From an uncultured Bacteroidota bacterium (GTDB lineage: Bacteria; Bacteroidota; Bacteroidia; Bacteroidales; P3): a stretch of DNA of 64,000 nucleotides. The position numbers and the translations under genes are program-made. The stretch lies in contig CADAQX010000004.1 in NCBI GenBank assembly GCA_902790215.1, forward strand, positions 1-64,000. The letters run 5' to 3'. Within the stretch, counting starts at the first letter, position 1. Every line of letters begins with the position of its first letter. The notes under the pieces are model-generated. The model was not told where the DNA came from, did no database searches, and saw only the letters and a list, made by a program, of their open reading frames with translations. This document shows, one piece after another, positions 1-64,000 of the stretch.

Positions 1-8
1 CTCGTCTC

Positions 9-153
9 GTGTCTCACCGCCCGGCCTCGCCGGACTGGTGCTGTGACACACGCTATCTCATCTTCCAAATCCTTCTCAAGGTACTCTCGCTCCCGGCTCC
101 CTTCAGGGCTCTCTCTCAAGTGCCCCTCTCGGCCGAAAGCGGGTGCAAAGATA
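9..153 (-). other. Leftward transcribed, strongly folded element at window edge (ncRNA or 5' end of an ORF)
   Basis: A -7 box (TATCTTTG on the minus strand, 146-153) points left. Downstream of it, 9-49 folds as a nested hairpin: 9-13 with 45-49, 15-18 with 37-40, 21-25 with 29-33, loop of three bases. The same strand has an open frame from a TTG at 119 to the window edge, rich in Glu and Arg, with no ATG. I cannot tell whether this is the start of a protein, a structured leader or an RNA gene. No family recognised. Confidence 0.3.
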
Positions 154-512
154 CAACCTTTTTTTATTCTGCAAAATATTTTTTTTGATAAAAAATGAGC
201 AAATCACAATAAAACCCTTTACATCCGAAAGTTATAACAAATAAAAAAAATAAAAAAAATGACAAAATCGACAATTTTGCCTTCAAAAGAGCATGTAAAA
301 TCCACTGAAAAACCAAAAATTCACCCTTCCGTCGACAACAAAAAACTGAATATTCGTGTATATCATTGTATATCTGCAATATAAATCAATATTCCGAATA
401 TCAACCAAAGAAATAATATACACCTAGTATAATGTATATCAGATAACTATACACAAATTAGCAGAATATAGAAAGGGGTAAAAAAAACAGGTAAAAAAAA
501 TCACTACTAATA
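154..512. other. AT-rich intergenic region with no gene
   Basis: About 360 bases of A/T-rich sequence with short poly-A runs and several TATATC-like words. No convincing reading frame or RNA gene is seen; it probably holds upstream promoter sequence for the two divergent -7 boxes at its ends. Confidence 0.5.
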
Positions 513-539
513 ATGATTATACATATGGAAAAACATATT

Positions 540-547
540 TATCTTTG
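540..547 (+). promoter_or_regulatory. -7 promoter box of feoAB
   Basis: TATCTTTG matches the Bacteroidetes -7 consensus TAnnTTTG. Transcription would begin near 553, which excludes the in-frame ATG at 513 and supports 576 as the feoAB start. Confidence 0.7.
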
Positions 548-575
548 CATTTTGAATCAAAAACAGCAAGAAAGA

Positions 576-3011
576 ATGCTACTATCAGATTTACAGACAG
601 GAGAGCGTGGAGTCGTGGTTCGTGTAGCGGGTCATGGCGCTTTCCGAAAACGAATAATCGAGATGGGCTTTATAAAGGGCGTGACAGTGGAAACTGTGCT
701 GAACGCTCCTTTGCGAGACCCTATAAAATATCGTATAATGAATTTCGAGGTGTCGTTGCGTCGGGCTGATGCCAACAAGGTTGAGATTGTTAGCGAGGCA
801 GAGGCAGAGCGGGAGATAGTCAACCACAAGGACTACGTCCCCATCGAGGCCCCCAACTGCGATGCACTGCACCATATCGCCGAAGAACGAGCCAAGACCA
901 TCAACGTGGCCCTTGTCGGCAACCCCAACTGTGGAAAGACCAGCATCTTCAACATTGCCGCCCATGCCCATGAACGCGTGGGCAACTACAGCGGCGTGAC
1001 CGTGGATGAGAAAGTGGGCACCTTTGAGTATGGGGGGTACACCTTCCATCTTGTCGATCTGCCGGGCACATACAGTCTCAGTGCCTACTCGCCCGAGGAG
1101 CTATACGTCCGCAAACACATTATTGAAAAGAGCCCCGACATCATCCTGAACGTGGTGGATGGAAGCAATCTGGAGCGGAACCTATACCTCACCACCCAGC
1201 TCATCGACATGGACATCACCATGGTAATGGCCTTAAACATGTATGACGAGCTGAAAAGGAGTGGCGACAAGCTGGACATCGAGCAACTCTCCACACTGCT
1301 GGGCATGCCCATCATCCCCACTACCGGACGGAACGGAGCGGGAATCGGAGACCTGTTCAACAAGATAATTGAAGTGTTCGAGGGCCGCGACACCAAAACC
1401 CGGCACATCCACGTTAATCATGGACACGAACTCGAACAACATATCAAAACCCTGCGCACCGAACTCTATGAACACGGCTTCAGCGACAGCCTTTCAACCC
1501 GCTTCCTCAGCATCAAACTGCTGGAAAACGACAAACAGCTGGAGCAATACACCGCCGAGCGCGACCCCGATGGCAGTGTGCTGGAGATGCGCAACCGTCT
1601 TGCCGAGGAGTTTAAGAAACACAGCGGCCGCCGACTTGTGGACAAAGACATCAGCAATGGCCACCAGGTAGGCGTCGAGGCAGAACACCAAGACATCGAG
1701 AGCGCGATAACCGATGCCAAATACGCCTTTGTGCGTGGCGCGCTGGCCGAGTGCTATGTCAAGAACGAGAAGAGCACATTGCATGCGCATACCGACAAGA
1801 TCGATGCCGTGGTGACCCACCGTTGGTTAGGCTACCCCGTGTTTCTTGTGGTGATGTTTATCACCTTCTTCTGCACCTTTGCCGTGGGACAATACCCCAT
1901 GGACTGGCTCGAAGCCCTTTTCAACTGGTTCGGCGACCTGGTGGGCTCCGCCATGAGCGAAGGCCCGCTTCGCAGCCTGTTGGTGGACGGCATCATTGCC
2001 GGAGTGGGTTCGGTAATGGTGTTTTTGCCTAATATTTTAATATTGTACCTGTTCATCTCTTTCATGGAGGACAGCGGCTACATGGCTCGCGCCGCCTTTA
2101 TTATGGACAAGCTGATGCACCGTATGGGGTTGCACGGCAAAAGTTTCATCCCCATGATTATGGGATTCGGCTGCAACGTCCCCGCCATCATGGCCACACG
2201 GACCATCGAAGACCGCAAAAGCCGACTGCTCACCATGCTGGTCATCCCCATGATGAGCTGTTCCGCCCGAATACCGGTCTATGTAATCCTTGTGTCGGCA
2301 TTCTTTAGCCAATACGCTGCCTTTGTCCTTACGGGGCTATATTTGCTTGGTATGATTATGGCCGTGCTGATGGCCAAGCTGTTCAGCCGCTTTTTTGTCA
2401 AAGGCGACAGTCTGCCTTTCGTCATGGAGCTGCCACCCTACCGCATGCCCACTGCCAAGGCCGTGCTGCGCCACACTTGGGAGAAGGGCAAGGAATACCT
2501 GAAAAAAATGGCCACCATCATCTTGGGAGCCAGCATCATCGTGTGGGCCCTGAGCTACTTCCCCACCAACGACAACCGGCAGTTGCAGGCCGAGAACTCA
2601 TACATGGCCAAGATTGGCAAAGCCATCGAGCCCGCCATGCGCCCATGCGGCTTCGATTGGCGGCAGAGTGTATCGCTGCTGGCCGGCGTAGGAGCCAAAG
2701 AGGTAGTGGCCAGCACGATGGCAGTGGTGTACGCCACTTCGGGAGACGAGGCCGCCATACTTGAGGAGGACATTGAAAGTGAGGAGAACGAAAGCCGCAT
2801 TTCGGAACTGGTACGCAACAATATGACACCCTTGTCAGCAGCCAGCATGCTGTTGTTCATCCTCTTGTACATGCCATGCGTCAGCACCGTTGTGGCCATC
2901 AAGAACGAGAGCGGCAAATGGAAATGGGCATTGTTCACGGTGGTCTACACCATTGGCCTAGCCTGGATAGTATCCACACTCTTCTTCCAAATAGGCAGCT
3001 TGTTGATTTGA
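576..3011 (+). CDS. feoB: FeoA-FeoB fusion ferrous iron transporter
   Basis: Inner-membrane Fe(II) uptake permease driven by an N-terminal G domain, here fused to a FeoA (SH3-like) domain, an arrangement common in Bacteroidetes. The 811-residue protein has FeoA at about 1-75, the G-protein P-loop GNPNCGKT at 115-122, and two hydrophobic gate/core regions in the C-terminal half with the conserved GFGCNVPAI stretch. The ATG at 576 is chosen because the -7 box at 540-547 lies inside the longer frame starting at 513. The stop is followed two bases later by the Cys-rich partner gene, so the two are probably one transcript. Confidence 0.95.
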   Translation: MLLSDLQTGERGVVVRVAGHGAFRKRIIEMGFIKGVTVETVLNAPLRDPIKYRIMNFEVSLRRADANKVEIVSEAEAEREIVNHKDYVPIEAPNCDALHHIAEERAKTINVALVGNPNCGKTSIFNIAAHAHERVGNYSGVTVDEKVGTFEYGGYTFHLVDLPGTYSLSAYSPEELYVRKHIIEKSPDIILNVVDGSNLERNLYLTTQLIDMDITMVMALNMYDELKRSGDKLDIEQLSTLLGMPIIPTTGRNGAGIGDLFNKIIEVFEGRDTKTRHIHVNHGHELEQHIKTLRTELYEHGFSDSLSTRFLSIKLLENDKQLEQYTAERDPDGSVLEMRNRLAEEFKKHSGRRLVDKDISNGHQVGVEAEHQDIESAITDAKYAFVRGALAECYVKNEKSTLHAHTDKIDAVVTHRWLGYPVFLVVMFITFFCTFAVGQYPMDWLEALFNWFGDLVGSAMSEGPLRSLLVDGIIAGVGSVMVFLPNILILYLFISFMEDSGYMARAAFIMDKLMHRMGLHGKSFIPMIMGFGCNVPAIMATRTIEDRKSRLLTMLVIPMMSCSARIPVYVILVSAFFSQYAAFVLTGLYLLGMIMAVLMAKLFSRFFVKGDSLPFVMELPPYRMPTAKAVLRHTWEKGKEYLKKMATIILGASIIVWALSYFPTNDNRQLQAENSYMAKIGKAIEPAMRPCGFDWRQSVSLLAGVGAKEVVASTMAVVYATSGDEAAILEEDIESEENESRISELVRNNMTPLSAASMLLFILLYMPCVSTVVAIKNESGKWKWALFTVVYTIGLAWIVSTLFFQIGSLLI

Positions 3012-3013
3012 TT

Positions 3014-3196
3014 ATGGCACAGACAATCATAGCTCTACTAATTGTAGCAGTGGCAGTGGTCTTTGCTATCAGGGGATTGATTCGCACCCTCAAGCACAAA
3101 GGAGGCTGCTCCTGCGGGTGCAGCAATTGCCCGGCCCGAGGCAAGGGATGCCACTGCCCCGACAGCACCCAGATGCCAGACATCCGGATTGACTAA
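3014..3196 (+). CDS. FeoB-associated Cys-rich membrane protein
   Basis: A 60-residue protein with one N-terminal membrane helix (about residues 3-20), a short basic stretch, then a Cys cluster (CSCGCSNC...CHC). This matches the small FeoB-associated Cys-rich family found next to feoB in many bacteria; its exact role in iron uptake is not established. It starts two bases after feoAB, so translational coupling is likely. The family assignment rests on the motif and the neighbour together. Confidence 0.85.
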   Translation: MAQTIIALLIVAVAVVFAIRGLIRTLKHKGGCSCGCSNCPARGKGCHCPDSTQMPDIRID

Positions 3197-3250
3197 TCTC
3201 ACCAATCGTAGCCCGCCACGGCTTCGCCAGCGATGCGGCCAATCTGCTCA

Positions 3251-3294
3251 AAACAAATACTAATCTGGCATAAACCCTAATGCCCGAATTGGGA
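3251..3294 (+). repeat. 44-bp dispersed repeat R2, copy a
   Basis: Begins AAACAAATACTAATCTGG and ends near CCGAATTGGGAT. It closely matches 6687-6731 and, inverted, 51325-51366 and 51759-51802. It sits just downstream of the feo genes and just upstream of repeat R1 copy 1. Confidence 0.8.
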
Positions 3295-3311
3295 TAATCA
3301 GCCGTTGATGC

Positions 3312-3545
3312 AACCATCAAGCGTCGTCATTTATTCGCTCGTTATTCGATCGTTTTCCCTTTCTTTTCCGTTTCACAAAGGGAAAAATGGGGGAAACATA
3401 TCGGAAAACGATATGATAAAGAACGACGCAACATCGAGCCCTGAAAGCGCACTGAGGAACGTTGGGGACAAATATACGACACTATCGGAACGCTGACGTA
3501 AGTTGGCGTAACCCCTCACAGAATAAAAAGTAAATTACGCGCGAA
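3312..3545 (+). repeat. 230-bp dispersed MITE-like repeat R1, copy 1
   Basis: Nearly full-length match to 21457-21686 and to the inverted copy at 51501-51734. Its ends are an imperfect inverted pair (GCGTCGTCATTTA and, reversed, GCGCGTAATTTA), and an internal palindrome is built on CGTTTTCCCTTT. All three copies keep one reading frame open, but copy 3 has a stop immediately upstream and no start codon, so I do not call a gene. Confidence 0.8.
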
Positions 3546-3602
3546 AAAGCAAGTGGCTCGCAGAAAATAACGTTGCTCCCATACGTATTGAAAGAAAAAG
3601 TG

Positions 3603-3610
3603 TATCTTTG
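3603..3610 (+). promoter_or_regulatory. -7 promoter box of the esterase gene
   Basis: TATCTTTG, 43 bases before the ATG at 3654, matching TAnnTTTG. Confidence 0.7.
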
Positions 3611-3653
3611 CAAAAGATAATATTACAAAATCACCTTCAATAATCAAGAAAAC

Positions 3654-4745
3654 ATGCGAAGAATCAGTATTTTATTATCCTTATTCCTGCTCACACTGCC
3701 ACTGATGGCGCAGGTGCAGACTTTCGAATGGCAGGGGAAACAGCGACAATATCTAATCAAATCACCTGCCGGGCAGACTGGGAACGTCCCCGTTCTGTAC
3801 TTCCTGCACGGCTTAGGCGACAACATCACACGTCTGGACAACGAGTTCCACTTCCAGCAGATAGCCGACAGGTTCGGTTGGATAGTCGTTGTACCCCAGG
3901 CACTTAACGAAGGCTACGGGACAATGTGGAACGCCGGGCTGATGAACAGCGGCACCGACGATGCCGGCTTCCTGCTGGCCCTTCTCGACACTTTGGCCGC
4001 AAGGGGTTCGGTAAACCTCGACAGCGTCTTCTTCACGGGTTTCTCAATGGGCGGTTTTATGACCCACCGCATGGCCATCGAGCATGGCGACCGCATCACG
4101 GCCTGTGCCCCCGTCAGCGGATTGATAACCCACTCACTGTCCAACCGCCAGGCAGTCACACCGGTCAAAATGCTGCATATACACGGTACCGCCGACCCAG
4201 TAGTGGGCTACGACGGGAACTCACAGTATTTTGGTGGAAACCTCGGCCTAAGCGTAGAGGCTATTCTCAACTACTGGGAAGCAGCCGACCACTGCACCGG
4301 CGAGCCCGTTATCGACACCTTTCCCGACCTGCGCAACGACGGGTTGCGCTTTATCCGCTACACCTATCAAGGCGATGCTCCCCTTCAGCACATCAAAGTC
4401 ATCGGCGGCAACCACACCTGGTACCACAGCGAAGATCAATACGACATCGGCTACATGACCGAGATATACAAGTTCTTCACCTCCAACAACGGCGGGAATG
4501 CGGGCATAACCCAACCCACGCACAATTCTCTTAGACTCTGGCCCAACCCCACAACGGGCAGAATCACGGTCGAGCTGCCGGAAAAAAGTAACCTGGAAGT
4601 AATAAACATGCATGGCCATATCGTTGCCACCTACCAGCTACAGCCCGGCACACACCACCTCGACCTCACCCACCTGCCCAAAGGTTTATACCTCATCAAA
4701 AATAAAGTTTCGGGGGCCACATTAAAAGTATTGGTCACATACTAA
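3654..4745 (+). CDS. Secreted CE1/PHB-depolymerase-like esterase with T9SS sorting domain
   Basis: An alpha/beta-hydrolase of 363 residues resembling the polyhydroxybutyrate depolymerase / feruloyl esterase (LpqC-like, CE1) group; the substrate is unknown. A signal peptide covers residues 1-19. The nucleophile elbow GFSMGG gives Ser131; Asp181 (HGTADPV) and His254 (GGNHTW) fit as the rest of the triad. Residues from about 292 form a type IX secretion sorting domain (LWPNPTTGR ... LPKGLYLI), so the enzyme is predicted to cross the outer membrane and be anchored or released. It has its own -7 box and a strong terminator hairpin, so it is a single-gene unit. Confidence 0.85.
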   Translation: MRRISILLSLFLLTLPLMAQVQTFEWQGKQRQYLIKSPAGQTGNVPVLYFLHGLGDNITRLDNEFHFQQIADRFGWIVVVPQALNEGYGTMWNAGLMNSGTDDAGFLLALLDTLAARGSVNLDSVFFTGFSMGGFMTHRMAIEHGDRITACAPVSGLITHSLSNRQAVTPVKMLHIHGTADPVVGYDGNSQYFGGNLGLSVEAILNYWEAADHCTGEPVIDTFPDLRNDGLRFIRYTYQGDAPLQHIKVIGGNHTWYHSEDQYDIGYMTEIYKFFTSNNGGNAGITQPTHNSLRLWPNPTTGRITVELPEKSNLEVINMHGHIVATYQLQPGTHHLDLTHLPKGLYLIKNKVSGATLKVLVTY

Positions 4746-4749
4746 AAAA

Positions 4750-4775
4750 AACGTTGCGGCGACTGCTGCAACGTT
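4750..4775. terminator. Intrinsic terminator after the esterase gene
   Basis: AACGTTGC (4750-4757) pairs with GCAACGTT (4768-4775), preceded by an A-run and followed by TTTCTTT, so it could also terminate the minus-strand tRNA transcript. Confidence 0.8.
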
Positions 4776-4785
4776 TTTCTTTAAG

Positions 4786-4873
4786 CGGAAAGGAAGGGAT
4801 TCGAACCCTTGAAGCGCTTTTAACGCTTACTCGCTTTCCAGGCGGGCCTCTTCAACCACTCGAGCACCTTTCC
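4786..4873 (-). tRNA. tRNA-Ser (anticodon GGA)
   Basis: The minus strand reads a class II tRNA of 88 nt: acceptor arm GGAAAGG/CCTTTCC, a long variable arm around AGCGTTAAAAGCGCT, T-arm GGGTTCGAATCCC, and anticodon loop CTGGAAA with anticodon GGA. No CCA is encoded. Confidence 0.93.
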
Positions 4874-4924
4874 GTGGGTTGATTTTTGCATGTTGAGGAG
4901 CGTTGCAATTAGCAAAAAAAAATG

Positions 4925-4932
4925 TATTTTTG
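4925..4932 (+). promoter_or_regulatory. -7 promoter box of the M49-type peptidase gene
   Basis: TATTTTTG matches TAnnTTTG. It lies downstream of an in-frame ATG at 4903, so that upstream ATG cannot be the start. Confidence 0.65.
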
Positions 4933-4974
4933 CATTCAAAGAAAAACATAACAATAATAACAAATACACTAACA

Positions 4975-6606
4975 ATGAAAAGATTAGTAATTTCTATTAT
5001 GGCCATTACAATGCTTGCCGCAGTAGGCTGCAAAAGCAACAAAACCGAAGAAAAATCGGAAATTCAACAAAAAGTTGACGAGTATGCAGAGTTTACGCTG
5101 ACCACTGACCTGAGTGTGCTGAGCGAGAAAGAGAAACAGCTCATCCCCGTCTTCATCCAGATTGCCGACATCATGGACGACCTGTACTGGAGCCAGTACT
5201 TCGGCGACGAGAACCGCGCCAGCCTCGACACCATCACCGACCCCGCCATCAAGACCTTTGCCCTGATACAGTACGGTGCATGGGACCGCTTGGGCGAAGA
5301 ACGCCCCTTCATCCCCGGCTACGGCGAGCGCCCTGCCGGCTGCCATTTCTACCCGCTTGACATGACCGCCGAGGAATACGACGCCCTTGCCGACCCGGAG
5401 AAGAGCAGCCAGTACACCGTCATCCGCCGCAACGACGACGGCTCACTCAAAGTGGTGCCCTACCATGTGGAATATGCCGACCGCTTGGCCAAAGTGGACA
5501 GCCTCATGGGCGTGGCCATCGATCTGGCCGAGGATGCCGGACTGAAGAAATACCTCACCGAGCGCCGCAAAGCCCTCATGACCGACGACTACTATGCCAG
5601 CGACCTGGCCTGGATGGACATGAAACAAAGCAAACTCGACTTTGTGGTGGGACCCATTGAAAACTACGACGATGCACTCTACGGTAGCAAGACCAGCTAC
5701 GAGTCGTTCATCCTTGTGAAGGACGAGAAATGGAGCAACGACCTGGCCAAGTTCGTCAAGATGCTGCCCCAGCTGCAGAACGACCTGCCCTGCGACCCGA
5801 AATACAAACCCGCCATGGCCGGTGCCGAGAGCGACCTGAACGTGTATGACGTCATCTACTATGCCGGCGACTGCAATGCGGGCTCCAAAACCATCGCCAT
5901 CAACCTGCCCAACGACGAGCGCATCCACAAAGAAAAAGGTGCCCGCCGTCTGCAGCTCAAGAACGCCATGCAGGCCAAGTTCGAGACCATCCTGCAGCCC
6001 ATTGCCAACCTGCTCATCAACGAAGACCAGCTCGACAACGTGAACTTCAACGCCTTCTTCAGCAACGTCTGCTTCCACGAGGTGGCTCATGGCTTAGGCA
6101 TCAAAGAGACCGTCACCGACGGCAAGAGCCTCCGCGAAGCCCTCGGCAGCCAGTACAGCGCATGGGAAGAGGCCAAGGCCGACATCTGCGGTTTGTTCCT
6201 CACCACGCACCTCATCGAGATGGGCGAAATCACCAACTGCACCAAGGAGGACGCCTTCGTCACCTTCATTGCCGGCATCCTGCGCAGTGTGCGCTTCGGC
6301 GCCACCGAGGCCCACGGCATAGCCAACATGATGTGCTTTAACTACCTGCAGGACAACGGAGCCTTCACCCGCAACAAGGATGGCAAATACGTCATTGACG
6401 TAGAGAAAGCCGAAGCCGCCATGAGAAGCTGGGCCGCACTCATCCTGCAAGTGGAAGGCGAAGGCGACATTGCCTTTGCCAAGAGCTACTCGGCCGAGAA
6501 CGGCAAAATCCGCGCCGACCTGCAGAAAGACCTCGACCTGATAGCCTCGAGCAACATCCCCCGCGACATTCGCTACAACCAGGGTCTGAAAGCCCTCGGT
6601 CTGTAA
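4975..6606 (+). CDS. M49 (dipeptidyl peptidase III)-type zinc metallopeptidase lipoprotein
   Basis: A 543-residue predicted lipoprotein: signal sequence with lipobox ending at Cys19. The zinc site is visible as HEVAHG (His368) followed by EEAKAD (Glu398-Glu399), the spacing and second motif expected of the peptidase M49 family, whose classical first motif is HEXXGH; here it is HEXXH. Members release dipeptides from peptide N-termini; the substrate here is unknown and cell-envelope location is inferred from the lipobox. The ATG at 4975 is chosen because the -7 box is at 4925-4932. It is followed by a GC-rich hairpin and repeat R2. Confidence 0.8.
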   Translation: MKRLVISIMAITMLAAVGCKSNKTEEKSEIQQKVDEYAEFTLTTDLSVLSEKEKQLIPVFIQIADIMDDLYWSQYFGDENRASLDTITDPAIKTFALIQYGAWDRLGEERPFIPGYGERPAGCHFYPLDMTAEEYDALADPEKSSQYTVIRRNDDGSLKVVPYHVEYADRLAKVDSLMGVAIDLAEDAGLKKYLTERRKALMTDDYYASDLAWMDMKQSKLDFVVGPIENYDDALYGSKTSYESFILVKDEKWSNDLAKFVKMLPQLQNDLPCDPKYKPAMAGAESDLNVYDVIYYAGDCNAGSKTIAINLPNDERIHKEKGARRLQLKNAMQAKFETILQPIANLLINEDQLDNVNFNAFFSNVCFHEVAHGLGIKETVTDGKSLREALGSQYSAWEEAKADICGLFLTTHLIEMGEITNCTKEDAFVTFIAGILRSVRFGATEAHGIANMMCFNYLQDNGAFTRNKDGKYVIDVEKAEAAMRSWAALILQVEGEGDIAFAKSYSAENGKIRADLQKDLDLIASSNIPRDIRYNQGLKALGL

Positions 6607-6630
6607 CCATACATCTGACAGACGCTTAGT

Positions 6631-6663
6631 CCGCCCGTGCAGGCCAGTGGCCAGCACGGGCGG
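6631..6663 (+). terminator. GC-rich hairpin after the M49-type gene
   Basis: CCGCCCGTGC (6631-6640) pairs perfectly with 6654-6663. No clear T-run follows, so it may be a terminator or an mRNA 3'-end stabiliser. Confidence 0.55.
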
Positions 6664-6686
6664 CTTGCATTCCAACTCCCAACTCG

Positions 6687-6731
6687 AAACAAATACTAAT
6701 CTGCCATAAAGCCTAATGACCGATTTGGGTT
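6687..6731 (+). repeat. 44-bp dispersed repeat R2, copy b
   Basis: AAACAAATACTAATCTGCC ... GACCGATTTGGGTT; same orientation relative to the upstream gene as copy a. Confidence 0.8.
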
Positions 6732-6852
6732 GAAAGGAAAAACAAAGAGGCCGTTGAAAGAAAACAACCAGAGAGAACCTTGTCCACTGACAAATACACA
6801 TAATAAAAATAATATTTTTTAACAAGAATAATCGTTTTTCAGAAATTATGTG

Positions 6853-6860
6853 TATATTTG
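6853..6860 (+). promoter_or_regulatory. -7 promoter box of the polysaccharide locus
   Basis: TATATTTG matches TAnnTTTG. It is the last -7 box I can find on the plus strand before 43858, and lies about 215 bases ahead of the first start codon, leaving a long leader. Confidence 0.65.
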
Positions 6861-6866
6861 CATTTT

Positions 6867-7074
6867 GTATTATAAGCATGTTATTTTTATAACGTGCGAA
6901 TAATAGGTGGATTACGCCCAACGCCCTTGGACAGGGGCGCGCGTTGAAAAGGTATTTTATAGCCAAGAATCTTCCAGAAGCCTCAGGCCTGTGCGTGAGG
7001 GAGTGGAAGAATTGTCCCTAAAGGGACACGGCAAAAGAAGCGATGACCAACACGAAAAGAACGGGGTTGCCGAC
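6867..7074 (+). promoter_or_regulatory. Structured 5' leader of the polysaccharide operon
   Basis: About 210 nt between the predicted transcription start and the UpxY-like start codon. Four local hairpins are visible: 6876-6884 with 6889-6897 (loop TTTT); 6919-6924 with 6941-6946; a two-part stem 6971-6976/7004-7009 enclosing 6981-6985/6996-7000; and TGTCCC/GGGACA at 7013-7018/7023-7028 (loop TAAA). Such a leader ahead of a NusG-paralogue gene suggests an RNA target for pausing or antitermination; that role is inferred. Confidence 0.5.
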
Positions 7075-7545
7075 ATGAACGAGATACACTGGTATGCTGC
7101 AAAAGTGAAGTACAACCGCACGCAACCCATCAGGGAACAGCTGACGGCAGACAGAGTTCGGTACTATGTGCCGGAGGTTATCGGGTCGCTGGTGTTCCTG
7201 CAAGTCTCGGAAGATTATCTCAGCCACTTTGAGCAAGACAATTTCAGCCGCCTGTGGCTATACCGGAATCCTTTGACGCACAAGCCCTCGCCCATACCCG
7301 ACCGGGAGATGGAGGTGTTCATGTTCGTATGCTCGGCGGGGAAGCAGGGACTGACGTTCCTGGGCGACGACAAGCCAGAATACCATCTGGGCGACCGCGT
7401 AAGAGTTACCGAAGGCCCCCTGAAAGGTGCCGAAGGCCACATCAAGCGCATCAAGAAAGACCGCCGGCTGGTGGTGAGCATCAGCGGCGTAGCCGCAGTG
7501 GCGACAACCTATATACACCCACAGTTTTTAGAAACTATTGATTGA
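7075..7545 (+). CDS. UpxY-like NusG-family transcription antiterminator
   Basis: A 156-residue NusG paralogue: N-terminal NusG-like domain (HWYAAKVKYNRT, residues about 4-95) and a C-terminal KOW-type segment (GDRVRVTEGPLKGAEGHI). In Bacteroides, UpxY proteins are encoded first in each capsule operon and let RNA polymerase read through to the distal genes. The frame extends upstream to 6907, but that stretch is the hairpin-rich leader and has unlikely protein composition, so the ATG at 7075 (MNEIHWY) is chosen. The next gene begins six bases after the stop. Confidence 0.85.
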   Translation: MNEIHWYAAKVKYNRTQPIREQLTADRVRYYVPEVIGSLVFLQVSEDYLSHFEQDNFSRLWLYRNPLTHKPSPIPDREMEVFMFVCSAGKQGLTFLGDDKPEYHLGDRVRVTEGPLKGAEGHIKRIKKDRRLVVSISGVAAVATTYIHPQFLETID

Positions 7546-7551
7546 CGCAGA

Positions 7552-8736
7552 ATGAGACGTCCGTTGTTTCCCCTCGATCCGATAAAGGACAACTACTACT
7601 ATCCCGGCAAGAACTTTACCGAGCAGGGCAGCGAAGGCTGCGACGAGTTGAATCTCGACACCATCGACGATGCCGATGTGAGACGTGTATGTGAGAATGT
7701 CGAGACCGAACCCATCAAAGAGGTCTACCGCTGGTTTCTTGACCATAAGGACGAATTTGCCCCCACCTCGCTTGTCTGCTCACTGAAGAATAACGGCAGC
7801 GACCCACTACCCGAGCGCGAGAACGGCGAGCCTTATCACGCCATTTTCGTGCAGAGGCCTTTGCATACCATCTACGAGCTGGACATCTTTCTGGCCAATG
7901 CCAACAAACACCTTGACAACGGTGGCTACCTGATGTGCAACTGCCGCACCTCGTCGGTTAAGAAGGCGGTAATCTACAGCCGCTATCCCAAGGGGATCAA
8001 CAGACTGTACTACGGATTCCATTATCTGTGGCACCGCGTATTCCCAAAGATAAAGGGGCTGAAAGAGATATATTTCGCCGTCACCAAGGGGAAAAACCGC
8101 ACGTTCCACCGGGTAGAGATACTGGGACGGCTGTACCACGCCGGATTCGAAGTGTTGTATGAGAATACGGCACACGGCGAGTTCCGCGTGCTGGCGCGCA
8201 AGGTGAAGGACCCCATCACCGAAGGTGTGCCGAGTTCGTCGCCCATCGCCAAGCTGAAACGTGTGGGCAAAAACGGCAAGATAATCACAGTATACAAGTT
8301 TCGCACAATGTACTCCTACAGCGAATATCTGCAGGAATATGTGTATGAACACCGCCAGCTTGACAAGACAGGCAAGTTCTACCACGACTACAGGGTGAAC
8401 ACCATGGGTTCTTTCCTGCGCAAAACCTGGCTCGACGAGCTGCCGATGGTCGTCAACATGCTGAAAGGTGAGATGAAACTGGTGGGGGTAAGGCCCCTGT
8501 CGCGCCAGTTTTTCAGCCTCTACACACCCGAACTGCAGGAGCTGCGCACCCGCACAAAGCCGGGGCTGCTGCCGCCGTTGTACTACGAGAAAGAGCAACC
8601 CGAGACGCTCGAAGGCATCCAGGAGTCGGAGCGGCGCTATATCGAGGCCTACCTGAAGCATCCATTCCGTACAGACTGGAAGTATTTCTGGGGCATCGTG
8701 GGTAATATTCTGATAAAACACAAACATTCACATTAA
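7552..8736 (+). CDS. Initiating sugar transferase with methyltransferase-like N-terminal region
   Basis: The last 170 residues are a bacterial sugar transferase catalytic domain (WbaP/PglC type): KFRTM at 249-253, DELP at 295-298, VGVRPLS at 311-317. This family transfers a sugar phosphate to undecaprenyl phosphate to begin a repeat unit. The usual membrane-inserted hydrophobic helix in front of the catalytic domain is not evident; instead residues 1-220 look like a degenerate methyltransferase-fold region (DNGGYLMCNC, RVEILGRLYHAGFEV). I believe this architecture recurs in Bacteroidetes, so it is not necessarily a local fusion. Position directly after the antiterminator fits an operon-initiating enzyme. 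Confidence 0.8.
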   Translation: MRRPLFPLDPIKDNYYYPGKNFTEQGSEGCDELNLDTIDDADVRRVCENVETEPIKEVYRWFLDHKDEFAPTSLVCSLKNNGSDPLPERENGEPYHAIFVQRPLHTIYELDIFLANANKHLDNGGYLMCNCRTSSVKKAVIYSRYPKGINRLYYGFHYLWHRVFPKIKGLKEIYFAVTKGKNRTFHRVEILGRLYHAGFEVLYENTAHGEFRVLARKVKDPITEGVPSSSPIAKLKRVGKNGKIITVYKFRTMYSYSEYLQEYVYEHRQLDKTGKFYHDYRVNTMGSFLRKTWLDELPMVVNMLKGEMKLVGVRPLSRQFFSLYTPELQELRTRTKPGLLPPLYYEKEQPETLEGIQESERRYIEAYLKHPFRTDWKYFWGIVGNILIKHKHSH

Positions 8737-8757
8737 TATACTATCAACAGCATTGAT

Positions 8758-9627
8758 ATGAACGAGACACAGGCTTGGACCACTATCATTAAGCCGAAAG
8801 ACAGCCTTTGGTCAATCGATTTAAAGGAATTGTGGCGTTACCGCGACTTGAATTCTTTATTTGTAAAGAGGAATATTATCACGCAGTATAAGCAGACTAT
8901 ACTGGGACCGCTATGGTTTGTTATCCAGCCCATCCTGACAGTAGTCATGTACATGGTGGTGTTCGGCGGCATCGCAGGCATTGCGACCGACGGGATACCG
9001 CAGCCCCTGTTCTACCTGGCAGGCACCTGTCTGTGGCACTATTTCTCAGACTGCTTGAACCGCACATCAAATACCTTTGTAACCAACAGCGGCTTATTCG
9101 GCAAAGTGTACTTCCCACGCCTGATTGTACCCATATCCAACGTAATATCCAACCTGCTGCGCTTTGGTATTCAATTGTGCCTGTTTGCTGTAGTATATAT
9201 CGTCTATGCAATTTCTGGGTGCACAGCACACATGAACTGGTATGCACTCTTGTTCCCGGTATTGGTTGTGATGCTTGCCGGACTGTCTCTCGGATTCGGC
9301 GTTCTCATTTCGAGTTTGACTACCAAATACCGCGACTTGCAGATTCTCTTCTCCTTCATCCTGCAGTTGTGGATGTACGCCACCCCCATTGTCTATCCCC
9401 TCAGTCTGGTAAAAGGGAAGATGGCCGCCGGTTTCGACCTCTATTTTCTCATGCACTTGAACCCCGTCACCCCCGTGCTTGAGGCTTTCAAATACGGTGT
9501 GCTGGGTGCTGGAGAGTTCATCGGCTGGGGCTGGCTGGCATACAGTTTCTTGTTCATGATAGTCCTGCTGCTCCTCGGTATCCTTGTATTCAACAAGACC
9601 CAGAAGAGCTTCATGGACACCGTTTAA
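8758..9627 (+). CDS. wzm: Polysaccharide ABC exporter permease (Wzm/KpsM type)
   Basis: A 289-residue inner-membrane protein of the ABC-2 type with about six hydrophobic segments. The N-terminus (DLKELWRYRDLN, VKRNIITQYKQTILGPLWF) is characteristic of Wzm/TagG permeases that export lipid-linked O-antigen, capsule or teichoic acid chains. Its ATPase partner is the Wzt-like gene at 11756-13048, separated by the two GDP-fucose genes. Confidence 0.9.
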   Translation: MNETQAWTTIIKPKDSLWSIDLKELWRYRDLNSLFVKRNIITQYKQTILGPLWFVIQPILTVVMYMVVFGGIAGIATDGIPQPLFYLAGTCLWHYFSDCLNRTSNTFVTNSGLFGKVYFPRLIVPISNVISNLLRFGIQLCLFAVVYIVYAISGCTAHMNWYALLFPVLVVMLAGLSLGFGVLISSLTTKYRDLQILFSFILQLWMYATPIVYPLSLVKGKMAAGFDLYFLMHLNPVTPVLEAFKYGVLGAGEFIGWGWLAYSFLFMIVLLLLGILVFNKTQKSFMDTV

Positions 9628-9695
9628 TAAAATTTCAATTGTGTGGCAATTCTCATGTCACCATCCACCCTACTCCATTTACACTTTACAAATAG

Positions 9696-10814
9696 ATGAA
9701 AAAAGCACTTATCACTGGTATTACCGGTCAGGACGGCAGCTATTTGTCGGAATTCCTTATTGGCAAAGGCTATGAGGTGCACGGCATCATCCGCCGGTCG
9801 TCGGTGGACTTCCGAGAGCGCATTGCACACTTGGAAGGGCATCGGCATTTCCATTTACACTACGGCGACATGGGCGACACCTTGAGTATCATACAGGTGG
9901 TGGGGAAAGTCCAGCCTGATGAGATATACAATCTTGCAGCCCAGAGCCATGTGCAGGTGAGTTTCGATTCGCCAGAATACACAGCCAACGTCGACGCCAC
10001 CGGAGTGCTGAGAATTCTTGAGGCTGTGCGCCAGTGCGGACTGGAACAGCATTGCCGCATCTATCAGGCCAGCACTTCGGAATTGTATGGCCGCGTGGAA
10101 GAGGTTCCGCAGAATGAGGATACCCCTTTCCATCCCTACAGCCCCTATGCCGTGGCAAAGCTCTATGGTTACTGGATAGTTAAGGAGTACCGTGAAGCCT
10201 ACCACATGTTCTGCTGCAACGGAATCCTTTTCAACCACGAGAGCGAGCGCCGCGGAGAAACTTTCGTCACGCGCAAGATAACCCTTGCCGCCGCCCGCAT
10301 CAGGCAGGGCAGGCAAGAGAAACTATATTTGGGCAACCTGTCGTCGTTACGTGACTGGGGATATGCCAAAGACTATGTGGAATGCATGTGGCTGATTCTT
10401 CAGCACGACAAGCCCGAAGACTTTGTCATTGCCACCGGCCAGCAGCACACGGTGCGGGAGTTCTGCGAGCGGGCGTTCCACTACGCCGGACTGAAGCTGC
10501 GATGGGAGGGCGAAGGCGCTGACGAGAAAGGCATCTGCGAAGCCGTTGACGACACTACCGCCTGCGGACATCTGGTTGGCAAAACACTGGTGGAAGTCAG
10601 TCCAGATTTCTACCGTCCCACCGATGTGGTGAACCTGCTGGGCGACCCAGCCAAAGCCCAACGCCTTCTTGGCTGGAACCCTGAAAAGACCTCCTTTGAC
10701 CAGCTGGTCAAGCTGATGGTTGAGAACGACATGGCCAAGATTGCATCCGACGACGCGGCAGCACGAGTGCGCTGCAATCTTGCAGAATATTTGGAGAAAG
10801 GCATTGTAAAATGA
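9696..10814 (+). CDS. gmd: GDP-mannose 4,6-dehydratase
   Basis: Converts GDP-D-mannose to GDP-4-keto-6-deoxy-D-mannose, the first step to GDP-L-fucose. A short-chain dehydrogenase fold with the NADP-binding TGITGQDG at residues 7-14 and the catalytic pair Tyr151/Lys155 (YAVAK); the [17 protein letters not shown] stretch is diagnostic of Gmd. The 372-residue length is normal. Its stop overlaps the fcl start by four bases (ATGA). Confidence 0.95.
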
Positions 10815-11752
10815 ATCACGACTCAAAGATATACGTAGCCGGACACCGCGGCATGGTGGGTTCTGCCATTGTGCGAGAACTCCAACGGCGCGGATACAAC
10901 AACCTTGTGCTGCGTACACACGGGGAGCTCGACCTGCGCAGACAAGAGGCTGTAGAGCGTTTCTTTGCCACAGAGCGTCCCGAATATGTCTTCGTGGCCG
11001 CCGCCAAGGTGGGCGGCATCGTGGCCAACCAGAGTGCCCTTGCCGACTTCATGTACGACAACATGATTATGGAGATGAACATCATCCACTCGGCCTGGCA
11101 GACCGGTTGCCGCAAGCTGGAATTCCTTGGCTCCAGCTGCATATATCCCCGCCTTGCCCCGCAGCCCATGAAAGAGGACTGCCTGCTAACCTCATCCCTT
11201 GAACCGACCAACGAGGCTTACGCCTTGGCCAAGATTTCCGGCCTGAAATACTGCGAATATTTGAACCGGCAATACGGCACAGACTTCATCAGTGTGATGC
11301 CCACCAACCTATACGGTCCCAACGACAACTACCACCCTGAGCACAGCCACGTGCTGCCCGCCTTGATACGGCGTTTCCACGAGGCCAAGACAGCAGGGCT
11401 GGACACCGTCACCTGCTGGGGCGACGGCACACCCTTGCGCGAGTTCCTCTACGTCGACGACCTGGCCGACCTCTGCGTCTTCCTCATGGAGAACTATTCC
11501 GGCAACGAGACCGTCAATGCCGGCACCGGCAAAGAGATCAGCATCCGGGAACTGACGGAGCTTGTGGCACACATTGTCGGCTACACGGGAGCCATTGTAT
11601 GGGACACCACACGACCTAACGGCACTCCACGCAAACTTCTTGACGTTAGCAAAGCCACCGCCATGGGATGGACTTACAAGACCGAACTGGCTGACGGCAT
11701 TAAAATGACATACAAAGACTTTTTAGAAAACCCCACACGGGCAGAACGATAA
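10811..11752 (+). CDS. fcl: GDP-L-fucose synthase
   Basis: Bifunctional epimerase/reductase that completes GDP-L-fucose synthesis from the Gmd product. Motifs: NADP-binding GHRGMVGSA at 11-19, GSSCIYP at 107-113, catalytic Tyr137/Lys141. The 313-residue length is typical. Translationally coupled to gmd by a 4-base overlap, and followed three bases later by the Wzt gene. Together these indicate fucose, or a related 6-deoxyhexose, in the exported glycan. Confidence 0.95.
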
Positions 11753-11755
11753 CAT

Positions 11756-13048
11756 ATGGCAACAGCAATAGAATTTGAGAACATCTCGAAACAGTACCGG
11801 CTTGGATTGGTATCGACACGCACCCTCAGCCACGACCTCAAACGGTGGTGGACAATCAATATACTAAACCGGGAAGACCCCTATCTGAAAATCGGCGAGA
11901 CCAATGACCGATCCACAAAAGGCGAGAGCGAATATGTGTGGGCACTCCGCAACATCGACTTCAAAGTCGAACAAGGAGATGTAGTGGGCATCATAGGCAA
12001 AAACGGCGCAGGCAAAAGCACCTTGCTGAAACTTCTGTCGAAGGTCACCGGCCCCACCACTGGAGTCATCCGCGCACGTGGCCGTATCGGCTCGCTGCTC
12101 GAAGTCGGCACGGGATTCCACGGTGAGATGACCGGACGTGAAAACATCTTCCTCAATGGAGCCATCCTTGGCATGACAAAAACCGAAATCAGCAGAAAAC
12201 TTGACGAAATCGTTGACTTCAGCGGCTGTGAGCGCTACATCGACACACCCGTCAAACGCTACAGCTCGGGCATGACCGTCCGGCTCGGCTTTGCCGTTGC
12301 CGCATTCCTCGACCCGGAAATCCTCGTTGTTGACGAGGTGCTGGCTGTCGGCGATGCCGAGTTCCAGAAGAAAGCCATCGGCAAGATGCAGGATGTCAGC
12401 AAGGGCGAAGGGCGCACCGTACTGTTCGTCAGCCACAATATGACATCCATCAAGAGCCTGTGCCACACCGGCGTATTGTTGCAGAACGGCATGGTGAAAG
12501 AAATAGGCCCCATCGAACCCATCGTGGCACACTACCTACGTGGCGACAGTGCCATAGAGAACCACAAGCAATGGGACAATCCCGAACTAAAAGGGGGTGG
12601 ATTTGAACTGCTTGAAATCGGCGTCTGCAAACATGGCGACAACTGGACAACCATCATGCGCATGGACGATGACATCGACATCGTCATCAAATACCGCCTT
12701 ACAATACCGTTCAATTCCTTCTGGCTGACCATGCACTTGAAAAACGAACAAGGCGAGAAAATGTTCTCCACCTCCGGCGGCGGCCGCTGCTACGAAACCC
12801 GTCACGACAAAGGTGTATATGAACAGGTTTGCCATATTCCCGCTAACTTCCTCAACTGGGGAAGCTACGTCATCGACCTCATGGCCATCACAGCCGACGG
12901 AGGAATACACCACCTGATAGGTGCACATGGCGACGACATCATCTCCTTCTCCGTTGAGAGCAAAGAAAAAAGCATCGGCGGCTGGATGTACAAAGAGCCA
13001 GGCAACATCACTCCGACATTCGACTATAGCGAAAGCAAACTCTCCTAA
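11756..13048 (+). CDS. wzt: Polysaccharide ABC exporter ATPase with Wzt-type C-terminal domain
   Basis: Nucleotide-binding subunit paired with the Wzm permease. Walker A GKNGAGKST at 81-89, an ABC signature variant SSGM at 171-174, Walker B ILVVDE near 190-195, and the VLAVGD stretch seen in Wzt/KpsT. The extra C-terminal region (from about residue 250) resembles the Wzt C-terminal beta-sandwich that recognises a non-reducing-end cap in some O-antigen systems; here the cap is unknown. The protein has 430 residues. Confidence 0.9.
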   Translation: MATAIEFENISKQYRLGLVSTRTLSHDLKRWWTINILNREDPYLKIGETNDRSTKGESEYVWALRNIDFKVEQGDVVGIIGKNGAGKSTLLKLLSKVTGPTTGVIRARGRIGSLLEVGTGFHGEMTGRENIFLNGAILGMTKTEISRKLDEIVDFSGCERYIDTPVKRYSSGMTVRLGFAVAAFLDPEILVVDEVLAVGDAEFQKKAIGKMQDVSKGEGRTVLFVSHNMTSIKSLCHTGVLLQNGMVKEIGPIEPIVAHYLRGDSAIENHKQWDNPELKGGGFELLEIGVCKHGDNWTTIMRMDDDIDIVIKYRLTIPFNSFWLTMHLKNEQGEKMFSTSGGGRCYETRHDKGVYEQVCHIPANFLNWGSYVIDLMAITADGGIHHLIGAHGDDIISFSVESKEKSIGGWMYKEPGNITPTFDYSESKLS

Positions 13049-13065
13049 GAACCTCCTCCTCACCC

Positions 13066-14166
13066 ATGGATGAACGATATACATACCTTGTAGCTACACG
13101 CTGTTTCACCTACAACCACGCGCCGTACATCAAAGACACTCTTCAGGGATTCGCCATACAACAGACAACCTTCCCTGTTGTAAGTGTCATCATCGACGAT
13201 GCAAGCCCCGACGGTGAGCAGGACATCCTACGTTCCTGGGCAAAGCAGAACCTTGCCCTCGACGAAGAGGGATTTGCATACGACAGAGCCATGGACTACG
13301 GCGAACTATTCTTCGCCCGCCACAAAGACAACAGCAACGCCCATTTCGCCATACTCCTGCTGAAAGAGAACCACACCCAGCATGGTAAAAGCGGACTTCG
13401 TTACAGCTACTCACTACCCTGGATTGCCAACGCGACCTATTTTGCACTATGCGAAGGCGACGACTACTGGATCGACCCTTTAAAACTGCAGAAACAGGTC
13501 GACCACATGCAACAGCATCCCGAATGCGGGCTCTGCATCACCGACTTTAAATACCAGCACGGCACCGACCCGAGTCTCAGCCGCGCCGCATTCGGAGAGA
13601 TGAAAGAGTTCCGTCCTGCAACGCTTCGCGACCACCTGTTCAACGCAGGCTATATCGGGCCCATGACTTGGGTCTTCCGGCAAGACCTATACAACCAAGG
13701 CTTGGCCAACGCCAAACCCCGCAGTGACGGTACCTTTGCCATGGCACTGGATTTCTTTGCCCTGTCCGAGGTACACTACCTCGACGATGTCACAGCCGTC
13801 TACAGGGGCCACGAGAACAGCGCCTCCAACCAATCCAACTACAAAGTAAACTTCAAATACTGCAAAGGCATCTTCAGCACCCAGCTGGAATATGCCGAGA
13901 AGTATTGCAACGACAACTCCACACTGACACTGCTCAAAGTACAAGGCTACACCACTTACATGATGGATGCCATCGAAGCCGAAGACGAAGAATTTATCCA
14001 GGAAGCTTCCGATTACTTCAAATCCATAGGAATGGAAATGTCGTGGTTTATAAAAAAGTGCCGGAGGTATGTGGACTATAGAAAAAAATACGAACATCTA
14101 TACTCAACAAAAGCCTATCAGTTAGGCAAACAACTACTAAAGCCGTTCAAGTTAATCCGCCATTAA
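13066..14166 (+). CDS. Family 2 glycosyltransferase
   Basis: GT-A-fold GT2 enzyme of 366 residues. N-terminal FTYNHAPYI and DDASPDGEQ give the nucleotide-sugar binding region; the EGDDYW motif carries the metal-binding Asp pair. It shares the EGDDYW-DP-KLQKQVD segment with the GT at 17265, so the two are probably paralogues. Donor and acceptor sugars cannot be deduced. A class A hairpin repeat starts right after its stop codon. Confidence 0.88.
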   Translation: MDERYTYLVATRCFTYNHAPYIKDTLQGFAIQQTTFPVVSVIIDDASPDGEQDILRSWAKQNLALDEEGFAYDRAMDYGELFFARHKDNSNAHFAILLLKENHTQHGKSGLRYSYSLPWIANATYFALCEGDDYWIDPLKLQKQVDHMQQHPECGLCITDFKYQHGTDPSLSRAAFGEMKEFRPATLRDHLFNAGYIGPMTWVFRQDLYNQGLANAKPRSDGTFAMALDFFALSEVHYLDDVTAVYRGHENSASNQSNYKVNFKYCKGIFSTQLEYAEKYCNDNSTLTLLKVQGYTTYMMDAIEAEDEEFIQEASDYFKSIGMEMSWFIKKCRRYVDYRKKYEHLYSTKAYQLGKQLLKPFKLIRH

Positions 14167-14232
14167 TGAATGTGTTAGTCCTTGGCGCATCAAAGACTCA
14201 CGAATTAACGAATTAACGAATTAACGAGTTCA
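14167..14232 (-). repeat. Iterated-word hairpin repeat, class A copy 1 (inverted orientation)
   Basis: Core at 14172-14201 (GTGTTAGTCCTTGGCGC then ATCAAAGACTCAC) followed by tandem AATTAACG words. It is the reverse complement of the forward copies at 23140, 25033, 27739, 27804 and 27889. Confidence 0.85.
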
Positions 14233-14269
14233 TACAGGTGTGTTCTCTAACTGCAGCAACCCCATAGCA

Positions 14270-15148
14270 ATGAGAAACAAAAAACGTCCCAGTGTCGACA
14301 TAATACTCTGCAGCTACAACCAGGAGGAATATATATCCCAAGCCCTGGAGAGCTTGGTCAACCAACGGGTGGACGCAGATGTAAGGGTGATTGTCGCCGA
14401 CGACTGCTCAACCGACCAGACACCGCAGATAATCCACGAATACCAGACCAAATCCCCATTCCCTTTCATATACCTGAAAGCCAACTCAAACATAGGGATG
14501 AAAGCCAACTACCGCAGAGCCTTTGCGGCATGCCAGGGCGACTACGTGGCCATCCTCGAAGGAGACGACTGGTGGCATGCATCCACACACCTGTCGCAGC
14601 ACATAGACTTCCTTGAAAGCCACCCACGACATTCCATGTCATACAACCTCGTAGCCTACTACTGGCAGGACACCGGCGCTACACACCCTCAGCAATGGCT
14701 CTACAAAGACCTGCAATATCTCTCAATCAACCTCAGACAGCAAATAGCATGGGGCAACCAGATTGGCAACCTCTCATCCTGCATGTTCCGCACACGACTG
14801 CTGCACACCCTGCCTGAGGCTTTCTACCGTCTAAACTTTGCCGACTGGGAACTGGGCATCATGATGGCCCGTAAAGGACCCATCGCCATGCTCCGCGAAG
14901 TCACATCAACATACCGCATCAACAGTAAAGGACAATGGACATCGCTCTCCAACGAAAAGAAATACGATTCCCAGATTCAGTCACTTGACGACATACAACC
15001 CCTGCTGCCCGCCTACTGCAAATGCTACATCCGCTCATTTCAGAAAAACATACGTTCCGGCAAAGAAATGCCATATGTCATACCCTTTAAATACAAACTC
15101 AAAAGTTTTATCAGAAAAAACCTACGCCACTCCGACTCTAAACTCTAA
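14270..15148 (+). CDS. Family 2 glycosyltransferase
   Basis: GT2 enzyme: VDIILCSYNQEEYI and ADDCSTDQTP form the donor-binding part, EGDDWW the metal-binding motif. An in-frame ATG at 14240 is possible, but the conserved fold starts soon after 14270 and the upstream part abuts repeat sequence. The last residues (DSKL) and the stop codon are encoded in the (ACTCTAAA)n tract that follows. Specificity unknown. Confidence 0.87.
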   Translation: MRNKKRPSVDIILCSYNQEEYISQALESLVNQRVDADVRVIVADDCSTDQTPQIIHEYQTKSPFPFIYLKANSNIGMKANYRRAFAACQGDYVAILEGDDWWHASTHLSQHIDFLESHPRHSMSYNLVAYYWQDTGATHPQQWLYKDLQYLSINLRQQIAWGNQIGNLSSCMFRTRLLHTLPEAFYRLNFADWELGIMMARKGPIAMLREVTSTYRINSKGQWTSLSNEKKYDSQIQSLDDIQPLLPAYCKCYIRSFQKNIRSGKEMPYVIPFKYKLKSFIRKNLRHSDSKL

Positions 15149-15190
15149 ACTCTAAACTCTAAACTCTAAACTCTAAACCCTAAACTCTAG
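15134..15190 (+). repeat. Tandem 8-bp repeat (ACTCTAAA)n
   Basis: About seven units, with one CCCTAAA variant, running from the 3' end of one glycosyltransferase gene to six bases before the next start codon. Confidence 0.9.
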
Positions 15191-15195
15191 AACTC

Positions 15196-16416
15196 ATGAG
15201 CAAAAACATACTTGTACTGCCCGGCACATACTGGCAGATAGCTTTAGTGGATAAAATCCGCGAAATGGGACATCACGCCTACGTGGTGAACCCCGCACCC
15301 GACTCCCCTGCATTCAGCCATGCCGACGGCTTCCTCCAGTCGGACATCTTCGACCGCAAGGCTGTCATCCCCTACGGCCAGGCCAACCACATCAACGCTG
15401 TGATGTCCGACCAATGCGATATTGCAATGCCCCTCATTGCAGAACTCGGCGAGGTATTCAACGTTCCTGCCATGGACCGTGCCACCGCTGCCCTCTACAC
15501 CGACAAATTCCTCATGCGTGAATTCTGCAGACAGCACGGCCTACCGCATCCCGAATACATGCAGTGCCGGACAGCGGAAGAGGCAATAGCGTTCATGCAA
15601 ACCCTCGGCAAACCCATTATCATCAAGCCTCTCGACAGCAATGCAAGCCACGGCGTGTTCAAATGCTCCAACCCCGAGGAAATAAAAGAGCATTTTGCCG
15701 AATCGCTGTCATTCTCCCGCGTAGAAAAAAAAGTACTGGCCGAAAGATACATTGAAGGAACTGAATTCACCATCGACTCCATCAAGACCCCGCATGGCCA
15801 CTTCCCATTGGCCATAAGCCAGAAAAAACACTTCCCCCACAACCCCAACATCGCCAACGAGCTGCTGTTTTCACACTACAACCCGGACTTCGACTACGAT
15901 ACCCTTCGTCGAATCAACAACACATTTGTCAACAACACCAACCTCCAGTTCGGTTTCACCCATGCCGAATACAAATACGAGAACGGAGAATTCCTGTTGA
16001 TAGAAATTGCTGCGCGCGGCGGCGGCAACATGATTTCTTCCGCCATCACCCAATACCTCTCCGGCTACGACACCTATCGATACCTGATAGAATGCTCAAC
16101 CGGGAACATTCACGACCAAGACTTCTCAATCCGTCCAGAGTACCGCGACCGGGCTGCCGTACTGAAATTCTTCTCCACCCCCAACGGCGGAGGCAAAGTG
16201 ACGGCAATAGAAGGCAGGGAATATCTCGACAACGAGCCCGACATCAAACACTACCGATTCAACTTCTCCGTAGGCGACACAATATGCGACGCCGTGAACG
16301 ACTCCGCCCGCATCGGCTTCTACATAGCCGGCAGCCAGACAATGGATAAACTGCAACAAGTCATGCAAAACGTTGAACAAAACGTACACATCAAAGTTCA
16401 ATGTGTTAATGCTTGA
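15196..16416 (+). CDS. ATP-grasp family ligase
   Basis: A 406-residue ATP-grasp protein of the carbamoyl-phosphate-synthase-like / biotin-carboxylase-like group: N-terminal Rossmann part (ILVLPGTYWQIALVDKIREMGHHAYVV), an ATP-binding loop around KPLDSNASHGV, and metal-binding residues in EIAARGGGNM. Such enzymes join a carboxylate to an amine via an acyl phosphate. In this locus it may add an amino acid or similar group to a sugar; the substrate is not deducible. Class C hairpin repeats follow. Confidence 0.82.
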   Translation: MSKNILVLPGTYWQIALVDKIREMGHHAYVVNPAPDSPAFSHADGFLQSDIFDRKAVIPYGQANHINAVMSDQCDIAMPLIAELGEVFNVPAMDRATAALYTDKFLMREFCRQHGLPHPEYMQCRTAEEAIAFMQTLGKPIIIKPLDSNASHGVFKCSNPEEIKEHFAESLSFSRVEKKVLAERYIEGTEFTIDSIKTPHGHFPLAISQKKHFPHNPNIANELLFSHYNPDFDYDTLRRINNTFVNNTNLQFGFTHAEYKYENGEFLLIEIAARGGGNMISSAITQYLSGYDTYRYLIECSTGNIHDQDFSIRPEYRDRAAVLKFFSTPNGGGKVTAIEGREYLDNEPDIKHYRFNFSVGDTICDAVNDSARIGFYIAGSQTMDKLQQVMQNVEQNVHIKVQCVNA

Positions 16417-16556
16417 ATGCTTGATTGTGTAAATACGTTGTCCGTTGATAAGTTTATAAGTTTATACGGCTCGCATCATATCAACATATCAACGTATCAA
16501 CATATCAACAAAACACATTCAAGCAATCAAACAATCAGACAATCATGCAATCTTCT
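16407..16556 (-). repeat. Iterated-word hairpin repeat, class C copy 1 with nested outer words
   Basis: Core at 16460-16477 (GTTTATACGGCTCGCATC) between TTGATAAG-type words and ATATCAAC-type words; outside these are TTGAATGC / CAAGCAAT words. It is an inverted copy of 19811-19978. Confidence 0.85.
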
Positions 16557-16561
16557 AAATC

Positions 16562-17263
16562 ATGAATTACACAGAAGAGGCACTCAGCCTCATCGACACA
16601 AATAAAATCTCCACCACCGAAGTGGCCGATGTACTGGGCAAGACGGGACAAGTGGAAGGCGTGCATGCCCTGACACCCGGACTGTTCCGCGCTGGCGAAG
16701 TAAAACTTGTCTACGCAATCAACAACAGCAATTGGCACGTCCACAAACAGCTGGCCGAATCAGACGATATCAAGGACAAAATACTGTTCATATACAACGT
16801 CAACTGCGACCGGGCCATTTTCGGGGACCTGGTAAGCAAATACATCATGCTCTACAAACGGGCAAAAGCCATCGTGGTGAACGGCAAGCTGCGCGACGCC
16901 CACCGCCTTATAAAAGAAAAGTATCCCATCTGGCTCAACGACGTGAGCCCCATAGGGTGTGTCAACCGCCCCAACGGCCCCGACATCGACCCCGAAATGC
17001 TCCGGCAGCTAAGAGCGCAATATGATGGCTCCATCATGGTATGCGACGACAGCGGAGTAGTGATGATACCCAAAAAGGAAATATCCGAAAAGCTAATCAA
17101 CAAACTCAAGTTTATCGAACTCCAGGAAGATATATGGTTCTACTGCGTCGACACCTTGAAAATGTCCACCTTCGACACTGTTTGCCAGAAAAAATATCTT
17201 GAAGAGGATATTCTGGATCACAGATTAATGGCCCAGTTCCGCGAACTTCAAAAAAACCTGTAA
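16562..17263 (+). CDS. RraA-like (HMG/CHA aldolase fold) protein
   Basis: A 233-residue protein resembling the RraA / 4-hydroxy-4-methyl-2-oxoglutarate aldolase fold: the N-terminal STTEVADVLGKTGQV stretch and the C-terminal DDSGVVMIPKKEI stretch are typical. RraA itself binds RNase E, but most relatives are class II aldolases or of unknown function; in a polysaccharide locus a role in making a branched or acidic precursor is more likely. The next gene starts one base after its stop. Confidence 0.7.
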   Translation: MNYTEEALSLIDTNKISTTEVADVLGKTGQVEGVHALTPGLFRAGEVKLVYAINNSNWHVHKQLAESDDIKDKILFIYNVNCDRAIFGDLVSKYIMLYKRAKAIVVNGKLRDAHRLIKEKYPIWLNDVSPIGCVNRPNGPDIDPEMLRQLRAQYDGSIMVCDDSGVVMIPKKEISEKLINKLKFIELQEDIWFYCVDTLKMSTFDTVCQKKYLEEDILDHRLMAQFRELQKNL

Positions 17264-17264
17264 A

Positions 17265-18221
17265 ATGCCCGACACGCCACTCGTCAGTATCTGTTGTTTG
17301 ACTTTCAACCACGAAGCATTCGTCCGTCAATGCCTCGATGGATTCCTGATGCAGAAGACCAACTTCGATATCGAAATCCTCGTCCACGACGACGCATCAA
17401 CAGACAACACCCAAAGCATCCTGCGCGAATACCAGTCAAAGTACCCGGACAAGATTTTCCCACTCTATGAAACAGAAAACAAATATTCCAACGGATACAA
17501 AGGCCGCATGGATATTGTCTTCAACTACGCCCGTGCAAGAGGGAAATATATTGCCACCTGCGAAGGCGACGACTATTGGACCGACCCGCAAAAGCTTCAA
17601 AAACAGGTCGACTTCATGGAGACTCACCCCGAATACTCCGTCTGCTTCCACCGCTGCCAGCACCTCAACACCTACACTGGAGAAATCACCCCCGACCATT
17701 GCGGGCGGCTCATCCCCGCCGGTCAGGAAGGAATCGACATCACTGCCGACATGGCCCTGGGCGACTGGATAACACAACCCCTCACCATGCTGTTCCGGAA
17801 AGAATGCTTCAGCCCCGAATGGCAGAAGAAATATAAATACTACCGCGACATGCACGAGATATACCATCTCCTCAACGCGGGCAAAGGCCACCTGTTCAAC
17901 TTTATCGGAGGCGTGTACCGCTACCACTCAGGAGGTATACACAGCATGATCACCCGGGAGCAATACTGCATAACGTCACTCCCCATCGACGAAGAATTCT
18001 ACCATATCAACCACACCCCGGCAGCCAAACGCAACTACCTCTACACACTTCGGGACTGCATCAACCTCTACTCCGCAAAGAAAAAGAGCAAGGCTCTCGG
18101 CTATATTGTCAAACATTTTGCAGTATCGCACAACCTGCACACACTCGCCAAGCAACTGTTCATATTGTTAAATTCAACTCTAAACTCTAAACTTTCAACT
18201 CAAAACAACTCTAAACTCTAA
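17265..18221 (+). CDS. Family 2 glycosyltransferase
   Basis: GT2 enzyme: VSICCLTFNHEAFVRQCLDG, HDDASTDNT, and EGDDYWTDPQKLQKQ (metal binding). It is closest in the window to the GT at 13066. The C-terminus (LNSTLNSKLSTQNNSKL) is encoded by the ACTCTAAA-type tandem repeat that starts inside the gene, so the true functional end may be near residue 300. Specificity unknown. Confidence 0.87.
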   Translation: MPDTPLVSICCLTFNHEAFVRQCLDGFLMQKTNFDIEILVHDDASTDNTQSILREYQSKYPDKIFPLYETENKYSNGYKGRMDIVFNYARARGKYIATCEGDDYWTDPQKLQKQVDFMETHPEYSVCFHRCQHLNTYTGEITPDHCGRLIPAGQEGIDITADMALGDWITQPLTMLFRKECFSPEWQKKYKYYRDMHEIYHLLNAGKGHLFNFIGGVYRYHSGGIHSMITREQYCITSLPIDEEFYHINHTPAAKRNYLYTLRDCINLYSAKKKSKALGYIVKHFAVSHNLHTLAKQLFILLNSTLNSKLSTQNNSKL

Positions 18222-18283
18222 ACTTTCAACTCAAAACAACTCTAAACTCTAAACCCTAAACTCTAAACTCTAAACTCTAAACT
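18173..18283 (+). repeat. Tandem (ACTCTAAA)n with a 34-bp higher-order repeat
   Basis: ACTCTAAA units alternate with ACTTTCAACTCAAAAC; the 34-bp composite occurs twice. The tract begins in the 3' end of the glycosyltransferase frame and runs up to the ATG of the AMP ligase. Confidence 0.9.
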
Positions 18284-19813
18284 ATGCATAACTCTTTCGA
18301 CAACGGGGTTCTATCCCCTCTGATGCAAAATATTACATCCTGCGCAGACCTCCCGGCATTCTTCATAGGCGGGAAATCATACACCTACCACACACTCGGC
18401 TGTCGCACCACTGCAATACGGCAAACACTGCAGAGCCGTTCCTGCCATCCCGGACAGCGCATAGCCCTTGCCGTGAACGACGACCTCGACACCTACGCAT
18501 CCATCCTAGCCCTGTGGCTGGAAGGCTGTGCCTACGTGCCGCTGCATCCCCTGCAACCCATAGCCCGGAACCTCGAAATCATCAAGCAGACCCAGCCCAC
18601 TCTCATCTTGCACACCTCCCCCGGTTCAACCCTCGCTTCCGAAGCCGCCCGGCAAGGATTCGACACCCTGTGCACCGCTCAGCTGGACGACATCCAAGGC
18701 CTGGCCTGCGACCCCGTGCCGACCCCCGACGAAAGTCTTGCCTACATCCTCTTCACCTCCGGCAGCACAGGAACCCCCAAAGGGGTATGCATATCGCGGG
18801 GAAACCTGGCAGCCTTTATCGACTCCTTCTGGAAAACAGGCATCACCGTCAACCCTGCCGACCGGTGCCTTCAGGCTTTCGACCTCACATTCGACGTAAG
18901 CATCCAGGCCTTCCTCACCGCCCTGCTTCGTGGCGCATGCGTCTACACCATACCCTACGGACAAGTCAAATACCTCCATGCCGCACAACTGATCATAGAG
19001 CAGAGCATCACCCATGCCGCCATGGCGCCCTCCATGCTCACCTACCTCCGGCCATACTTCTCCCAACTCAACCCCCGCAGCCTCAAAGTCACAATCCTCA
19101 CTGCCGAGGCATGCCCCATAGAACTGGCCGAGGCATGGTTCGCCTGTGCCACCGAAACGGACATCTACGACTTCTACGGTCCTACCGAGGGGACAATCTA
19201 CTGCACCTGCCACCGGCTCAAACGCCACGGCGGCAACCCTGCCGCACACGGCATGGCCGCCATCGGTCAACCCCTGGCAAACGTCACGGCCATACTGGTG
19301 GACGAAGACGGAAACCCCGTCGCCAAAGGAGAAAAAGGCGAACTGTGCATTGCTGGAAGACAAGTGACACCGGGCTATTGGAACAACGAGCAAAAAAACA
19401 CAACTGCATTCTTCTCCCGGCGTGAAGGCGACACAACTGTCCGCTACTATCACACCGGCGACCTGTGCCAACTCAACAGCGACGGCAATATACTCTACTA
19501 CGGACGTCTGGACCAGCAGACAAAGATACAGGGCTACCGCGTGGAACTGGGCGAAATAGAGTACCACGCACGCCAATTCAGCCAGCACCGCGCCGTGGCG
19601 ACAGCCTACACCAACCAGCGGGGACTTACTGAAATTGCCCTCTTTGTAGAAACCGCCCCCACCGACACCACATCCCTCTCAAACCACCTTGCCGAACAAC
19701 TGCCCCACTACATGTTGCCGTCACAGATTGTGTGTGTGCCCGAATTCCCGCTCAACAAGTCGGAAAAAATCGACCGTCCCGCACTTGCAAAACTATTGGA
19801 CACACAGCATTGA
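18284..19813 (+). CDS. Adenylate-forming amino-acid (or acid) ligase, DltA-like
   Basis: A 509-residue ANL-superfamily enzyme. Core motif FTSGSTGTPKG at 157-167, DFYGPTEGT, YHTGDL, GYRVELGEIE, and the C-terminal catalytic Lys in NKSEKID. The layout (no transporter, stand-alone adenylation domain) resembles DltA, which activates D-Ala and loads it on a carrier protein. The carrier gene and a GNAT gene follow, so the three likely activate, carry and transfer an acyl or aminoacyl group to the glycan. The substrate is not deducible by eye. Confidence 0.85.
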   Translation: MHNSFDNGVLSPLMQNITSCADLPAFFIGGKSYTYHTLGCRTTAIRQTLQSRSCHPGQRIALAVNDDLDTYASILALWLEGCAYVPLHPLQPIARNLEIIKQTQPTLILHTSPGSTLASEAARQGFDTLCTAQLDDIQGLACDPVPTPDESLAYILFTSGSTGTPKGVCISRGNLAAFIDSFWKTGITVNPADRCLQAFDLTFDVSIQAFLTALLRGACVYTIPYGQVKYLHAAQLIIEQSITHAAMAPSMLTYLRPYFSQLNPRSLKVTILTAEACPIELAEAWFACATETDIYDFYGPTEGTIYCTCHRLKRHGGNPAAHGMAAIGQPLANVTAILVDEDGNPVAKGEKGELCIAGRQVTPGYWNNEQKNTTAFFSRREGDTTVRYYHTGDLCQLNSDGNILYYGRLDQQTKIQGYRVELGEIEYHARQFSQHRAVATAYTNQRGLTEIALFVETAPTDTTSLSNHLAEQLPHYMLPSQIVCVPEFPLNKSEKIDRPALAKLLDTQH

Positions 19814-19978
19814 ATTAATTGCTTGAACGCTTGATTGTGTTATGTTGATATGTTGATACGTTGATATGATGCGAGCCGTATAAACTTATCAATTTATCAA
19901 CGGATAACGTATTTACACAATCAGACACTCAAGCAATCACTTAAGCAATCAAGCAATTAGACAATCAAGCAATTAAAA
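19811..19978 (+). repeat. Iterated-word hairpin repeat, class C copy 2
   Basis: Core GATGCGAGCCGTATAAAC at 19868-19885 between GTTGATATG-type words and TTATCAAC words, then CAATCAAG words. Opposite orientation to copies 1 and 3. Confidence 0.85.
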
Positions 19979-19980
19979 AA

Positions 19981-20226
19981 ATGACACGACAAGAAATCAT
20001 TGATAAACTGCAACCCATCGCCCAAAAAGTCTTTGCCCAGCCCGGGCTGGCACTGCGCGACGACCTGTGCGCCGCCAATCTGCCCGCCTGGACATCCCTC
20101 TCATTCACCCAGTTCCTGACGGAAATCGAGACGGTCTTTAACATCAAGTTCAAGATAATGGAGATACTCCACATGCAGACAATGGGTTCCATCATCGACG
20201 CCACAATGACGCACCTGCCAGAATGA
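19981..20226 (+). CDS. Acyl/peptidyl carrier protein
   Basis: An 81-residue acidic helical protein. The phosphopantetheine attachment segment reads PAWTSLSFTQFLTEIE with Ser39 in the expected position; the usual Asp before that Ser is Thr. It lies between the adenylating enzyme and a GNAT gene whose start overlaps its stop by four bases, supporting a role as carrier for that pathway. Identification rests on length, helix pattern and context. Confidence 0.75.
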   Translation: MTRQEIIDKLQPIAQKVFAQPGLALRDDLCAANLPAWTSLSFTQFLTEIETVFNIKFKIMEILHMQTMGSIIDATMTHLPE

Positions 20227-21284
20227 ACACACCGCAACCCACCATCAAGCTATTCACCGCGCACCAACTTCGCGAGTGGCTCTACAGCAACCAACCTGCC
20301 GAAGGGCTATCGGAAGCCGTCATCTCGCGTGCCCGTGCAGCTGCAATCGTCCACAACCCGTACATCAAAGACCAAGACCCCGTGGCCGCTGCACTCTACG
20401 AAGGGGACGAGCTGGCGGCATTCACGGCTTCATTCCCTGACCGCATAGGGGATAAAACGTACCACTGGTTCAGCACCCTATGGTGTCATCCCGCCCACAG
20501 GGGAAAAGGATACGGCCTTCTGGTGGTGGGAAGTCTATGCGAAGAGTTTGGAGCGGAAAACTGCCTGGACATGTGGGGAGCGCCCGAAACAGTGGGCATC
20601 TTCCGTTACCTGGGACACAACACCACCTCCTTCCCCGAATATCAATTTGAACCCAAGCATATCCAGAGAGGTACGCTCAAAGGAGAGGCTGCCCATCTGC
20701 TGAACTGCATGCACCGCATGAGCAGAAAGATGAAACACAAGCCTGTTCTCCCCTTTAAAGAAATAGACTACACGCTAAGATACATCAATCACATCGACAA
20801 CAACACATATCGTTTCATCAGACAGTATAGCGGCAACGACCTCATCCCGCGTTCCCAAGAAATGATGAACTGGATCCTCTCCCATCATTTCAAACGTTGC
20901 ACGCCCCTCATGAACAAAGAGTCCCAAACAAATCCTTTCGACGACAGAGACTCTCGCTATTGGATGAGCGGTGTGTGCGTCATTGTCAAGAACCAAACAG
21001 TAGGCTTCTATATTATCCGCAATGCCGACAGCGAACTCTCTGTCAAATACCTATACTACCGTCCCGAATACCGCGACAGCGTATTCCACTCCATATCACA
21101 ACATATCGCCGCCATCGGCAATCCAAGATTCTCCACCCGCAACAGAGAACTGGCCGATTATGTATCGTCACTGAACCAGTTTGACCGAGAGACAGTCATA
21201 GGTGTCTCCTTCTCCTATCCCGATGCATTCTGCATTTCACCCACCTTCGTATCCCAAGGGGGGGACGGTGACGGGTTTGTTTAA
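20223..21284 (+). CDS. GNAT-family N-acyltransferase
   Basis: A 353-residue protein with a recognisable GNAT acyl-donor-binding motif (HPAHRGKGYG, residues about 84-93) in the N-terminal half; the C-terminal half (YWMSGVCVIVKNQTVGFYII) may be a second, degenerate GNAT-like domain. It is coupled to the carrier protein by an ATGA overlap, so it probably moves the carrier-bound acyl or aminoacyl group onto an amino sugar. A stretch of seven G bases near the 3' end is a possible slippage site. Confidence 0.75.
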   Translation: MNTPQPTIKLFTAHQLREWLYSNQPAEGLSEAVISRARAAAIVHNPYIKDQDPVAAALYEGDELAAFTASFPDRIGDKTYHWFSTLWCHPAHRGKGYGLLVVGSLCEEFGAENCLDMWGAPETVGIFRYLGHNTTSFPEYQFEPKHIQRGTLKGEAAHLLNCMHRMSRKMKHKPVLPFKEIDYTLRYINHIDNNTYRFIRQYSGNDLIPRSQEMMNWILSHHFKRCTPLMNKESQTNPFDDRDSRYWMSGVCVIVKNQTVGFYIIRNADSELSVKYLYYRPEYRDSVFHSISQHIAAIGNPRFSTRNRELADYVSSLNQFDRETVIGVSFSYPDAFCISPTFVSQGGDGDGFV

Positions 21285-21327
21285 TTGGACTTGATGCAAA
21301 TTAATACTAAAGTTTGACAAGCATAAT

Positions 21328-21450
21328 CAGTCTTTGATTGCTTGATTGTGTAAATACGTTGTCCGTTGATAAGTTGATAAGTTTATACGGCTCGCATCAT
21401 ATCAACATGTCAACGTATCAACATATCAACAAAACACAAGCATTCATGCA
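21328..21450 (-). repeat. Iterated-word hairpin repeat, class C copy 3
   Basis: Core GTTTATACGGCTCGCATC at 21381-21398, flanked by TTGATAAG and ATATCAAC words; same orientation as copy 1 and directly adjacent to repeat R1 copy 2. Confidence 0.85.
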
Positions 21451-21456
21451 ATCTCT

Positions 21457-21686
21457 ATCATGCGTCGTCATTTATTCGATCGTTATTCGATCGTTTTCCC
21501 TTTCTTCTCCGTTCCAGAAAGGGAAAAATGAGGGAAACATATCGAAAAACAATAAGACAAAGAACGACGCAACATCGAGCCCGGAAGGCACACAGAGGAA
21601 CGTTGGGGACATATATGCGACACTATCGGAACGCTGACGAAAGTTGACGTAATCCCTCACGGAATAAAAAGTAAATTACGCGCGAA
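21457..21686 (+). repeat. 230-bp dispersed MITE-like repeat R1, copy 2
   Basis: Same start (GCGTCGTCATTTATTCG) and end (AAATTACGCGCGAA) as copy 1, with scattered substitutions. Confidence 0.8.
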
Positions 21687-21785
21687 GAGGCAAGCTTCTC
21701 ACCGTGTCAGCGCAAAGGTCGCCAGCTGTATTGGACGGAAATAAGGGATGAAACTTGTCAATCTATAGTTAATAAATCTTTCATC

Positions 21786-22433
21786 ATGTACGCCAAAATA
21801 CTTCGACATATTATCCACTTCTACAACCGGATGCGTCTGCGTAATCGCGACTTCTCCCTTATCTCGAATACCTGCATCGGGGGGATTATGAGCCATGAGC
21901 TGAACCTGCAGTTTCGGTCGCCCATTATCAATTGTGCAATCTACGACCACGATGAGTTTTTTATCTTCTGCCGACACCTTGAGCACTATTTATCACTTCC
22001 TCTTGACTTCATACCCCCAAAATGGAACTACCCTATGGCTGTTCTCCATGGCGACTACGGCGATGTTACCATCTATTTCGTCCACTACCACAGTAACGAG
22101 GAAGCCCAAAAAAAATGGGAAGAACGAAAGACAAGAGTAAACCTCGACAATATCATCATCTTGATGGATGGGGACAACTGTAGCGACCAGCAGGTAAGGG
22201 CATTCGATACACTGCCATGGCAGCGAAAAGCCATCATCACTATGAAAGAGTATCCCGAAATAAAATCTGTCTGGGCAATAACCCATCCCGACTATAAGCA
22301 GGGACAGATTCTTGAATACGGCCTCCTAAAACACTCCATACGATGGTTCGAGATGATGGATTACGTACACTTCTTCAATACTGGCAAAATACGTGACAAT
22401 GCATTATTCCGCAATAAAAAGAAAAATCGTTAA
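21786..22433 (+). CDS. DUF1919-type polysaccharide biosynthesis protein
   Basis: A 215-residue protein matching the DUF1919 pattern known from exopolysaccharide loci: NRDFSLISNTCIGG near the start, LNLQFRSPIINCAI, YPMAVLHGDYGDVTIYFVHY, then an SDQQVRAFDTLPWQRKAIIT stretch. Function unproven; probably a sugar modification or transfer. Its 3' end overlaps the deacetylase gene by about 35 to 41 bases. Confidence 0.75.
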   Translation: MYAKILRHIIHFYNRMRLRNRDFSLISNTCIGGIMSHELNLQFRSPIINCAIYDHDEFFIFCRHLEHYLSLPLDFIPPKWNYPMAVLHGDYGDVTIYFVHYHSNEEAQKKWEERKTRVNLDNIIILMDGDNCSDQQVRAFDTLPWQRKAIITMKEYPEIKSVWAITHPDYKQGQILEYGLLKHSIRWFEMMDYVHFFNTGKIRDNALFRNKKKNR

Positions 22434-23136
22434 ACGGATAGACAAACTCTGCTGCCAGCCAATAGAGGTATTCGTCTTCCACGCTGTCTCTGACAGTTTC
22501 GACCCTGCCCTTAACAAGCAGGTCGACTGGTCTTCCTCAACCGAATTCAAACAACGCATTCTTTCATTCAAACAGCAGTACACTTTCATTTCGCTTGACG
22601 AAGCATACCATTGTCTGCACCGGGATCTCACACGACAAAAAAAGCTTGCCGTTCTTACCTGCGACGACGGTTTCGCCTCCATCCTTTCGATACTGCCATT
22701 CCTCGAACACGAACAGGTGCCCATCACGCTATTCATCAACCCCAAATATCTGGATGGGACAAGCATTCGCACAGGCTATGCCACAGCCCCAAAATACATT
22801 ACCCAAAATCAACTATTTGCACTCAAATCCAATCTGACAAGCATCGGCATGCACGGCTACGAGCACCTTGACGCCACAAAACAGACTCCTGAAGAGTTTG
22901 CCGAATCGGTTGACAAATGCATCAACATATTGTCCAGCCATCCTCGCTACATTCCTTTCTTTGCCTACACGTGGGGCAACCACAACGACACTACCGACCG
23001 CATACTGGCCGAAAAGAATATCGTTCCGGTTTTGTGCGACGGCGGAGCAACCCGTCGCTACTATAATGGCATATCGCGCAAACCTATCGACACCCAATAT
23101 CTGCAGTCTGAACTCGTTAATTCGTTAATTCGTTAA
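22399..23136 (+). CDS. NodB-like polysaccharide deacetylase family protein
   Basis: A carbohydrate esterase 4-like protein: TCDDGF in place of the classical TFDDG, and MHGYEH as the His-rich metal motif, so metal binding looks intact. An ATG at 22393 is equally possible; either way the gene starts inside the DUF1919 gene. The last residues (NSLIR) and the stop lie in TTAATTCG repeat words. Likely removes an N- or O-acetyl group from a glycan or glycan precursor. Confidence 0.75.
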   Translation: MHYSAIKRKIVKRIDKLCCQPIEVFVFHAVSDSFDPALNKQVDWSSSTEFKQRILSFKQQYTFISLDEAYHCLHRDLTRQKKLAVLTCDDGFASILSILPFLEHEQVPITLFINPKYLDGTSIRTGYATAPKYITQNQLFALKSNLTSIGMHGYEHLDATKQTPEEFAESVDKCINILSSHPRYIPFFAYTWGNHNDTTDRILAEKNIVPVLCDGGATRRYYNGISRKPIDTQYLQSELVNSLIR

Positions 23137-23200
23137 TTCGTGAGTCTTTGATGCGCCAAGGACTAACACATTAACACATTCACACATTAACACATTTGAC
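23113..23200 (+). repeat. Iterated-word hairpin repeat, class A copy 2
   Basis: Three TTAATTCG words, core at 23140-23169 (GTGAGTCTTTGATGCGCC then AAGGACTAACAC), then ATTAACAC-type words. The left end lies inside the deacetylase gene. Confidence 0.88.
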
Positions 23201-23205
23201 ATACA

Positions 23206-24027
23206 ATGTATATCTCAATCATAACCATAAACCGAAACAACAAAGCAGGCCTAAGGCAGACCGTTCAGAGCGTTGCCATACAGGAATCTAAGGATTTCGA
23301 ATATATTATTGTGGACGGAGCCAGCACAGACGGTAGTACAGATGTCATTCAAGAATACTCAAACATCAATAACCTACGATGGATTTCCGAACCCGATACG
23401 GGCATATACAATGCAATGAACAAGGGTATTCTAATGGCAACCGGTGAATATGTGTTGATGCTCAACTCCGGCGACAGTTTTACCAACCAACATGTTATCG
23501 GAGAACTTATTTCCGGGATAAAGGACAATGACTTTCCCGACATCCTTTTCGGGAACACAATAAAGACATGGCCAAATGGGAAGAAGAAGAAATCAATCCA
23601 CCAGAACAATGACTTTTCCATGATGACCTTTTACCTCGGTACAATCGACCACGTCGGGACATGCATCCGAAGAAGTTTATTCAGCCAATTCGGGATGTAT
23701 GACGAATCCCTGAAAATTTGTTCCGACTGGGCTTGGTTTATGAAAACGATTGTCTTTGGGAATATTAAGCCCATACACATAAATCTGGACACCATCTATT
23801 TCGACATGACTGGCATCAGCGAAGGTGGTGGACAGAATCGCGGGCTCATTATGGACGAGCGTAGAAAAACACTACAGAACACCCTGGTGCCATCTATTCT
23901 TTCCGATTACGACTATTGGGGAAAAGAATACCGCATGATTCAGCGGCTGCACCGTCACCCCTGGGCCTATAAATTGACGCATTTCATAGAACGCTGCCTT
24001 TTCAAAATCGAAAAATTGAAAAAATGA
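23206..24027 (+). CDS. Family 2 glycosyltransferase
   Basis: GT2 enzyme of 273 residues of the WcaA/colanic-acid type: ISIITINRNNKAGLRQTVQS, VDGASTDGSTD, NSGDSF, and the conserved MYDESLKICSDWAWF segment. Coupled to the next gene by a four-base overlap. Specificity unknown. Confidence 0.88.
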   Translation: MYISIITINRNNKAGLRQTVQSVAIQESKDFEYIIVDGASTDGSTDVIQEYSNINNLRWISEPDTGIYNAMNKGILMATGEYVLMLNSGDSFTNQHVIGELISGIKDNDFPDILFGNTIKTWPNGKKKKSIHQNNDFSMMTFYLGTIDHVGTCIRRSLFSQFGMYDESLKICSDWAWFMKTIVFGNIKPIHINLDTIYFDMTGISEGGGQNRGLIMDERRKTLQNTLVPSILSDYDYWGKEYRMIQRLHRHPWAYKLTHFIERCLFKIEKLKK

Positions 24028-24989
24028 GATTTTCTGTCGTAGTCCCACTCTACAATAAGGAACAATTCATACAACGCACACTACAGAGCATTTTCGACCA
24101 AACATTTGCCGACTATGAACTGATTGTAGTAGACGACGGCAGCACTGACCAATCCTACAGTAAAGCATGTGCCGTTGTCAAGAATAATGATCCCAATCAG
24201 CACGTTGTCACGCAAGAAAACGAGGGTGTGGCATCGGCCCGCAACAAGGGGGCCGCAATGGCAAAAGGGGATTACATCTGTTTCCTCGATTCTGACGATT
24301 GGTGGGAACCCGACTTTTTAGAAGAGATTGACAGGCTGATAACCGAATACCCTGATGCAGGTCTGTATGGCACTTCTTTCTATCTTGTCAAGAACGGGCA
24401 GCAGCGCGTGGCACCCATCGGCTTCGAACATGGGTTTATTAAAGGCTACATCAATTACTGCCAAACATATGCACGAACCCTCTGCATGCCTATCACATCC
24501 AGTTCCGTGGCCATTCCGCGGGCAGGTTTTATGGCAAGTGGGGGTTTTCGATCACACCTCACCCTAGGTGAAGACTTCGACCTCTGGATACGCTTGGCTA
24601 TCAGTTATCCCGTGGCCATGGTTAACAAACCGCTTGCCAACTACTTCCAAGACCTCCCCCCATCAAAAAGGGCGACACGACGACTCCACGACCCACGGCA
24701 CCACATGCTGTGGAATCTTGACTATCTTTCCAACGAAGAGGCAGCCAACCCAGACCTCAAGCTTTTGCTCGACAGGCTTCGCGGCAGTGGCCTATTCCGC
24801 TACTACCTCTCACACAACTATCACAACGAGGCACTCGAACAAATAGAAAAAATAGACTGGTCCCACATGCCGCGTTCTGTCTATCGGCTATATCATACAC
24901 CCCTGTGGTTCCAACGGATACGGTCATCGGTCCACAGCATAGGCTCGACAGTCAAACAGTCGCTAATTAAGTTGAAAGTTGAAAATTGA
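24024..24989 (+). CDS. Family 2 glycosyltransferase
   Basis: GT2 enzyme of 321 residues: VVPLYNKEQFIQRTLQSIFDQ, VDDGSTD, DSDDWWEPDFLEE (metal binding), and LGEDFDLWIRL. The C-terminal KLKVEN and stop are encoded by AAAATTGA-type repeat words, suggesting the original stop was displaced. Specificity unknown. Confidence 0.88.
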   Translation: MRFSVVVPLYNKEQFIQRTLQSIFDQTFADYELIVVDDGSTDQSYSKACAVVKNNDPNQHVVTQENEGVASARNKGAAMAKGDYICFLDSDDWWEPDFLEEIDRLITEYPDAGLYGTSFYLVKNGQQRVAPIGFEHGFIKGYINYCQTYARTLCMPITSSSVAIPRAGFMASGGFRSHLTLGEDFDLWIRLAISYPVAMVNKPLANYFQDLPPSKRATRRLHDPRHHMLWNLDYLSNEEAANPDLKLLLDRLRGSGLFRYYLSHNYHNEALEQIEKIDWSHMPRSVYRLYHTPLWFQRIRSSVHSIGSTVKQSLIKLKVEN

Positions 24990-25123
24990 AAATTGAAAAA
25001 ATGAATTCGTTAATTCGTAAATGTGTTAATTCGTGAGTCTTTGATGCGCCAAGGACTAACACATTAACACATTAACACATTAATACATTTATTCGTTCAA
25101 CTCTCAACTCTCAACTCTCAACT
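24970..25123 (+). repeat. Composite repeat: AAAATTGA words, class A hairpin copy 3, CAACTCT words
   Basis: Class A core at 25033-25062 between TTAATTCG words and ACATTA words, preceded by GTTGAAAATTGAAAATTG and followed by (CAACTCT)n at about 25097-25123. Confidence 0.85.
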
Positions 25124-25157
25124 GATACATATTAAATCACTTAATACTTTTCATACT

Positions 25158-26555
25158 TTGGTACCTTTCTTCCCAAAACAGATTTCAACTAGGGCCATTT
25201 TTATTTATATCCTATCGTTGGCCGCTATCAGCATTATATTCTTCAAGTATATGATGAAACTTGATTTCATCATCATAGGTATAGTATGGGTGTTGTTATT
25301 CTTCCTGCTGTCAAGCCGCTACACGGTTCGGTGGTCCACTCTTGACGATAAGAAGTTCGTTAGACGGCTGTTTTTCACCGCATTGATTTTCAGAATTGTT
25401 TGGGTTACTTTCTCGTATTTCTACTATTCTATTAAGACTGGGATACCCTTTGAGTTCAGTTCGAGCGATGCACTCGGATATCACGAGGCTGCTATCTGGT
25501 TCAGACAGGTTGGATGGAAAGCCATGTTCGATTATATTTCACGCGCCCCCATCGGCGACACTGGATATCCTGTGTATTTGACTTTGCTTTATTCCGTCAT
25601 CGGCCCCAACGTATATCTGGCACGATTGGTTAAGTCGCTGCTAAGCGCATTCACATGTGTGCTGATCTATAGGTTGTCAAGAAGGGTGATGAACGAGGAG
25701 ACGGGCAGGATGGCGGGGATTTTCTGCTGCCTGGCTCCCAACCTGATTATGTATTGCGGTATGCACCTGAAGGAGACGGAGATGATTTTTCTTACGGTGG
25801 CGGCATTGGAGCGCGCCGACAATCTGCTCCGGGGCAGGTCGGTTAACGTTTGGAATGTTTTGCTGACGGTGTTGCTTGTGGGCAGCCTGTTCACGTTCCG
25901 CTCGGTGCTGGGGTCCACAACTATTTTTGCCATTATAACGGCGCTGGTGTTTTCGAATTCTTCGGTGGTGGGGCGATGGAACCGTGTGGTGCTTATTTCG
26001 TGGGCTGTTCTTGCGCTGGCGGTGTTTGCCAGCGGCACGATTGCCAACGAGGCGCAGGCGTTGTGGCAGAGCCGGAACGACAACCAGATTGCCAAGCGCG
26101 ACTATCAGGTGCACAAGGGTATCAGGTGGGCGAAGTATGCCACGGGTACGGTGATGGCGCCGATGATGTTCGTGCTGCCGTTCCCCACGATGGTGGATGT
26201 GGACGAGCAGTATAACCAGCAGTTGATTAACGGCGGCAACTATGTCCGGAACTTTATGGGTATTTTTGTCTTGATTGGTATTTTCGGTGCCGTCTTTGTC
26301 AAGAAACAATGGCGGGACTTGACAATGGTGGGTGCCTTTGCGATAAGTTATCTGGGTGTTATCAGCGCGAGCGGTTTTGCCAACTCGGAACGGTTCCTGC
26401 TGCCGGGTATGCCGTTTCTGTTGATTATTGCGGCCTATGGCGTGTCGCTGCTGAATGGGGGCAATTACCGCTGGGTTAAGATATGGTATGGGGTGGTTCC
26501 GCTGATGATTGTTGGATGGGCTGTGTTTAAGTTGGGTTCCAGAGGAATTTTGTAA
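25158..26555 (+). CDS. Multi-spanning membrane protein, probable GT-C-type glycosyltransferase (GT39-like)
   Basis: About 465 residues with roughly nine to eleven membrane segments. A large loop after the first helices carries SSSDALGYHEAAIWFRQ and GDTGYPVYLTLLYSVIG, which fits the external catalytic loop of GT39/ArnT-like lipid-linked sugar transferases; a Wzy polymerase is the main alternative. No ATG is available upstream of the first helix, so a TTG start at 25158 is used; the ATG at 25251 would drop that helix. Confidence 0.6.
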   Translation: MVPFFPKQISTRAIFIYILSLAAISIIFFKYMMKLDFIIIGIVWVLLFFLLSSRYTVRWSTLDDKKFVRRLFFTALIFRIVWVTFSYFYYSIKTGIPFEFSSSDALGYHEAAIWFRQVGWKAMFDYISRAPIGDTGYPVYLTLLYSVIGPNVYLARLVKSLLSAFTCVLIYRLSRRVMNEETGRMAGIFCCLAPNLIMYCGMHLKETEMIFLTVAALERADNLLRGRSVNVWNVLLTVLLVGSLFTFRSVLGSTTIFAIITALVFSNSSVVGRWNRVVLISWAVLALAVFASGTIANEAQALWQSRNDNQIAKRDYQVHKGIRWAKYATGTVMAPMMFVLPFPTMVDVDEQYNQQLINGGNYVRNFMGIFVLIGIFGAVFVKKQWRDLTMVGAFAISYLGVISASGFANSERFLLPGMPFLLIIAAYGVSLLNGGNYRWVKIWYGVVPLMIVGWAVFKLGSRGIL

Positions 26556-26635
26556 GTTTAGAGTTTAGGGTTTAGAGTTGAGAGTTTAGAGTTTAGGGTT
26601 TGGAGTTTAGGGTTTAGAGTTTAGAGTTTAGAGTT
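26555..26635 (-). repeat. Tandem (TTTAGAGT)n repeat
   Basis: Reverse complement of the ACTCTAAA tracts, about ten units with GGGTTTAG variants, filling the whole space between two genes. Confidence 0.9.
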
Positions 26636-27727
26636 ATGAAGGTTTTGTATTTGATTGGGGGGTTGAATACGGGGGGAAAGGAGAGGCTGCTTTTGGATGT
26701 GCTGCAGCTGCAGGACGGCCTCCCGTTTGAGGCGTTCTGCATTTATCGCAAGTCGGGGAATCTCGAAAAGCAATTTCGCAATGCCAGCAGGAACACGTTT
26801 CACCTTCCGTCACGAAACGTTGTTGGATTTCTGCTACGCCTGCGGAGGATTATCAAGCGAGGCGGGATTCGGCTGGTCCACGCCCAGAGTTCGTTCGATT
26901 CGCTCTTGGCGGCGGCGGCTTCGTTGGGTATGGGGGTGCGGATTGTTCAGACTGTCCACAGCTATGAGTTTGCCCGCACTGGATGGAGTTCGCTCCTCGA
27001 CAGGATGGCTTTCAGGCTGTGCGACCGGGTTGTTTTTGTGAGCCGGCAGCAGTTGAACCATTATGCCTCGGTGTATCACCTGTCGCCCAATCAGCGGGAG
27101 AAACAGGCGGTGGTGTATAACGGGATTGACTTTTCGCGCTTCGGCCTGAGGGCGCGTGCAGGGGGAGGGAGGCTGAATATGGCGATGGTGGGGAATTTCG
27201 TCCCCGAGAAGGATCAGTACTTTGTGTGCCGGTTTCTGGAACGACTGCATTCGTCGGGGGTCGACTTTGATTTTTATTTTGTCGGCGCAAGGAACGGGAA
27301 CCACCCGGAATGCTACGACCGCGCAGTTGCCTTTTGCGAGCAGCACGGGCTGAACGACTGTGTGCATTTCCTGGGGGGCTGCGACGATGTGCCCGGGCTG
27401 CTGGGCAGGATGGATGCCTTTGTCTATAGCTCGATGAGCGAGACTTTCGGCATTGCGGTTGTGGAGGCCATTGCGACGGGGCTGCCCACTTTTGTGAACG
27501 ACCTTGACGTGTTTTGTGAAATCACCCAGCAGGGCAAATGGGCGGTGTTGTACAGGTCGGGCGACCTGGACGACCTCTGCAACAGGTTCGCTGATTTTAT
27601 AAATGATTCCGATGCCTATTATGCCTCGGCAAAGGAGAATGCACTAGAAGTGCGGAATCTCTATTCCATCAACACACATGTAGAAAATCTGAAAAATATA
27701 TATTTACAAAACTCGTTAATTCGTTAA
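26636..27727 (+). CDS. Family 4 glycosyltransferase
   Basis: GT-B-fold enzyme of 363 residues: N-terminal GGLNTGGKERLLLD, VHAQSSFDSLL, then VVYNGIDFSRF, MVGNFVPEKDQ, and the donor-binding SMSETFGIAVVEAIATGLP with the conserved second Glu. The final residues (NSLIR) and stop are in TTAATTCG repeat words, as in the deacetylase at 22399. Specificity unknown. Confidence 0.88.
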   Translation: MKVLYLIGGLNTGGKERLLLDVLQLQDGLPFEAFCIYRKSGNLEKQFRNASRNTFHLPSRNVVGFLLRLRRIIKRGGIRLVHAQSSFDSLLAAAASLGMGVRIVQTVHSYEFARTGWSSLLDRMAFRLCDRVVFVSRQQLNHYASVYHLSPNQREKQAVVYNGIDFSRFGLRARAGGGRLNMAMVGNFVPEKDQYFVCRFLERLHSSGVDFDFYFVGARNGNHPECYDRAVAFCEQHGLNDCVHFLGGCDDVPGLLGRMDAFVYSSMSETFGIAVVEAIATGLPTFVNDLDVFCEITQQGKWAVLYRSGDLDDLCNRFADFINDSDAYYASAKENALEVRNLYSINTHVENLKNIYLQNSLIR

Positions 27728-28028
27728 TTCGTTAATTCGTGAGTCTTTGATGCGCCAAGGACTAACACATTCTGAACTCGTTAATTCGTAAATGTGTTAA
27801 TTCGTGAGTCTTTTATGCGCCAAGGACTAACACATTCTGAACTCGTTAAACACATTCTGAACTCGTTAATTCGTTAATTCGTTAATTCGTGAGTCTTTGA
27901 TGCGCCAAGGACTAACACATTCACACGTTAACACGTTTACACATTCAAAAACACATTAACACATTTAGTTTAGGGTTTAGAGTTTAGAGTTGAAATTCAA
28001 AATTCAAAAATCAAAATTGAAAAAAAAG
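27709..28028 (+). repeat. Triple class A hairpin array plus TTTAGAGT and AATTCAAA words
   Basis: Class A cores at 27739-27768, 27804-27833 (one variant base, TTTTATGCGCC) and 27889-27918, start-to-start spacing 65 and 85 bp, separated by partial words (ACACATTCTGAACTCG). Then ACGTTAACAC, GTTTAGAG and AATTCAAAA words up to the next start codon. Confidence 0.88.
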
Positions 28029-29714
28029 ATGAGTGGAATTTATGGCAGTTTGCAGCATTATCCGTCGGATATTGCCACAAAGAAAACAGAACAATTCAAG
28101 TACCGCAGTCCCGTTTGCCAGCTGGACACTTCGGCCAATGAAGTGACCGCAGTCGTGGACGGTTCAATCTATAATCTCCCGGACAATAATTCGCTGACGG
28201 AGCTTTACCGGAAACACGGGGTCCAATGTCTGCATTACATTAACGGCGACTACGCTTTTGTGATTTACGACCCATTGAAGAACATTCTGTTCGGGGCTGT
28301 CGACAGAATTGGATCCAAACCTTTGTATTACTCTTTGAACAATAAGTTCGAGTTCAGCTCGCTCCTGCTTCCACTCTGCATCGGGAACAGCTATTCGATA
28401 GACCCTTATGCCCGCAGATGCTATTTCGCTATGCAGTACATTCCCGCACCCTACACGATTGTCAAGGAGGTGATGAAACTTGGCGCCGGAGAATATTTTG
28501 TATACAGCATCGACGACGGCACTTTTAAAAGGGAGAAATACTGGGATTTGTATGATAACACTTCCCACTACAATCCACCTGCCGGTTTCGATGAGGCGGT
28601 GGCTTTTTCGGACTCATTAATATCAGATGCAGTGGAAATGAGGATGTCCTCGAAGGGGAACATTCCGTTGTTTCTTTCCGGCGGCATTGACTCTTCGCTG
28701 GTCGCCATGTACGCCCGTAATTTCAATTCAAGCTGCGAGGCCTTTTCCGTATCGTTCCAGGAAAACGACTGGGATGAGTGTATGTATTCTTCAAAGGTGG
28801 CAGAACAGTTGGGTTTAAAATACCATAAACTGGTATTCACCTGGCAGGATGCCATAAAGGTGATTGAGGGTTTACAAAATTATTACGATGAACCCATTGG
28901 TGATGCCTCTGCCATCCCAACATCGTTTTTGTGCGAACAGGCGAACGGCAGCACGAATATGGCTCTGTGCGGGGACGGCGGTGACGAGGTGTTTTTCGGT
29001 TATCCGCGGTACTTGAGGTATGGAAAAAGGCAATGGGTTTACAACCTGCCCAAAGCATTCCGTCAGGCAGGAGCAGGCATTGCCGACCTTTCCGGCTCGA
29101 AACGACTGGCTCTTTCACTCAGGATGAAAGACGTGCAGACATTGTATCTTAATCGAAGGAAGTACTTTCCCGCCGAGAATTTTGACGCCCTGGAAATCCA
29201 ACAATCAATTGACCAATGCAAGTACCTCTATGACAATAAGGATGCAAGAAGGGCGATGAACGATTTCGACATCAAAACAGTCCTTCCGTATGAATTGTGT
29301 GTCAAGATGGACCGTGCATCAGCCAGAGCCCTATTGAGTACCCGAGCCCCCCTGCTGGACTACAGATTGCTTGAATATTCCAGATTAATTCCGACAGACA
29401 TACTTTATCGAGCTGATTTAGGGCAAAAAAGCATTTTACGGCATATACTGTACAGGGGTTTACCCTCCGAGCTATTCCAAAGACAGAAACGCGGATTCGG
29501 TGTCCCGATAAACCAATGGTTCCGAAATGGCTTGAAAAGTTATATTACAGATACCATCACGTCAGAGACATTGAAATCCATACCCGAGTATGACAGTGAC
29601 AAATTGCTTATCATGCGCGACAATCATATTAACGGCACTGCCGACTATGCTCCACTGCTTTGGATGATTGCAAACTATATTGAGTGGCACCGTCTTTTTG
29701 AAAGAGTTCATTAA
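28029..29714 (+). CDS. Asparagine synthetase B-like amidotransferase lacking the glutaminase Cys
   Basis: A 561-residue class II glutamine amidotransferase / ATP-pyrophosphatase fusion. The synthetase P-loop SGGIDSS is at 217-223, with the CGDGGDEVFFGY motif following. The N-terminus is MSGIYGS where active glutaminases have MCGI: the nucleophilic Cys2 is Ser, so hydrolysis of glutamine is doubtful. AsnB-like proteins in O-antigen loci amidate uronic acids; here free ammonia or another amine may be used. An ATG at 27990 would add 13 repeat-encoded residues and is rejected. Confidence 0.82.
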   Translation: MSGIYGSLQHYPSDIATKKTEQFKYRSPVCQLDTSANEVTAVVDGSIYNLPDNNSLTELYRKHGVQCLHYINGDYAFVIYDPLKNILFGAVDRIGSKPLYYSLNNKFEFSSLLLPLCIGNSYSIDPYARRCYFAMQYIPAPYTIVKEVMKLGAGEYFVYSIDDGTFKREKYWDLYDNTSHYNPPAGFDEAVAFSDSLISDAVEMRMSSKGNIPLFLSGGIDSSLVAMYARNFNSSCEAFSVSFQENDWDECMYSSKVAEQLGLKYHKLVFTWQDAIKVIEGLQNYYDEPIGDASAIPTSFLCEQANGSTNMALCGDGGDEVFFGYPRYLRYGKRQWVYNLPKAFRQAGAGIADLSGSKRLALSLRMKDVQTLYLNRRKYFPAENFDALEIQQSIDQCKYLYDNKDARRAMNDFDIKTVLPYELCVKMDRASARALLSTRAPLLDYRLLEYSRLIPTDILYRADLGQKSILRHILYRGLPSELFQRQKRGFGVPINQWFRNGLKSYITDTITSETLKSIPEYDSDKLLIMRDNHINGTADYAPLLWMIANYIEWHRLFERVH

Positions 29715-29719
29715 GTTGA

Positions 29720-29850
29720 AAGTTGAACGAATAAATGTGTTAATGTGTTAATGTGTTAGTCCTTGGCGCATCAAAGACTCACGAATTAACACATTTACGA
29801 ATTAACGAATTCATTTTTTCACTTTTCAATTTTCAATTTTCAATTTAATT
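29720..29850 (-). repeat. Iterated-word hairpin repeat, class A copy 7, plus TTCAATTT words
   Basis: GTTGAAAGTTGAACG, then TGTTAATG words, inverted class A core at 29753-29782, AATTAACG words, then CAATTTTCAATTTTCAATT. Confidence 0.87.
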
Positions 29851-29883
29851 AACGAATTAACGAATATATAATAAGCAATATTA

Positions 29884-30897
29884 ATGAAAATAGCCATTAC
29901 CGGCGGAGCAGGTTTCATTGGCTCCAATTTATGTGAATATTTCGTTGGGAAAGGATATGATGTCATCTGCCTTGACAACCTTTCGACAGGTTTCAGACGC
30001 AACATTGAACCTCTTCTTGGAAAACCCAACTTCCGGTTTGTTGAGGGCGACATCCGCGACCTCGACACATGCCGCAAGGTGGTGGAAGGGCGTGATGTAG
30101 TGCTGCACGAGGCGGCATTGGGCAGTGTGCCCCGCAGTATCAACGACCCCATCAACACAAACAACAACAACATCGACGGTTTTCTGAACATGCTTGTCGC
30201 AGCGCGCGATGCAAGCATTAAACGGTTTGTCTACGCTGCAAGTTCTTCCACCTACGGCGACAGCAAGGAACTACCGAAGATAGAACATAACATTGGCCGA
30301 CCCCTGTCACCCTATGCCATTACGAAGTATGTCAACGAGCTTTACGCCAATGTCTTCTCAAACCTCTACGGCATCGAGACTGTGGGGTTGCGCTACTTCA
30401 ACGTTTTCGGCCGCCGACAGGACCCCAACGGTGCCTACGCTGCAGTGATTCCCCTGTGGGTCAAGGCGCTGATACACCATGAGCGGCCCTACATCAACGG
30501 CGACGGAAGCTATTCGCGCGATTTCACATATATTGACAATGTCATCCAGGCCAATGAGCTTGCAGCGACAACACCGGCCGAGGTGCTACGCGAAAGAGCC
30601 ACGCTCTATAACATGACACTTCCACCCAACGCTCCCATCGACATGGTGTTCAATGTAGCCTATGGTGGCAACACCACGTTGAACAGCCTATTCAACTGCC
30701 TTCGCACCAACCTGTCACGTTTCGATGCGGAGATAGCCAAGATAGAGCCCTGCTACCGCGACAACCGTCCAGGAGACATACCCCATTCCCAAGCCTCCAT
30801 CATCAAAGCGCAACGGGTGCTTGGCTACCAGCCAAAGTACGATGCCATAGCCGGTTTTGAACAAGCCTGTGAGTGGTATTGGAAAAATATCAAATAA
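29884..30897 (+). CDS. UDP-HexNAc C4-epimerase-like NAD-dependent epimerase (WbpP/Gne type)
   Basis: Extended short-chain dehydrogenase of 337 residues: NAD-binding GGAGFIG at 7-13, SVPRSINDPI at 81-90, which is typical of the WbpP UDP-GlcNAc/UDP-GalNAc 4-epimerase group, and catalytic Tyr144/Lys148 (YAITK). It would supply UDP-GalNAc or UDP-GalNAcA to the pathway. The exact substrate needs assay. Confidence 0.85.
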   Translation: MKIAITGGAGFIGSNLCEYFVGKGYDVICLDNLSTGFRRNIEPLLGKPNFRFVEGDIRDLDTCRKVVEGRDVVLHEAALGSVPRSINDPINTNNNNIDGFLNMLVAARDASIKRFVYAASSSTYGDSKELPKIEHNIGRPLSPYAITKYVNELYANVFSNLYGIETVGLRYFNVFGRRQDPNGAYAAVIPLWVKALIHHERPYINGDGSYSRDFTYIDNVIQANELAATTPAEVLRERATLYNMTLPPNAPIDMVFNVAYGGNTTLNSLFNCLRTNLSRFDAEIAKIEPCYRDNRPGDIPHSQASIIKAQRVLGYQPKYDAIAGFEQACEWYWKNIK

Positions 30898-30984
30898 ATG
30901 TGTTAATGTGTTAATGTGTTAATGTGTTAGTCCTTGGCGCATCAAAGACTCACGAATTAACGAATTAACGAATTAACGAGTTCA
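30898..30984 (-). repeat. Iterated-word hairpin repeat, class A copy 8
   Basis: Three TGTTAATG words, inverted core at 30924-30953, then AATTAACG words to just before the next ATG. Confidence 0.88.
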
Positions 30985-30986
30985 GG

Positions 30987-31937
30987 ATGAAAATAATCTT
31001 TGTAGCAAGCGGAAACAAAAGTGTAGGCACTGTAAGTTCCTTTGTACGCTCACAATACGAGTCGCTCGTTCAGGACGGCTTGGATATGACGCTTTTCCCG
31101 ATTCGTGGAAAGGGATGGAAATCCTATTTGAAAGGCATGTGCCGGCTGAGACGCACCGTGCGGCAGGAGCACCCCGACATCGTCCATGCCCACTATTCAG
31201 TATGCGGTGTCGTGGCGGCACTCGCCACCTGCGGCACAAACACGAAAGTGGTCGTATCCATACTGGGAAGTTTCCCAAAAAAAACTTTCAAACTGCATTG
31301 GGTAAGGTTCTTTATTAAATATGTGTGGGATGCCACACTGACAAAATCACAACGCACAGCCAACCAGCTGGGCATAGACCTGCCTGTGGTTCCAAACGGC
31401 GTAAACCTCGAGCAGTTCACACTCCTTGACCATGACGAAGCCCGTAAACTTTGCGGCTTCGACGACGGCAAGAGATATATAATCTGGTGCTCCCACCCGA
31501 CAAGAAGAGAAAAACGTTTTGACTGGGCAGAAGAGGCTGTCCGATTACTGAACAATTCCCAAAACGGTTACAACGCAATCCTGTATCCCGTGTATGACAA
31601 AAGCCACGACGAGGTGGTGAAATACATGTGCGCAGCCGACGTACTGCTACTTACATCAGAGATGGAAGGCTCGCCAAATGTGATAAAAGAGGCCATGTCG
31701 TGCAACTGTCCTATAGTGAGCACCGATGTGGGGGACGTGAGCTGGGTTACAAAAGGAGTGGAAGGCACCTATGTGGCTCCTGCCGGCGACATAAAGGCAT
31801 TGAGTCAATGTCTGGCAAATGCCCTTGCTTTTGGAAAGCGGACACAAGGTCGCAGGCAGATCATAGACTACGGCCTGACCACAAAAGATATAGCAAAAAA
31901 AATAAAATCAATATATGACTCTTTACAACATATTTGA
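30987..31937 (+). CDS. Family 4 glycosyltransferase
   Basis: GT-B-fold enzyme of 316 residues: HAHYSVCGVVAAL, VVPNGVNLEQF, and the donor-site segment TSEMEGSPNVIKEAMSCNCPIV with the two conserved Glu. Its 3' end overlaps the next gene by 23 bases, indicating coupling. Specificity unknown. Confidence 0.87.
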   Translation: MKIIFVASGNKSVGTVSSFVRSQYESLVQDGLDMTLFPIRGKGWKSYLKGMCRLRRTVRQEHPDIVHAHYSVCGVVAALATCGTNTKVVVSILGSFPKKTFKLHWVRFFIKYVWDATLTKSQRTANQLGIDLPVVPNGVNLEQFTLLDHDEARKLCGFDDGKRYIIWCSHPTRREKRFDWAEEAVRLLNNSQNGYNAILYPVYDKSHDEVVKYMCAADVLLLTSEMEGSPNVIKEAMSCNCPIVSTDVGDVSWVTKGVEGTYVAPAGDIKALSQCLANALAFGKRTQGRRQIIDYGLTTKDIAKKIKSIYDSLQHI

Positions 31938-33315
31938 CCGTTACCTGTTTCTTCCCCTTGGAGACCTCGTATATGGCAGTTGCGTGGTGGCTAAACTAAA
32001 AGAGATGCGCCACAACGACCATTTAACCGAGAAAGAGATTCGTAACATACAGGATGAAAAATTACAACGACTTGTACAGCACTGTTATAAAACTGTACCC
32101 TACTACACCAAGTTGTTTGACCGTCTTGGCATAAAACCCGAACAAATACGTACACGTGAAGACTTGAAAGTGCTGCCAGTTCTGACCAAGCAGATAATTC
32201 GCGACAATTATAATGACTTGTTCAGCACATCTGTTGATCCGAAACGCCTGAGAAACAAATCCACAGGCGGCAGCACTGGAACCCCGTTAAAATTTTGCAC
32301 AGACAATGCCGAATGGAGCAGCTGGAAAGCCTCTACCCTGCGTGCATGGGAGTGGTATGGGTTGCATCTCGGCGACAAAATATTCTCGCTCGGAGGAAAC
32401 TCAATTAATCAAAAGAACAATATATTCTCTTTCAAGGGACTATATGACCGCATCATAATGCGTAACAACAAATTCAGTAGTGCCGACGTGTCAGACGAGT
32501 GTATGCAACGCCACTACAATACACTGATGAAACTGAAACCGTCCGCGATTCGTGGCTATGGTTCAGCTCTGTATATATTGGCACGATACATCGAAAAGAA
32601 CAATCTTCCTGTATGTCCCGTCAAGGTAGTCTTAACTACGGGAGAGGTTCTTGTACCCGACTACCGCCGCAAACTTCAAGAAGTATTCAAGGCTCCTGTA
32701 TACGACGCTTACGGTGCCGGTGACGGAGGAATCCTGTCACATGAGTGCCCAAAACACGAAGGTCTTCACATCAGCGAAGAATCCTGTATAATAGAGATTA
32801 CCGACGAGCAAGGCAATCCCAAACCTGACGGCATAACGGGCCAAGTATGCACCACGGACCTTGACAACTACGCATTTCCTTTCCTTCGTTATTTGGTGGG
32901 CGACATGGCGTATATCAAAAAAGAAAAATGTTCATGCGGACGTGCATCACGCCTCATTGGTGAAGTGATGGGACGCGCCGGAAAACTGATATACAATAAG
33001 CAAGGCACACCCATATCACCTATTATGCTGTGGATTATGATGTATCCACAGCTAAACTATCATGTTGCAGAACATCAGAACGTATACTCCAAAATAGACA
33101 AGTTCCAAATACGGCAAGACAAAGAAGGCGACATACTTATTTTATTGAAAATAAAAGATCCTAACGAGCCAAAAGAACAGTTTAATTATATTTTGGATAA
33201 CTACCGCAAACATTTTGTAGGCTCTACGGTGGATATACAGTTTGTAGAAGAAATACCCTGCTTGCCTTCTGGCAAAGAGGACTACTGTATGTCAGAATAT
33301 GAATACAACGTTTAA
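31915..33315 (+). CDS. CapK/PaaK-like adenylate-forming enzyme
   Basis: A 466-residue member of the phenylacetate-CoA ligase-like / CapK family found in capsule loci. Motifs: STGGSTGTPLKF (phosphate loop, about residues 117-128), DAYGAGDGG, and a C-terminal GRASRLIGEVMGRAGK region. Family members activate a carboxylate with ATP; in glycan loci the product probably modifies a sugar. A hexapeptide acyltransferase follows at once, a plausible partner that would use the activated acyl group. Confidence 0.83.
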   Translation: MTLYNIFDRYLFLPLGDLVYGSCVVAKLKEMRHNDHLTEKEIRNIQDEKLQRLVQHCYKTVPYYTKLFDRLGIKPEQIRTREDLKVLPVLTKQIIRDNYNDLFSTSVDPKRLRNKSTGGSTGTPLKFCTDNAEWSSWKASTLRAWEWYGLHLGDKIFSLGGNSINQKNNIFSFKGLYDRIIMRNNKFSSADVSDECMQRHYNTLMKLKPSAIRGYGSALYILARYIEKNNLPVCPVKVVLTTGEVLVPDYRRKLQEVFKAPVYDAYGAGDGGILSHECPKHEGLHISEESCIIEITDEQGNPKPDGITGQVCTTDLDNYAFPFLRYLVGDMAYIKKEKCSCGRASRLIGEVMGRAGKLIYNKQGTPISPIMLWIMMYPQLNYHVAEHQNVYSKIDKFQIRQDKEGDILILLKIKDPNEPKEQFNYILDNYRKHFVGSTVDIQFVEEIPCLPSGKEDYCMSEYEYNV

Positions 33316-33330
33316 CCGCATACACAGAAC

Positions 33331-33840
33331 ATGTCGATAGTACAACACAGATCTTTAAAATCCATCATCAAGGGCATATGGACACATTCCCTGTCCATTT
33401 TGACTATGTTCACCTTCCCCTATCAGGTGACCGTAGCATGCCACCGTATGCGAGGAGTAAAGATTGGGAAAAAAAGCCATGTCGCCAGAGGTGTAATTCT
33501 TGACGACCGCAACCCCGAACTGATAGAGATTGGCAAGGGTGTGGCAGTTACCTCAGGTGTGATGATTCTGTGTCACCAACGTGATTTAAAAAACTACCGA
33601 CCAGGCATGTATGCAATGCATTGCCCGTTCAAGGAAGGACGCGTAGTGATAAAAGACGGTGCACACATAGGCATTGGAGCCATCATCATGCCCGGTGTAA
33701 CTATCGGCGAAGGAGCCATCATCGGGGCTGGTAGCGTAGTAACACATGACATTCCACCCTACTGTGTGGCCGTTGGTTCTCCCGCCAAAGTTATTCGGTC
33801 CTTTGCCAATATGGAAATCAATAGTTCTACAACCAAATGA
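33331..33840 (+). CDS. Hexapeptide-repeat O-acyltransferase
   Basis: A 169-residue left-handed beta-helix protein of the maltose/galactoside acetyltransferase type: GVILDDRNPELIEIG, then IKDGAHIGIGAIIMPGVTIGEGAIIGAGSVVTHDIPP with the isoleucine-rich hexapeptide period. Trimeric enzymes of this kind O- or N-acetylate sugars from acetyl-CoA. Coupled to the next gene by a four-base overlap. Confidence 0.85.
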   Translation: MSIVQHRSLKSIIKGIWTHSLSILTMFTFPYQVTVACHRMRGVKIGKKSHVARGVILDDRNPELIEIGKGVAVTSGVMILCHQRDLKNYRPGMYAMHCPFKEGRVVIKDGAHIGIGAIIMPGVTIGEGAIIGAGSVVTHDIPPYCVAVGSPAKVIRSFANMEINSSTTK

Positions 33841-34859
33841 AATATTTCTTTGAACTTAACCACCCAAAACACTATTACCAGTTCAAGTACGTCATGCAAG
33901 CCCTGCAGAACCAGGGTCATGAGGTTCTTGTACTGGCACGTGACAAGGATGTGCTGCTGAATGTCCTGCAGGAAGAAGGCGTGCCTTACACCATTTTTGG
34001 CAAACACCGGAAAAGCCTGTGGGCAAAGATAATGGGAACAATCGGCCTGATGTTTAATTACATTGCCATAGCACGGCGGGAACAGCCCGATGTCATTGTG
34101 TCGAAAGCCTCATGGTACGGCACAGCAACAGCAAAACTGCTACACAAAAAATCGGTCATCTTCCCCGATTCCGAGGTTGTTGCCGTCACTAATAAGTTTG
34201 TGGTCCCCATTTGTACCAAAGTGGTCACCCCGCAGCCATTTAAGCTCAACTATGGCGATAAGCACTGCCGCATGGCAGGCATCTTCGAGGATTGCTACCT
34301 GTCGCCTTCCGTTTACACAGCCAACCCGGGCATTGTAGAACAATATGGACTCAAACGACCTTACGCCATAATCCGTTTCGTGGGCTGGTATGCCAACCAC
34401 GATGTCGGCAACAAGGGATTCTCCCTCGGGCAGAAAAAACAGCTTGTGGAGACCATTGCCCGAAACATGACAGTATATATCTCCTCCGAGAAAGCCCTGC
34501 CCGACGACCTCAAAGCATACAGTCTGCCAACCCCTGCATCCGTGATTCACGATGTGTTGAGCTATGCCGACCTGTACATTGGCGATTCCCAGACCATGGC
34601 GGCCGAAGCCGCCCTGGTCGGCACACCCGCCATCCGTTCCAACTCGTTTGTTGGACCCAACGACATGTCCAATTTCATCATGTTGCAGGACACCTACGGA
34701 ATGCTCTACAATATTGCAGACCCGGAAGAAGCCATCAACAAGGCCGAGGAGCTGTCCTCTCATTCCAGAAAAGCCGAGTGGATAGAGAAACGAAAGAAAT
34801 ACTATTCCGAGACCGGCGACATCAACGCTGCCATCACAAACCTGCTGACAAACATATAG
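33837..34859 (+). CDS. DUF354 GT-B-like protein
   Basis: A 340-residue protein with the pattern of the DUF354 family: MKYFFELNHPKHYYQFKYV, DVIVSKASWYG, FVGWYANHD, and GDSQTMAAEAALVGTPAIRSN. The fold resembles UDP-GlcNAc 2-epimerase/GT-B enzymes, and members occur in archaeal and bacterial glycan loci, but the reaction is unknown. The neighbouring deacetylase-like gene starts one base after its stop. Confidence 0.75.
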   Translation: MKYFFELNHPKHYYQFKYVMQALQNQGHEVLVLARDKDVLLNVLQEEGVPYTIFGKHRKSLWAKIMGTIGLMFNYIAIARREQPDVIVSKASWYGTATAKLLHKKSVIFPDSEVVAVTNKFVVPICTKVVTPQPFKLNYGDKHCRMAGIFEDCYLSPSVYTANPGIVEQYGLKRPYAIIRFVGWYANHDVGNKGFSLGQKKQLVETIARNMTVYISSEKALPDDLKAYSLPTPASVIHDVLSYADLYIGDSQTMAAEAALVGTPAIRSNSFVGPNDMSNFIMLQDTYGMLYNIADPEEAINKAEELSSHSRKAEWIEKRKKYYSETGDINAAITNLLTNI

Positions 34860-34860
34860 C

Positions 34861-35634
34861 ATGGACTTCACAATAAAAACCTACAGCCGATTGCTGGATG
34901 CCTTGAAAACAAGCGGCATACCATTCAAGCTGCGACATGACGTTGACCTGCTTCCCGGCAACTCTCTCCGTACAGCGGAGATTGAAAGCCAAAAGGGAAT
35001 CAAGGCAACCTACTATTTCCGTTGCGTACCCGAAAGCTATGACGAACAGGTCATCAAGGCGATTGCAGCTCTGGGGCATGAGATTGGCTATCATTATGAA
35101 TCTCTCACCACATGCAACGGGGACATGGAAGCCGCCTATGACGATTTCTGCCATAATCTTGAGCAACTGCGCACACTGGCACCCATCCATAGCATCTGCA
35201 TGCACGGCTCGCCACGAAGCCCTTGGGACAGCCGCGACCTGTGGAAACACCATGACTACCATACTCTCGGCATAGACCACGAGCCCTACTTCGACACCGA
35301 CTTCTCCACGACACTCTATCTCACCGACACCGGGCGCCGCTGGGATGGATTCAAGGTCAGTGTACGCGACAAGATTCCCCAATATCAAGAACTCTGGGAG
35401 AGCCAGGGGCTTGTATTCCACACTACAGAACAGATTATCGCGCAGCTGCTCAATCCACTGTCACCTCTGCGCTTGTCAAAACTCTCCCTCCTTATTACAA
35501 CCCATCCGCAAAGGTGGAATCCATTCGGGGCAAAGTATGTGAAAGAATATTGTTTTCAATCCATAAAAAACATTGTCAAACACATCCTTGTAAGCCACAA
35601 CAACAAAAAGAGTATTTCGGACAATAATAATTAA
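34861..35634 (+). CDS. Polysaccharide deacetylase-like protein
   Basis: A 257-residue NodB-related protein. RHDVD near residue 24 supplies the metal-binding Asp pair, and EIGYHYE the first metal His; ICMHGSPRSPW follows. It resembles the deacetylase-like proteins that accompany DUF354 genes. Whether it is an active deacetylase is uncertain because the second His motif is not evident. Confidence 0.65.
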   Translation: MDFTIKTYSRLLDALKTSGIPFKLRHDVDLLPGNSLRTAEIESQKGIKATYYFRCVPESYDEQVIKAIAALGHEIGYHYESLTTCNGDMEAAYDDFCHNLEQLRTLAPIHSICMHGSPRSPWDSRDLWKHHDYHTLGIDHEPYFDTDFSTTLYLTDTGRRWDGFKVSVRDKIPQYQELWESQGLVFHTTEQIIAQLLNPLSPLRLSKLSLLITTHPQRWNPFGAKYVKEYCFQSIKNIVKHILVSHNNKKSISDNNN

Positions 35635-35670
35635 TCTTCATCGTTAATAAAAATACACTTTAATAAACTC

Positions 35671-36450
35671 ATGAAAGCAATTTACAGATTATCGTTGGTT
35701 GCCCTTTGTGCAACATTGGCGTTCACCTCCTGCGTGACACCGAGCCAAGTCAACTACCTGCAGGACATGCACCATGGCAGTCAGATTGAACTCGAAAACA
35801 AGTTTCAGGCAATCATCTGCCCCTACGACGAACTCGACATCCACGTTTTCGGCACACAGGAAGAAGACCACCTTGTGAAACCCTTTAACATCGGTTCAAG
35901 TCTTAGCTCCGCCAATTCCAATCGTCGCGGAACCTATCTAGTGGACGTAAATGGTGATATCCAATTCCCCGTCCTTGGGCAGATACATGTTGCAGGACTA
36001 ACCCGCCTGGAGCTACAGGACACTATAAAAGCCATGCTTGAAAGAGGGAACTATCTGGCCCAGCCAGTCATTATGGTTCGATTCGCCAACTTCAAAATAT
36101 TCTTCTTGGGCGCCGAGGGTGGCAAGTCCATCACCATCAGCAACGAACGGTGCACATTCCTTGAGGCTCTCGCCTTGAGTGGCGACCTCAGCATCTACAC
36201 CAACCGCAACAAAATCGCCGTAATGCGCGAAGTGGACGGAAAAATGGTAATGCGCTACCTCGACCCGCGCTCGTCCTCTGTTTTCCAGGACCCCTTCTTC
36301 ATGCTGCAGCAAAACGACTTCATCATTACACAGAACTACAACACCTCCACATCCCGCAACGAGGCTCGCAACTTTATCGGCATGTGGGCATCGACCATCA
36401 TGTCCACCATCACCTTGACACTCACCCTCATCAACCTCTTTAAAAAGTAA
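35671..36450 (+). CDS. Outer-membrane polysaccharide export lipoprotein (Wza/OPX)
   Basis: A 259-residue OPX protein: lipobox ending at Cys21, the polysaccharide export domain (YDELDIHVFG, TYLVDVNGDIQFPVLG), a SLBB-like stretch (FFLGAEGGKSITI), and a C-terminal hydrophobic segment that could span the outer membrane as in Wza. It should form the exit channel for the polymer. The kinase/PCP gene follows 19 bases downstream. Confidence 0.88.
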   Translation: MKAIYRLSLVALCATLAFTSCVTPSQVNYLQDMHHGSQIELENKFQAIICPYDELDIHVFGTQEEDHLVKPFNIGSSLSSANSNRRGTYLVDVNGDIQFPVLGQIHVAGLTRLELQDTIKAMLERGNYLAQPVIMVRFANFKIFFLGAEGGKSITISNERCTFLEALALSGDLSIYTNRNKIAVMREVDGKMVMRYLDPRSSSVFQDPFFMLQQNDFIITQNYNTSTSRNEARNFIGMWASTIMSTITLTLTLINLFKK

Positions 36451-36468
36451 CATAATCCCCTGTTTCCC

Positions 36469-38955
36469 ATGGATAACAATACCAACAATTCCCAGACCAA
36501 CGTATCGTTCCTCGACGACAAACAGTCCGTCTCCTTCCACATCAAGGATTTGGTCTTCCTACTACTGCGCAACATACACTGGCTTATTATCTTCGCTCTG
36601 CTGGGCGGTGTCATAGCCAACCTCTACACACGTCGTCAGGAAAAAATCTACGAAAGCAATGCCAAAATCCTTATCCGCAGTGGCAACGATGTAGGTGTGG
36701 CCGACAACAACATGCGCGAAATGTCCATCCGCACCACCTTGGGTCTGCAGTCCTTCTACTCAAGCACCCTGTATAACGAGATGATGATTCTCACCTCCAA
36801 GACCACTATACGGAAAGCCGTGGAAGACCTGCATCTGAACATCGTCTATTCCACCCACACCCGTTTCACCCACCGCGACAAAGACCTCTACGGCATCTCG
36901 CCTGTCGAAATAGAAATGGCCGACGACGACTTCCCCCTGCCGAACCGTCTTGTAATCACAATCCTCGATGAAGGTCATGCCCTGCTGAGCCGTTCCGGAC
37001 ACCCCTCACTCTATGTACCCTTCAACAAAGTCGTCATCACCCCCATGGGCAGAATGACAGTGCGCAAGACCTGGGCATTCGAAAACAACTACATCGGACA
37101 GGAAATCACCGTAGAGAACAGAGATTTAACCTCCGTGGCAGAATACTATCGCTGGCGTCTCGACGTGCAGCGGGACAGCGAGAAAAACACCATCCTCAAC
37201 CTCTCCATGCACGACTCATCCCCCCAACGGTGTGCCGACTTCATCAACACCGTAATCCGGGTTTACAACGACGGAGCTGTCAACGACAAGAAACGCATCA
37301 TCTCCGACACCTACAACTACATCAACGAGCGCATCAACATCATCAGCGGCGACCTTGACGCACAAGAGTCCGCAATGGCCAACTACCGAAGCAGCAACGA
37401 CGTGGTCACCTCCTCCACCGTCAGCGAAAGATACATATCCGAAAGCATCAACTCCAACAACCAGATATTCCGCCTGCAGTCCGAACTGGCCATGGTGCGC
37501 TCACTGCTCGATGCCATCCGGCTTAGCGACGGCAGCAGCGTAATCCCCATAGGCTCCGTGTCCAACCCTGTTATCGTCTCATACCTCACCACCTACAACC
37601 AACAGGCCCAGGAAGTGGCTCGCTACATAGAACTGGGCACTACCAAAAATCCCGTTGCACTGCGTACCATCGAAAAACAGCGCCAACTGCAGCAAGACCT
37701 CGCAAGCATAACCGAAGGCTACATCGCCTCACTCGAACAGCGTATCCTCAGCGAGCGCAGCGTGGGCAACTCGGCAACCGCCAAAATGCGTTCAGCCCCT
37801 CAAAAACAAATCTACCTTGAAGGAATGGAGCGCAACCAGAAAATTAAAGAGCAACTATACATCTCCCTGCTCTCGCGCCGCGAAGAACTCATGATCAGCC
37901 AGCCCTCACTCGAAGGCGTTGCAAAAATCATCGACGAAGCCCGCGTCAACAAACGCCCCATCGCCCCCAACACCACGCGCATGACTGTCATCGGTCTCAT
38001 CATCGGACTCATGATCCCCATCCTCTTCTACATCCTTCGCCGACTGTTCGACACACAGGTGAAGACTTACAACGACATCGAAGCAGCCACCACAATACCC
38101 TTCCTCTCCGAAATACCTGCACTGCCCCCCGATGACACCCGCAGCATCGTCATCAACGACAAAGAGCACGACGGCATCGCCGAATCGTTCCGCCATCTGC
38201 GTGCCAAAATCGAGTTTCTTGGAGGCAAAGAAGGCAAGTCCAAAGTTCTCCTCTTCACCTCCCTCGTTCCCGGTTCCGGAAAAACTTTTACCACAAGCAA
38301 CCTGGCTGCCAGCATAGGTCTCACCGACAAGAAAATCATCATCGTCGACCTCGACCTCCGCAAGGGCTCTCTGACACGCAAGTTCTACAACCGCCACAAA
38401 CCCGGCATCGTCAACTATCTCACCGAAAAAGAAGACAACATCGACACCCTCATCCAGCACGACATTGTTGCTCCCAACGTCGATGCCCTCTTCTCCGGCC
38501 CCCTGCCTCCCAACCCTGCCGAACTGCTCGGCTCGCCGCGTTTCGACCAAGTGATAGAATATCTGCGTACCAAATACGAATACATCATCCTCGACAGCAC
38601 ACCCGCCGGCATGGTGGTTGACACCGACATAGTGAAACACGTCGCCGACCACACCTGCTTCCTTATCCGTGCACGCCGCTTCGACAAACGCATGCTCCTC
38701 GACGTGGAACGACTCTACAAAGAACACGCCTTCCCAAGCATGTGCACCATCCTCAACGACGTCAAATATGACAAACAACCCCTCTACGGCCGCCAGTATG
38801 GCTACGGCTATGGATATGGCTACGGTTACGGCTATGGATATGGCTACGGTTACGGCTATGGATACAGTTATGGCGACGACCCAAAAGGCCAGGCTGCACC
38901 AAACAAAAAAAGCACCTCGCGCGTTAAAGACCTCTTTAGAAAAAAGAAGAAATAA
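36469..38955 (+). CDS. Wzc-type polysaccharide co-polymerase with BY-kinase domain and Gly-Tyr tail
   Basis: An 828-residue inner-membrane protein: cytoplasmic start, membrane helix near residues 35-52, large periplasmic Wzz/GNVR coiled-coil region, second helix near 505-525, then a bacterial tyrosine kinase domain with Walker A PGSGKT (Lys605), Walker A' VDLDLRK (about 626-632) and Walker B IILDSTP. The C-terminus is a Gly-Tyr run with 13 Tyr in residues 777-801, the expected autophosphorylation cluster but unusually regular. Such proteins control chain length and export through cycles of phosphorylation. Confidence 0.92.
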   Translation: MDNNTNNSQTNVSFLDDKQSVSFHIKDLVFLLLRNIHWLIIFALLGGVIANLYTRRQEKIYESNAKILIRSGNDVGVADNNMREMSIRTTLGLQSFYSSTLYNEMMILTSKTTIRKAVEDLHLNIVYSTHTRFTHRDKDLYGISPVEIEMADDDFPLPNRLVITILDEGHALLSRSGHPSLYVPFNKVVITPMGRMTVRKTWAFENNYIGQEITVENRDLTSVAEYYRWRLDVQRDSEKNTILNLSMHDSSPQRCADFINTVIRVYNDGAVNDKKRIISDTYNYINERINIISGDLDAQESAMANYRSSNDVVTSSTVSERYISESINSNNQIFRLQSELAMVRSLLDAIRLSDGSSVIPIGSVSNPVIVSYLTTYNQQAQEVARYIELGTTKNPVALRTIEKQRQLQQDLASITEGYIASLEQRILSERSVGNSATAKMRSAPQKQIYLEGMERNQKIKEQLYISLLSRREELMISQPSLEGVAKIIDEARVNKRPIAPNTTRMTVIGLIIGLMIPILFYILRRLFDTQVKTYNDIEAATTIPFLSEIPALPPDDTRSIVINDKEHDGIAESFRHLRAKIEFLGGKEGKSKVLLFTSLVPGSGKTFTTSNLAASIGLTDKKIIIVDLDLRKGSLTRKFYNRHKPGIVNYLTEKEDNIDTLIQHDIVAPNVDALFSGPLPPNPAELLGSPRFDQVIEYLRTKYEYIILDSTPAGMVVDTDIVKHVADHTCFLIRARRFDKRMLLDVERLYKEHAFPSMCTILNDVKYDKQPLYGRQYGYGYGYGYGYGYGYGYGYGYGYSYGDDPKGQAAPNKKSTSRVKDLFRKKKK
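38797..38874 (+). repeat. 24-bp in-frame tandem repeat encoding the Gly-Tyr tail
   Basis: Alternating Tyr and Gly codons with a 24-bp period (GGCTATGGATAT then GGCTACGGTTAC), nearly three periods. It is liable to copy-number change in steps of eight residues or fewer. Confidence 0.88.
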
Positions 38956-38996
38956 CCCCCTTCCGGAACAACCGGAAAACCGATACAAACCTAAAC

Positions 38997-39125
38997 AGAC
39001 GAGAGTTGAGAGTTGAGAAGATTGCATGATTGTCTGATTGTTTGATTGCTTGAGTGATTTGACCGCGCCAGCCACTCAGGAATTAACACAATCAAGCATT
39101 CAAGCAATAATTTCAATTTCCAACT
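38997..39125 (+). repeat. Iterated-word hairpin repeat, class B copy 1
   Basis: GAGAGTTGAG words, GATTGTCTGATTG words, core at 39051-39078 (TGAGTGATTTGACC then GCGCCAGCCACTCA), then CAATCAAGCATTCAAGCAAT. Confidence 0.85.
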
Positions 39126-39144
39126 CTCTTTTTTCAATAGTCAA

Positions 39145-40029
39145 ATGCCCCGCGAAAAGGAAATATTCAAAGTCACATTGGTGGGCAGTGCTGTAAACGT
39201 GCTGCTGACCGTTTTCAAATTTGTTGCCGGTGTAGTGGGACATAGTGCCGCAATGACCGCCGACGCAGTACATTCACTGTCCGACTTGTTAACCGATGCC
39301 GTTGTGATTCTCTTTGTTCGCATCAGTGCCAAACCCGAAGACTGCAGCCATGATTACGGTCACGGAAAGTATGAAACTTTGGCCACTACACTTATCGGCA
39401 TAGCCCTTACAGCAGTAGCCATCGGCATTGGCTACAAGGCTGTAACTGCACTCCTCTTTTGGGGACAGGGAGGAACCCTGGAGGCTCCAGGCATGCTGGC
39501 ACTATGGGCAGCCGTGGTGTCCATTATTCTAAAAGAACTTGTCTATCATTACACCATTCGTCGCGCACGCAATCTTAACTCTCCTGCCGTAGAGGCTAAC
39601 GCATGGCATCACCGCAGCGATGCTCTATCGTCTCTCGGCACACTGGCAGGCATCGGTGGTGCCATCATACTGGGGGACCGATGGACAATGCTCGACCCGC
39701 TGGCATCCCTTGTCGTCACATTCTTTATACTTCGAGTTGCATGGAAACTCCTTCGACAAGGTCTTGACGAACTATTGGAAGCATCTTTGCCCGAAGAAAT
39801 AGAGAAGCAAATTCTTGACATCGTCACTTCATTCTCTGACGTACACGACCCTCACCACTTGCGCACACGCCGTATAGGTAACCGTTATGCCATCGAGATG
39901 CACTTCCGGATGGACGGTTCTCTCTCCCTCGACACTGTCCACACCCGAACCCGTGAGATTGAACATAAACTGAAAGAGCATTTCGGCCCCGACACACTCA
40001 TCACACTGCATGTTGAGCCAATGAAATAA
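39145..40029 (+). CDS. Cation diffusion facilitator (CDF) metal exporter
   Basis: A 294-residue inner-membrane transporter with about five or six helices; the metal site pattern in helix 2 (MTADAVHSLSDLLTDA) and helix 5 (HHRSDALSSLG) is that of Zn/Fe/Mn proton antiporters. The C-terminal cytoplasmic domain (RIGNRYAIEMHFRMDG, HTRTREIEHKLKEHF) is the CDF dimerisation domain. Metal specificity not deducible. No -7 box seen upstream; only repeats. Confidence 0.92.
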   Translation: MPREKEIFKVTLVGSAVNVLLTVFKFVAGVVGHSAAMTADAVHSLSDLLTDAVVILFVRISAKPEDCSHDYGHGKYETLATTLIGIALTAVAIGIGYKAVTALLFWGQGGTLEAPGMLALWAAVVSIILKELVYHYTIRRARNLNSPAVEANAWHHRSDALSSLGTLAGIGGAIILGDRWTMLDPLASLVVTFFILRVAWKLLRQGLDELLEASLPEEIEKQILDIVTSFSDVHDPHHLRTRRIGNRYAIEMHFRMDGSLSLDTVHTRTREIEHKLKEHFGPDTLITLHVEPMK

Positions 40030-40064
40030 TTCCCTAAAGTAAAAAACAATATTAATAACATAAA

Positions 40065-41162
40065 ATGAAAAGAACAATTCTAATCAATGTCATGGCGCTG
40101 ATTCTTTGCGCCTGTGGCAACAACGCAAATCAGAACGAAAACCTTGACACAATGAACCAGAAACCTGTACCCGGCACGGGCGGTGACAATTACGTGCCCT
40201 ATGAAGAGCGTGACGGAGTAGACTCCGCCGCAATAGTCTATTTCACCCGCGACCTTTCAGCCAACGGATTGATTAAAGCCTACGAACAAGTGAATGGCAA
40301 GATTGAAGGCAAAGTGGCCGTAAAACTCCACACTGGTGAAAAGAACGGCCCCAACATCATTCCAAGCTCTTGGGTCAAGGCCCTGATGAAGAAAGACCTG
40401 AAAGACGGCACCATCATCGAGACAAACACCTACTACGAAGGTGACCGCTACACTACCGCCCTGCACCGCGAAACTCTCAAAGTGAACGGATGGACATTTG
40501 CACCTGTGGACATTCTCGATGAAGAAGACACCGTCACCTTGCCCGTCATGGGAGGCAAATGGTTCACCCGCATGAGCATGGGCAGCCATCTTACGAACTA
40601 CAACAGTCTTGTCACACTCACTCATTTCAAAGGTCACACCCAGGGAGGTTTTGGCGGTAGCAACAAGAACATCGGCATCGGCTGTGCCGACGGACGAGTA
40701 GGTAAAGCATGGATACACACCACTCCCGGCCAACCCGATCAATGGGACATTGCAACAGAGGAGTTTATGGAGCGCATGACCGAAAGCACAAAGGCCACTA
40801 TAGACTACTTTGGCGAACATGTGTGCTACGTCAACGTAATGCGCAACATGTCTGTATCATGCGACTGCGAAGGTCTGGCAGCCGAGCCAGTTGTGACACC
40901 CAACGTAGGAATTCTCTCTTCCACCGACCTGCTGGCTATTGACCAAGCCTGTATTGACATCATCTATGCCATGACCGCCAAAGAGAACCACGATATGGTG
41001 GAACGCATCGAGAGCCGCCACGGTTTACGCCAGCTTTCCTACATGAAGGAACTGGGCATGGGTCACGACCGCTACATACTCATCGACCTTGACAACGGTG
41101 GCAAACGCATCACAGCAGCCGAAGCCGCCAAGGGACTGAAACCTTTCGTTCAAGGGAAATAA
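40065..41162 (+). CDS. DUF362 family lipoprotein
   Basis: A 365-residue protein with a lipobox ending at Cys17, followed by a low-complexity linker and a DUF362-like domain (AAIVYFTRDL, GKVAVKLHTGEKNGPN, HFKGHTQGGFGGSNKNIGIG). Many DUF362 proteins carry an inserted ferredoxin domain; I see no CxxCxxC cluster here, only CDC. Function unknown. Two bases separate it from the DUF1963 gene. Confidence 0.75.
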   Translation: MKRTILINVMALILCACGNNANQNENLDTMNQKPVPGTGGDNYVPYEERDGVDSAAIVYFTRDLSANGLIKAYEQVNGKIEGKVAVKLHTGEKNGPNIIPSSWVKALMKKDLKDGTIIETNTYYEGDRYTTALHRETLKVNGWTFAPVDILDEEDTVTLPVMGGKWFTRMSMGSHLTNYNSLVTLTHFKGHTQGGFGGSNKNIGIGCADGRVGKAWIHTTPGQPDQWDIATEEFMERMTESTKATIDYFGEHVCYVNVMRNMSVSCDCEGLAAEPVVTPNVGILSSTDLLAIDQACIDIIYAMTAKENHDMVERIESRHGLRQLSYMKELGMGHDRYILIDLDNGGKRITAAEAAKGLKPFVQGK

Positions 41163-41163
41163 A

Positions 41164-42309
41164 ATGAAGAAACACCCCAAGCACAACGAGAGTCCCATAC
41201 GACCCATCCGTTCCACCGTCGAAGTGGCGCTGCTCCTCATCACCCTCTACAGTGCCATACTCACAGGCAACTGGACATGGTTCATCATCTCTGCCGTCTT
41301 TGTGTCTGTGGCTTTCGGGGCACGTCTGTGGACATGGATGAGTATTCGGAAAACAAAAAAGAAGGCCCTGCTCGAGGCTGGGGTGGACATTCAAGTACCC
41401 ATTGATATATTGGCAAACGCCATAGAGAAGTCGGAGGCAATTGCCCACCAGCTGCACAAGCAGACAGGTCGGCAATGCCTGAGGATGACAGTAAACCCCG
41501 ACCGCAAACCCAACCTTACCGACACAAAACTCGGCGGTGCACCATGGTGGGATTTCAATATCCCATACCCCACCGATACCGACGGACGGCCCATGATGCT
41601 GGTATTCCAAATCAACTTCGGCCAAGCCCCCAAACTTGCACCGCTGCCCGAAAGCGGTATGCTGCAATTCTTCATTACCTCCGACCCTAAGAACTACAGC
41701 TACGGCCAAAACGACAACTGGGGCATCGAGCAGCGCAACTTCCGTGTAGTGTATCATCCAACAGTCACCGACATGGTCACCCATGACATGGTACAAGACT
41801 TCCCCCGCTGCGAAGAGCACACCGACACCGCACCTGTCTATGGCGAATACGCCATAGATGTGGTGCTGGGCGAGGATGCCATCAATGTGGCATGTCCCCA
41901 TTTCACAAAAAACTTCTCCCATGCAGTAAAGGAACTCTACAGCGACGAAGTGCAGGTGGAAGACCCCATGGATTACCTCACCACTGACTTCCCCGAAGGC
42001 CATCGCGACGGAGACGAAACCACACTCCTCTCCACCCCCGACGTCTATCGCGGTTACCCTGAAGAAAGCGATTTCCAGATGCTGGGCTATCCGCGCTTTG
42101 AACAATACGACTACCGCAATGATGATATAAAACTGCGTTCTTTCGACACTCTGTTGCTGCAAATCCCCACACTCGAAGACAAAAGTGACGAAAGCGACGG
42201 CAACCGCACCCTATGGGGCGACTGCGGTTCGGCAAGGCTCTTCATCTCCTACGACGACTTAATTCGACGCGACTTCAGCCGTGTCTTCTACGAAACACAA
42301 TGCTATTAA
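41164..42309 (+). CDS. DUF1963 (YwqG-like) protein with N-terminal membrane segments
   Basis: A 381-residue protein: two hydrophobic helices in residues 18-60 (VEVALLLITLYSAIL, FIISAVFVSVAFGA), then a YwqG/DUF1963 domain recognisable from KLGGAPWWDFNIPYPTD, MLVFQINFGQAPKLAPLPESGMLQFFI and the closing GDCGSARLFISYDDL. Function unknown. It ends one base before the next start, so the two probably work together. Confidence 0.75.
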   Translation: MKKHPKHNESPIRPIRSTVEVALLLITLYSAILTGNWTWFIISAVFVSVAFGARLWTWMSIRKTKKKALLEAGVDIQVPIDILANAIEKSEAIAHQLHKQTGRQCLRMTVNPDRKPNLTDTKLGGAPWWDFNIPYPTDTDGRPMMLVFQINFGQAPKLAPLPESGMLQFFITSDPKNYSYGQNDNWGIEQRNFRVVYHPTVTDMVTHDMVQDFPRCEEHTDTAPVYGEYAIDVVLGEDAINVACPHFTKNFSHAVKELYSDEVQVEDPMDYLTTDFPEGHRDGDETTLLSTPDVYRGYPEESDFQMLGYPRFEQYDYRNDDIKLRSFDTLLLQIPTLEDKSDESDGNRTLWGDCGSARLFISYDDLIRRDFSRVFYETQCY

Positions 42310-42310
42310 G

Positions 42311-43282
42311 ATGACTCCAAAAAAGGGAACATGGGTAATCTTCGACGGTAGCCTGTCTTATGTGGTAGGTCTCTACCCCAATTACTATGAGCAATATGAT
42401 GCCGCGGTAGTCAACGGGGAAACCAGAACAGGGGAGCGGAGTGAACGTCAGATAGTACTCCGCGACCTATACAGCGACACAGGACACCGCATGAAAGGCA
42501 CACCCCACGCATATTACCTCGACGCCATCAAGCCCGACCTTCATCCCCTTACTGAAAAGGAGCAGGCTAAAATTGACCGGTTCCGCCAGAACCAACCGGA
42601 AGCCTGGCAGCGGTGGATAGATGACGCTACCATCTGCCTGGACTATGTCTATGTAGGCTTTGGGGTACCTCGTGAACAATTAGACAATACCGCCAAAGTG
42701 TTACGACGACTGGCCAGACAGTTACCCGAGACCTTCTCCTTTACCAACTTGGTGACTCTGGCAGCATCTTCAAGTATCGACCTCACGGGCTGCACCACAG
42801 ACTATCACAACAGATTCGAGACAATGGTCTCGTTCAAGCTTGTCTTCCAAGTAGGCGAACGTCTCGGACGGCAACAACTCTTCCGCACTGTCACCGACAT
42901 CGATACTGGCGACCGCGAAGAAGACCGCCGTCTCCTAAGTGGCGAATTACCTCTGTTTAACAACGAGTGCCTGTTCCTTTTCATCGCTCGCAACACAAAG
43001 GAATACCTTGCCCTGCACCCCGACTCCCAACTGCAGGCCTTCTTCGACATACTGAAACCCGCCTTCATGTCATTTATCAACAACAAACGAGACAACGAAC
43101 TGGCCAACCTATATCGCCGATGGGTGCCCAAACGCATGTTCAGCCGCGAGGAAGCATGGACTCTGGCTGCCGACTGGTTAGACAACATAAGCAGCCTGCA
43201 CGGGACAGCACCCATTGCTTCTACCCTTCGCACTGCCGAATGGCACCAGCAGTACAACTGGATCTACGACGTATGCAGCTGA
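42311..43282 (+). CDS. Hypothetical protein
   Basis: A 323-residue soluble protein with no recognised family; the start TPKKGTWVIFDGSLSYVVG and the many Trp, Tyr and Arg suggest a globular cytoplasmic protein. An in-frame ATG at 42281 would overlap the DUF1963 gene by 29 bases; 42311, one base after that stop, is preferred. Context suggests a function linked with the DUF1963 protein. Confidence 0.65.
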   Translation: MTPKKGTWVIFDGSLSYVVGLYPNYYEQYDAAVVNGETRTGERSERQIVLRDLYSDTGHRMKGTPHAYYLDAIKPDLHPLTEKEQAKIDRFRQNQPEAWQRWIDDATICLDYVYVGFGVPREQLDNTAKVLRRLARQLPETFSFTNLVTLAASSSIDLTGCTTDYHNRFETMVSFKLVFQVGERLGRQQLFRTVTDIDTGDREEDRRLLSGELPLFNNECLFLFIARNTKEYLALHPDSQLQAFFDILKPAFMSFINNKRDNELANLYRRWVPKRMFSREEAWTLAADWLDNISSLHGTAPIASTLRTAEWHQQYNWIYDVCS

Positions 43283-43336
43283 CATCAACAATCCGGCAAT
43301 ATAAGGAAATCATAACAAAAAATAAAACCTCAAAAC

Positions 43337-43858
43337 ATGAAACGTATTTTATTAATCATGACCGCATGCAGCCTGTTTTTTAGTGCATGCGCACAAAAGA
43401 AAACCGAAAACCCTCAAAACAACAACACCATGAAAAAGACCTTAGTAGCCTATTTCTCGGCCACCGGCACCACCAAACGCGCCGCCGAGCAGCTCGCCAA
43501 AGAGCACAATGCCGACCTCTTCGAGATTGCACCCGAGCAGCCCTATACCGCTGCCGACCTCGACTGGACCAACAAACAGTCGCGCTCCTCGTTGGAAATG
43601 AAAGACAAATCTTCGCGCCCAGCCATCAAGGGCTCCTGCGCCAACATCGCCGACTACGACACCGTGTGGATTGGATTCCCCGTGTGGTGGTATACAGCAC
43701 CCACCATCGTCAACACCTTCATCGAGGCCCACGACCTCAGCGGCAAAGTGCTCAACGTATTTGCCACCAGCGGTGGCAGCGACGTTAAAGGGTCGGCAGC
43801 CGACCTTAAAAAGGCCTACCCGCAATACCAGTGGGGCGAAAGCCGCCTGATGAACTAA
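43337..43858 (+). CDS. Exported flavodoxin-like protein with lipoprotein signal
   Basis: A 173-residue flavodoxin (flavodoxin_4-like): FMN phosphate loop FSATGTTKRAA, the WIGFPVWWYTAP aromatic loop and FATSGGSDVKGS. Uniquely it has a lipobox (FFSAC, Cys18) and an Asn/Gln linker ahead of an internal Met32 (nucleotide 43430) which is itself a perfect flavodoxin N-terminus. The protein may be periplasmic or two forms may be made. It is the last gene of the plus-strand block. Confidence 0.8.
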   Translation: MKRILLIMTACSLFFSACAQKKTENPQNNNTMKKTLVAYFSATGTTKRAAEQLAKEHNADLFEIAPEQPYTAADLDWTNKQSRSSLEMKDKSSRPAIKGSCANIADYDTVWIGFPVWWYTAPTIVNTFIEAHDLSGKVLNVFATSGGSDVKGSAADLKKAYPQYQWGESRLMN

Positions 43859-43877
43859 CCCATCGGAAAATACAACC

Positions 43878-43923
43878 AAAAGAAAGATAGCCTGAGCATT
43901 GCGCTACAGGCTATCTTTCTTTT
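43878..43923. terminator. Perfect 17-bp bidirectional terminator
   Basis: AAAAGAAAGATAGCCTG (43878-43894) pairs exactly with 43907-43923; A-run on one side and T-run on the other. It lies between convergent genes. Confidence 0.9.
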
Positions 43924-44019
43924 GTGCATACAGAAGGCAGCCTTCAATGTTGTGCCATGCCGTATTGCTGCAAGACACCCTCCACTATTTTTCCAACTCC
44001 TCGCCGCGACAGTTGAGAG

Positions 44020-44215
44020 TTGAAGAAAATTGAAAGTTGAAATTATTGCTTGAATGCTTGATTGCTTTAGTGATTGCTTGATTGTCTGATTGCTTGATTG
44101 CTTGATTGTTTGAGTAATTTGACTGCGCCAGCACTCAAGCATTTACACATTCAAGCATTCAGGCATTAATTCAGACAATCATGCAATCTTCTAAATTTTC
44201 ACTTTTCAATTATTC
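44020..44215. repeat. Iterated-word hairpin repeat, class B copy 2
   Basis: GAAAGTTGAAATT words, then TTGATTGC/TTGATTGT words, core at 44111-44137 (TGAGTAATTTGACTGCGCC then AGCACTCA), then CAAGCATTCA words and AATCATGCAATC. Confidence 0.85.
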
Positions 44216-44223
44216 ACAAGCAT

Positions 44224-44715
44224 TCATTCTTTTGACGGAGGGTTGTCGATTGTGTCGGTGGATGTCGGCGAGCCTCCGCCGCTGAATGTGCCGAGCGCAC
44301 GCATCAGGTAGAAGTAGATACCTATCATCAGCACACACACCATGATGTTGCCGATGCCGATGAAGGAACGGCTGAGGAAAAGCATGGGCATCGCGATCAA
44401 TAGCAGTTTGGCAAGTGTGTAGCAGTGGAATCCGTTTTTGCGCAGGCGCCACATGAGCACCATGCCCACGATGGAGACGGCATCGAGCAGGGCAGTAAGA
44501 AAATAATACCACTGAGGGATGGAGAGGGAGCGCTCCAACAGGATGCCCCATTCATCGGGCACTGCATCGGGATGGGCGGCATAGTAGCGGGTCATCCATG
44601 GCAACGCCATGCCGCTGATGAGTTCGCCGATGAACATGATGCCTGTGTAAATAAAACTAAGTATTAGCAGCACATGCAGCGTGCGGAGATTGGATTTGTA
44701 TTTGATGTCTTCCAT
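44224..44715 (-). CDS. Small four-helix membrane protein
   Basis: A 163-residue inner-membrane protein with four hydrophobic helices (about residues 13-36, 69-88, 98-114, 117-140) and a charged, Thr/Ser-rich C-terminus. No family recognised. Last gene of the minus-strand group headed by the amidase gene. Confidence 0.65.
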   Translation of the reverse strand: MEDIKYKSNLRTLHVLLILSFIYTGIMFIGELISGMALPWMTRYYAAHPDAVPDEWGILLERSLSIPQWYYFLTALLDAVSIVGMVLMWRLRKNGFHCYTLAKLLLIAMPMLFLSRSFIGIGNIMVCVLMIGIYFYLMRALGTFSGGGSPTSTDTIDNPPSKE

Positions 44716-44870
44716 TTTTAAAAGTTGAAAATTGAAAATTGAAAATTGAAAGTTGCTGTCGCACCACAGGTCGAGTAATTATTGATTGTCTGATTGTTTG
44801 ATTGCTTGAGTAATTTTACTGCGCCAGCCACTCAGACAATCAAGCAATCAGACAATCAAGCAATCTTTCA
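44716..44870. repeat. Iterated-word hairpin repeat, class B copy 3, with GAAAATTG words
   Basis: Four AAAATTGA words, then GATTGTCTGATTG words, core 44807-44834 (TGAGTAATTTTACTGCGCC then AGCCACTCA), then CAATCAAG words that run into the 3' end of pyrF. Confidence 0.85.
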
Positions 44871-45675
44871 TTTGTTGTTGCAGTTTACGGGCTTCCTCGG
44901 CGGCACGCTCGGCAAAGTCGGGACCGTTGGAGGCGTAGATGATGCCCCGCGAGGAGTTGACCAACAGGCCGCAGTCGCGCGTGAGGCCGTAGCGGCACAC
45001 TTCTTCGAGGCTTCCACCCTGGGCCCCCACACCGGGGACAAGGAGGAAACTGTCGGGGGCGATTGCACGCACTTGGGTGAGCATGTCGGCCTTGGTGGCA
45101 CCCACCACATACATCATGTTGTCGGGTGTACCCCATTGCTGCGAGGTCTCCAGCACTTTCTCGAAGAGTTTCTTTTCCCCTTCCACGGGCAGGAACTGGA
45201 AATCGAATGCCCCTTTGTTGGAGGTGAGGGCAAGAAGGATTACCCATTTACCCTCATAGACGGTAAAGGGCTGCACGGAGTCAGCTCCCATGTAGGGGGC
45301 TATGGTGAGGGCGTCGAAGTTGAAATCGCCCTGCGGGTCGAGGAATGCCTTGGCATACTGCTGCGAAGTGTTGCCAATGTCGCCGCGCTTGGCGTCAGCA
45401 ATGGTGAAGGCGGGTTTGTCAAGACTGTGGAGGTAGTCCATGGTCTTTTTGAGCTGCACAAGGCCCTCGATGCCCATGGCTTCGTAGAAGGCCAGGTTGG
45501 GCTTATAGGCCACGGTATAGTCTATTGTGGCGTCGATGATGGCTTTGTTGAACTGGAACACGCCGTCGGCGGCGTCGCGCAGATGGGCGGGCATTTTGTT
45601 TTTATCGACGTCGAGGCCCACGCAGAGGAACGACCGGCGGGCATGTATCAGGTTAATGAGTTCTTGTCTTGTCAT
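44848..45675 (-). CDS. pyrF: Orotidine 5'-phosphate decarboxylase
   Basis: Last step of UMP synthesis. A type 2 OMP decarboxylase of 275 residues: FLCVGLDVDKNK at 16-27, the catalytic DAKRGDIG at 94-101, and a C-terminal LVPGVGAQGG. A long in-frame extension to 45876 consists of repeat-encoded residues and is rejected; ATG at 45675 matches the family start. The C-terminal KDCLIV and the stop are encoded in CAATCAAG repeat words. Confidence 0.93.
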   Translation of the reverse strand: MTRQELINLIHARRSFLCVGLDVDKNKMPAHLRDAADGVFQFNKAIIDATIDYTVAYKPNLAFYEAMGIEGLVQLKKTMDYLHSLDKPAFTIADAKRGDIGNTSQQYAKAFLDPQGDFNFDALTIAPYMGADSVQPFTVYEGKWVILLALTSNKGAFDFQFLPVEGEKKLFEKVLETSQQWGTPDNMMYVVGATKADMLTQVRAIAPDSFLLVPGVGAQGGSLEEVCRYGLTRDCGLLVNSSRGIIYASNGPDFAERAAEEARKLQQQMKDCLIV

Positions 45676-45886
45676 TTTTTTTATTGCTTGATTGTTTGAT
45701 TGCTTGATTGTTTGAGTATTTGTTGAATGCTTGATTGTTTGAGGGGAGAAAGGTTTTAAGGTTTTAGGGGAGAAGTGAAAATTTAGAAGATTGCATGATT
45801 GTCTAAGTGCTTGATTGTTTGAGTGATTTGACTGCGCCAGCCACTCAGGAATTAACACAATCATGCATTCAAACAATAACTCAATT
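45676..45886. repeat. Iterated-word hairpin repeat, class B copy 4
   Basis: Several TTGATTGT/TTGATTGC words, an A/G-rich stretch, then core at 45820-45847 (TGAGTGATTTGACTGCGCC then AGCCACTCA) and AATCATGCATTCAAACAATAAC. Confidence 0.83.
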
Positions 45887-46579
45887 TTATGAGGTTACTT
45901 GATGGAATTTCTCGGTAAGCTGCTGGGAGGTGATGTTGCCCAGGTGGTCGTCGGACACGATGCGCCCATGGTTGATGATTATGGCGCGGGAGCACATGGC
46001 TTCCACCTCCTGCATGATGTGGGTGGAGAGTAGCACCACTTTGTCTTTCCCGGCATTCTTGATGACGGAGCGTATCTCCTCTAGCTGGTTGGGGTCAAGA
46101 CCTGTGGTGGGCTCGTCGAGGATGAGAACCTTGGGGTCGTGGATGAGCGCCTGGGCCAGACCGACACGCTGGCGGTAGCCTTTGGAGAGCTGGCCGATAC
46201 GCTTGTTGCTTTCGGGCGTGAGACCCACCAGCTCTATCATGTCTTCAACACGGCTTTTGCCGTCTTTGATGCCATAGATGCCGGCGGAGAAGCGGAGGAA
46301 CTCCCTCACATACATGTCGAGATAAAGCGGGTTGTGCTCGGGCAGGTAGCCTATCTGCCGCCGTACTTCCAAGGGATCTTCATAGATGCTGTGGCCACAT
46401 ACTGTGGCCTCGCCCTCGGTGGGTGGGATGTAGCAGGTGAGGATTTTCATCAGCGTGGATTTGCCCGCCCCGTTGGGGCCCAGCAATCCGACCACTTCAC
46501 CCTCCTTGACGGAAAAACTGACGTCGTCCAGGGCGCGCTGCCCGTCATAGATTTTGGTAATATGCTGTACTTCTATCAT
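45887..46579 (-). CDS. gldA: ABC transporter ATPase, GldA-like
   Basis: A 230-residue ABC ATPase: Walker A GPNGAGKST at 34-42, signature variant LSKGYRQR near 134, Walker B LILDEP near 156-161, and the YLPEHNPLY stretch typical of GldA and NosF-like ATPases. GldA, with GldF/GldG, is known from gliding motility in Bacteroidetes; no permease gene is next to it here, so the symbol is provisional. Confidence 0.8.
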   Translation of the reverse strand: MIEVQHITKIYDGQRALDDVSFSVKEGEVVGLLGPNGAGKSTLMKILTCYIPPTEGEATVCGHSIYEDPLEVRRQIGYLPEHNPLYLDMYVREFLRFSAGIYGIKDGKSRVEDMIELVGLTPESNKRIGQLSKGYRQRVGLAQALIHDPKVLILDEPTTGLDPNQLEEIRSVIKNAGKDKVVLLSTHIMQEVEAMCSRAIIINHGRIVSDDHLGNITSQQLTEKFHQVTS

Positions 46580-46582
46580 ATT

Positions 46583-46706
46583 ATTATTGCTTGATTGTCT
46601 GATTGCTTGATTGCTTGAGTATTTGTTGATTGCTTGAAAAGTTGAAAATTGAAAGTTGAGAGTTGAGAATTATCCGGGTGCGGCAGCAATTTTCAACTTT
46701 CAATTT
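46583..46706. repeat. Iterated-word hairpin (TTGATTGC words and TTGAAAAT arms)
   Basis: TTGATTGC words followed by an inverted pair: 46636-46659 (AAAGTTGAAAATTGAAAG) and 46692-46715, about 22 of 24 complementary, around a TCCGGGTGCGGCAGC core. The right arm reaches into the last codons of the amidase gene. Confidence 0.8.
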
Positions 46707-48059
46707 TCAATTTTCTTGCATTTCCTTGGCCTTTTGCAGCGATATGCGCTCTCCGTTCAGGAAGGCTACCACAAAGGCATCCTTGAAACCCTTCTCGCGC
46801 ACTTCCTTCTGATAGTTGGCTGCTTCGCGGGCCGTGGCAAAGCTGCCGGTGGTGTAGCAATAGGTGTTCTTCTGCATGTAGTATTCGTAGTCAGTGATGC
46901 CCTTGAACTCGCGTGCATTCGCTTTCACTTCTTTGCCGCTGGTCATAAACTGCACTTTATAGACTATGCCCGAAGCAGCGGGATTAGACTTAGGCTGGGG
47001 CTCAGGCTCGGCCGGAGCCACCTCCGGGGTAGGCTCGGCCACACGGGGTTCGTCCTTGGGCAGTGGAGGCTCCACATGCGTCTGTGCGGTGGAGGGGACA
47101 AAGGTGGTGGGTTGGTCGGCGGCAGGAGCCTCGGGGGTCTTCTCGGCCACAGGTGCAACAGGCGTTGTGTCGACCTTTTCTGGCTTGACCGGTGCAACAT
47201 CGGCAGGCTTGGCCTGTTCTTTCTTTGAGTTTTTGTCTTTATAGCCTTTCATCTCAATCTTCAGGTTGCCCGGAGCCTTCACACCCTCGACCGAGCTTTT
47301 GTAGTTCACAAATGCCTTGAATATGCTCACCACGATGGTGGCCTGTCCCTCGTCAGACATCATATACTGTTCCTCTTCGGGGTTGCTGATAAAGCCCACC
47401 TCGGTGAGCACTGCGGGCATGGCGGTCTTATATAGCACGAATATCTCGGCTTGCTTCACACCGCGGTTGATTGTCTTGATGGCCGACTTGTACTGCTCCT
47501 GAATATACCCTGCAAAGTCGAGGCTCTTGTCGAGATAGGCGTTCTGATACATGGCAAACATCACATAGCTCTCAGGCGAGTTGGGGTCGAATCCCTGATA
47601 GTCGCTGTTGTCCTTGTAGCCTTTCTCCAACAGTATGTCGGCATTCTCCTTCTTAGCCACCTCCATGTTAGCCTTGCTCTGCGAAAGACCCATCACATAG
47701 GTTTCCACACCCGTGGGGGTGGAATTGGTCCACGAGTTGCAGTGTATGGAGATAAACAGGTCGGCCTTGGCCTTGTTGGCTATGCGGGCACGCTCCGCCA
47801 GCGTAATGTCGACATCAGTGGTGCGCGTATAGATTATCTTCACGTCCGGATAATTGTCCTCAATCAGCTTACCCAGCTTCAAAGCCATCTGCAACGTAAG
47901 GGTCTTCTCCTGGCATTTTCTTCCCACCGCACCCGGCTTGTCGCCGCCGTGCCCGGCATCAATCACCACAGTTTTCACCTGTCCAACCGTTTTTTTCTGA
48001 GAAAAAGAGGCTCCATTGATGCAGGCAAGCACAATAAAAAAGCAAAATAAGCGTTTCAT
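46707..48059 (-). CDS. N-acetylmuramoyl-L-alanine amidase with SPOR domain
   Basis: Periplasmic peptidoglycan amidase (Amidase_3). A 450-residue protein with signal peptide (1-20), zinc ligands in VVIDAGHGGDKPG, the Glu of RKCQEKTLTLQ and SIHCNSW, plus the EVGFISNPEE segment. A Pro/Ala/Glu-rich linker (about 275-360) leads to a C-terminal SPOR-like domain that would bind denuded septal glycan, suggesting a role in cell separation. The ATG at 48059 is used because the -7 box at 48126-48133 excludes the longer frame. Confidence 0.92.
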   Translation of the reverse strand: MKRLFCFFIVLACINGASFSQKKTVGQVKTVVIDAGHGGDKPGAVGRKCQEKTLTLQMALKLGKLIEDNYPDVKIIYTRTTDVDITLAERARIANKAKADLFISIHCNSWTNSTPTGVETYVMGLSQSKANMEVAKKENADILLEKGYKDNSDYQGFDPNSPESYVMFAMYQNAYLDKSLDFAGYIQEQYKSAIKTINRGVKQAEIFVLYKTAMPAVLTEVGFISNPEEEQYMMSDEGQATIVVSIFKAFVNYKSSVEGVKAPGNLKIEMKGYKDKNSKKEQAKPADVAPVKPEKVDTTPVAPVAEKTPEAPAADQPTTFVPSTAQTHVEPPLPKDEPRVAEPTPEVAPAEPEPQPKSNPAASGIVYKVQFMTSGKEVKANAREFKGITDYEYYMQKNTYCYTTGSFATAREAANYQKEVREKGFKDAFVVAFLNGERISLQKAKEMQEN

Positions 48060-48105
48060 TTTCAGTTGTATGTTTTTTATTTTTTCGTATTGTACAAAAA
48101 GTTGG

Positions 48106-48133
48106 TATCTTTGCAAATTCTTTTGCAAAGATA
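48106..48133. promoter_or_regulatory. Overlapping face-to-face -7 promoters forming an 11-bp inverted repeat
   Basis: TATCTTTGCAA at 48106-48116 (plus strand, for the LptD-like gene) and its exact reverse complement at 48123-48133 (minus strand, for the amidase gene). The two predicted start sites lie within a few bases of one another near 48120. Confidence 0.75.
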
Positions 48134-48161
48134 CGAGGAAATTCGGAAAGTGAAAAGAAAT

Positions 48162-50888
48162 ATGCGGAAACTTTTGAACATCTGTTTGTTAGTCTTACTT
48201 GTCGGACTATCGGCAGAAGTGTGTGCACAGGACGATTCTGTGCACAGGGAGCCGCGTATCTCCACTCTCCGACCCTCTCTGCAGCTCCAACCGGACTCCC
48301 TGCGAGGCAACACCACCCTTTCTTCCCTGACGACCGACACGCTTGTCCAAGGACTCGACAGCATCAATCAAACCGACACCCTGCTCTCCGCCTCCGACAG
48401 CACACTCATGCCCGTCATACCCAACTCGCCCAATGCCCTCACCAGCATCGTGCACTACAAGGCCGCCGACTCCATTGCCATCGACATCAACAAACGCAAG
48501 GCCCAGCTGTACAACAAAGGTGTTATAGAATATGACGGAATGGAACTCAAGGCCAACGAAATCCGGGTGGACTTCGACAAGCAGACGCTCTATGCACAAC
48601 CCGTGTCCGACACCAGCGGCAAACCCACCGGACGCCCCTTCTTCAAGCAAGGCGACGATGAATACATGGCCGACACCATCGTCTTCAACTACAACACCCA
48701 CAAAGGCCTCATCTCCGGTGTCATCACCCAGCAGGGCGACGGCTTCCTCCACGGCTCGCGCGTGAAGAAAGTCAGCGACTCCGTCATGTATCTCAACGGC
48801 GGGCAATACACCACCTGCAACTACAACCATCCCCACTTTGCCATCAACTTCACCCGCTCCAAACTCATCACCGGCGACAAGATTTTCACGGGTCCCGCCT
48901 ACGTCACCATCGAGGATGTACCGACGCCACTCGTGCTGCCCTTCGCCTTCTTCCCCATGTCGCACGACCGCACATCGGGCATTCTCATGCCCAGCTACGG
49001 CTGGATGAACAACCGGGGATACTACCTCAAAGACGGTGGCTACTACTTCGCCATCAACGACAACATCGACCTCTCTCTCATCGGCGATATCTTCACCAAC
49101 CTCAGCTGGGCGGCCGAAGCCAAGAGCAACTACTACGTGCGCTACAAATACAAAGGCAACTTCGACATCCGCTACGGCATCACCAAGGAAGGCATTCCGG
49201 GCGACAGCGCCACTTTCCAAAAATTTAGCGACTTCAAGATCGAATGGAAACACGAGCAGGACGCCAAGGCCAACCCCCACAGCCGATTCTCGGCCAATGT
49301 CAACCTGCAGAGCCGCAACTACAACAAAAACACCACCAACCGCAACGACTACTTCAACAGCACCACCACCTCCAGCATCTCCTACACCGCACAGCTGGGC
49401 AGCTCCCTCAACTTCGCCGCCTCGCTGCGCGAGTCATACAATGCCCAGACCGGCCTCATGAACATCAAGCTGCCCTCCATTTCCCTCAGTTCCTCCACCT
49501 TCTACCCCCTGCGCCGCAAAGAGGTCTCCGGTGCCTACCGCTGGTACGAAAACATCTCCCTCGCCTACTCCATGTCTGCCGACAACAACATCACCGCCCA
49601 GGACTCCGACCTCTTCAAACTCACCACACTCAACCGCATGCAGTACGGCCTCCAGCACACCGTCCCCCTCAGCCTCTCCATCAAAGTACTCAAATACTTC
49701 AACTGGACCAACACCGTCTCCTACAACGAGCGCTGGCACTGGAGCACCATACGCAAGCACTTCGACACAGTCAACAACTCCGTCGTCATCGACACCGTGC
49801 GCGGCTTCCGTGCCAACCGCGAAGTGAGCTTCACCTCTTCCCTTTCCACCCGCATCTATGGCATGTTCAACTTCAAGTACGGCCCCCTCAAAGCCATCCG
49901 CCACGTCATCAACCCCTCCGTCTCGTTCAACTACCACCCCGACTTCGGCAACCCCGCCCTCAACTGGTGGCAGTCCTACACCGACAACACCGGCTACGTC
50001 CACCGCTACTCCATCTTTGAGCAAAGCCTCTTCGGTGGCCCGCCCGACGGACAGTCCGGCCGTATCAACTTCAGCGTGGGCAACAACCTGGAAATAAAAG
50101 TGGCCGACAAGAAAGACACCGTCACCGGAACCCGGAAAGTCACCCTTCTCGAAAACCTCAACCTCAACATGAGCTACGACCTCGCCCGAGACTCGCTGCG
50201 CTGGTCCGACCTCGTCATATCAGGGCGTACCACACTTTTCAAGAAATTCGTCATCAACTACTCCGGCTCTTTCAGCCCCTACTACATCGACGACGAAGGC
50301 CGCAAGCACGACCAATTCATCTGGAAGACCGGACAGAAAAAAATCTTCCAGAAAAACAATTCCACCTGGAGCACCCAGATATCCTACAGCATCAACAACA
50401 ACACTTTCGAATCCGAAGGCAAATCCAAGAAAGACAAGCCCGCCGGAGAACTCGTCGTGGCACCCATCATGCAGTCGCCCTACAACTACAACCCAGCCCT
50501 GCTCATGGGCACCTACGCCGACTTCTCCATGCCGTGGAACGTATCGTTCAACTACACCCTCAGCTACGTCAGCACCTACGTCGCCGCACAATACAAATTC
50601 AAAAACGACATCATCCAAACCCTCAGCGTGTCAGCCAACGCCGACATCACCAAGAACTGGCGCGTGGCCGTCTCCACCGGCTACGACTTCGTCAACAAAG
50701 GCCTCTCCTACACCTCCATCGACATCTACCGCGACCTCCACTGCTGGGAAATGCGCTTCAACTGGATCCCCTTCGGCTACTACAAAAGCTGGAACTTCCA
50801 AATCAACATCAAAGCCAGCAGCCTCAAAGACGTCAAATACCAGAAACAACGCGCCTACCAGGACAACCACGGCTACTACTCCTACTAA
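48162..50888 (+). CDS. LptD-like outer-membrane LPS assembly protein
   Basis: A 908-residue outer-membrane protein: signal peptide (1-23), an OstA-like jellyroll region (KRKAQLYNKGVIEYDGMELKANEIRVDFD), then a large beta-barrel with alternating aromatic strands, ending in Tyr. It resembles the putative LPS assembly proteins LptD of Bacteroidetes, which insert LPS in the outer leaflet. It begins 43 bases after a predicted transcription start; an earlier ATG at 48066 lies upstream of the -7 box and is rejected. Confidence 0.88.
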   Translation: MRKLLNICLLVLLVGLSAEVCAQDDSVHREPRISTLRPSLQLQPDSLRGNTTLSSLTTDTLVQGLDSINQTDTLLSASDSTLMPVIPNSPNALTSIVHYKAADSIAIDINKRKAQLYNKGVIEYDGMELKANEIRVDFDKQTLYAQPVSDTSGKPTGRPFFKQGDDEYMADTIVFNYNTHKGLISGVITQQGDGFLHGSRVKKVSDSVMYLNGGQYTTCNYNHPHFAINFTRSKLITGDKIFTGPAYVTIEDVPTPLVLPFAFFPMSHDRTSGILMPSYGWMNNRGYYLKDGGYYFAINDNIDLSLIGDIFTNLSWAAEAKSNYYVRYKYKGNFDIRYGITKEGIPGDSATFQKFSDFKIEWKHEQDAKANPHSRFSANVNLQSRNYNKNTTNRNDYFNSTTTSSISYTAQLGSSLNFAASLRESYNAQTGLMNIKLPSISLSSSTFYPLRRKEVSGAYRWYENISLAYSMSADNNITAQDSDLFKLTTLNRMQYGLQHTVPLSLSIKVLKYFNWTNTVSYNERWHWSTIRKHFDTVNNSVVIDTVRGFRANREVSFTSSLSTRIYGMFNFKYGPLKAIRHVINPSVSFNYHPDFGNPALNWWQSYTDNTGYVHRYSIFEQSLFGGPPDGQSGRINFSVGNNLEIKVADKKDTVTGTRKVTLLENLNLNMSYDLARDSLRWSDLVISGRTTLFKKFVINYSGSFSPYYIDDEGRKHDQFIWKTGQKKIFQKNNSTWSTQISYSINNNTFESEGKSKKDKPAGELVVAPIMQSPYNYNPALLMGTYADFSMPWNVSFNYTLSYVSTYVAAQYKFKNDIIQTLSVSANADITKNWRVAVSTGYDFVNKGLSYTSIDIYRDLHCWEMRFNWIPFGYYKSWNFQINIKASSLKDVKYQKQRAYQDNHGYYSY

Positions 50889-50924
50889 CCAACCCTCCGT
50901 CAAAACCCACAAAACACAAACACC

Positions 50925-51239
50925 ATGACAGAAAAACTCTACCACTCCATCGGCGAAGTCGCCCGCATGCTCAACGTCAACCCCTCAGTCCTCCGGTTCT
51001 GGGAGACCCAGTTCCCCTCCATCCAGCCCCACAAAAACAAAAAGGGCACCCGCTACTACACCGACGACGACATCGCCCAGCTACGACAAATCCACCACCT
51101 CACACGCGACTGCGGCTACACCCTCGACGGCGCACGCGAACAACTGCGTCTCGACGGCAAACTCGACGACAAGATGCAGCTCATCCGCACACTCACCGAG
51201 ACCCGTCAGTTCCTCGCCGACCTCAAAGAATTCCTGTAG
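50925..51239 (+). CDS. MerR-family transcriptional regulator
   Basis: A 104-residue protein with the MerR winged helix-turn-helix at the start (YHSIGEVARMLNVNPSVLRFWETQFP, KGTRYYTDDDIAQLRQI) and a short dimerisation helix; no effector domain. Such short MerR proteins are common in Bacteroidetes. It follows the LptD-like gene by 36 bases and is probably co-transcribed. Target unknown. Confidence 0.9.
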   Translation: MTEKLYHSIGEVARMLNVNPSVLRFWETQFPSIQPHKNKKGTRYYTDDDIAQLRQIHHLTRDCGYTLDGAREQLRLDGKLDDKMQLIRTLTETRQFLADLKEFL

Positions 51240-51324
51240 CCGCATCCCCCCCCATTCCGCATTTCCACATTCGTTCTTGCCTCGCTCTTACAAAAGAACA
51301 TCGTCACAGCAGCGGTGTAGCTTC

Positions 51325-51366
51325 AACCCAAATCGGTCGTAAGGTTTATGCCGATTAGTATTTGTT
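51325..51366 (-). repeat. 44-bp dispersed repeat R2, copy c
   Basis: AACCCAAATCGGTCGTAAGG ... GATTAGTATTTGTT; inverted relative to copies a and b. Confidence 0.8.
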
Positions 51367-51422
51367 ATGTTCCATGTCTTTGCTTGTTCTCGTTTCGAGC
51401 AGATTGACCCGCACGAGTTTAG

Positions 51423-51480
51423 AGGTAAGAACCAAGAGCCAGGAACTGTGGCATACAATCCTGGTTCTTATCTCTTACCT
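51423..51480. other. Long imperfect hairpin
   Basis: AGGTAAGA (51423-51430) pairs with TCTTACCT (51473-51480), and AAGAGCCAGGA inside it pairs with TCCTGGTTCTT with one wobble. No T-run follows. Role unknown; it lies in the spacer between merR and R1 copy 3. Confidence 0.55.
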
Positions 51481-51500
51481 CTTACTTTGCCTTCTGCTGC

Positions 51501-51734
51501 TTCGCGCGTAATTTACTCTTTATTCTGTGAGGGATTACGTCACCTTTCGTCAATGTTCCGATAGTGTCGCATATTTGTCACCAACGTTCCTCAGTGTGCC
51601 TTCAGGGCCCGATGTTGCGCCGTTCTTTGTCATATCGTTTTTCGATATGTTTCCCATCGTTTTCCCTTTGTGAAACGGAAAAGAAAGGGAAAACGATCGA
51701 ATAACGATCGAATAAATGACGACGCTTGATGGTT
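51501..51734 (-). repeat. 230-bp dispersed MITE-like repeat R1, copy 3 (inverted)
   Basis: Reverse complement of copies 1 and 2 over its full length. Its internal palindrome is the best preserved: ATCGTTTTCCCTTT at 51656-51669 is mirrored exactly 14 bases later. Confidence 0.8.
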
Positions 51735-51758
51735 ACTATATACAGGATAGATCCTATC

Positions 51759-51833
51759 AACCCAAATCGGTCATTAGGGTTTATGGCAGATTAGTATCTG
51801 TTTCGATATGAAAACCTGATGACCGGTTTGGGT
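51759..51833. repeat. 44-bp dispersed repeat R2, copy d, with an opposed half copy
   Basis: Full inverted R2 at 51759-51802, then a half copy in the opposite direction at 51810-51833 (GATGACCGGTTTGGGTT). The two halves form a 24-bp imperfect stem downstream of the DUF4954 gene. Confidence 0.75.
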
Positions 51834-51849
51834 TTAAAGCCCGTCGGGG

Positions 51850-53688
51850 TCAGTCAAGCACGGCTTTCATCTCGGCTTCGTTGCGGTAGGTCATCTGGCG
51901 GAAGAGGTTCTCGGCATCTTTCTGGCGGGTGATGCGCACTTGGTCGGCCACATACTGCCGGATGGTGGCATAGCGTTGCAGGTAGAGTTGCCATTGCTCC
52001 TCTGTGAGTTTGCGGCACTGGCTGAGCTCGCACAGCACTTTGTAGGCATGGCGGCGGCACAGCGCAGGATACTCCTCCCACCACTGGTTGTAGCGGGCAT
52101 GGATGTCGTCCCAACTTGCGACTTCGCCGTTCTCAATCTGGGCAATCAGCTCGTCCAGGCAGGACTGCGGCACCAACTGTCCACCCAGGTTCACCCACTC
52201 GCGTTCACGCTCGCCTTCACCCAGCGAGGCTTCGGGCAGCGGGGTATTCAGGTCGTCGCCAGAAAGCACGCCCATGGCATAATAAATCAGCATTTCCTCA
52301 TAGGCCTTGTAGCCCTCGGCGGCCTTGAGCACAAGCACCGGACGCTTGCCCTTCTCCATGCCGTAGGCCAGCACCTCCACGCGCTCCTTGTCCTTGTCGA
52401 ACTTCAGATAGGCCTGCTCAGTCCAATATTTGAGCAGCATACGTCCGTTGATAATCTCTTCGGCAGTGTCGGGGGCAAAAGGCGTGAAGACAATATGCTG
52501 GGCTTTTTTCTTGCGCTTGTCGCGCTTGGCGAACTTGGTGATATTGCGGTTGAGGGCATACATGTTGTACATCCACCAATAGGCGGGCATCACCTCAAGC
52601 CGGTTCTTGGACGTGTTGTTGTTCACCAGCGCGAAGGGCAGAGTAATGCTCAACTCGGCGGGATAGGAACCCTTGGCCAGCAGGCAGTAGGAGGCAAAAC
52701 TGGAGGAGTGTTTGAGGCTGGTGCACAGTCCCGGCCAGAAGCCTCGGCCGGCCACTATCTCGTTGTCAGCAGTGCGGCCGTTGTGGTTCGAGCCCACGGT
52801 GCAGCCGGCAGCCATGTTGCTCTGCCCCATAATCAGGGAGGCGATGAGGAACGAGTTATTGTGGTGCTGCTCATGGGCGGGGAAGATGATGTTGTTGCCC
52901 ACCTCGCACCGGGCAATGGTGGAGTTGTCGCCCACCACCGTGTCGTTGAGACGTACACCGAACTCCAGATGGACATGTTCACCCAAGACAAAGCGCATGG
53001 CTATGCAGCCGTATTCGCAAGTGCATCCATAGCCCACCACGCCATCGGCCAGCACAATGCAGTCCTCTATGCGCGAGGGAGCCTCCTGGTCGGAGAGAAC
53101 GAACACATTGTGGAGAGTGGGCGTGTTCTTTATTACGCAGCAGTCGCCCACATGGCCGTATGAACCCTCGGTGGTGGCAAGCTGTTGACGGGTCATTTCG
53201 TCCAGTCGCTCAACCATCTTGGCGTGGTCGCGGTACTTGGCCCACAGGTAAGCGTCGCCGATGGTCATGCCGCTGAAGGGAAGGATGCGGCGGCCACCGT
53301 TCTCGTTCATGGGTTCTATCCATTTGTAATCGTTCTTCGTGTCGGGAGCCGTGGCTGTCATCTCACCGATATTGAAAAGCAGACAGCGGTCGCCCACAGT
53401 GTAGCCGCTGAGCATCCGCACATGGTGCAGGGCGCAATGGTCACCTACCGTAGCCTCGCTGAGCATGGAGTTGTAAATGCCTTCAGGCAGCTTGAGGTCG
53501 CCGTCAGCTATGCAGCCAGGCTCCATACAGCCTATGTTGACATGGCCCATAAAGGTGTTGTTACGGAGGAGGGTGGCATCAAAAGGGTCGCATACGCGGA
53601 CAAGTGTCCAGTCATCGGCGACGTTACCCTGCTGCTTCAGCAACTCAATCTCGTTGCCGGTCAGCGTGCGGAAAGTGTTTGTTTTCAT
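51850..53688 (-). CDS. DUF4954 family protein
   Basis: A 612-residue protein of a family largely confined to Bacteroidetes and some other gut anaerobes. The N-terminal half has a left-handed beta-helix-like pattern (VGDHCALHHVRMLSGYTVGDRCLLFNIG, VVGDNSTIARCEVGNNIIFPAHEQHHNNSF) resembling hexapeptide nucleotidyl/acyl-transferases; the C-terminal part is helical. Function unknown. The frame runs to 53841, but the added N-terminus is hydrophobic and lies in the AT-rich spacer; ATG at 53688 is preferred. Confidence 0.8.
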   Translation of the reverse strand: MKTNTFRTLTGNEIELLKQQGNVADDWTLVRVCDPFDATLLRNNTFMGHVNIGCMEPGCIADGDLKLPEGIYNSMLSEATVGDHCALHHVRMLSGYTVGDRCLLFNIGEMTATAPDTKNDYKWIEPMNENGGRRILPFSGMTIGDAYLWAKYRDHAKMVERLDEMTRQQLATTEGSYGHVGDCCVIKNTPTLHNVFVLSDQEAPSRIEDCIVLADGVVGYGCTCEYGCIAMRFVLGEHVHLEFGVRLNDTVVGDNSTIARCEVGNNIIFPAHEQHHNNSFLIASLIMGQSNMAAGCTVGSNHNGRTADNEIVAGRGFWPGLCTSLKHSSSFASYCLLAKGSYPAELSITLPFALVNNNTSKNRLEVMPAYWWMYNMYALNRNITKFAKRDKRKKKAQHIVFTPFAPDTAEEIINGRMLLKYWTEQAYLKFDKDKERVEVLAYGMEKGKRPVLVLKAAEGYKAYEEMLIYYAMGVLSGDDLNTPLPEASLGEGEREREWVNLGGQLVPQSCLDELIAQIENGEVASWDDIHARYNQWWEEYPALCRRHAYKVLCELSQCRKLTEEQWQLYLQRYATIRQYVADQVRITRQKDAENLFRQMTYRNEAEMKAVLD

Positions 53689-53855
53689 GATGATAAGATA
53701 TATATAATTGATATGAATGAAAGTACAAAGTACGGAAAAAAAAACGACATAGCAGGAAAAAATGTTAAACGATACTAAAAAAACGCAACAAAATCGCACT
53801 TTGTGTGTCATATTAGTGGAAGGTCTCTTTATGTCGAACAATTCAGAACAGAGAA

Positions 53856-56252
53856 ATGAAGAAACTATTTTACGCTGCAGTTATTCTGCTTTTATCACAC
53901 ACGGTTGCCGCGCAATCGTTCAGCGGCCAATACGACTGGGTCAAATTCTTCGCCGGATATGAGCGCGATTACTATCCGTCGCAGGGAATCTACTGCACCG
54001 AGGTGGATGACTCGGGCTATGTCTATTATTACGGCAGCTTTGGCGACGTGTGTACGCAGGGGCTCTACGGCTTGGAGGGGCGGTTTGACACCACCCTCAC
54101 AGAAGAGATGTACCGGCAAGGAAAGTATAATGTGTTTATTGCCAAGTACGACACGCTGGGCAACCGCCTCTGGATGCGCGAGGTGAGCTCCGACTATCAG
54201 GCACGCCCGGGGTGGATGGAGCTGCACGGCGACACCCTCTATCTGCTGGGTACATGTGGAATGCATGGTAACGACAATTGGCTGTGGCTCTTCGACACGA
54301 TGATACGAGCTAGGGATTTTCTCAGCACCCCTGCCGCCAATTGGCGGCCTCCATACGACGGCCGGTTCAATTTCTTCACCAAGATGGACTTGAATGGCAA
54401 CGTGCTGAACACAATCTATATGCAGTGTCAAGACCGTGCAGGCTACCACCACAACACCTACAACAACACTTGGTATTATAGCCGACAGGCCAGAACCAAC
54501 CTGTTTGGCAAAGGTCCCGTGGCGATGCATGTCGATAAGACGGGTTGCCTTTACTTGGTGCTCAACTGCGCTTGGACGGGCTTGAAGGACAGCGTCTATT
54601 CCGTCATCACCTACAATGGCGACAGCACCTATCGCAGCGACTTCTTGCTGCCGTACAACTTTATCTTAGGCGACTCGGGCGGGGTAGGCAGCTGCTCACG
54701 GCCCATGATGTACAAGTTCGATGCCAACGGGCGACTGCTGTGGCACAAGTTTGTCGCCTTTGAGTCGGACGGTATCCCAGCCATGAACCTCCGCTTTCTA
54801 TCTCAATTCGGCATCTGGGACACTTGCGCCGTGCAGGCTGAGTGGTATATGAACTTTAACGGATTTGATGCCGACGAGGATGATAACATGTATCTTTCGG
54901 GCAACTTTGAAGGATTGAACCCGCCAACCCCTTGGTGGAGTTACGAGGGCATAGAGTATGAATACCCCTGCCGCATATATTTCGACAGCACACACTATGT
55001 GCAGATGAACCACTTTGCGGAGGCAGAGACAAGCAATCATCCATTTGTTGTCAAGTTCGACACCTCAGGCACGGTGCAGTGGGTACACGAGCCACACTTC
55101 CTCTACAACGACCGACACAATTATCAGACATACAACCATATCGGATATAGCAGTGTGACCGCGAGCGACAGCTCGGTGTATGTGCTGGGCGGCATCAATA
55201 CCCTTTTCGATGAGGACACCATCTTCTTCGGAAACGGGCAGTGGTTTGAGCGCGGCGGCGACAGCGAGCGGCATCATCGCTATCCTCTCTTCTTGCGGCT
55301 GGACAAGGCGACAGGCCAGTGCGTCAACTACGGCACCCACTACTGTCCTGGCTGGTGGGATGACGACGGAGTGTCGCCCGCGGCTGGCATGACTTGCGGC
55401 GGATCTTTTCAGCGTCATTTTGTGCATGACAACCGCCTCTATGCCAGCATCGCCTATCAGATAAACCCTACCGAGGATGTCCCCTTTATGGCCGTGTGGC
55501 AGACCGACCGGCGGGTGGCAGACACCATGCGCATACATTGCTTGGGCTTGTGGGACTATCATTACTACCCACGCGAAGGTGGCAGTGTGCTGTTCGACTT
55601 CACCTTGCGCTACAAGGACATCACCCTCGACACGTTCTTCTTCACCAATGCCCGCGCCAGCGGCAGCGCAGCAGCATTCGGCATGTTCCGCGAGGATAGA
55701 CCCCACACAATGCTGGAACAGTTCATCGACTGGGAACAGGACTTGCGTTTTACCCTTGCCGACAGCCCCGTTGCACTGACTGCCACCGCCACCAGTGGGC
55801 TACCCGTCAGCTACACGAGCGGCGATAGCACGGTGGCCACTGTCGATGGCAGTACCCTTCGCTTGCATCGGGTGGGCGAGGTGCAAATCACTGCCACACA
55901 AGAGGGCGATGCCGACTATCTGCCTGCCCCACCAATCACCCGTACAGTAATAGTCCGTCAAGACACAGTGGGTATCCTTTCGGCAGATGAAGACGGAGGA
56001 ATCCTTGCATACCCTAATCCCTTCACTGACCATGTAGAGGTGTATTGTGGCTCGAACAAGATTGTTTCCGCCTACCTCACCGATATGCAGGGCCGCCGCG
56101 AGGAAGTCCTCCTCACCCCCACAGGCCCCGACCGCTACACCCTCGACCTCACCTCACGCCCCCCTGCCGCCTACCTCCTCACCGTCACCACCGCAACCGG
56201 CAAGACCCACACCATAAGACTACTGAAACAGAGCGACATTTTTGGACAATAA
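53856..56252 (+). CDS. Large secreted protein with Ig-like and T9SS sorting domains
   Basis: A 798-residue protein: signal peptide (1-19), a long beta-rich region of repeated short motifs (KYDTLGNRLW, KMDLNGNVLN, KFDANGRLLWHK, KFDTSGTVQWVH) that suggest a beta-propeller-like fold, then a bacterial Ig-like segment (SPVALTATATSGLPVSYTSG ...) and a C-terminal T9SS type A domain (AYPNPFTDHVEV ... YLTDMQGRREEVLL). Predicted to be exported by the type IX system; ligand unknown. Paralogue of 57523-59967. Confidence 0.8.
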   Translation: MKKLFYAAVILLLSHTVAAQSFSGQYDWVKFFAGYERDYYPSQGIYCTEVDDSGYVYYYGSFGDVCTQGLYGLEGRFDTTLTEEMYRQGKYNVFIAKYDTLGNRLWMREVSSDYQARPGWMELHGDTLYLLGTCGMHGNDNWLWLFDTMIRARDFLSTPAANWRPPYDGRFNFFTKMDLNGNVLNTIYMQCQDRAGYHHNTYNNTWYYSRQARTNLFGKGPVAMHVDKTGCLYLVLNCAWTGLKDSVYSVITYNGDSTYRSDFLLPYNFILGDSGGVGSCSRPMMYKFDANGRLLWHKFVAFESDGIPAMNLRFLSQFGIWDTCAVQAEWYMNFNGFDADEDDNMYLSGNFEGLNPPTPWWSYEGIEYEYPCRIYFDSTHYVQMNHFAEAETSNHPFVVKFDTSGTVQWVHEPHFLYNDRHNYQTYNHIGYSSVTASDSSVYVLGGINTLFDEDTIFFGNGQWFERGGDSERHHRYPLFLRLDKATGQCVNYGTHYCPGWWDDDGVSPAAGMTCGGSFQRHFVHDNRLYASIAYQINPTEDVPFMAVWQTDRRVADTMRIHCLGLWDYHYYPREGGSVLFDFTLRYKDITLDTFFFTNARASGSAAAFGMFREDRPHTMLEQFIDWEQDLRFTLADSPVALTATATSGLPVSYTSGDSTVATVDGSTLRLHRVGEVQITATQEGDADYLPAPPITRTVIVRQDTVGILSADEDGGILAYPNPFTDHVEVYCGSNKIVSAYLTDMQGRREEVLLTPTGPDRYTLDLTSRPPAAYLLTVTTATGKTHTIRLLKQSDIFGQ

Positions 56253-56286
56253 TGGAAGATTATTTTGCCATGTGAAATAATTGTCG

Positions 56287-56294
56287 TATCTTTG
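56287..56294 (+). promoter_or_regulatory. -7 promoter box of an AAA ATPase gene, next to a 9-bp inverted repeat
   Basis: TATCTTTG matches TAnnTTTG. The transcript would start with TTGCGAAAA (56292-56300), which pairs with TTTTCGCAA at 56316-56324. Confidence 0.65.
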
Positions 56295-56342
56295 CGAAAA
56301 ATTTCGTTGCGAAGATTTTCGCAATCATAAAAGACTAATTAT

Positions 56343-57392
56343 ATGAATCCTTTCAAGTTTGGAACGATTGTAGAAGGTGATTTCTTTACCGACAGAGTGG
56401 AAGAAACGGCAGTGCTGCTTCAGAAGTTGGACAGCGAGAACCATATTGTGCTCATCAGTCCGCGCCGTTTTGGGAAGAGCAGCCTGGTGCAGAAAGTGCT
56501 CTCGCAAGTGGACAGGCCACAGATAAGGATTGACCTGCAATATGTGATGAGTGTGGACGACCTCGCCGCGCAGTTGCTGAAAGCCATCTTCAAGATATAC
56601 CCTATGGAGAAGGTGCGTCATGCGATGACGCATTTCCGCATAGCCCCGACTCTCTCGATGAATGCCGTGACAGGGGCTATGGAGGTGAGTTTCCAGCCTA
56701 CAGCCAAGGCGAGTGTGCTGTTGGAGGATGCCATGGCTGTACTGGAGAAGGTGACCACGGCAGAGAACCGTTTCATCGTGGTGCTTGACGAATTCCAAGA
56801 GGTGGTGAAGATACAAAAAGGGTTGGATCGACAACTCCGCTCATTAATGCAACGGCAGCATAATCTGAACTATATTCTGCTGGGAAGCCAGGAGTCGATG
56901 ATGGAGGCCATCTTTGAAAAGAAGGGTTCGCCGTTCTACCATTTCGGACAGATGATTCGCATGGGCAAGATACCCTACGACGACTTCCACAAATATATCA
57001 CCGACCGGATTGATGCCGAAGATGTGGCAGACGAGATTCTGCAGTTCACGGCATGCCATCCTTACTACACACAGCAGTTGGCATCGCAGGTATGGGAGAT
57101 GATGCGCTGGCAGGATACCCACTGCGGTATTGTGGAGAAGGCTGTGGTGGCACTGGTGGAGATGCACGACTTGGACTATGAACGGCTGTGGCAGAACATG
57201 AACCGCACCGACCGTTACACATTGAAGCAGCTGGCACTCTCGCAGATGCCCATGCAGAACCGCAGTCAGGCTTCCAGCACATCCTACAGTTCCCTTTTGC
57301 GACTGATGAAGGCGGGCTATGTGGTTCGTGTGCCGCAATACGAGATAGAAGACCCCTTCTTCCGACGGTGGATATTGAAGAACGTGCAGTGA
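56343..57392 (+). CDS. AAA+ ATPase of the archaeal-type/nomadic ATPase family
   Basis: A 349-residue ATPase: N-terminal NPFKFGTIVEGDFFTDRVEE, Walker A RRFGKSS (about 41-47), Walker B VVLDEFQEV, sensor LLGSQESMM, and a C-terminal winged-helix-like region. This family is present in many near-identical copies in Bacteroidetes genomes and is of unknown role, possibly a mobile or toxin-related ATPase. It sits between two T9SS cargo genes and has its own promoter. Confidence 0.82.
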   Translation: MNPFKFGTIVEGDFFTDRVEETAVLLQKLDSENHIVLISPRRFGKSSLVQKVLSQVDRPQIRIDLQYVMSVDDLAAQLLKAIFKIYPMEKVRHAMTHFRIAPTLSMNAVTGAMEVSFQPTAKASVLLEDAMAVLEKVTTAENRFIVVLDEFQEVVKIQKGLDRQLRSLMQRQHNLNYILLGSQESMMEAIFEKKGSPFYHFGQMIRMGKIPYDDFHKYITDRIDAEDVADEILQFTACHPYYTQQLASQVWEMMRWQDTHCGIVEKAVVALVEMHDLDYERLWQNMNRTDRYTLKQLALSQMPMQNRSQASSTSYSSLLRLMKAGYVVRVPQYEIEDPFFRRWILKNVQ

Positions 57393-57522
57393 TAGACCCC
57401 TATTTAGAAGGGTGGTATGCACCATTCCTATTCACTCCCACTTCTCCACCTCGGCGGTGACGGCTCAAAACAATGAGAAATACAAAATAGAAACATACCG
57501 ATAAACAAAACCCCATATCACC

Positions 57523-59967
57523 ATGAAAAAAGTAATATTCTTTGCCATCTTAATTCTCAATTCTCAATTCTTAATTCTCAATTCATTAAGGGCTCAAGGC
57601 TTCGAGTGGGTACGCACCTACACGGGAGCTGAGGTTACCTCCGGAGTGACGACGAACCAGCTGTTGGGTTCTTGCGTCGACTCGGCGGGCAACCTCTACA
57701 TCCTCGGCGAGTTCTCTCCGCAGGCTCAGTTGTGCGGAGAAAGCCTTTTGCCCATGGATGTCATTACAACGCCACTCAAGAGCGCCGTAGTGATTGCCAA
57801 GCTCTCCCCGTCAGGTGAACTGCTGTGGCACAAGGCTATCTACAATGGCACTACCTCGTGCTACGCTTATGCCTTGCGCATGGTGGGTGACAGTGGAATC
57901 ATGGCAATGGTGCAACTCGAATTGCCATACGATGCTGGGGGCTATAGTGAGTATAAAAACTTGTACTATTTAGATACACTACTTACTGGCAACGACGACT
58001 ACCTAATGTCTACCGACAGTGTGGGCAGAAAACAAAATGCCTTCATCTCGTTTGATTTAGATGGCAATGTCACTGAACAGCATTTTGTCTGTGTTGGATA
58101 CACGGACTCAATAGGTAATATCTTGACCCCAAGGTTTATTCGTGGAACAAACCTTGACAACATGACAACAAATTTACTGACAGGGGAAAGTTTCAACATT
58201 GATGCCGACGGCAACATCTATGTCATTCGTAGCGTTCATGCCGACATAGTTATCGGCCCGTATGACCCTAATACAGCCGATTATCGCATGTGGAGAGTTG
58301 ATGACGGTACAATAGGAGCCATGAGGATAGCGGTTGACGGTACCCATTTCCTGAAATACGAAATACCTAGTCCGACTGCCTTGTGGAACCAACAGATTCT
58401 GAAGTTCTCTCCCCATTTCGACAGCTTGCTGGATGCTGTGTATATGTTTGATTCTACTTTGAATCGTCAATGTGGCACAATAAAAATAAACTCTTTTAAT
58501 ATTGATGTTCAGAATAACATGTATATAACAATGATAGGCGAGGATGTTCCTGCCCATATAGGTATAGCTAATTCTAATTTGTTGCACTTGGGTGACTCGT
58601 TTCACACTACGACTTGGATGATTAAATACGATTCAAATTTATTTGCAGAAAATGTGGCTCAATTAACGTTTGATGGAAATGGTGGTGACCCAATCATGGC
58701 TATTAAAGGGACGAGTGTAGACGATAGTACGAATACGATATTCCTTTATGGAGGTGTTTCGTGGACTTTACAGAGTCAGGTCAACGGCATTCTTTATAGG
58801 GATAACACACTTGATTTGGTCGATAGGTCTAATTTTTGGCTTCGTTTAAACATGGACGACCTTAGCCTTCTTTCTGTCGGGAGAATGCATCCAACTACTG
58901 GTCATTCAAGTAGGTGCATGTTAGGTGCATTGGCGACAAGCAATAACAGAGTCTTTGCCCAAACTCTTTTTAATGGGGCAGTCTTTGGCGACACAACACT
59001 TCAACCTTCAAACTTCTCTCTTGGTTTCGTGGCATGGGATTATAGCGGTCATGAAATAATGGTAAAGACCTATGGTTCACAATCCAATAGAAATGGTTTC
59101 TCCCAGACGCATATCACAGATAGTACACTATATCTTACAGGATATATCTATGAAGATGTGGCTTTCGACACAATAGTGACGCATAACTATGGTTCTAGTC
59201 AAGCATATATCGCCAAGTATGTTGATCCCGCTTTTGCCCAGCCTTACGTGCATCCCTCTAGCAGGCAGGAGCAGACGATTGAATGGCAGCAGGACTTGGT
59301 GTTCACCTTGGCTGACAGTCCCGTGACGCTCACCGCCACAGCCACCAGCGGGCTGCCCGTGTCATACACCAGTAGCGACAGCACCATCGCCTATGTCGAG
59401 GGCGACCGGCTGCACCTTGTGGCAGACGGCTACGCATGGCTCACCGCCACGCAGGACGGCGACGACCACTACTTCCCTGCCGAGCCTGTGCAAAAGCTCC
59501 TCACCGTGGGCAATGTCGGCATCGCCACCGTCGGCGCGGACGGACAGGCCAAGGCATACCCCAACCCCACAAGCGGCAGGGTGACCCTCGACCTCGCCAA
59601 GATACCACCCGCACCCCCGCTGCCCTACCACAAGCCAGGCCCAAGCGACAGCAGAGACGTGGACATGGTGCTCTATACCAGCCCGGGGGCTCCCTTCTCG
59701 CAAACTGAGTCCGCCAACTTCCCCTACCACCAACGCTACAACATGAAGGTGAGCGGAAGCGCACTGCAGTCGCACAACGGCATAGTAACCGCGTGGCTCA
59801 CCGACATGCAGGGCCGCCGCGAAGAGGTGGTGCTCACCCCCGCAGGCCCCGACCGCTACACCCTCGACCTCACCAACCGCCCCCCGGCCGCCTACCTCCT
59901 CACCGTCACCACCGCCGACGGCCGCGAACTCACCTTCCGCCTCATGAAGCAGTACAGCCGAAAATAG
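57523..59967 (+). CDS. Large secreted protein with Ig-like and interrupted T9SS sorting domain
   Basis: An 814-residue paralogue of 53856-56252. The signal peptide hydrophobic core (ILILNSQFLILNSL) is encoded by iterated TTCTCAA words at 57549-57587. An Ig-like segment (SPVTLTATATSGLPVSYTSS) is followed by a T9SS domain that is split: YPNPTSGRVTLDL, then about 60 unrelated Pro/Ser-rich residues, then AWLTDMQGRREEVVL and the ending. The middle (57.95-59.25 kb) is visibly more AT-rich than the 3' end, suggesting a mosaic. Whether the split sorting domain works is uncertain. Confidence 0.78.
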   Translation: MKKVIFFAILILNSQFLILNSLRAQGFEWVRTYTGAEVTSGVTTNQLLGSCVDSAGNLYILGEFSPQAQLCGESLLPMDVITTPLKSAVVIAKLSPSGELLWHKAIYNGTTSCYAYALRMVGDSGIMAMVQLELPYDAGGYSEYKNLYYLDTLLTGNDDYLMSTDSVGRKQNAFISFDLDGNVTEQHFVCVGYTDSIGNILTPRFIRGTNLDNMTTNLLTGESFNIDADGNIYVIRSVHADIVIGPYDPNTADYRMWRVDDGTIGAMRIAVDGTHFLKYEIPSPTALWNQQILKFSPHFDSLLDAVYMFDSTLNRQCGTIKINSFNIDVQNNMYITMIGEDVPAHIGIANSNLLHLGDSFHTTTWMIKYDSNLFAENVAQLTFDGNGGDPIMAIKGTSVDDSTNTIFLYGGVSWTLQSQVNGILYRDNTLDLVDRSNFWLRLNMDDLSLLSVGRMHPTTGHSSRCMLGALATSNNRVFAQTLFNGAVFGDTTLQPSNFSLGFVAWDYSGHEIMVKTYGSQSNRNGFSQTHITDSTLYLTGYIYEDVAFDTIVTHNYGSSQAYIAKYVDPAFAQPYVHPSSRQEQTIEWQQDLVFTLADSPVTLTATATSGLPVSYTSSDSTIAYVEGDRLHLVADGYAWLTATQDGDDHYFPAEPVQKLLTVGNVGIATVGADGQAKAYPNPTSGRVTLDLAKIPPAPPLPYHKPGPSDSRDVDMVLYTSPGAPFSQTESANFPYHQRYNMKVSGSALQSHNGIVTAWLTDMQGRREEVVLTPAGPDRYTLDLTNRPPAAYLLTVTTADGRELTFRLMKQYSRK

Positions 59968-60050
59968 AACCCCCCACACCCTCCGCTCAAACAAAACGAC
60001 ATCTTCGGTTTACTTTATTAGGTTGGTACAGACAATAGCCCTTTAAGACA

Positions 60051-60098
60051 GAAAATGTGCGTATCACGGCAAATATATACCTTGAAAATGTGCGTATC
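60051..60098 (+). promoter_or_regulatory. Pair of 15-bp direct repeats upstream of the DUF4143 ATPase gene
   Basis: GAAAATGTGCGTATC occurs at 60051-60065 and 60084-60098, 33 bp apart, about three helical turns; a plausible dimer-binding operator or two regulator sites. Confidence 0.5.
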
Positions 60099-60136
60099 TA
60101 CACAATATTTTGGTTTGTTTTGTGTTATTATGGCGT

Positions 60137-61486
60137 ATGAGACGCAAAATATATAATGATTTGCTTCGCTGGAAGCAAGAGGAACAAGGGCGTTGTGCCC
60201 TGCTGATAGACGGCGCACGGCGCGTCGGCAAGAGTTACATTGTCCGTGAATTTGCCGCAGGTGAATATCGTAGCGCATTGATTATCGACTTCAGCATTGC
60301 ACGTGCCGAAGTCAAGCAATTGTTCTCGGACTACGCGGGCGATATAGACATGCTGTTTATGAACCTGATGAGCATCTACAACGTGACGCTCTATCACCGC
60401 GAGTCGCTTGTGGTCTTCGACGAAGTGCAGGAGTGCCCACCGGCACGGCAAGCCATCAAGCACTTGGTGGCGGACGGACGTTACGACTATATTGAGACAG
60501 GCAGTCTTGTCTCAATAAAACGCAATGTCAAAAACATCATCATCCCTTCGGAAGAACGCCATATTACACTTTATCCGATGGATTTCGAGGAGTTCCTCTG
60601 GGCTGTCGGCAACGAGACGATGATGGATGCCATCCGCATGAATTATGGGCGAAAGCACCCTATGGGTCCGCTCCACCGCAAGGCTATGGAGTTGCTACGC
60701 CAGTATATGATTGTGGGTGGGATGCCGCAGGCCGTACTGGCTTTTGTGGAAACCAAGTCGTTTGAGCGTACCGACCGGATGAAGCGCGACATCCTAGCAC
60801 TCTACAAAGCCGATATCGCCAAATATGCCACGGGGCAAGAGACTCACGTGTCAGGAATCTTCGACCAGATACCCTCGCAACTGCAACGCCATGAGAGACG
60901 CTTCAAACTGTCGTCGGTATCCAAGGGTGGAAGGATGCGGGATTTCCAAAACTCCTTTTTCTGGCTGAGCGAGGCAATGACGGTGAATATTGCATACAAT
61001 ACCACTGAGCCCAATGTAGGGCTGGGCATGAATGTGGAACGGTCGTCACTGAAATGTTATATGGCCGACACGGGGCTATTGCTGTCTATGGCATTCGACG
61101 AAAATACCATAGTGTCGGAAGAGCTATACCGCAAACTGTTGCTCGACAAGCTGGAGGTCAATGCGGGTATGCTCATGGAGAATCTTGTCGCCCAAATGCT
61201 GCGTGCCGCAGGGCACAAGCTCTATTTCTACAGCAACAACTCGCGCGAGGAGGCCTCCGACCGTATGGAGGTGGACTTCCTGATAAGCAAGTCGGCAATC
61301 ACCTCGCGACACAATATTTCTCCCATAGAGGTCAAGTCGGGCCGACGTTATGCCATCACCTCGTTGAACAAGATGATAGACAAATACTCCAACTACTTAT
61401 CGACCCCCTATGTGATTCACACTGCCAACTATGCGGAAAAGGATGCCATCACCTATCTGCCTGTCTATATGGTGCCACTTTTATAA
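60137..61486 (+). CDS. AAA_14/DUF4143-type ATPase
   Basis: A 449-residue ATPase: Walker A GARRVGKS at 26-33, Walker B SLVVFDEVQE, ETGSLVSIK sensor region, YPMDFEEFLWAVG, and a C-terminal DUF4143 region ending in a nuclease-like DFLISK...PIEVKSGRR stretch. Proteins of this layout are multicopy in Bacteroidetes; function unknown. The ATG at 60137 is preferred over 60110 because the family starts RRKIYNDLLRWK. Confidence 0.83.
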   Translation: MRRKIYNDLLRWKQEEQGRCALLIDGARRVGKSYIVREFAAGEYRSALIIDFSIARAEVKQLFSDYAGDIDMLFMNLMSIYNVTLYHRESLVVFDEVQECPPARQAIKHLVADGRYDYIETGSLVSIKRNVKNIIIPSEERHITLYPMDFEEFLWAVGNETMMDAIRMNYGRKHPMGPLHRKAMELLRQYMIVGGMPQAVLAFVETKSFERTDRMKRDILALYKADIAKYATGQETHVSGIFDQIPSQLQRHERRFKLSSVSKGGRMRDFQNSFFWLSEAMTVNIAYNTTEPNVGLGMNVERSSLKCYMADTGLLLSMAFDENTIVSEELYRKLLLDKLEVNAGMLMENLVAQMLRAAGHKLYFYSNNSREEASDRMEVDFLISKSAITSRHNISPIEVKSGRRYAITSLNKMIDKYSNYLSTPYVIHTANYAEKDAITYLPVYMVPLL

Positions 61487-61514
61487 CACAATGAATTTTA
61501 ATAATTGAAAAGAT

Positions 61515-61619
61515 ATGAAACGTCTGTTATTTTTCTCAACCCTCCTCACCGCCACCACCGCCGACGGCAAGCAGATAACCCTCCGCCTGATGAAGCAATC
61601 CGACATCTTCAGCCGATAG
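61515..61619 (+). pseudogene. Remnant of a T9SS cargo gene (signal start joined to C-terminal tail)
   Basis: A 34-codon frame: MKRLLFFSTLL runs straight into TATTADGKQITLRLMKQSDIFSR, which matches the last residues of the T9SS domains at 56252 and 59967. It looks like what is left after a deletion joined the start of a signal peptide to the sorting-domain end. Confidence 0.65.
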
Positions 61620-61698
61620 GCAATAGCTGTTCCGCCATGCTTATAGACTATGGAAGATTTATTTTTCAATAAAAAACAATTATGTAAGATTTATTTTG

Positions 61699-61706
61699 TA
61701 TCTTTG
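61699..61706 (+). promoter_or_regulatory. -7 promoter box of a lipoprotein gene
   Basis: TATCTTTG, 104 bases ahead of the ATG at 61810; the leader between contains a degenerate class C hairpin repeat. Confidence 0.65.
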
Positions 61707-61717
61707 CAACACAAAAA

Positions 61718-61797
61718 ACGTTGATATGTTTATACGTTGATATGATGTGACCTGTTCTGATTATCAACATTCAACCTATCAACATCTAACAAGTTAA
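61718..61797 (+). repeat. Degenerate class C hairpin repeat in a 5' leader
   Basis: GTTGATATG and ACGTTGATATG words, core variant GATGTGACCTGTTCTG, then TTATCAAC and CTATCAAC words. The arms are complementary, so the leader mRNA can fold. Confidence 0.65.
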
Positions 61798-61809
61798 CAC
61801 CATGGAAAT

Positions 61810-62322
61810 ATGAAACATCACAGTATCAAAATCATCACCGTCATGTTGGGCGCAGCAATGTCGTTTGCCGCCTGCGGTAACAAGGAAGAAATTTATTCCA
61901 CAACTCATCCCATCGTCGGAAAGTGGCAATACCAAAGCGCTACAGCAGAAATAATTCATTTTGGTACAGGTGACACCGACACAGTATTCGACCTCGGTGA
62001 CTCTGCCCCATGGAAGAATATTGTTTTCCTGCCAAACTATACGGCAGTCATCGAAGTGCAAAGTGAAGACACTGTTGTGCCACCCAGCTACGTCATTAAA
62101 ACTTTCAAATGGAATCCAGGATTCGAGACAGCGTGGAGTAAAGTTGTTGAACTCTACTCAGAAGAGGGGTTTTATGCGGGGATATATATTGAGGAAAACA
62201 GTAATGGCATTCTTAAATTTGGAACATCTGGTCCAGCTGACTTTGAAGCACATAACCAAGTGTGTTATCATTACACGTATAGCTGCAGACCTAATAATAG
62301 TCCCACACACTCCACCTACTGA
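61810..62322 (+). CDS. Small lipocalin-like lipoprotein
   Basis: A 170-residue lipoprotein: lipobox ending at Cys22 (SFAAC), then a beta-rich domain beginning HPIVGKWQYQS, the opening typical of lipocalin-like proteins of Bacteroidetes. Ligand unknown. It has its own -7 box and a convergent terminator hairpin after the stop. Confidence 0.65.
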   Translation: MKHHSIKIITVMLGAAMSFAACGNKEEIYSTTHPIVGKWQYQSATAEIIHFGTGDTDTVFDLGDSAPWKNIVFLPNYTAVIEVQSEDTVVPPSYVIKTFKWNPGFETAWSKVVELYSEEGFYAGIYIEENSNGILKFGTSGPADFEAHNQVCYHYTYSCRPNNSPTHSTY

Positions 62323-62353
62323 ATCAATCAGAGACATTCTTTTAAAGTAAACG

Positions 62354-62381
62354 GGGGCGGGCATCTTGCGATGTCCGCCCC
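62354..62381. terminator. GC-rich terminator hairpin between convergent genes
   Basis: GGGGCGGGCATC pairs with GATGTCCGCCCC across the loop TTGC, with one G-T wobble. Confidence 0.75.
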
Positions 62382-62407
62382 TGTCGGCTATTGTTTCTAT
62401 ACTTGTG

Positions 62408-62701
62408 TTACTTGTAGCGTTCCTTATATTTGTCGATTTGACCCTTCATAGAGTCTACGCAGTCCGACACGGCCTCCTCAAAGGTATCGGCCTGTTTGCT
62501 GTTGAACAGGGTCTGGCCGGGGAGGTTGAGCGAAAGCTCGGCAATCTTGTTGTTGTCGCTCTCAGGCTTGTCGACTTTAAGGATTACTTCGCACTTGGTT
62601 GCATTGTCGATGAGACGGTCGAGTTTAGCCACTTTGTCCATGACAAATTTCTCCAGCTTAGGGTCTGCCTTGAATTTTACGGCATTGATTGATGTGTTCA
62701 T
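62408..62701 (-). CDS. hpf: Ribosome hibernation promoting factor (HPF/YfiA family)
   Basis: A 97-residue short HPF: beta-alpha-beta-beta-beta-alpha pattern with KFKADPKLEKFVMDKVAKLDRLID, EVILKVDKPESDNNKIAELSLNLPG, and the closing helix FEEAVSDCVDSMKGQIDKYKERYK. It binds the 30S decoding region in stationary phase to form inactive ribosomes. It lies 10 bases after xerC on the same strand, a pairing common in Bacteroidetes. Confidence 0.92.
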   Translation of the reverse strand: MNTSINAVKFKADPKLEKFVMDKVAKLDRLIDNATKCEVILKVDKPESDNNKIAELSLNLPGQTLFNSKQADTFEEAVSDCVDSMKGQIDKYKERYK

Positions 62702-62711
62702 AGTGATCTCC

Positions 62712-63635
62712 TTACTTTTTATATGCCCTTGGATGGGCGTGTTTATATGTTTCTTTCAAGTATTCACGCGATACGTGGGTGTATATTTCGGTTGACGACA
62801 GCGAACTGTGGCCCAGCAGTTCCTTGATGGCATCGATGTTGGCGCCCTCGTTGAGCATGTGTGTGGCAAACGTGTGCCTGAACACATGGGGGCTTGTCCG
62901 CTCGGCGTGGGAAAGCGGCCGCATATAGCGCTCCACTATCCGGTACACCTTCCCGTCGCTCACGGGCTTCCCTTTGCTGTTGACAAACAGGCGGTCGGTC
63001 AGCTCCAAGCCGGGGCATTGCGCGGCCTGCAAAGCCATCGTTTCCTCCCTTAACGCAAGATATCGGGAAATATTGTGTGCCAATTCCTCTTCTATCGGAA
63101 TAATCCGTTCTTTGTTGCGCTTACCCCTCACTTTGATGGACAACGACGAGAGGTCGACGCTCGAAAGCGTCAGGCCTGCCAGTTCGGAGCGACGCATACC
63201 TGTCTCGTACAACATGCGGAGCACCAGCCGCTCCATCTGCCCGTCAAACGTGTCGGGGAAGTCTTCGGAATAAATCTGCTCCACCTCCGATTCGCGGAAG
63301 AATACCGGCAATCGCTCCGGTCTCTTGGGAGGCACGACCTTGGCCATGATGTCGCGACCCAAGCCTTGATGCATACGCAGATACTTGAACCACGCCCGCA
63401 GGGCGGCCATATCCTTGACCACCGTGCCCGGACGCTTGCCCGCATCCATCAGGCTCATCTGCCAGTCGCGCACATCAGTGCCATTAATCTCCTCTACCTC
63501 GGCCACCTGCCGGCTTTCCATAAACCGCGCAAACTGTTCCACCACCTCCACGTAGTACTTCACAGTCCCGGAAGCAAGCCGGCGCTCGACACCCACGTAT
63601 TCGGCAAAACAGTCTATGGCATTCTTTATTTTCAC
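62712..63635 (-). CDS. xerC: Tyrosine recombinase XerC-like
   Basis: Site-specific recombinase that resolves chromosome dimers. N-terminal SAM-like DNA-binding domain (NAIDCFAEYVGVERRLASGTVKYYVEVVEQF), then catalytic residues Arg (TGMRRSELAGL), His-x-x-Arg (HVFRHTFATH), His (LLGHSS) and Tyr (TEIYTHVSREYL). The predicted transcription start from the -7 box at 63641-63648 falls at a GTG at 63635, so a leaderless GTG start is proposed. The longer frame to 63737 would start upstream of the promoter. Confidence 0.9.
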   Translation of the reverse strand: MKIKNAIDCFAEYVGVERRLASGTVKYYVEVVEQFARFMESRQVAEVEEINGTDVRDWQMSLMDAGKRPGTVVKDMAALRAWFKYLRMHQGLGRDIMAKVVPPKRPERLPVFFRESEVEQIYSEDFPDTFDGQMERLVLRMLYETGMRRSELAGLTLSSVDLSSLSIKVRGKRNKERIIPIEEELAHNISRYLALREETMALQAAQCPGLELTDRLFVNSKGKPVSDGKVYRIVERYMRPLSHAERTSPHVFRHTFATHMLNEGANIDAIKELLGHSSLSSTEIYTHVSREYLKETYKHAHPRAYKK

Positions 63636-63640
63636 AATTG

Positions 63641-63648
63641 CAAAGATA
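63641..63648 (-). promoter_or_regulatory. -7 promoter box of xerC-hpf
   Basis: TATCTTTG on the minus strand; start site expected near 63635. Confidence 0.65.
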
Positions 63649-63833
63649 CACAAAAAAAACGTATCAATAGTTAAAATCTCAAAAAAAAATTTACACACCG
63701 TATCCTTCATGCCCACAAAACACACTGGCAAAACCAATATGACCAGCCTGTCGCAGCATATGCCGCACCTCCCGAAGACATCGATTTTTAAACAAAAATA
63801 TAATCAAACCCATCCCATTTACACAATTATTCG

Positions 63834-63841
63834 TATCTTTG
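63834..63841 (+). promoter_or_regulatory. -7 promoter box of the site-2 protease gene
   Basis: TATCTTTG, 37 bases ahead of the ATG at 63879. Confidence 0.65.
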
Positions 63842-63878
63842 CACGTTTTTATTATCACCTAAAAAGACACCTAACAGC

Positions 63879-64000
63879 ATGAAAGCCTTAATATTCCTCA
63901 TCTGTCTAACCCTGCTGGTTGTCACCCACGAGCTGGGACACCTGTTCTTTGCCAAGCTCTTCCACACCCGAGTGCGGCGCTTTTACGTCTTCTTCAACTG
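63879..64000 (+). CDS. rseP: Site-2 metalloprotease RseP, 5' part
   Basis: The first 40 codons are in the window: a hydrophobic helix with the zinc motif HELGH at about residues 18-22 (LVVTHELGHLFFAKLF), as in the first membrane segment of RseP/M50 proteases that release anti-sigma factors by intramembrane cleavage. The gene runs off the right edge. Confidence 0.85.
   Translation, partial: MKALIFLICLTLLVVTHELGHLFFAKLFHTRVRRFYVFFN

Follow-up and report, generated by a model that had tools for sequence, protein, structure and literature searches.

The question raised by this locus is what kind of element places the same small GC-rich core, flanked by iterated short words, at one site after another, and how such elements arise and spread. 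The window, the whole stretch of 64,000 nucleotides analysed here, comes from an uncultured bacterium of the order Bacteroidales (contig CADAQX010000004.1, positions 1 to 64,000) and had been predicted to carry three classes of intergenic hairpin elements, A, B and C. A pattern search of the window located the cores where the original prediction had put them: eight of class A (TTTGATGCGCCAA; seven exact and one with 1 mismatch), four of class B (TTTGACYGCGYCAG; up to 2 mismatches relative to the predicted word) and three of class C (TGATGCGAGCCGTAT; all exact). The degenerate fourth C core that had also been proposed was absent, the search with up to 3 mismatches yielding three C cores in the window. 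As proposed, the A and B cores were related to each other, and the cores were imperfect palindromes.

Stretches of the window were folded as single-stranded DNA and compared with dinucleotide shuffles (z in brackets below). Class A elements lie at 14167..14224 (− strand; z −0.22; the right arm being almost missing), 23110..23192 (+; between two polysaccharide genes, the left arm overlapping the upstream stop codon), 25003..25100 (+; z −3.58), 29725..29810 (−; z −3.64) and 30895..30985 (−; z −3.05; after an epimerase-type gene). Three further class A units are arranged head to tail at 27710..27962 (+) and joined by CACATTCTGAACTCG; the same join recurs in further clusters of this genome. The class B elements, all on the + strand, lie at 39020..39107 (z −2.89), 44055..44195 (z −6.77; with extra outer words), 44780..44865 (z −7.25; arms nearly perfect, both of the L type) and 45787..45878 (z −2.00). 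Arrays of B words without the GC core were found at 45683..45742 (+) and 46583..46636 (+), the latter adjoining a 7-mer-armed hairpin at 46633..46711 (+; core TTATCCGGGTGCGGCAGCAA; z −5.56). This hairpin belongs to a class missing from the original prediction, in which 7-mer arms flank the core GCTGCCGCACC. The class C elements at 16416..16530 (−; z −5.81), 19830..19940 (+; z −3.42) and 21325..21440 (−; z −3.09) are all nested in B words, in agreement with the nested word sets described for this class. Direct 7-mer arrays are present at 15135..15195 (+; (ACTCTAA)n without a hairpin partner), 18175..18283 (+) and 26555..26635 (+). The elements sit inside gene clusters, such as the polysaccharide cluster with its eight A cores, and each adds a possible intergenic stem.

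Subsequently, the distribution of the cores was examined. The genome itself (2.98 Mb, a draft MAG of 40 contigs) gave 157 core matches, namely 32 for A, 65 for B and 60 for C, and reversed-pattern controls gave 0 in the same genome. Among 140 copies collected, 136 could be placed; 117 of these lay between called ORFs and 19 within an ORF call of at least 80 aa, several of which were short ORFs or had the core near one end. Within the genus, 51 of 99 genomes were matched by the B model and 43 of these 99 by the A model, and in an order-wide sample of 198 genomes B was matched in the own genome only. The exact B core was found in five other MAGs (RUG264, RUG348, RGIG7974, SRR10912534_bin.42 and UBA1208); in the survey with exact A/B patterns, the reversed control matched once, in the genome G058. 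Ten relatives whose genes match at ~63-75% nt contained dispersed class A matches of up to 98% among the matches listed. No exact core was found in viral_contigs, and the B search gave no match in plasmids or phages. These searches bear out one family of dispersed hairpin elements and show it spread beyond this locus and this strain. They also bear on the idea that the arrays are an assembly artefact, for which the draft state of the 40-contig genome might speak. The occurrence of the core in other MAGs, the matches across the genus and orthologous copies in sister species (see below) refute an artefact for the family and make it extremely improbable as an explanation, although single arrays could be collapsed.

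Taken together with the results below, we consider it probable, at roughly 0.6, that these sequences belong to a family confined to the genus and made up of non-autonomous mobile hairpins that resemble REP and MITE elements, with arms that slip and drift and with one element nesting in another. This reading is based on the dispersal of the elements, their presence and absence at gene junctions, the common ends of many class B copies, nesting in which polarity is shared and a difference of one 8-nt word between orthologous copies. We infer from it that the elements are moved by an enzyme, that this enzyme uses the hairpin form as its substrate, and that the elements are not useful but neutral or selfish.

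The arms of the elements were then compared. Words of 7-9 nt had been described; the period was 8 in A, B and C, and 7 in a separate word set. In class A, TTAAT was followed by TCG in 55 left-arm words, and in the right arm (reverse complement) by GTG in 22 and by TCG in 0. In class C, GTTGATA was followed by T or C in 121 left-arm words and by A in 84 of 89 right-arm words. The left words are therefore the reverse complement of the right words, as had been stated, only up to systematic mismatches and not as simple complements. The arms are mostly heterotypic, each unit carrying one or two mismatches, and each arm tends to its own homogenisation. Folding gave z values of −1.41 to −7.25 for 12 of 14 window stretches; the other two were the A element cut at 14167-14230 (z −0.22) and the first unit of the A triple, the one unit of the triple folded alone (27712-27780; z +0.25). 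The claim that a long stem can form in every element thus failed, since some short A units fold no further than the core.

When pairing of each arm with its own partner was compared with pairing between copies by permutation, class A showed no significant difference (p 0.47), class C slightly favoured the own partner (p 0.03) and B arms paired worse with their own partner in all 2000 permutations. A second co-variation test, using 43 of 44 copies (one was dropped for its short arms), gave p 0.13 for 14 A-like and p 0.996 for 29 B-like copies; the pooled p of 0.0014 mainly reflects these two classes. RNAalifold predicted 6 pairs for A, 12 for B and 13 for C; double changes were confined to two of the B pairs. 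Arm co-variation was rejected as proof of a selected stem. Drift of the arms does not appear everywhere: in addition to the C arms, an element of another genome (L196, G082) has alternating words matched word by word on both arms and a near-perfect fold. We read the arms as changing through slippage.

Presence and absence of the elements were examined at matched gene junctions of relatives. A core was found in 1 of 35 relative-junction cells: 1 of 8 relatives had a core at the junction of the A at 30929, and none was found for the A at 25040 (8/8 relatives, one with an extra 0.9 kb there), the A at 23147 (6/6, three with an extra ~1.2 kb), the C at 19867 (6/6) or the C at 21381 (7/7). The junction holding 30895..30985 measured 2-5 bp in six relatives and 49 bp without an element in G021, and contained an A copy in G027. 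At the junction of the direct array 18175..18283, the spacers of 6/6 relatives lacked any listed word, and at that of 26555..26635 a C element is present in G021 and, in G027, a different hairpin lying within a 7-mer array. G021 and G027 form a closer pair, with main collinear blocks of ~86-97% nt. Their comparison gave eight merged places, two shared copies appearing from both sides and an armless loose A match (c36:15640) being dropped; one A and one C+A composite were found in G027 only, and an orthologous copy differed by one 8-nt word, beside a 3-nt difference. Two further block pairs contained no A/B/C core. Insertions common to sister species were also observed, three of them B or B-like (L157/L158, L177/L178 and L173/L175) and one A (L190/L191), with little change; these leave current activity of the elements unproven. 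Because sister genomes at ~86-97% identity show elements present, absent and changed at the same junctions, the birth, the complementarity and the mover of such arrays become questions that can be addressed.

These observations also bear on the possibility that the elements are functional and kept by selection, as terminators, mRNA 3' stabilisers or protein-binding sites, in line with the interpretation given to the inverted octamer arrays of Geobacter (PMC2700814, in the passages considered here). The mostly intergenic position, the somewhat lower share of elements in divergent gaps (11 of 117 element gaps versus 37 of 224 background gaps), the little-changed insertions shared by sister species, the slightly better pairing of C arms within a copy and the word-by-word match of the L196 arms speak for it. 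However, orientation relative to co-directional neighbours was near even for A and B (same/opposite, 11/11 and 13/14; 10/21 for C), the cores were nearly always absent from the matched junctions, and B arms paired worse with their own partner than with those of other copies, A arms showing no significant difference. Furthermore, Rfam at the gathering score matched nothing at the elements, its sole match in the window being a tRNA at 4786-4873. We regard a selected function as unlikely.

In class B, many copies have common ends and span about 90 bp. Of 58 copies, 31 have their outermost left ATTGC at −31 and 32 a right GCAAT that ends at +35/36, but only 17 have both ends. The MITE trait of terminal inverted repeats with fixed ends was thus seen in class B only, as imperfect inverted ends of ~35 bp. 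No clear target-site duplication accompanied them: 2 of 17 class B copies had one of at least 4 nt (shuffles, mean 0.57, maximum 3). Pairs of B-word arrays (n = 60) were L-R in 44 cases, R-L in 3, L-L in 6 and R-R in 7, and flanking 7-mers of 140 copies showed the hairpin polarity on 50 sides versus 2. B words had shared polarity on 29 sides versus 1 beside C and on 18 versus 0 beside A. One composite body is common to many nested copies and also occurs in two other genomes (G094 and G017; L189 and L194), so that the number of nested copies exceeds that of nesting events. Targets other than a hairpin centre were also observed, namely the right arm of B, in which a small D element sits, and, in G021, a direct 7-mer array that harbours a C copy. 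A possible though doubtful account of these layers is growth at hairpin tips, in which an activity other than a RAYT would insert or rebuild short elements at extruded tips and add 7-8-nt words in step; the layers would run from outer 7-mers through B words to an A or C core, with interchangeable and invertible centres.

The same data speak to a further alternative, that the arrays are immobile simple sequences that arose locally through slippage and owe their palindromic form to template switching. Units of 8 or 7 nt, the change in word number at an orthologous copy, arm-wise homogenisation and direct 7-mer arrays without cores all agree with it. It does not account for the recurrence of the same 18-21-nt cores, of which 22 of 32 in A and 30 of 50 in C are identical, at dozens of unrelated loci and in other species, nor for the common B ends and the D insertion inside B. 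Immobile arrays are accordingly disfavoured, and we hold them to be improbable.

A RAYT was also weighed as the mover. The elements resemble ordinary REP sequences, mobilised by a RAYT/TnpA_REP (HUH, Y1) transposase, in size, imperfect palindromic GC core, intergenic site and copy number. A search with one enzyme family, Y1_Tnp (PF01797), gave 130 matches over the 99 genus genomes; 63 genomes were matched, the own genome twice. Tracking of such a gene with the cores had been put forward as a check, and no significant association was obtained. Y1 was present in 17 of the 23 genomes that have 10 or more B matches, versus 46 of 76 (Fisher p 0.32), and the 6 of 23 without it are to be read with the incompleteness of MAGs in mind; a threshold of 1 B match gave p 0.54, and one of 5 a weak trend (25 of 33 versus 38 of 66 genomes, p 0.08). 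No element was seen beside a Y1 gene at 30 distinct loci (32 stretches of the 130 matches, both own-genome matches included). Core matches near these loci were three loose A only, two of which, on reading, lacked word arrays; the third was at L011:4545. The Y1 genes of L138, L139 and L011 are flanked by other hairpins, and in the own-genome stretch with a long RAYT the word arrays lie ~4 kb away (L012:1700-2260). When the aligned elements were inspected by eye, no GTAG/GTGG guide tetranucleotide was recognised at the foot of the stem. Likewise, no transposase was seen by eye between close copies in 14 stretches, drawn from 35 listed close element pairs, where the genes look host-like. With no clear tracking and no adjoining elements at the 30 loci read, a RAYT was rejected as the likely current mover, and ordinary REP sequences moved in this way are an improbable explanation.

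For the preferred family of mobile hairpins, we propose the following course. Each unit has at its centre a small, GC-rich and imperfectly palindromic core, flanked on either side by an arm of tandem 8-nt (or 7-nt) words. New copies would appear at sites that are mainly intergenic, probably through an enzyme that recognises, in single-stranded DNA, the core or arms in their folded form. The arms may then lengthen, shorten and homogenise by whole-word slippage; because each would do so largely on its own, the two would drift apart at fixed unit positions. Later elements would land in earlier ones, often centrally, and produce nested hairpins.

Finally, we compared the family with known systems, as described in passages of the respective papers. 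Searches of the open PMC papers brought up no description of this Bacteroidales family. REP/RAYT systems (PMC6006769, PMC3733652) share with it many short imperfect palindromes with a GC core, chiefly intergenic and clustered; the A/B/C family differs in its long word arms, in that neither a GTAG/GTGG foot nor an adjoining RAYT (30 loci) was seen, and in showing no clear tracking with Y1_Tnp. A CGTC tag marks a second REP superfamily (PMC3733652); some of the B cores compared show GCGTCAGC, which lies within the core itself instead of at the foot. The BrickBuilt MITE of Porphyromonas gingivalis (PMC4596501) is likewise a non-autonomous Bacteroidales element with a tandem array, but consists of 23-nt direct repeats, and no inverted word array, with a leader, a tail and short inverted ends resembling those of a known IS. 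The TAACTGA repeats of Beggiatoaceae, Cyanobacteria and five Bacteroidetes (PMC4679880) are also intergenic tandem 7-mers, but run in direct orientation apart from one inverted case; in the main genome studied there, most of them immediately precede a start codon.

The suggestion that the design has no precedent did not survive the comparison with two further systems. In cyanobacteria, 7-bp repeats form hairpins in STRR heptamers and in the P6b hairpin of the Nostoc trnL intron (PMC2670836, PMC3488679); degenerate 7-nt tandem words pair there, vary in copy number and are accompanied by extra indel elements, whereas the units are usually 7 bp, the passages describe no dispersed GC-core family and the phylum is different. 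In Geobacter metallireducens, 'predicted global regulator binding sites' of classes 1-3, read as IHF/HU sites, include octanucleotide arrays (GTTGCTYN, 48 sequences) and heptanucleotide arrays (MTYCTGA, 16 sequences) with opposite-strand pairs (PMC2700814). As far as descriptions can be compared, multicopy tandem 7-8-nt arrays in inverted pairs are common to both, whereas the Geobacter pairs are variably spaced, the passages mention no conserved GC core, and ISGme8/9 may be placed at a constant distance from them. Folded or inverted arrays of 7-8-nt words have thus been noted separately in Geobacter and in cyanobacteria, where the passages call their function putative or unknown.

The cores listed in the original prediction were recovered in the window as eight of class A, four of class B and three of class C, and a whole-genome search of the 2.98-Mb draft (40 contigs), from which the window takes 64 kb (C4:1-64000), found 32 A cores with at most two mismatches and 65 B and 60 C cores with at most three. 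The reversed A, B and C patterns, used as a control on the same genome, gave no match. The window and 80 fetched stretches yielded 140 distinct copies (32 A, 58 of the 65 B and 50 of the 60 C); identical cores were found in 22 of the 32 A and 30 of the 50 C copies. Within a polysaccharide-type cluster at 13066-31937 of the window (glycosyltransferases, ATP-grasp, AMP-binding, asparagine synthase and epimerase), eight A cores lay within about 17 kb, versus 32 genome-wide.

Class A is laid out as (TTAATTCG)n TGAGTC-TTTGATGCGCC-AAGGACTA (ACACATTA)n, class B as GATTGC(TTGATTG[CT])n TTGAGTRATTTGACYGCGYCAGC(C)ACTC with right-side words such as AAGCATTTACACAATCAAGCATTCAAGCAAT, and class C as (GTTGATA[TC])n TGATGCGAGCCGTATAAAC (TTATCAAC)n GGACAACG. 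A 7-mer-armed class carries TTGAAAG and similar words around the core TTGCTGCCGCACCCGGATAA (seven cases) or a related core (four cases), and one such hairpin lies in the window at 46633-46711. Versions without a GC core were also observed (five B-armed and one A-armed, the latter at locus L017), and the A copy in stretch L020 lacks its entire left arm. Among the 58 class B copies, 31 place their outermost left ATTGC at 31 nt ahead of the core, 32 have an outermost right GCAAT that ends 35 or 36 nt past it, and 17 show both. Of the 14 window stretches folded as DNA, 12 reached z ≤ -1.41 against dinucleotide shuffles. The other two, the A element at 14167 and unit one of the A triple, fold no further than the core, contrary to the expectation that every element can form a long stem.

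The words of the two arms differ systematically. Read toward the core, the left words of A are TTAAT followed by TCG (55), GTG (11), TCT (8) or rarer endings; the right words, read likewise as reverse complements, end in GTG (22), GCG (4) or rarer triplets and never in TCG. The last base of the C words is T (85) or C (36) on the left and A in 84 of 89 on the right. B elements usually have one arm rich in TTGATTG (L) and another rich in TTGAATG or GTTAATG (R), the combinations among 58 copies being L-R in 23, L-mixed in 10, R-L in 8, L-L in 5 and others in 12. The core of an R-L copy points the opposite way with respect to its arms, and these inversions may represent few events, because six of the eight have the core end CGCCAGT. 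B arms paired more weakly with their own partner than with arms of other copies (-25.5 versus -28.3 kcal/mol), a difference reached in none of 2000 permutations, and the same was observed across species (-27.0 versus -29.1). This is most simply explained by homogenisation of words inside each arm but not between the two arms. This arm-wise homogenisation is not universal: at locus L196 of genome G082 alternating words are matched on the left and right arms, and in class C the pairing of an arm with its own partner is slightly the stronger (p 0.03).

The polysaccharide genes of the window were matched at nine loci in eight relatives, with locus L129 excluded from the junction counts, which cover five elements; no relative has the two neighbour genes of the A at 14177 together. 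The A at 30929 has a core in one of eight relatives (G027), the junction measuring 2-5 bp in six of those without it and 49 bp in G021. At the same junctions, no core was observed for the A at 25040 (0/8), the A at 23147 (0/6), the C at 19867 (0/6) or the C at 21381 (0/7), and extra genes occupy some of the core-less spacers. In the main collinear blocks of G021 and G027 (about 86-97% identity), one A and one C+A composite were found only in G027, and at one junction the 7-mer array surrounds a C element in G021 but another hairpin in G027. One C and one core-less A/B hairpin were common to both; the latter has one extra 8-nt word in G021 and a nearby 3-nt difference in the opposite direction. 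A 53-bp direct 7-mer array (TCCCAATTCT...AATTCCCA) at about 50.46 kb of G027:C36 is exactly absent in G021. Insertions shared by sister pairs were B or B-like (L157/L158, L177/L178, L173/L175) or A (L190/L191). Two other presence/absence differences were noted between G021 and G027. Element E, about 190 bp (AACCCAAATCGGTCATTAG...CTAATGACCGATTTGGGGT), is present at about 110.6-110.8 kb of G021:C58 and absent from the otherwise matching site of G027 (C36, about 11.6 kb); E-like ends adjoin B copies in the own genome. An insertion of about 162 bp with inverted ends AGAAGCTGTTTAAATT at about 17.65-17.81 kb of G027:C36, missing in G021, looks like a MITE.

Arrays were also nested with a consistent polarity. 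Among 60 pairs of neighbouring B-word arrays up to 700 bp apart, 44 were L-R, 3 R-L, 6 L-L and 7 R-R, and the L-R pairs enclosed B in 32 cases, C in 5, A in 1 and other sequences in 6 (five loops without a GC core and one GGGTTT 7-mer hairpin). Neighbouring 7-mer arrays up to 260 bp apart (30 pairs) were inverted hairpin-wise in 17, opposite in 5 and direct in 8. Around the 140 copies, flanking 7-mer arrays took the hairpin orientation on 50 sides versus 2, and B words did so on 29 sides versus 1 beside C and 18 versus 0 beside A. These counts are non-independent, because several nested copies have one common composite body, which was found also in genomes G094 and G017 (L189, L194). B was also hit away from its centre, since four copies from two B subfamilies (L068, L069, L071, L077) carry element D (about 64 bp, CGTTGTACA...GTCACGAAG) at an identical position of their right arm; three of them show a TAA(C) repeat at the ends of D. 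A fifth D copy adjoins element E in L055.

As a check, the original prediction suggested a search for a REP-associated transposase (RAYT) or other enzyme gene tracking with the cores. Y1_Tnp (PF01797) gave 130 matches in 63 of 99 genus genomes and showed no significant association with B-rich genomes: the domain occurred in 17 of 23 genomes with at least ten B matches versus 46 of 76 others (Fisher p 0.32). At other thresholds p was 0.54 (at least one match) and 0.08 (at least five), the latter a weak trend in favour of an association. G014 (20 B matches) and G057 (10 B matches), tabulated as 97% complete, gave no Y1 match. Across 30 distinct Y1 loci, out of the 130 matches, core matches were limited to three loose ones to A, and the two that were read (all but L011:4545) had no word arrays. 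In the own genome, a RAYT domain (NHVH...YILNNP) lies within a 560-aa open frame (L012:6371-8053, G000:C19) whose N-terminal part is HTH/WYL-like by inspection, and word arrays are about 4 kb away from the gene. Similar frames of 565 and 597 aa were found in G021 and G027. The own-genome frame has in-frame TGFQPV repeats; such repeats are described for RAYT subclass 2.4 in an excerpt of PMC6006769, and the assignment to that subclass is our own. RAYT/IS200-type genes at L138, L139 and L011 are flanked by their own hairpins of other sequence (GCGGATTTGCAATCCGAC; CCCAGGGCGTTGCCCTGGG).

A model search of the 99 genus genomes (E 1e-4) found B in 51 and A in 43; it scored no more than 44 or 48 candidates in each genome, and its E-values are rough owing to short calibration. 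The exact A/B pattern matched 12 of the 99, the reversed control giving one match. An order-wide B search (E 1e-6; 198 genomes of 151 genera, just two others from the own family) gave no match outside the own genome. The 15 stretches from an exact B core scan all came from uncultured Bacteroidales MAGs; viral contigs gave no match to two exact patterns, and plasmids and phages none to B.

Relative to co-directional genes, the orientation was same/opposite in 11/11 A, 13/14 B and 10/21 C, and divergent gaps were somewhat under-used (11 of 117 for elements versus 37 of 224 background gaps). These figures do not favour a strand-specific RNA signal in classes A and B, though any copy adds one possible stem to transcripts running across it. 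Separately, TATGGC-type tandem repeats at 38797-38878 lie within the ORF at 36469-38955, which encodes a Wzz/GNVR/AAA_31 protein resembling a polysaccharide tyrosine kinase, and would give it a tyrosine-rich tail.

The closest published design, judged from an excerpt of PMC2700814, is that of Geobacter metallireducens, with 48 sequences of four tandem octanucleotides and 16 of mostly five tandem heptanucleotides. These form pairs on opposite strands, and the paper interprets them as possible IHF/HU sites. Folded 7-mer arrays are also a feature of cyanobacterial STRRs and of the P6b hairpin of Nostoc, as described in excerpts of PMC2670836 and PMC3488679. Because of these precedents, the array design is not new in kind; distinctive here are the conserved core, the genus-wide family and the sister genomes that allow changes to be read.
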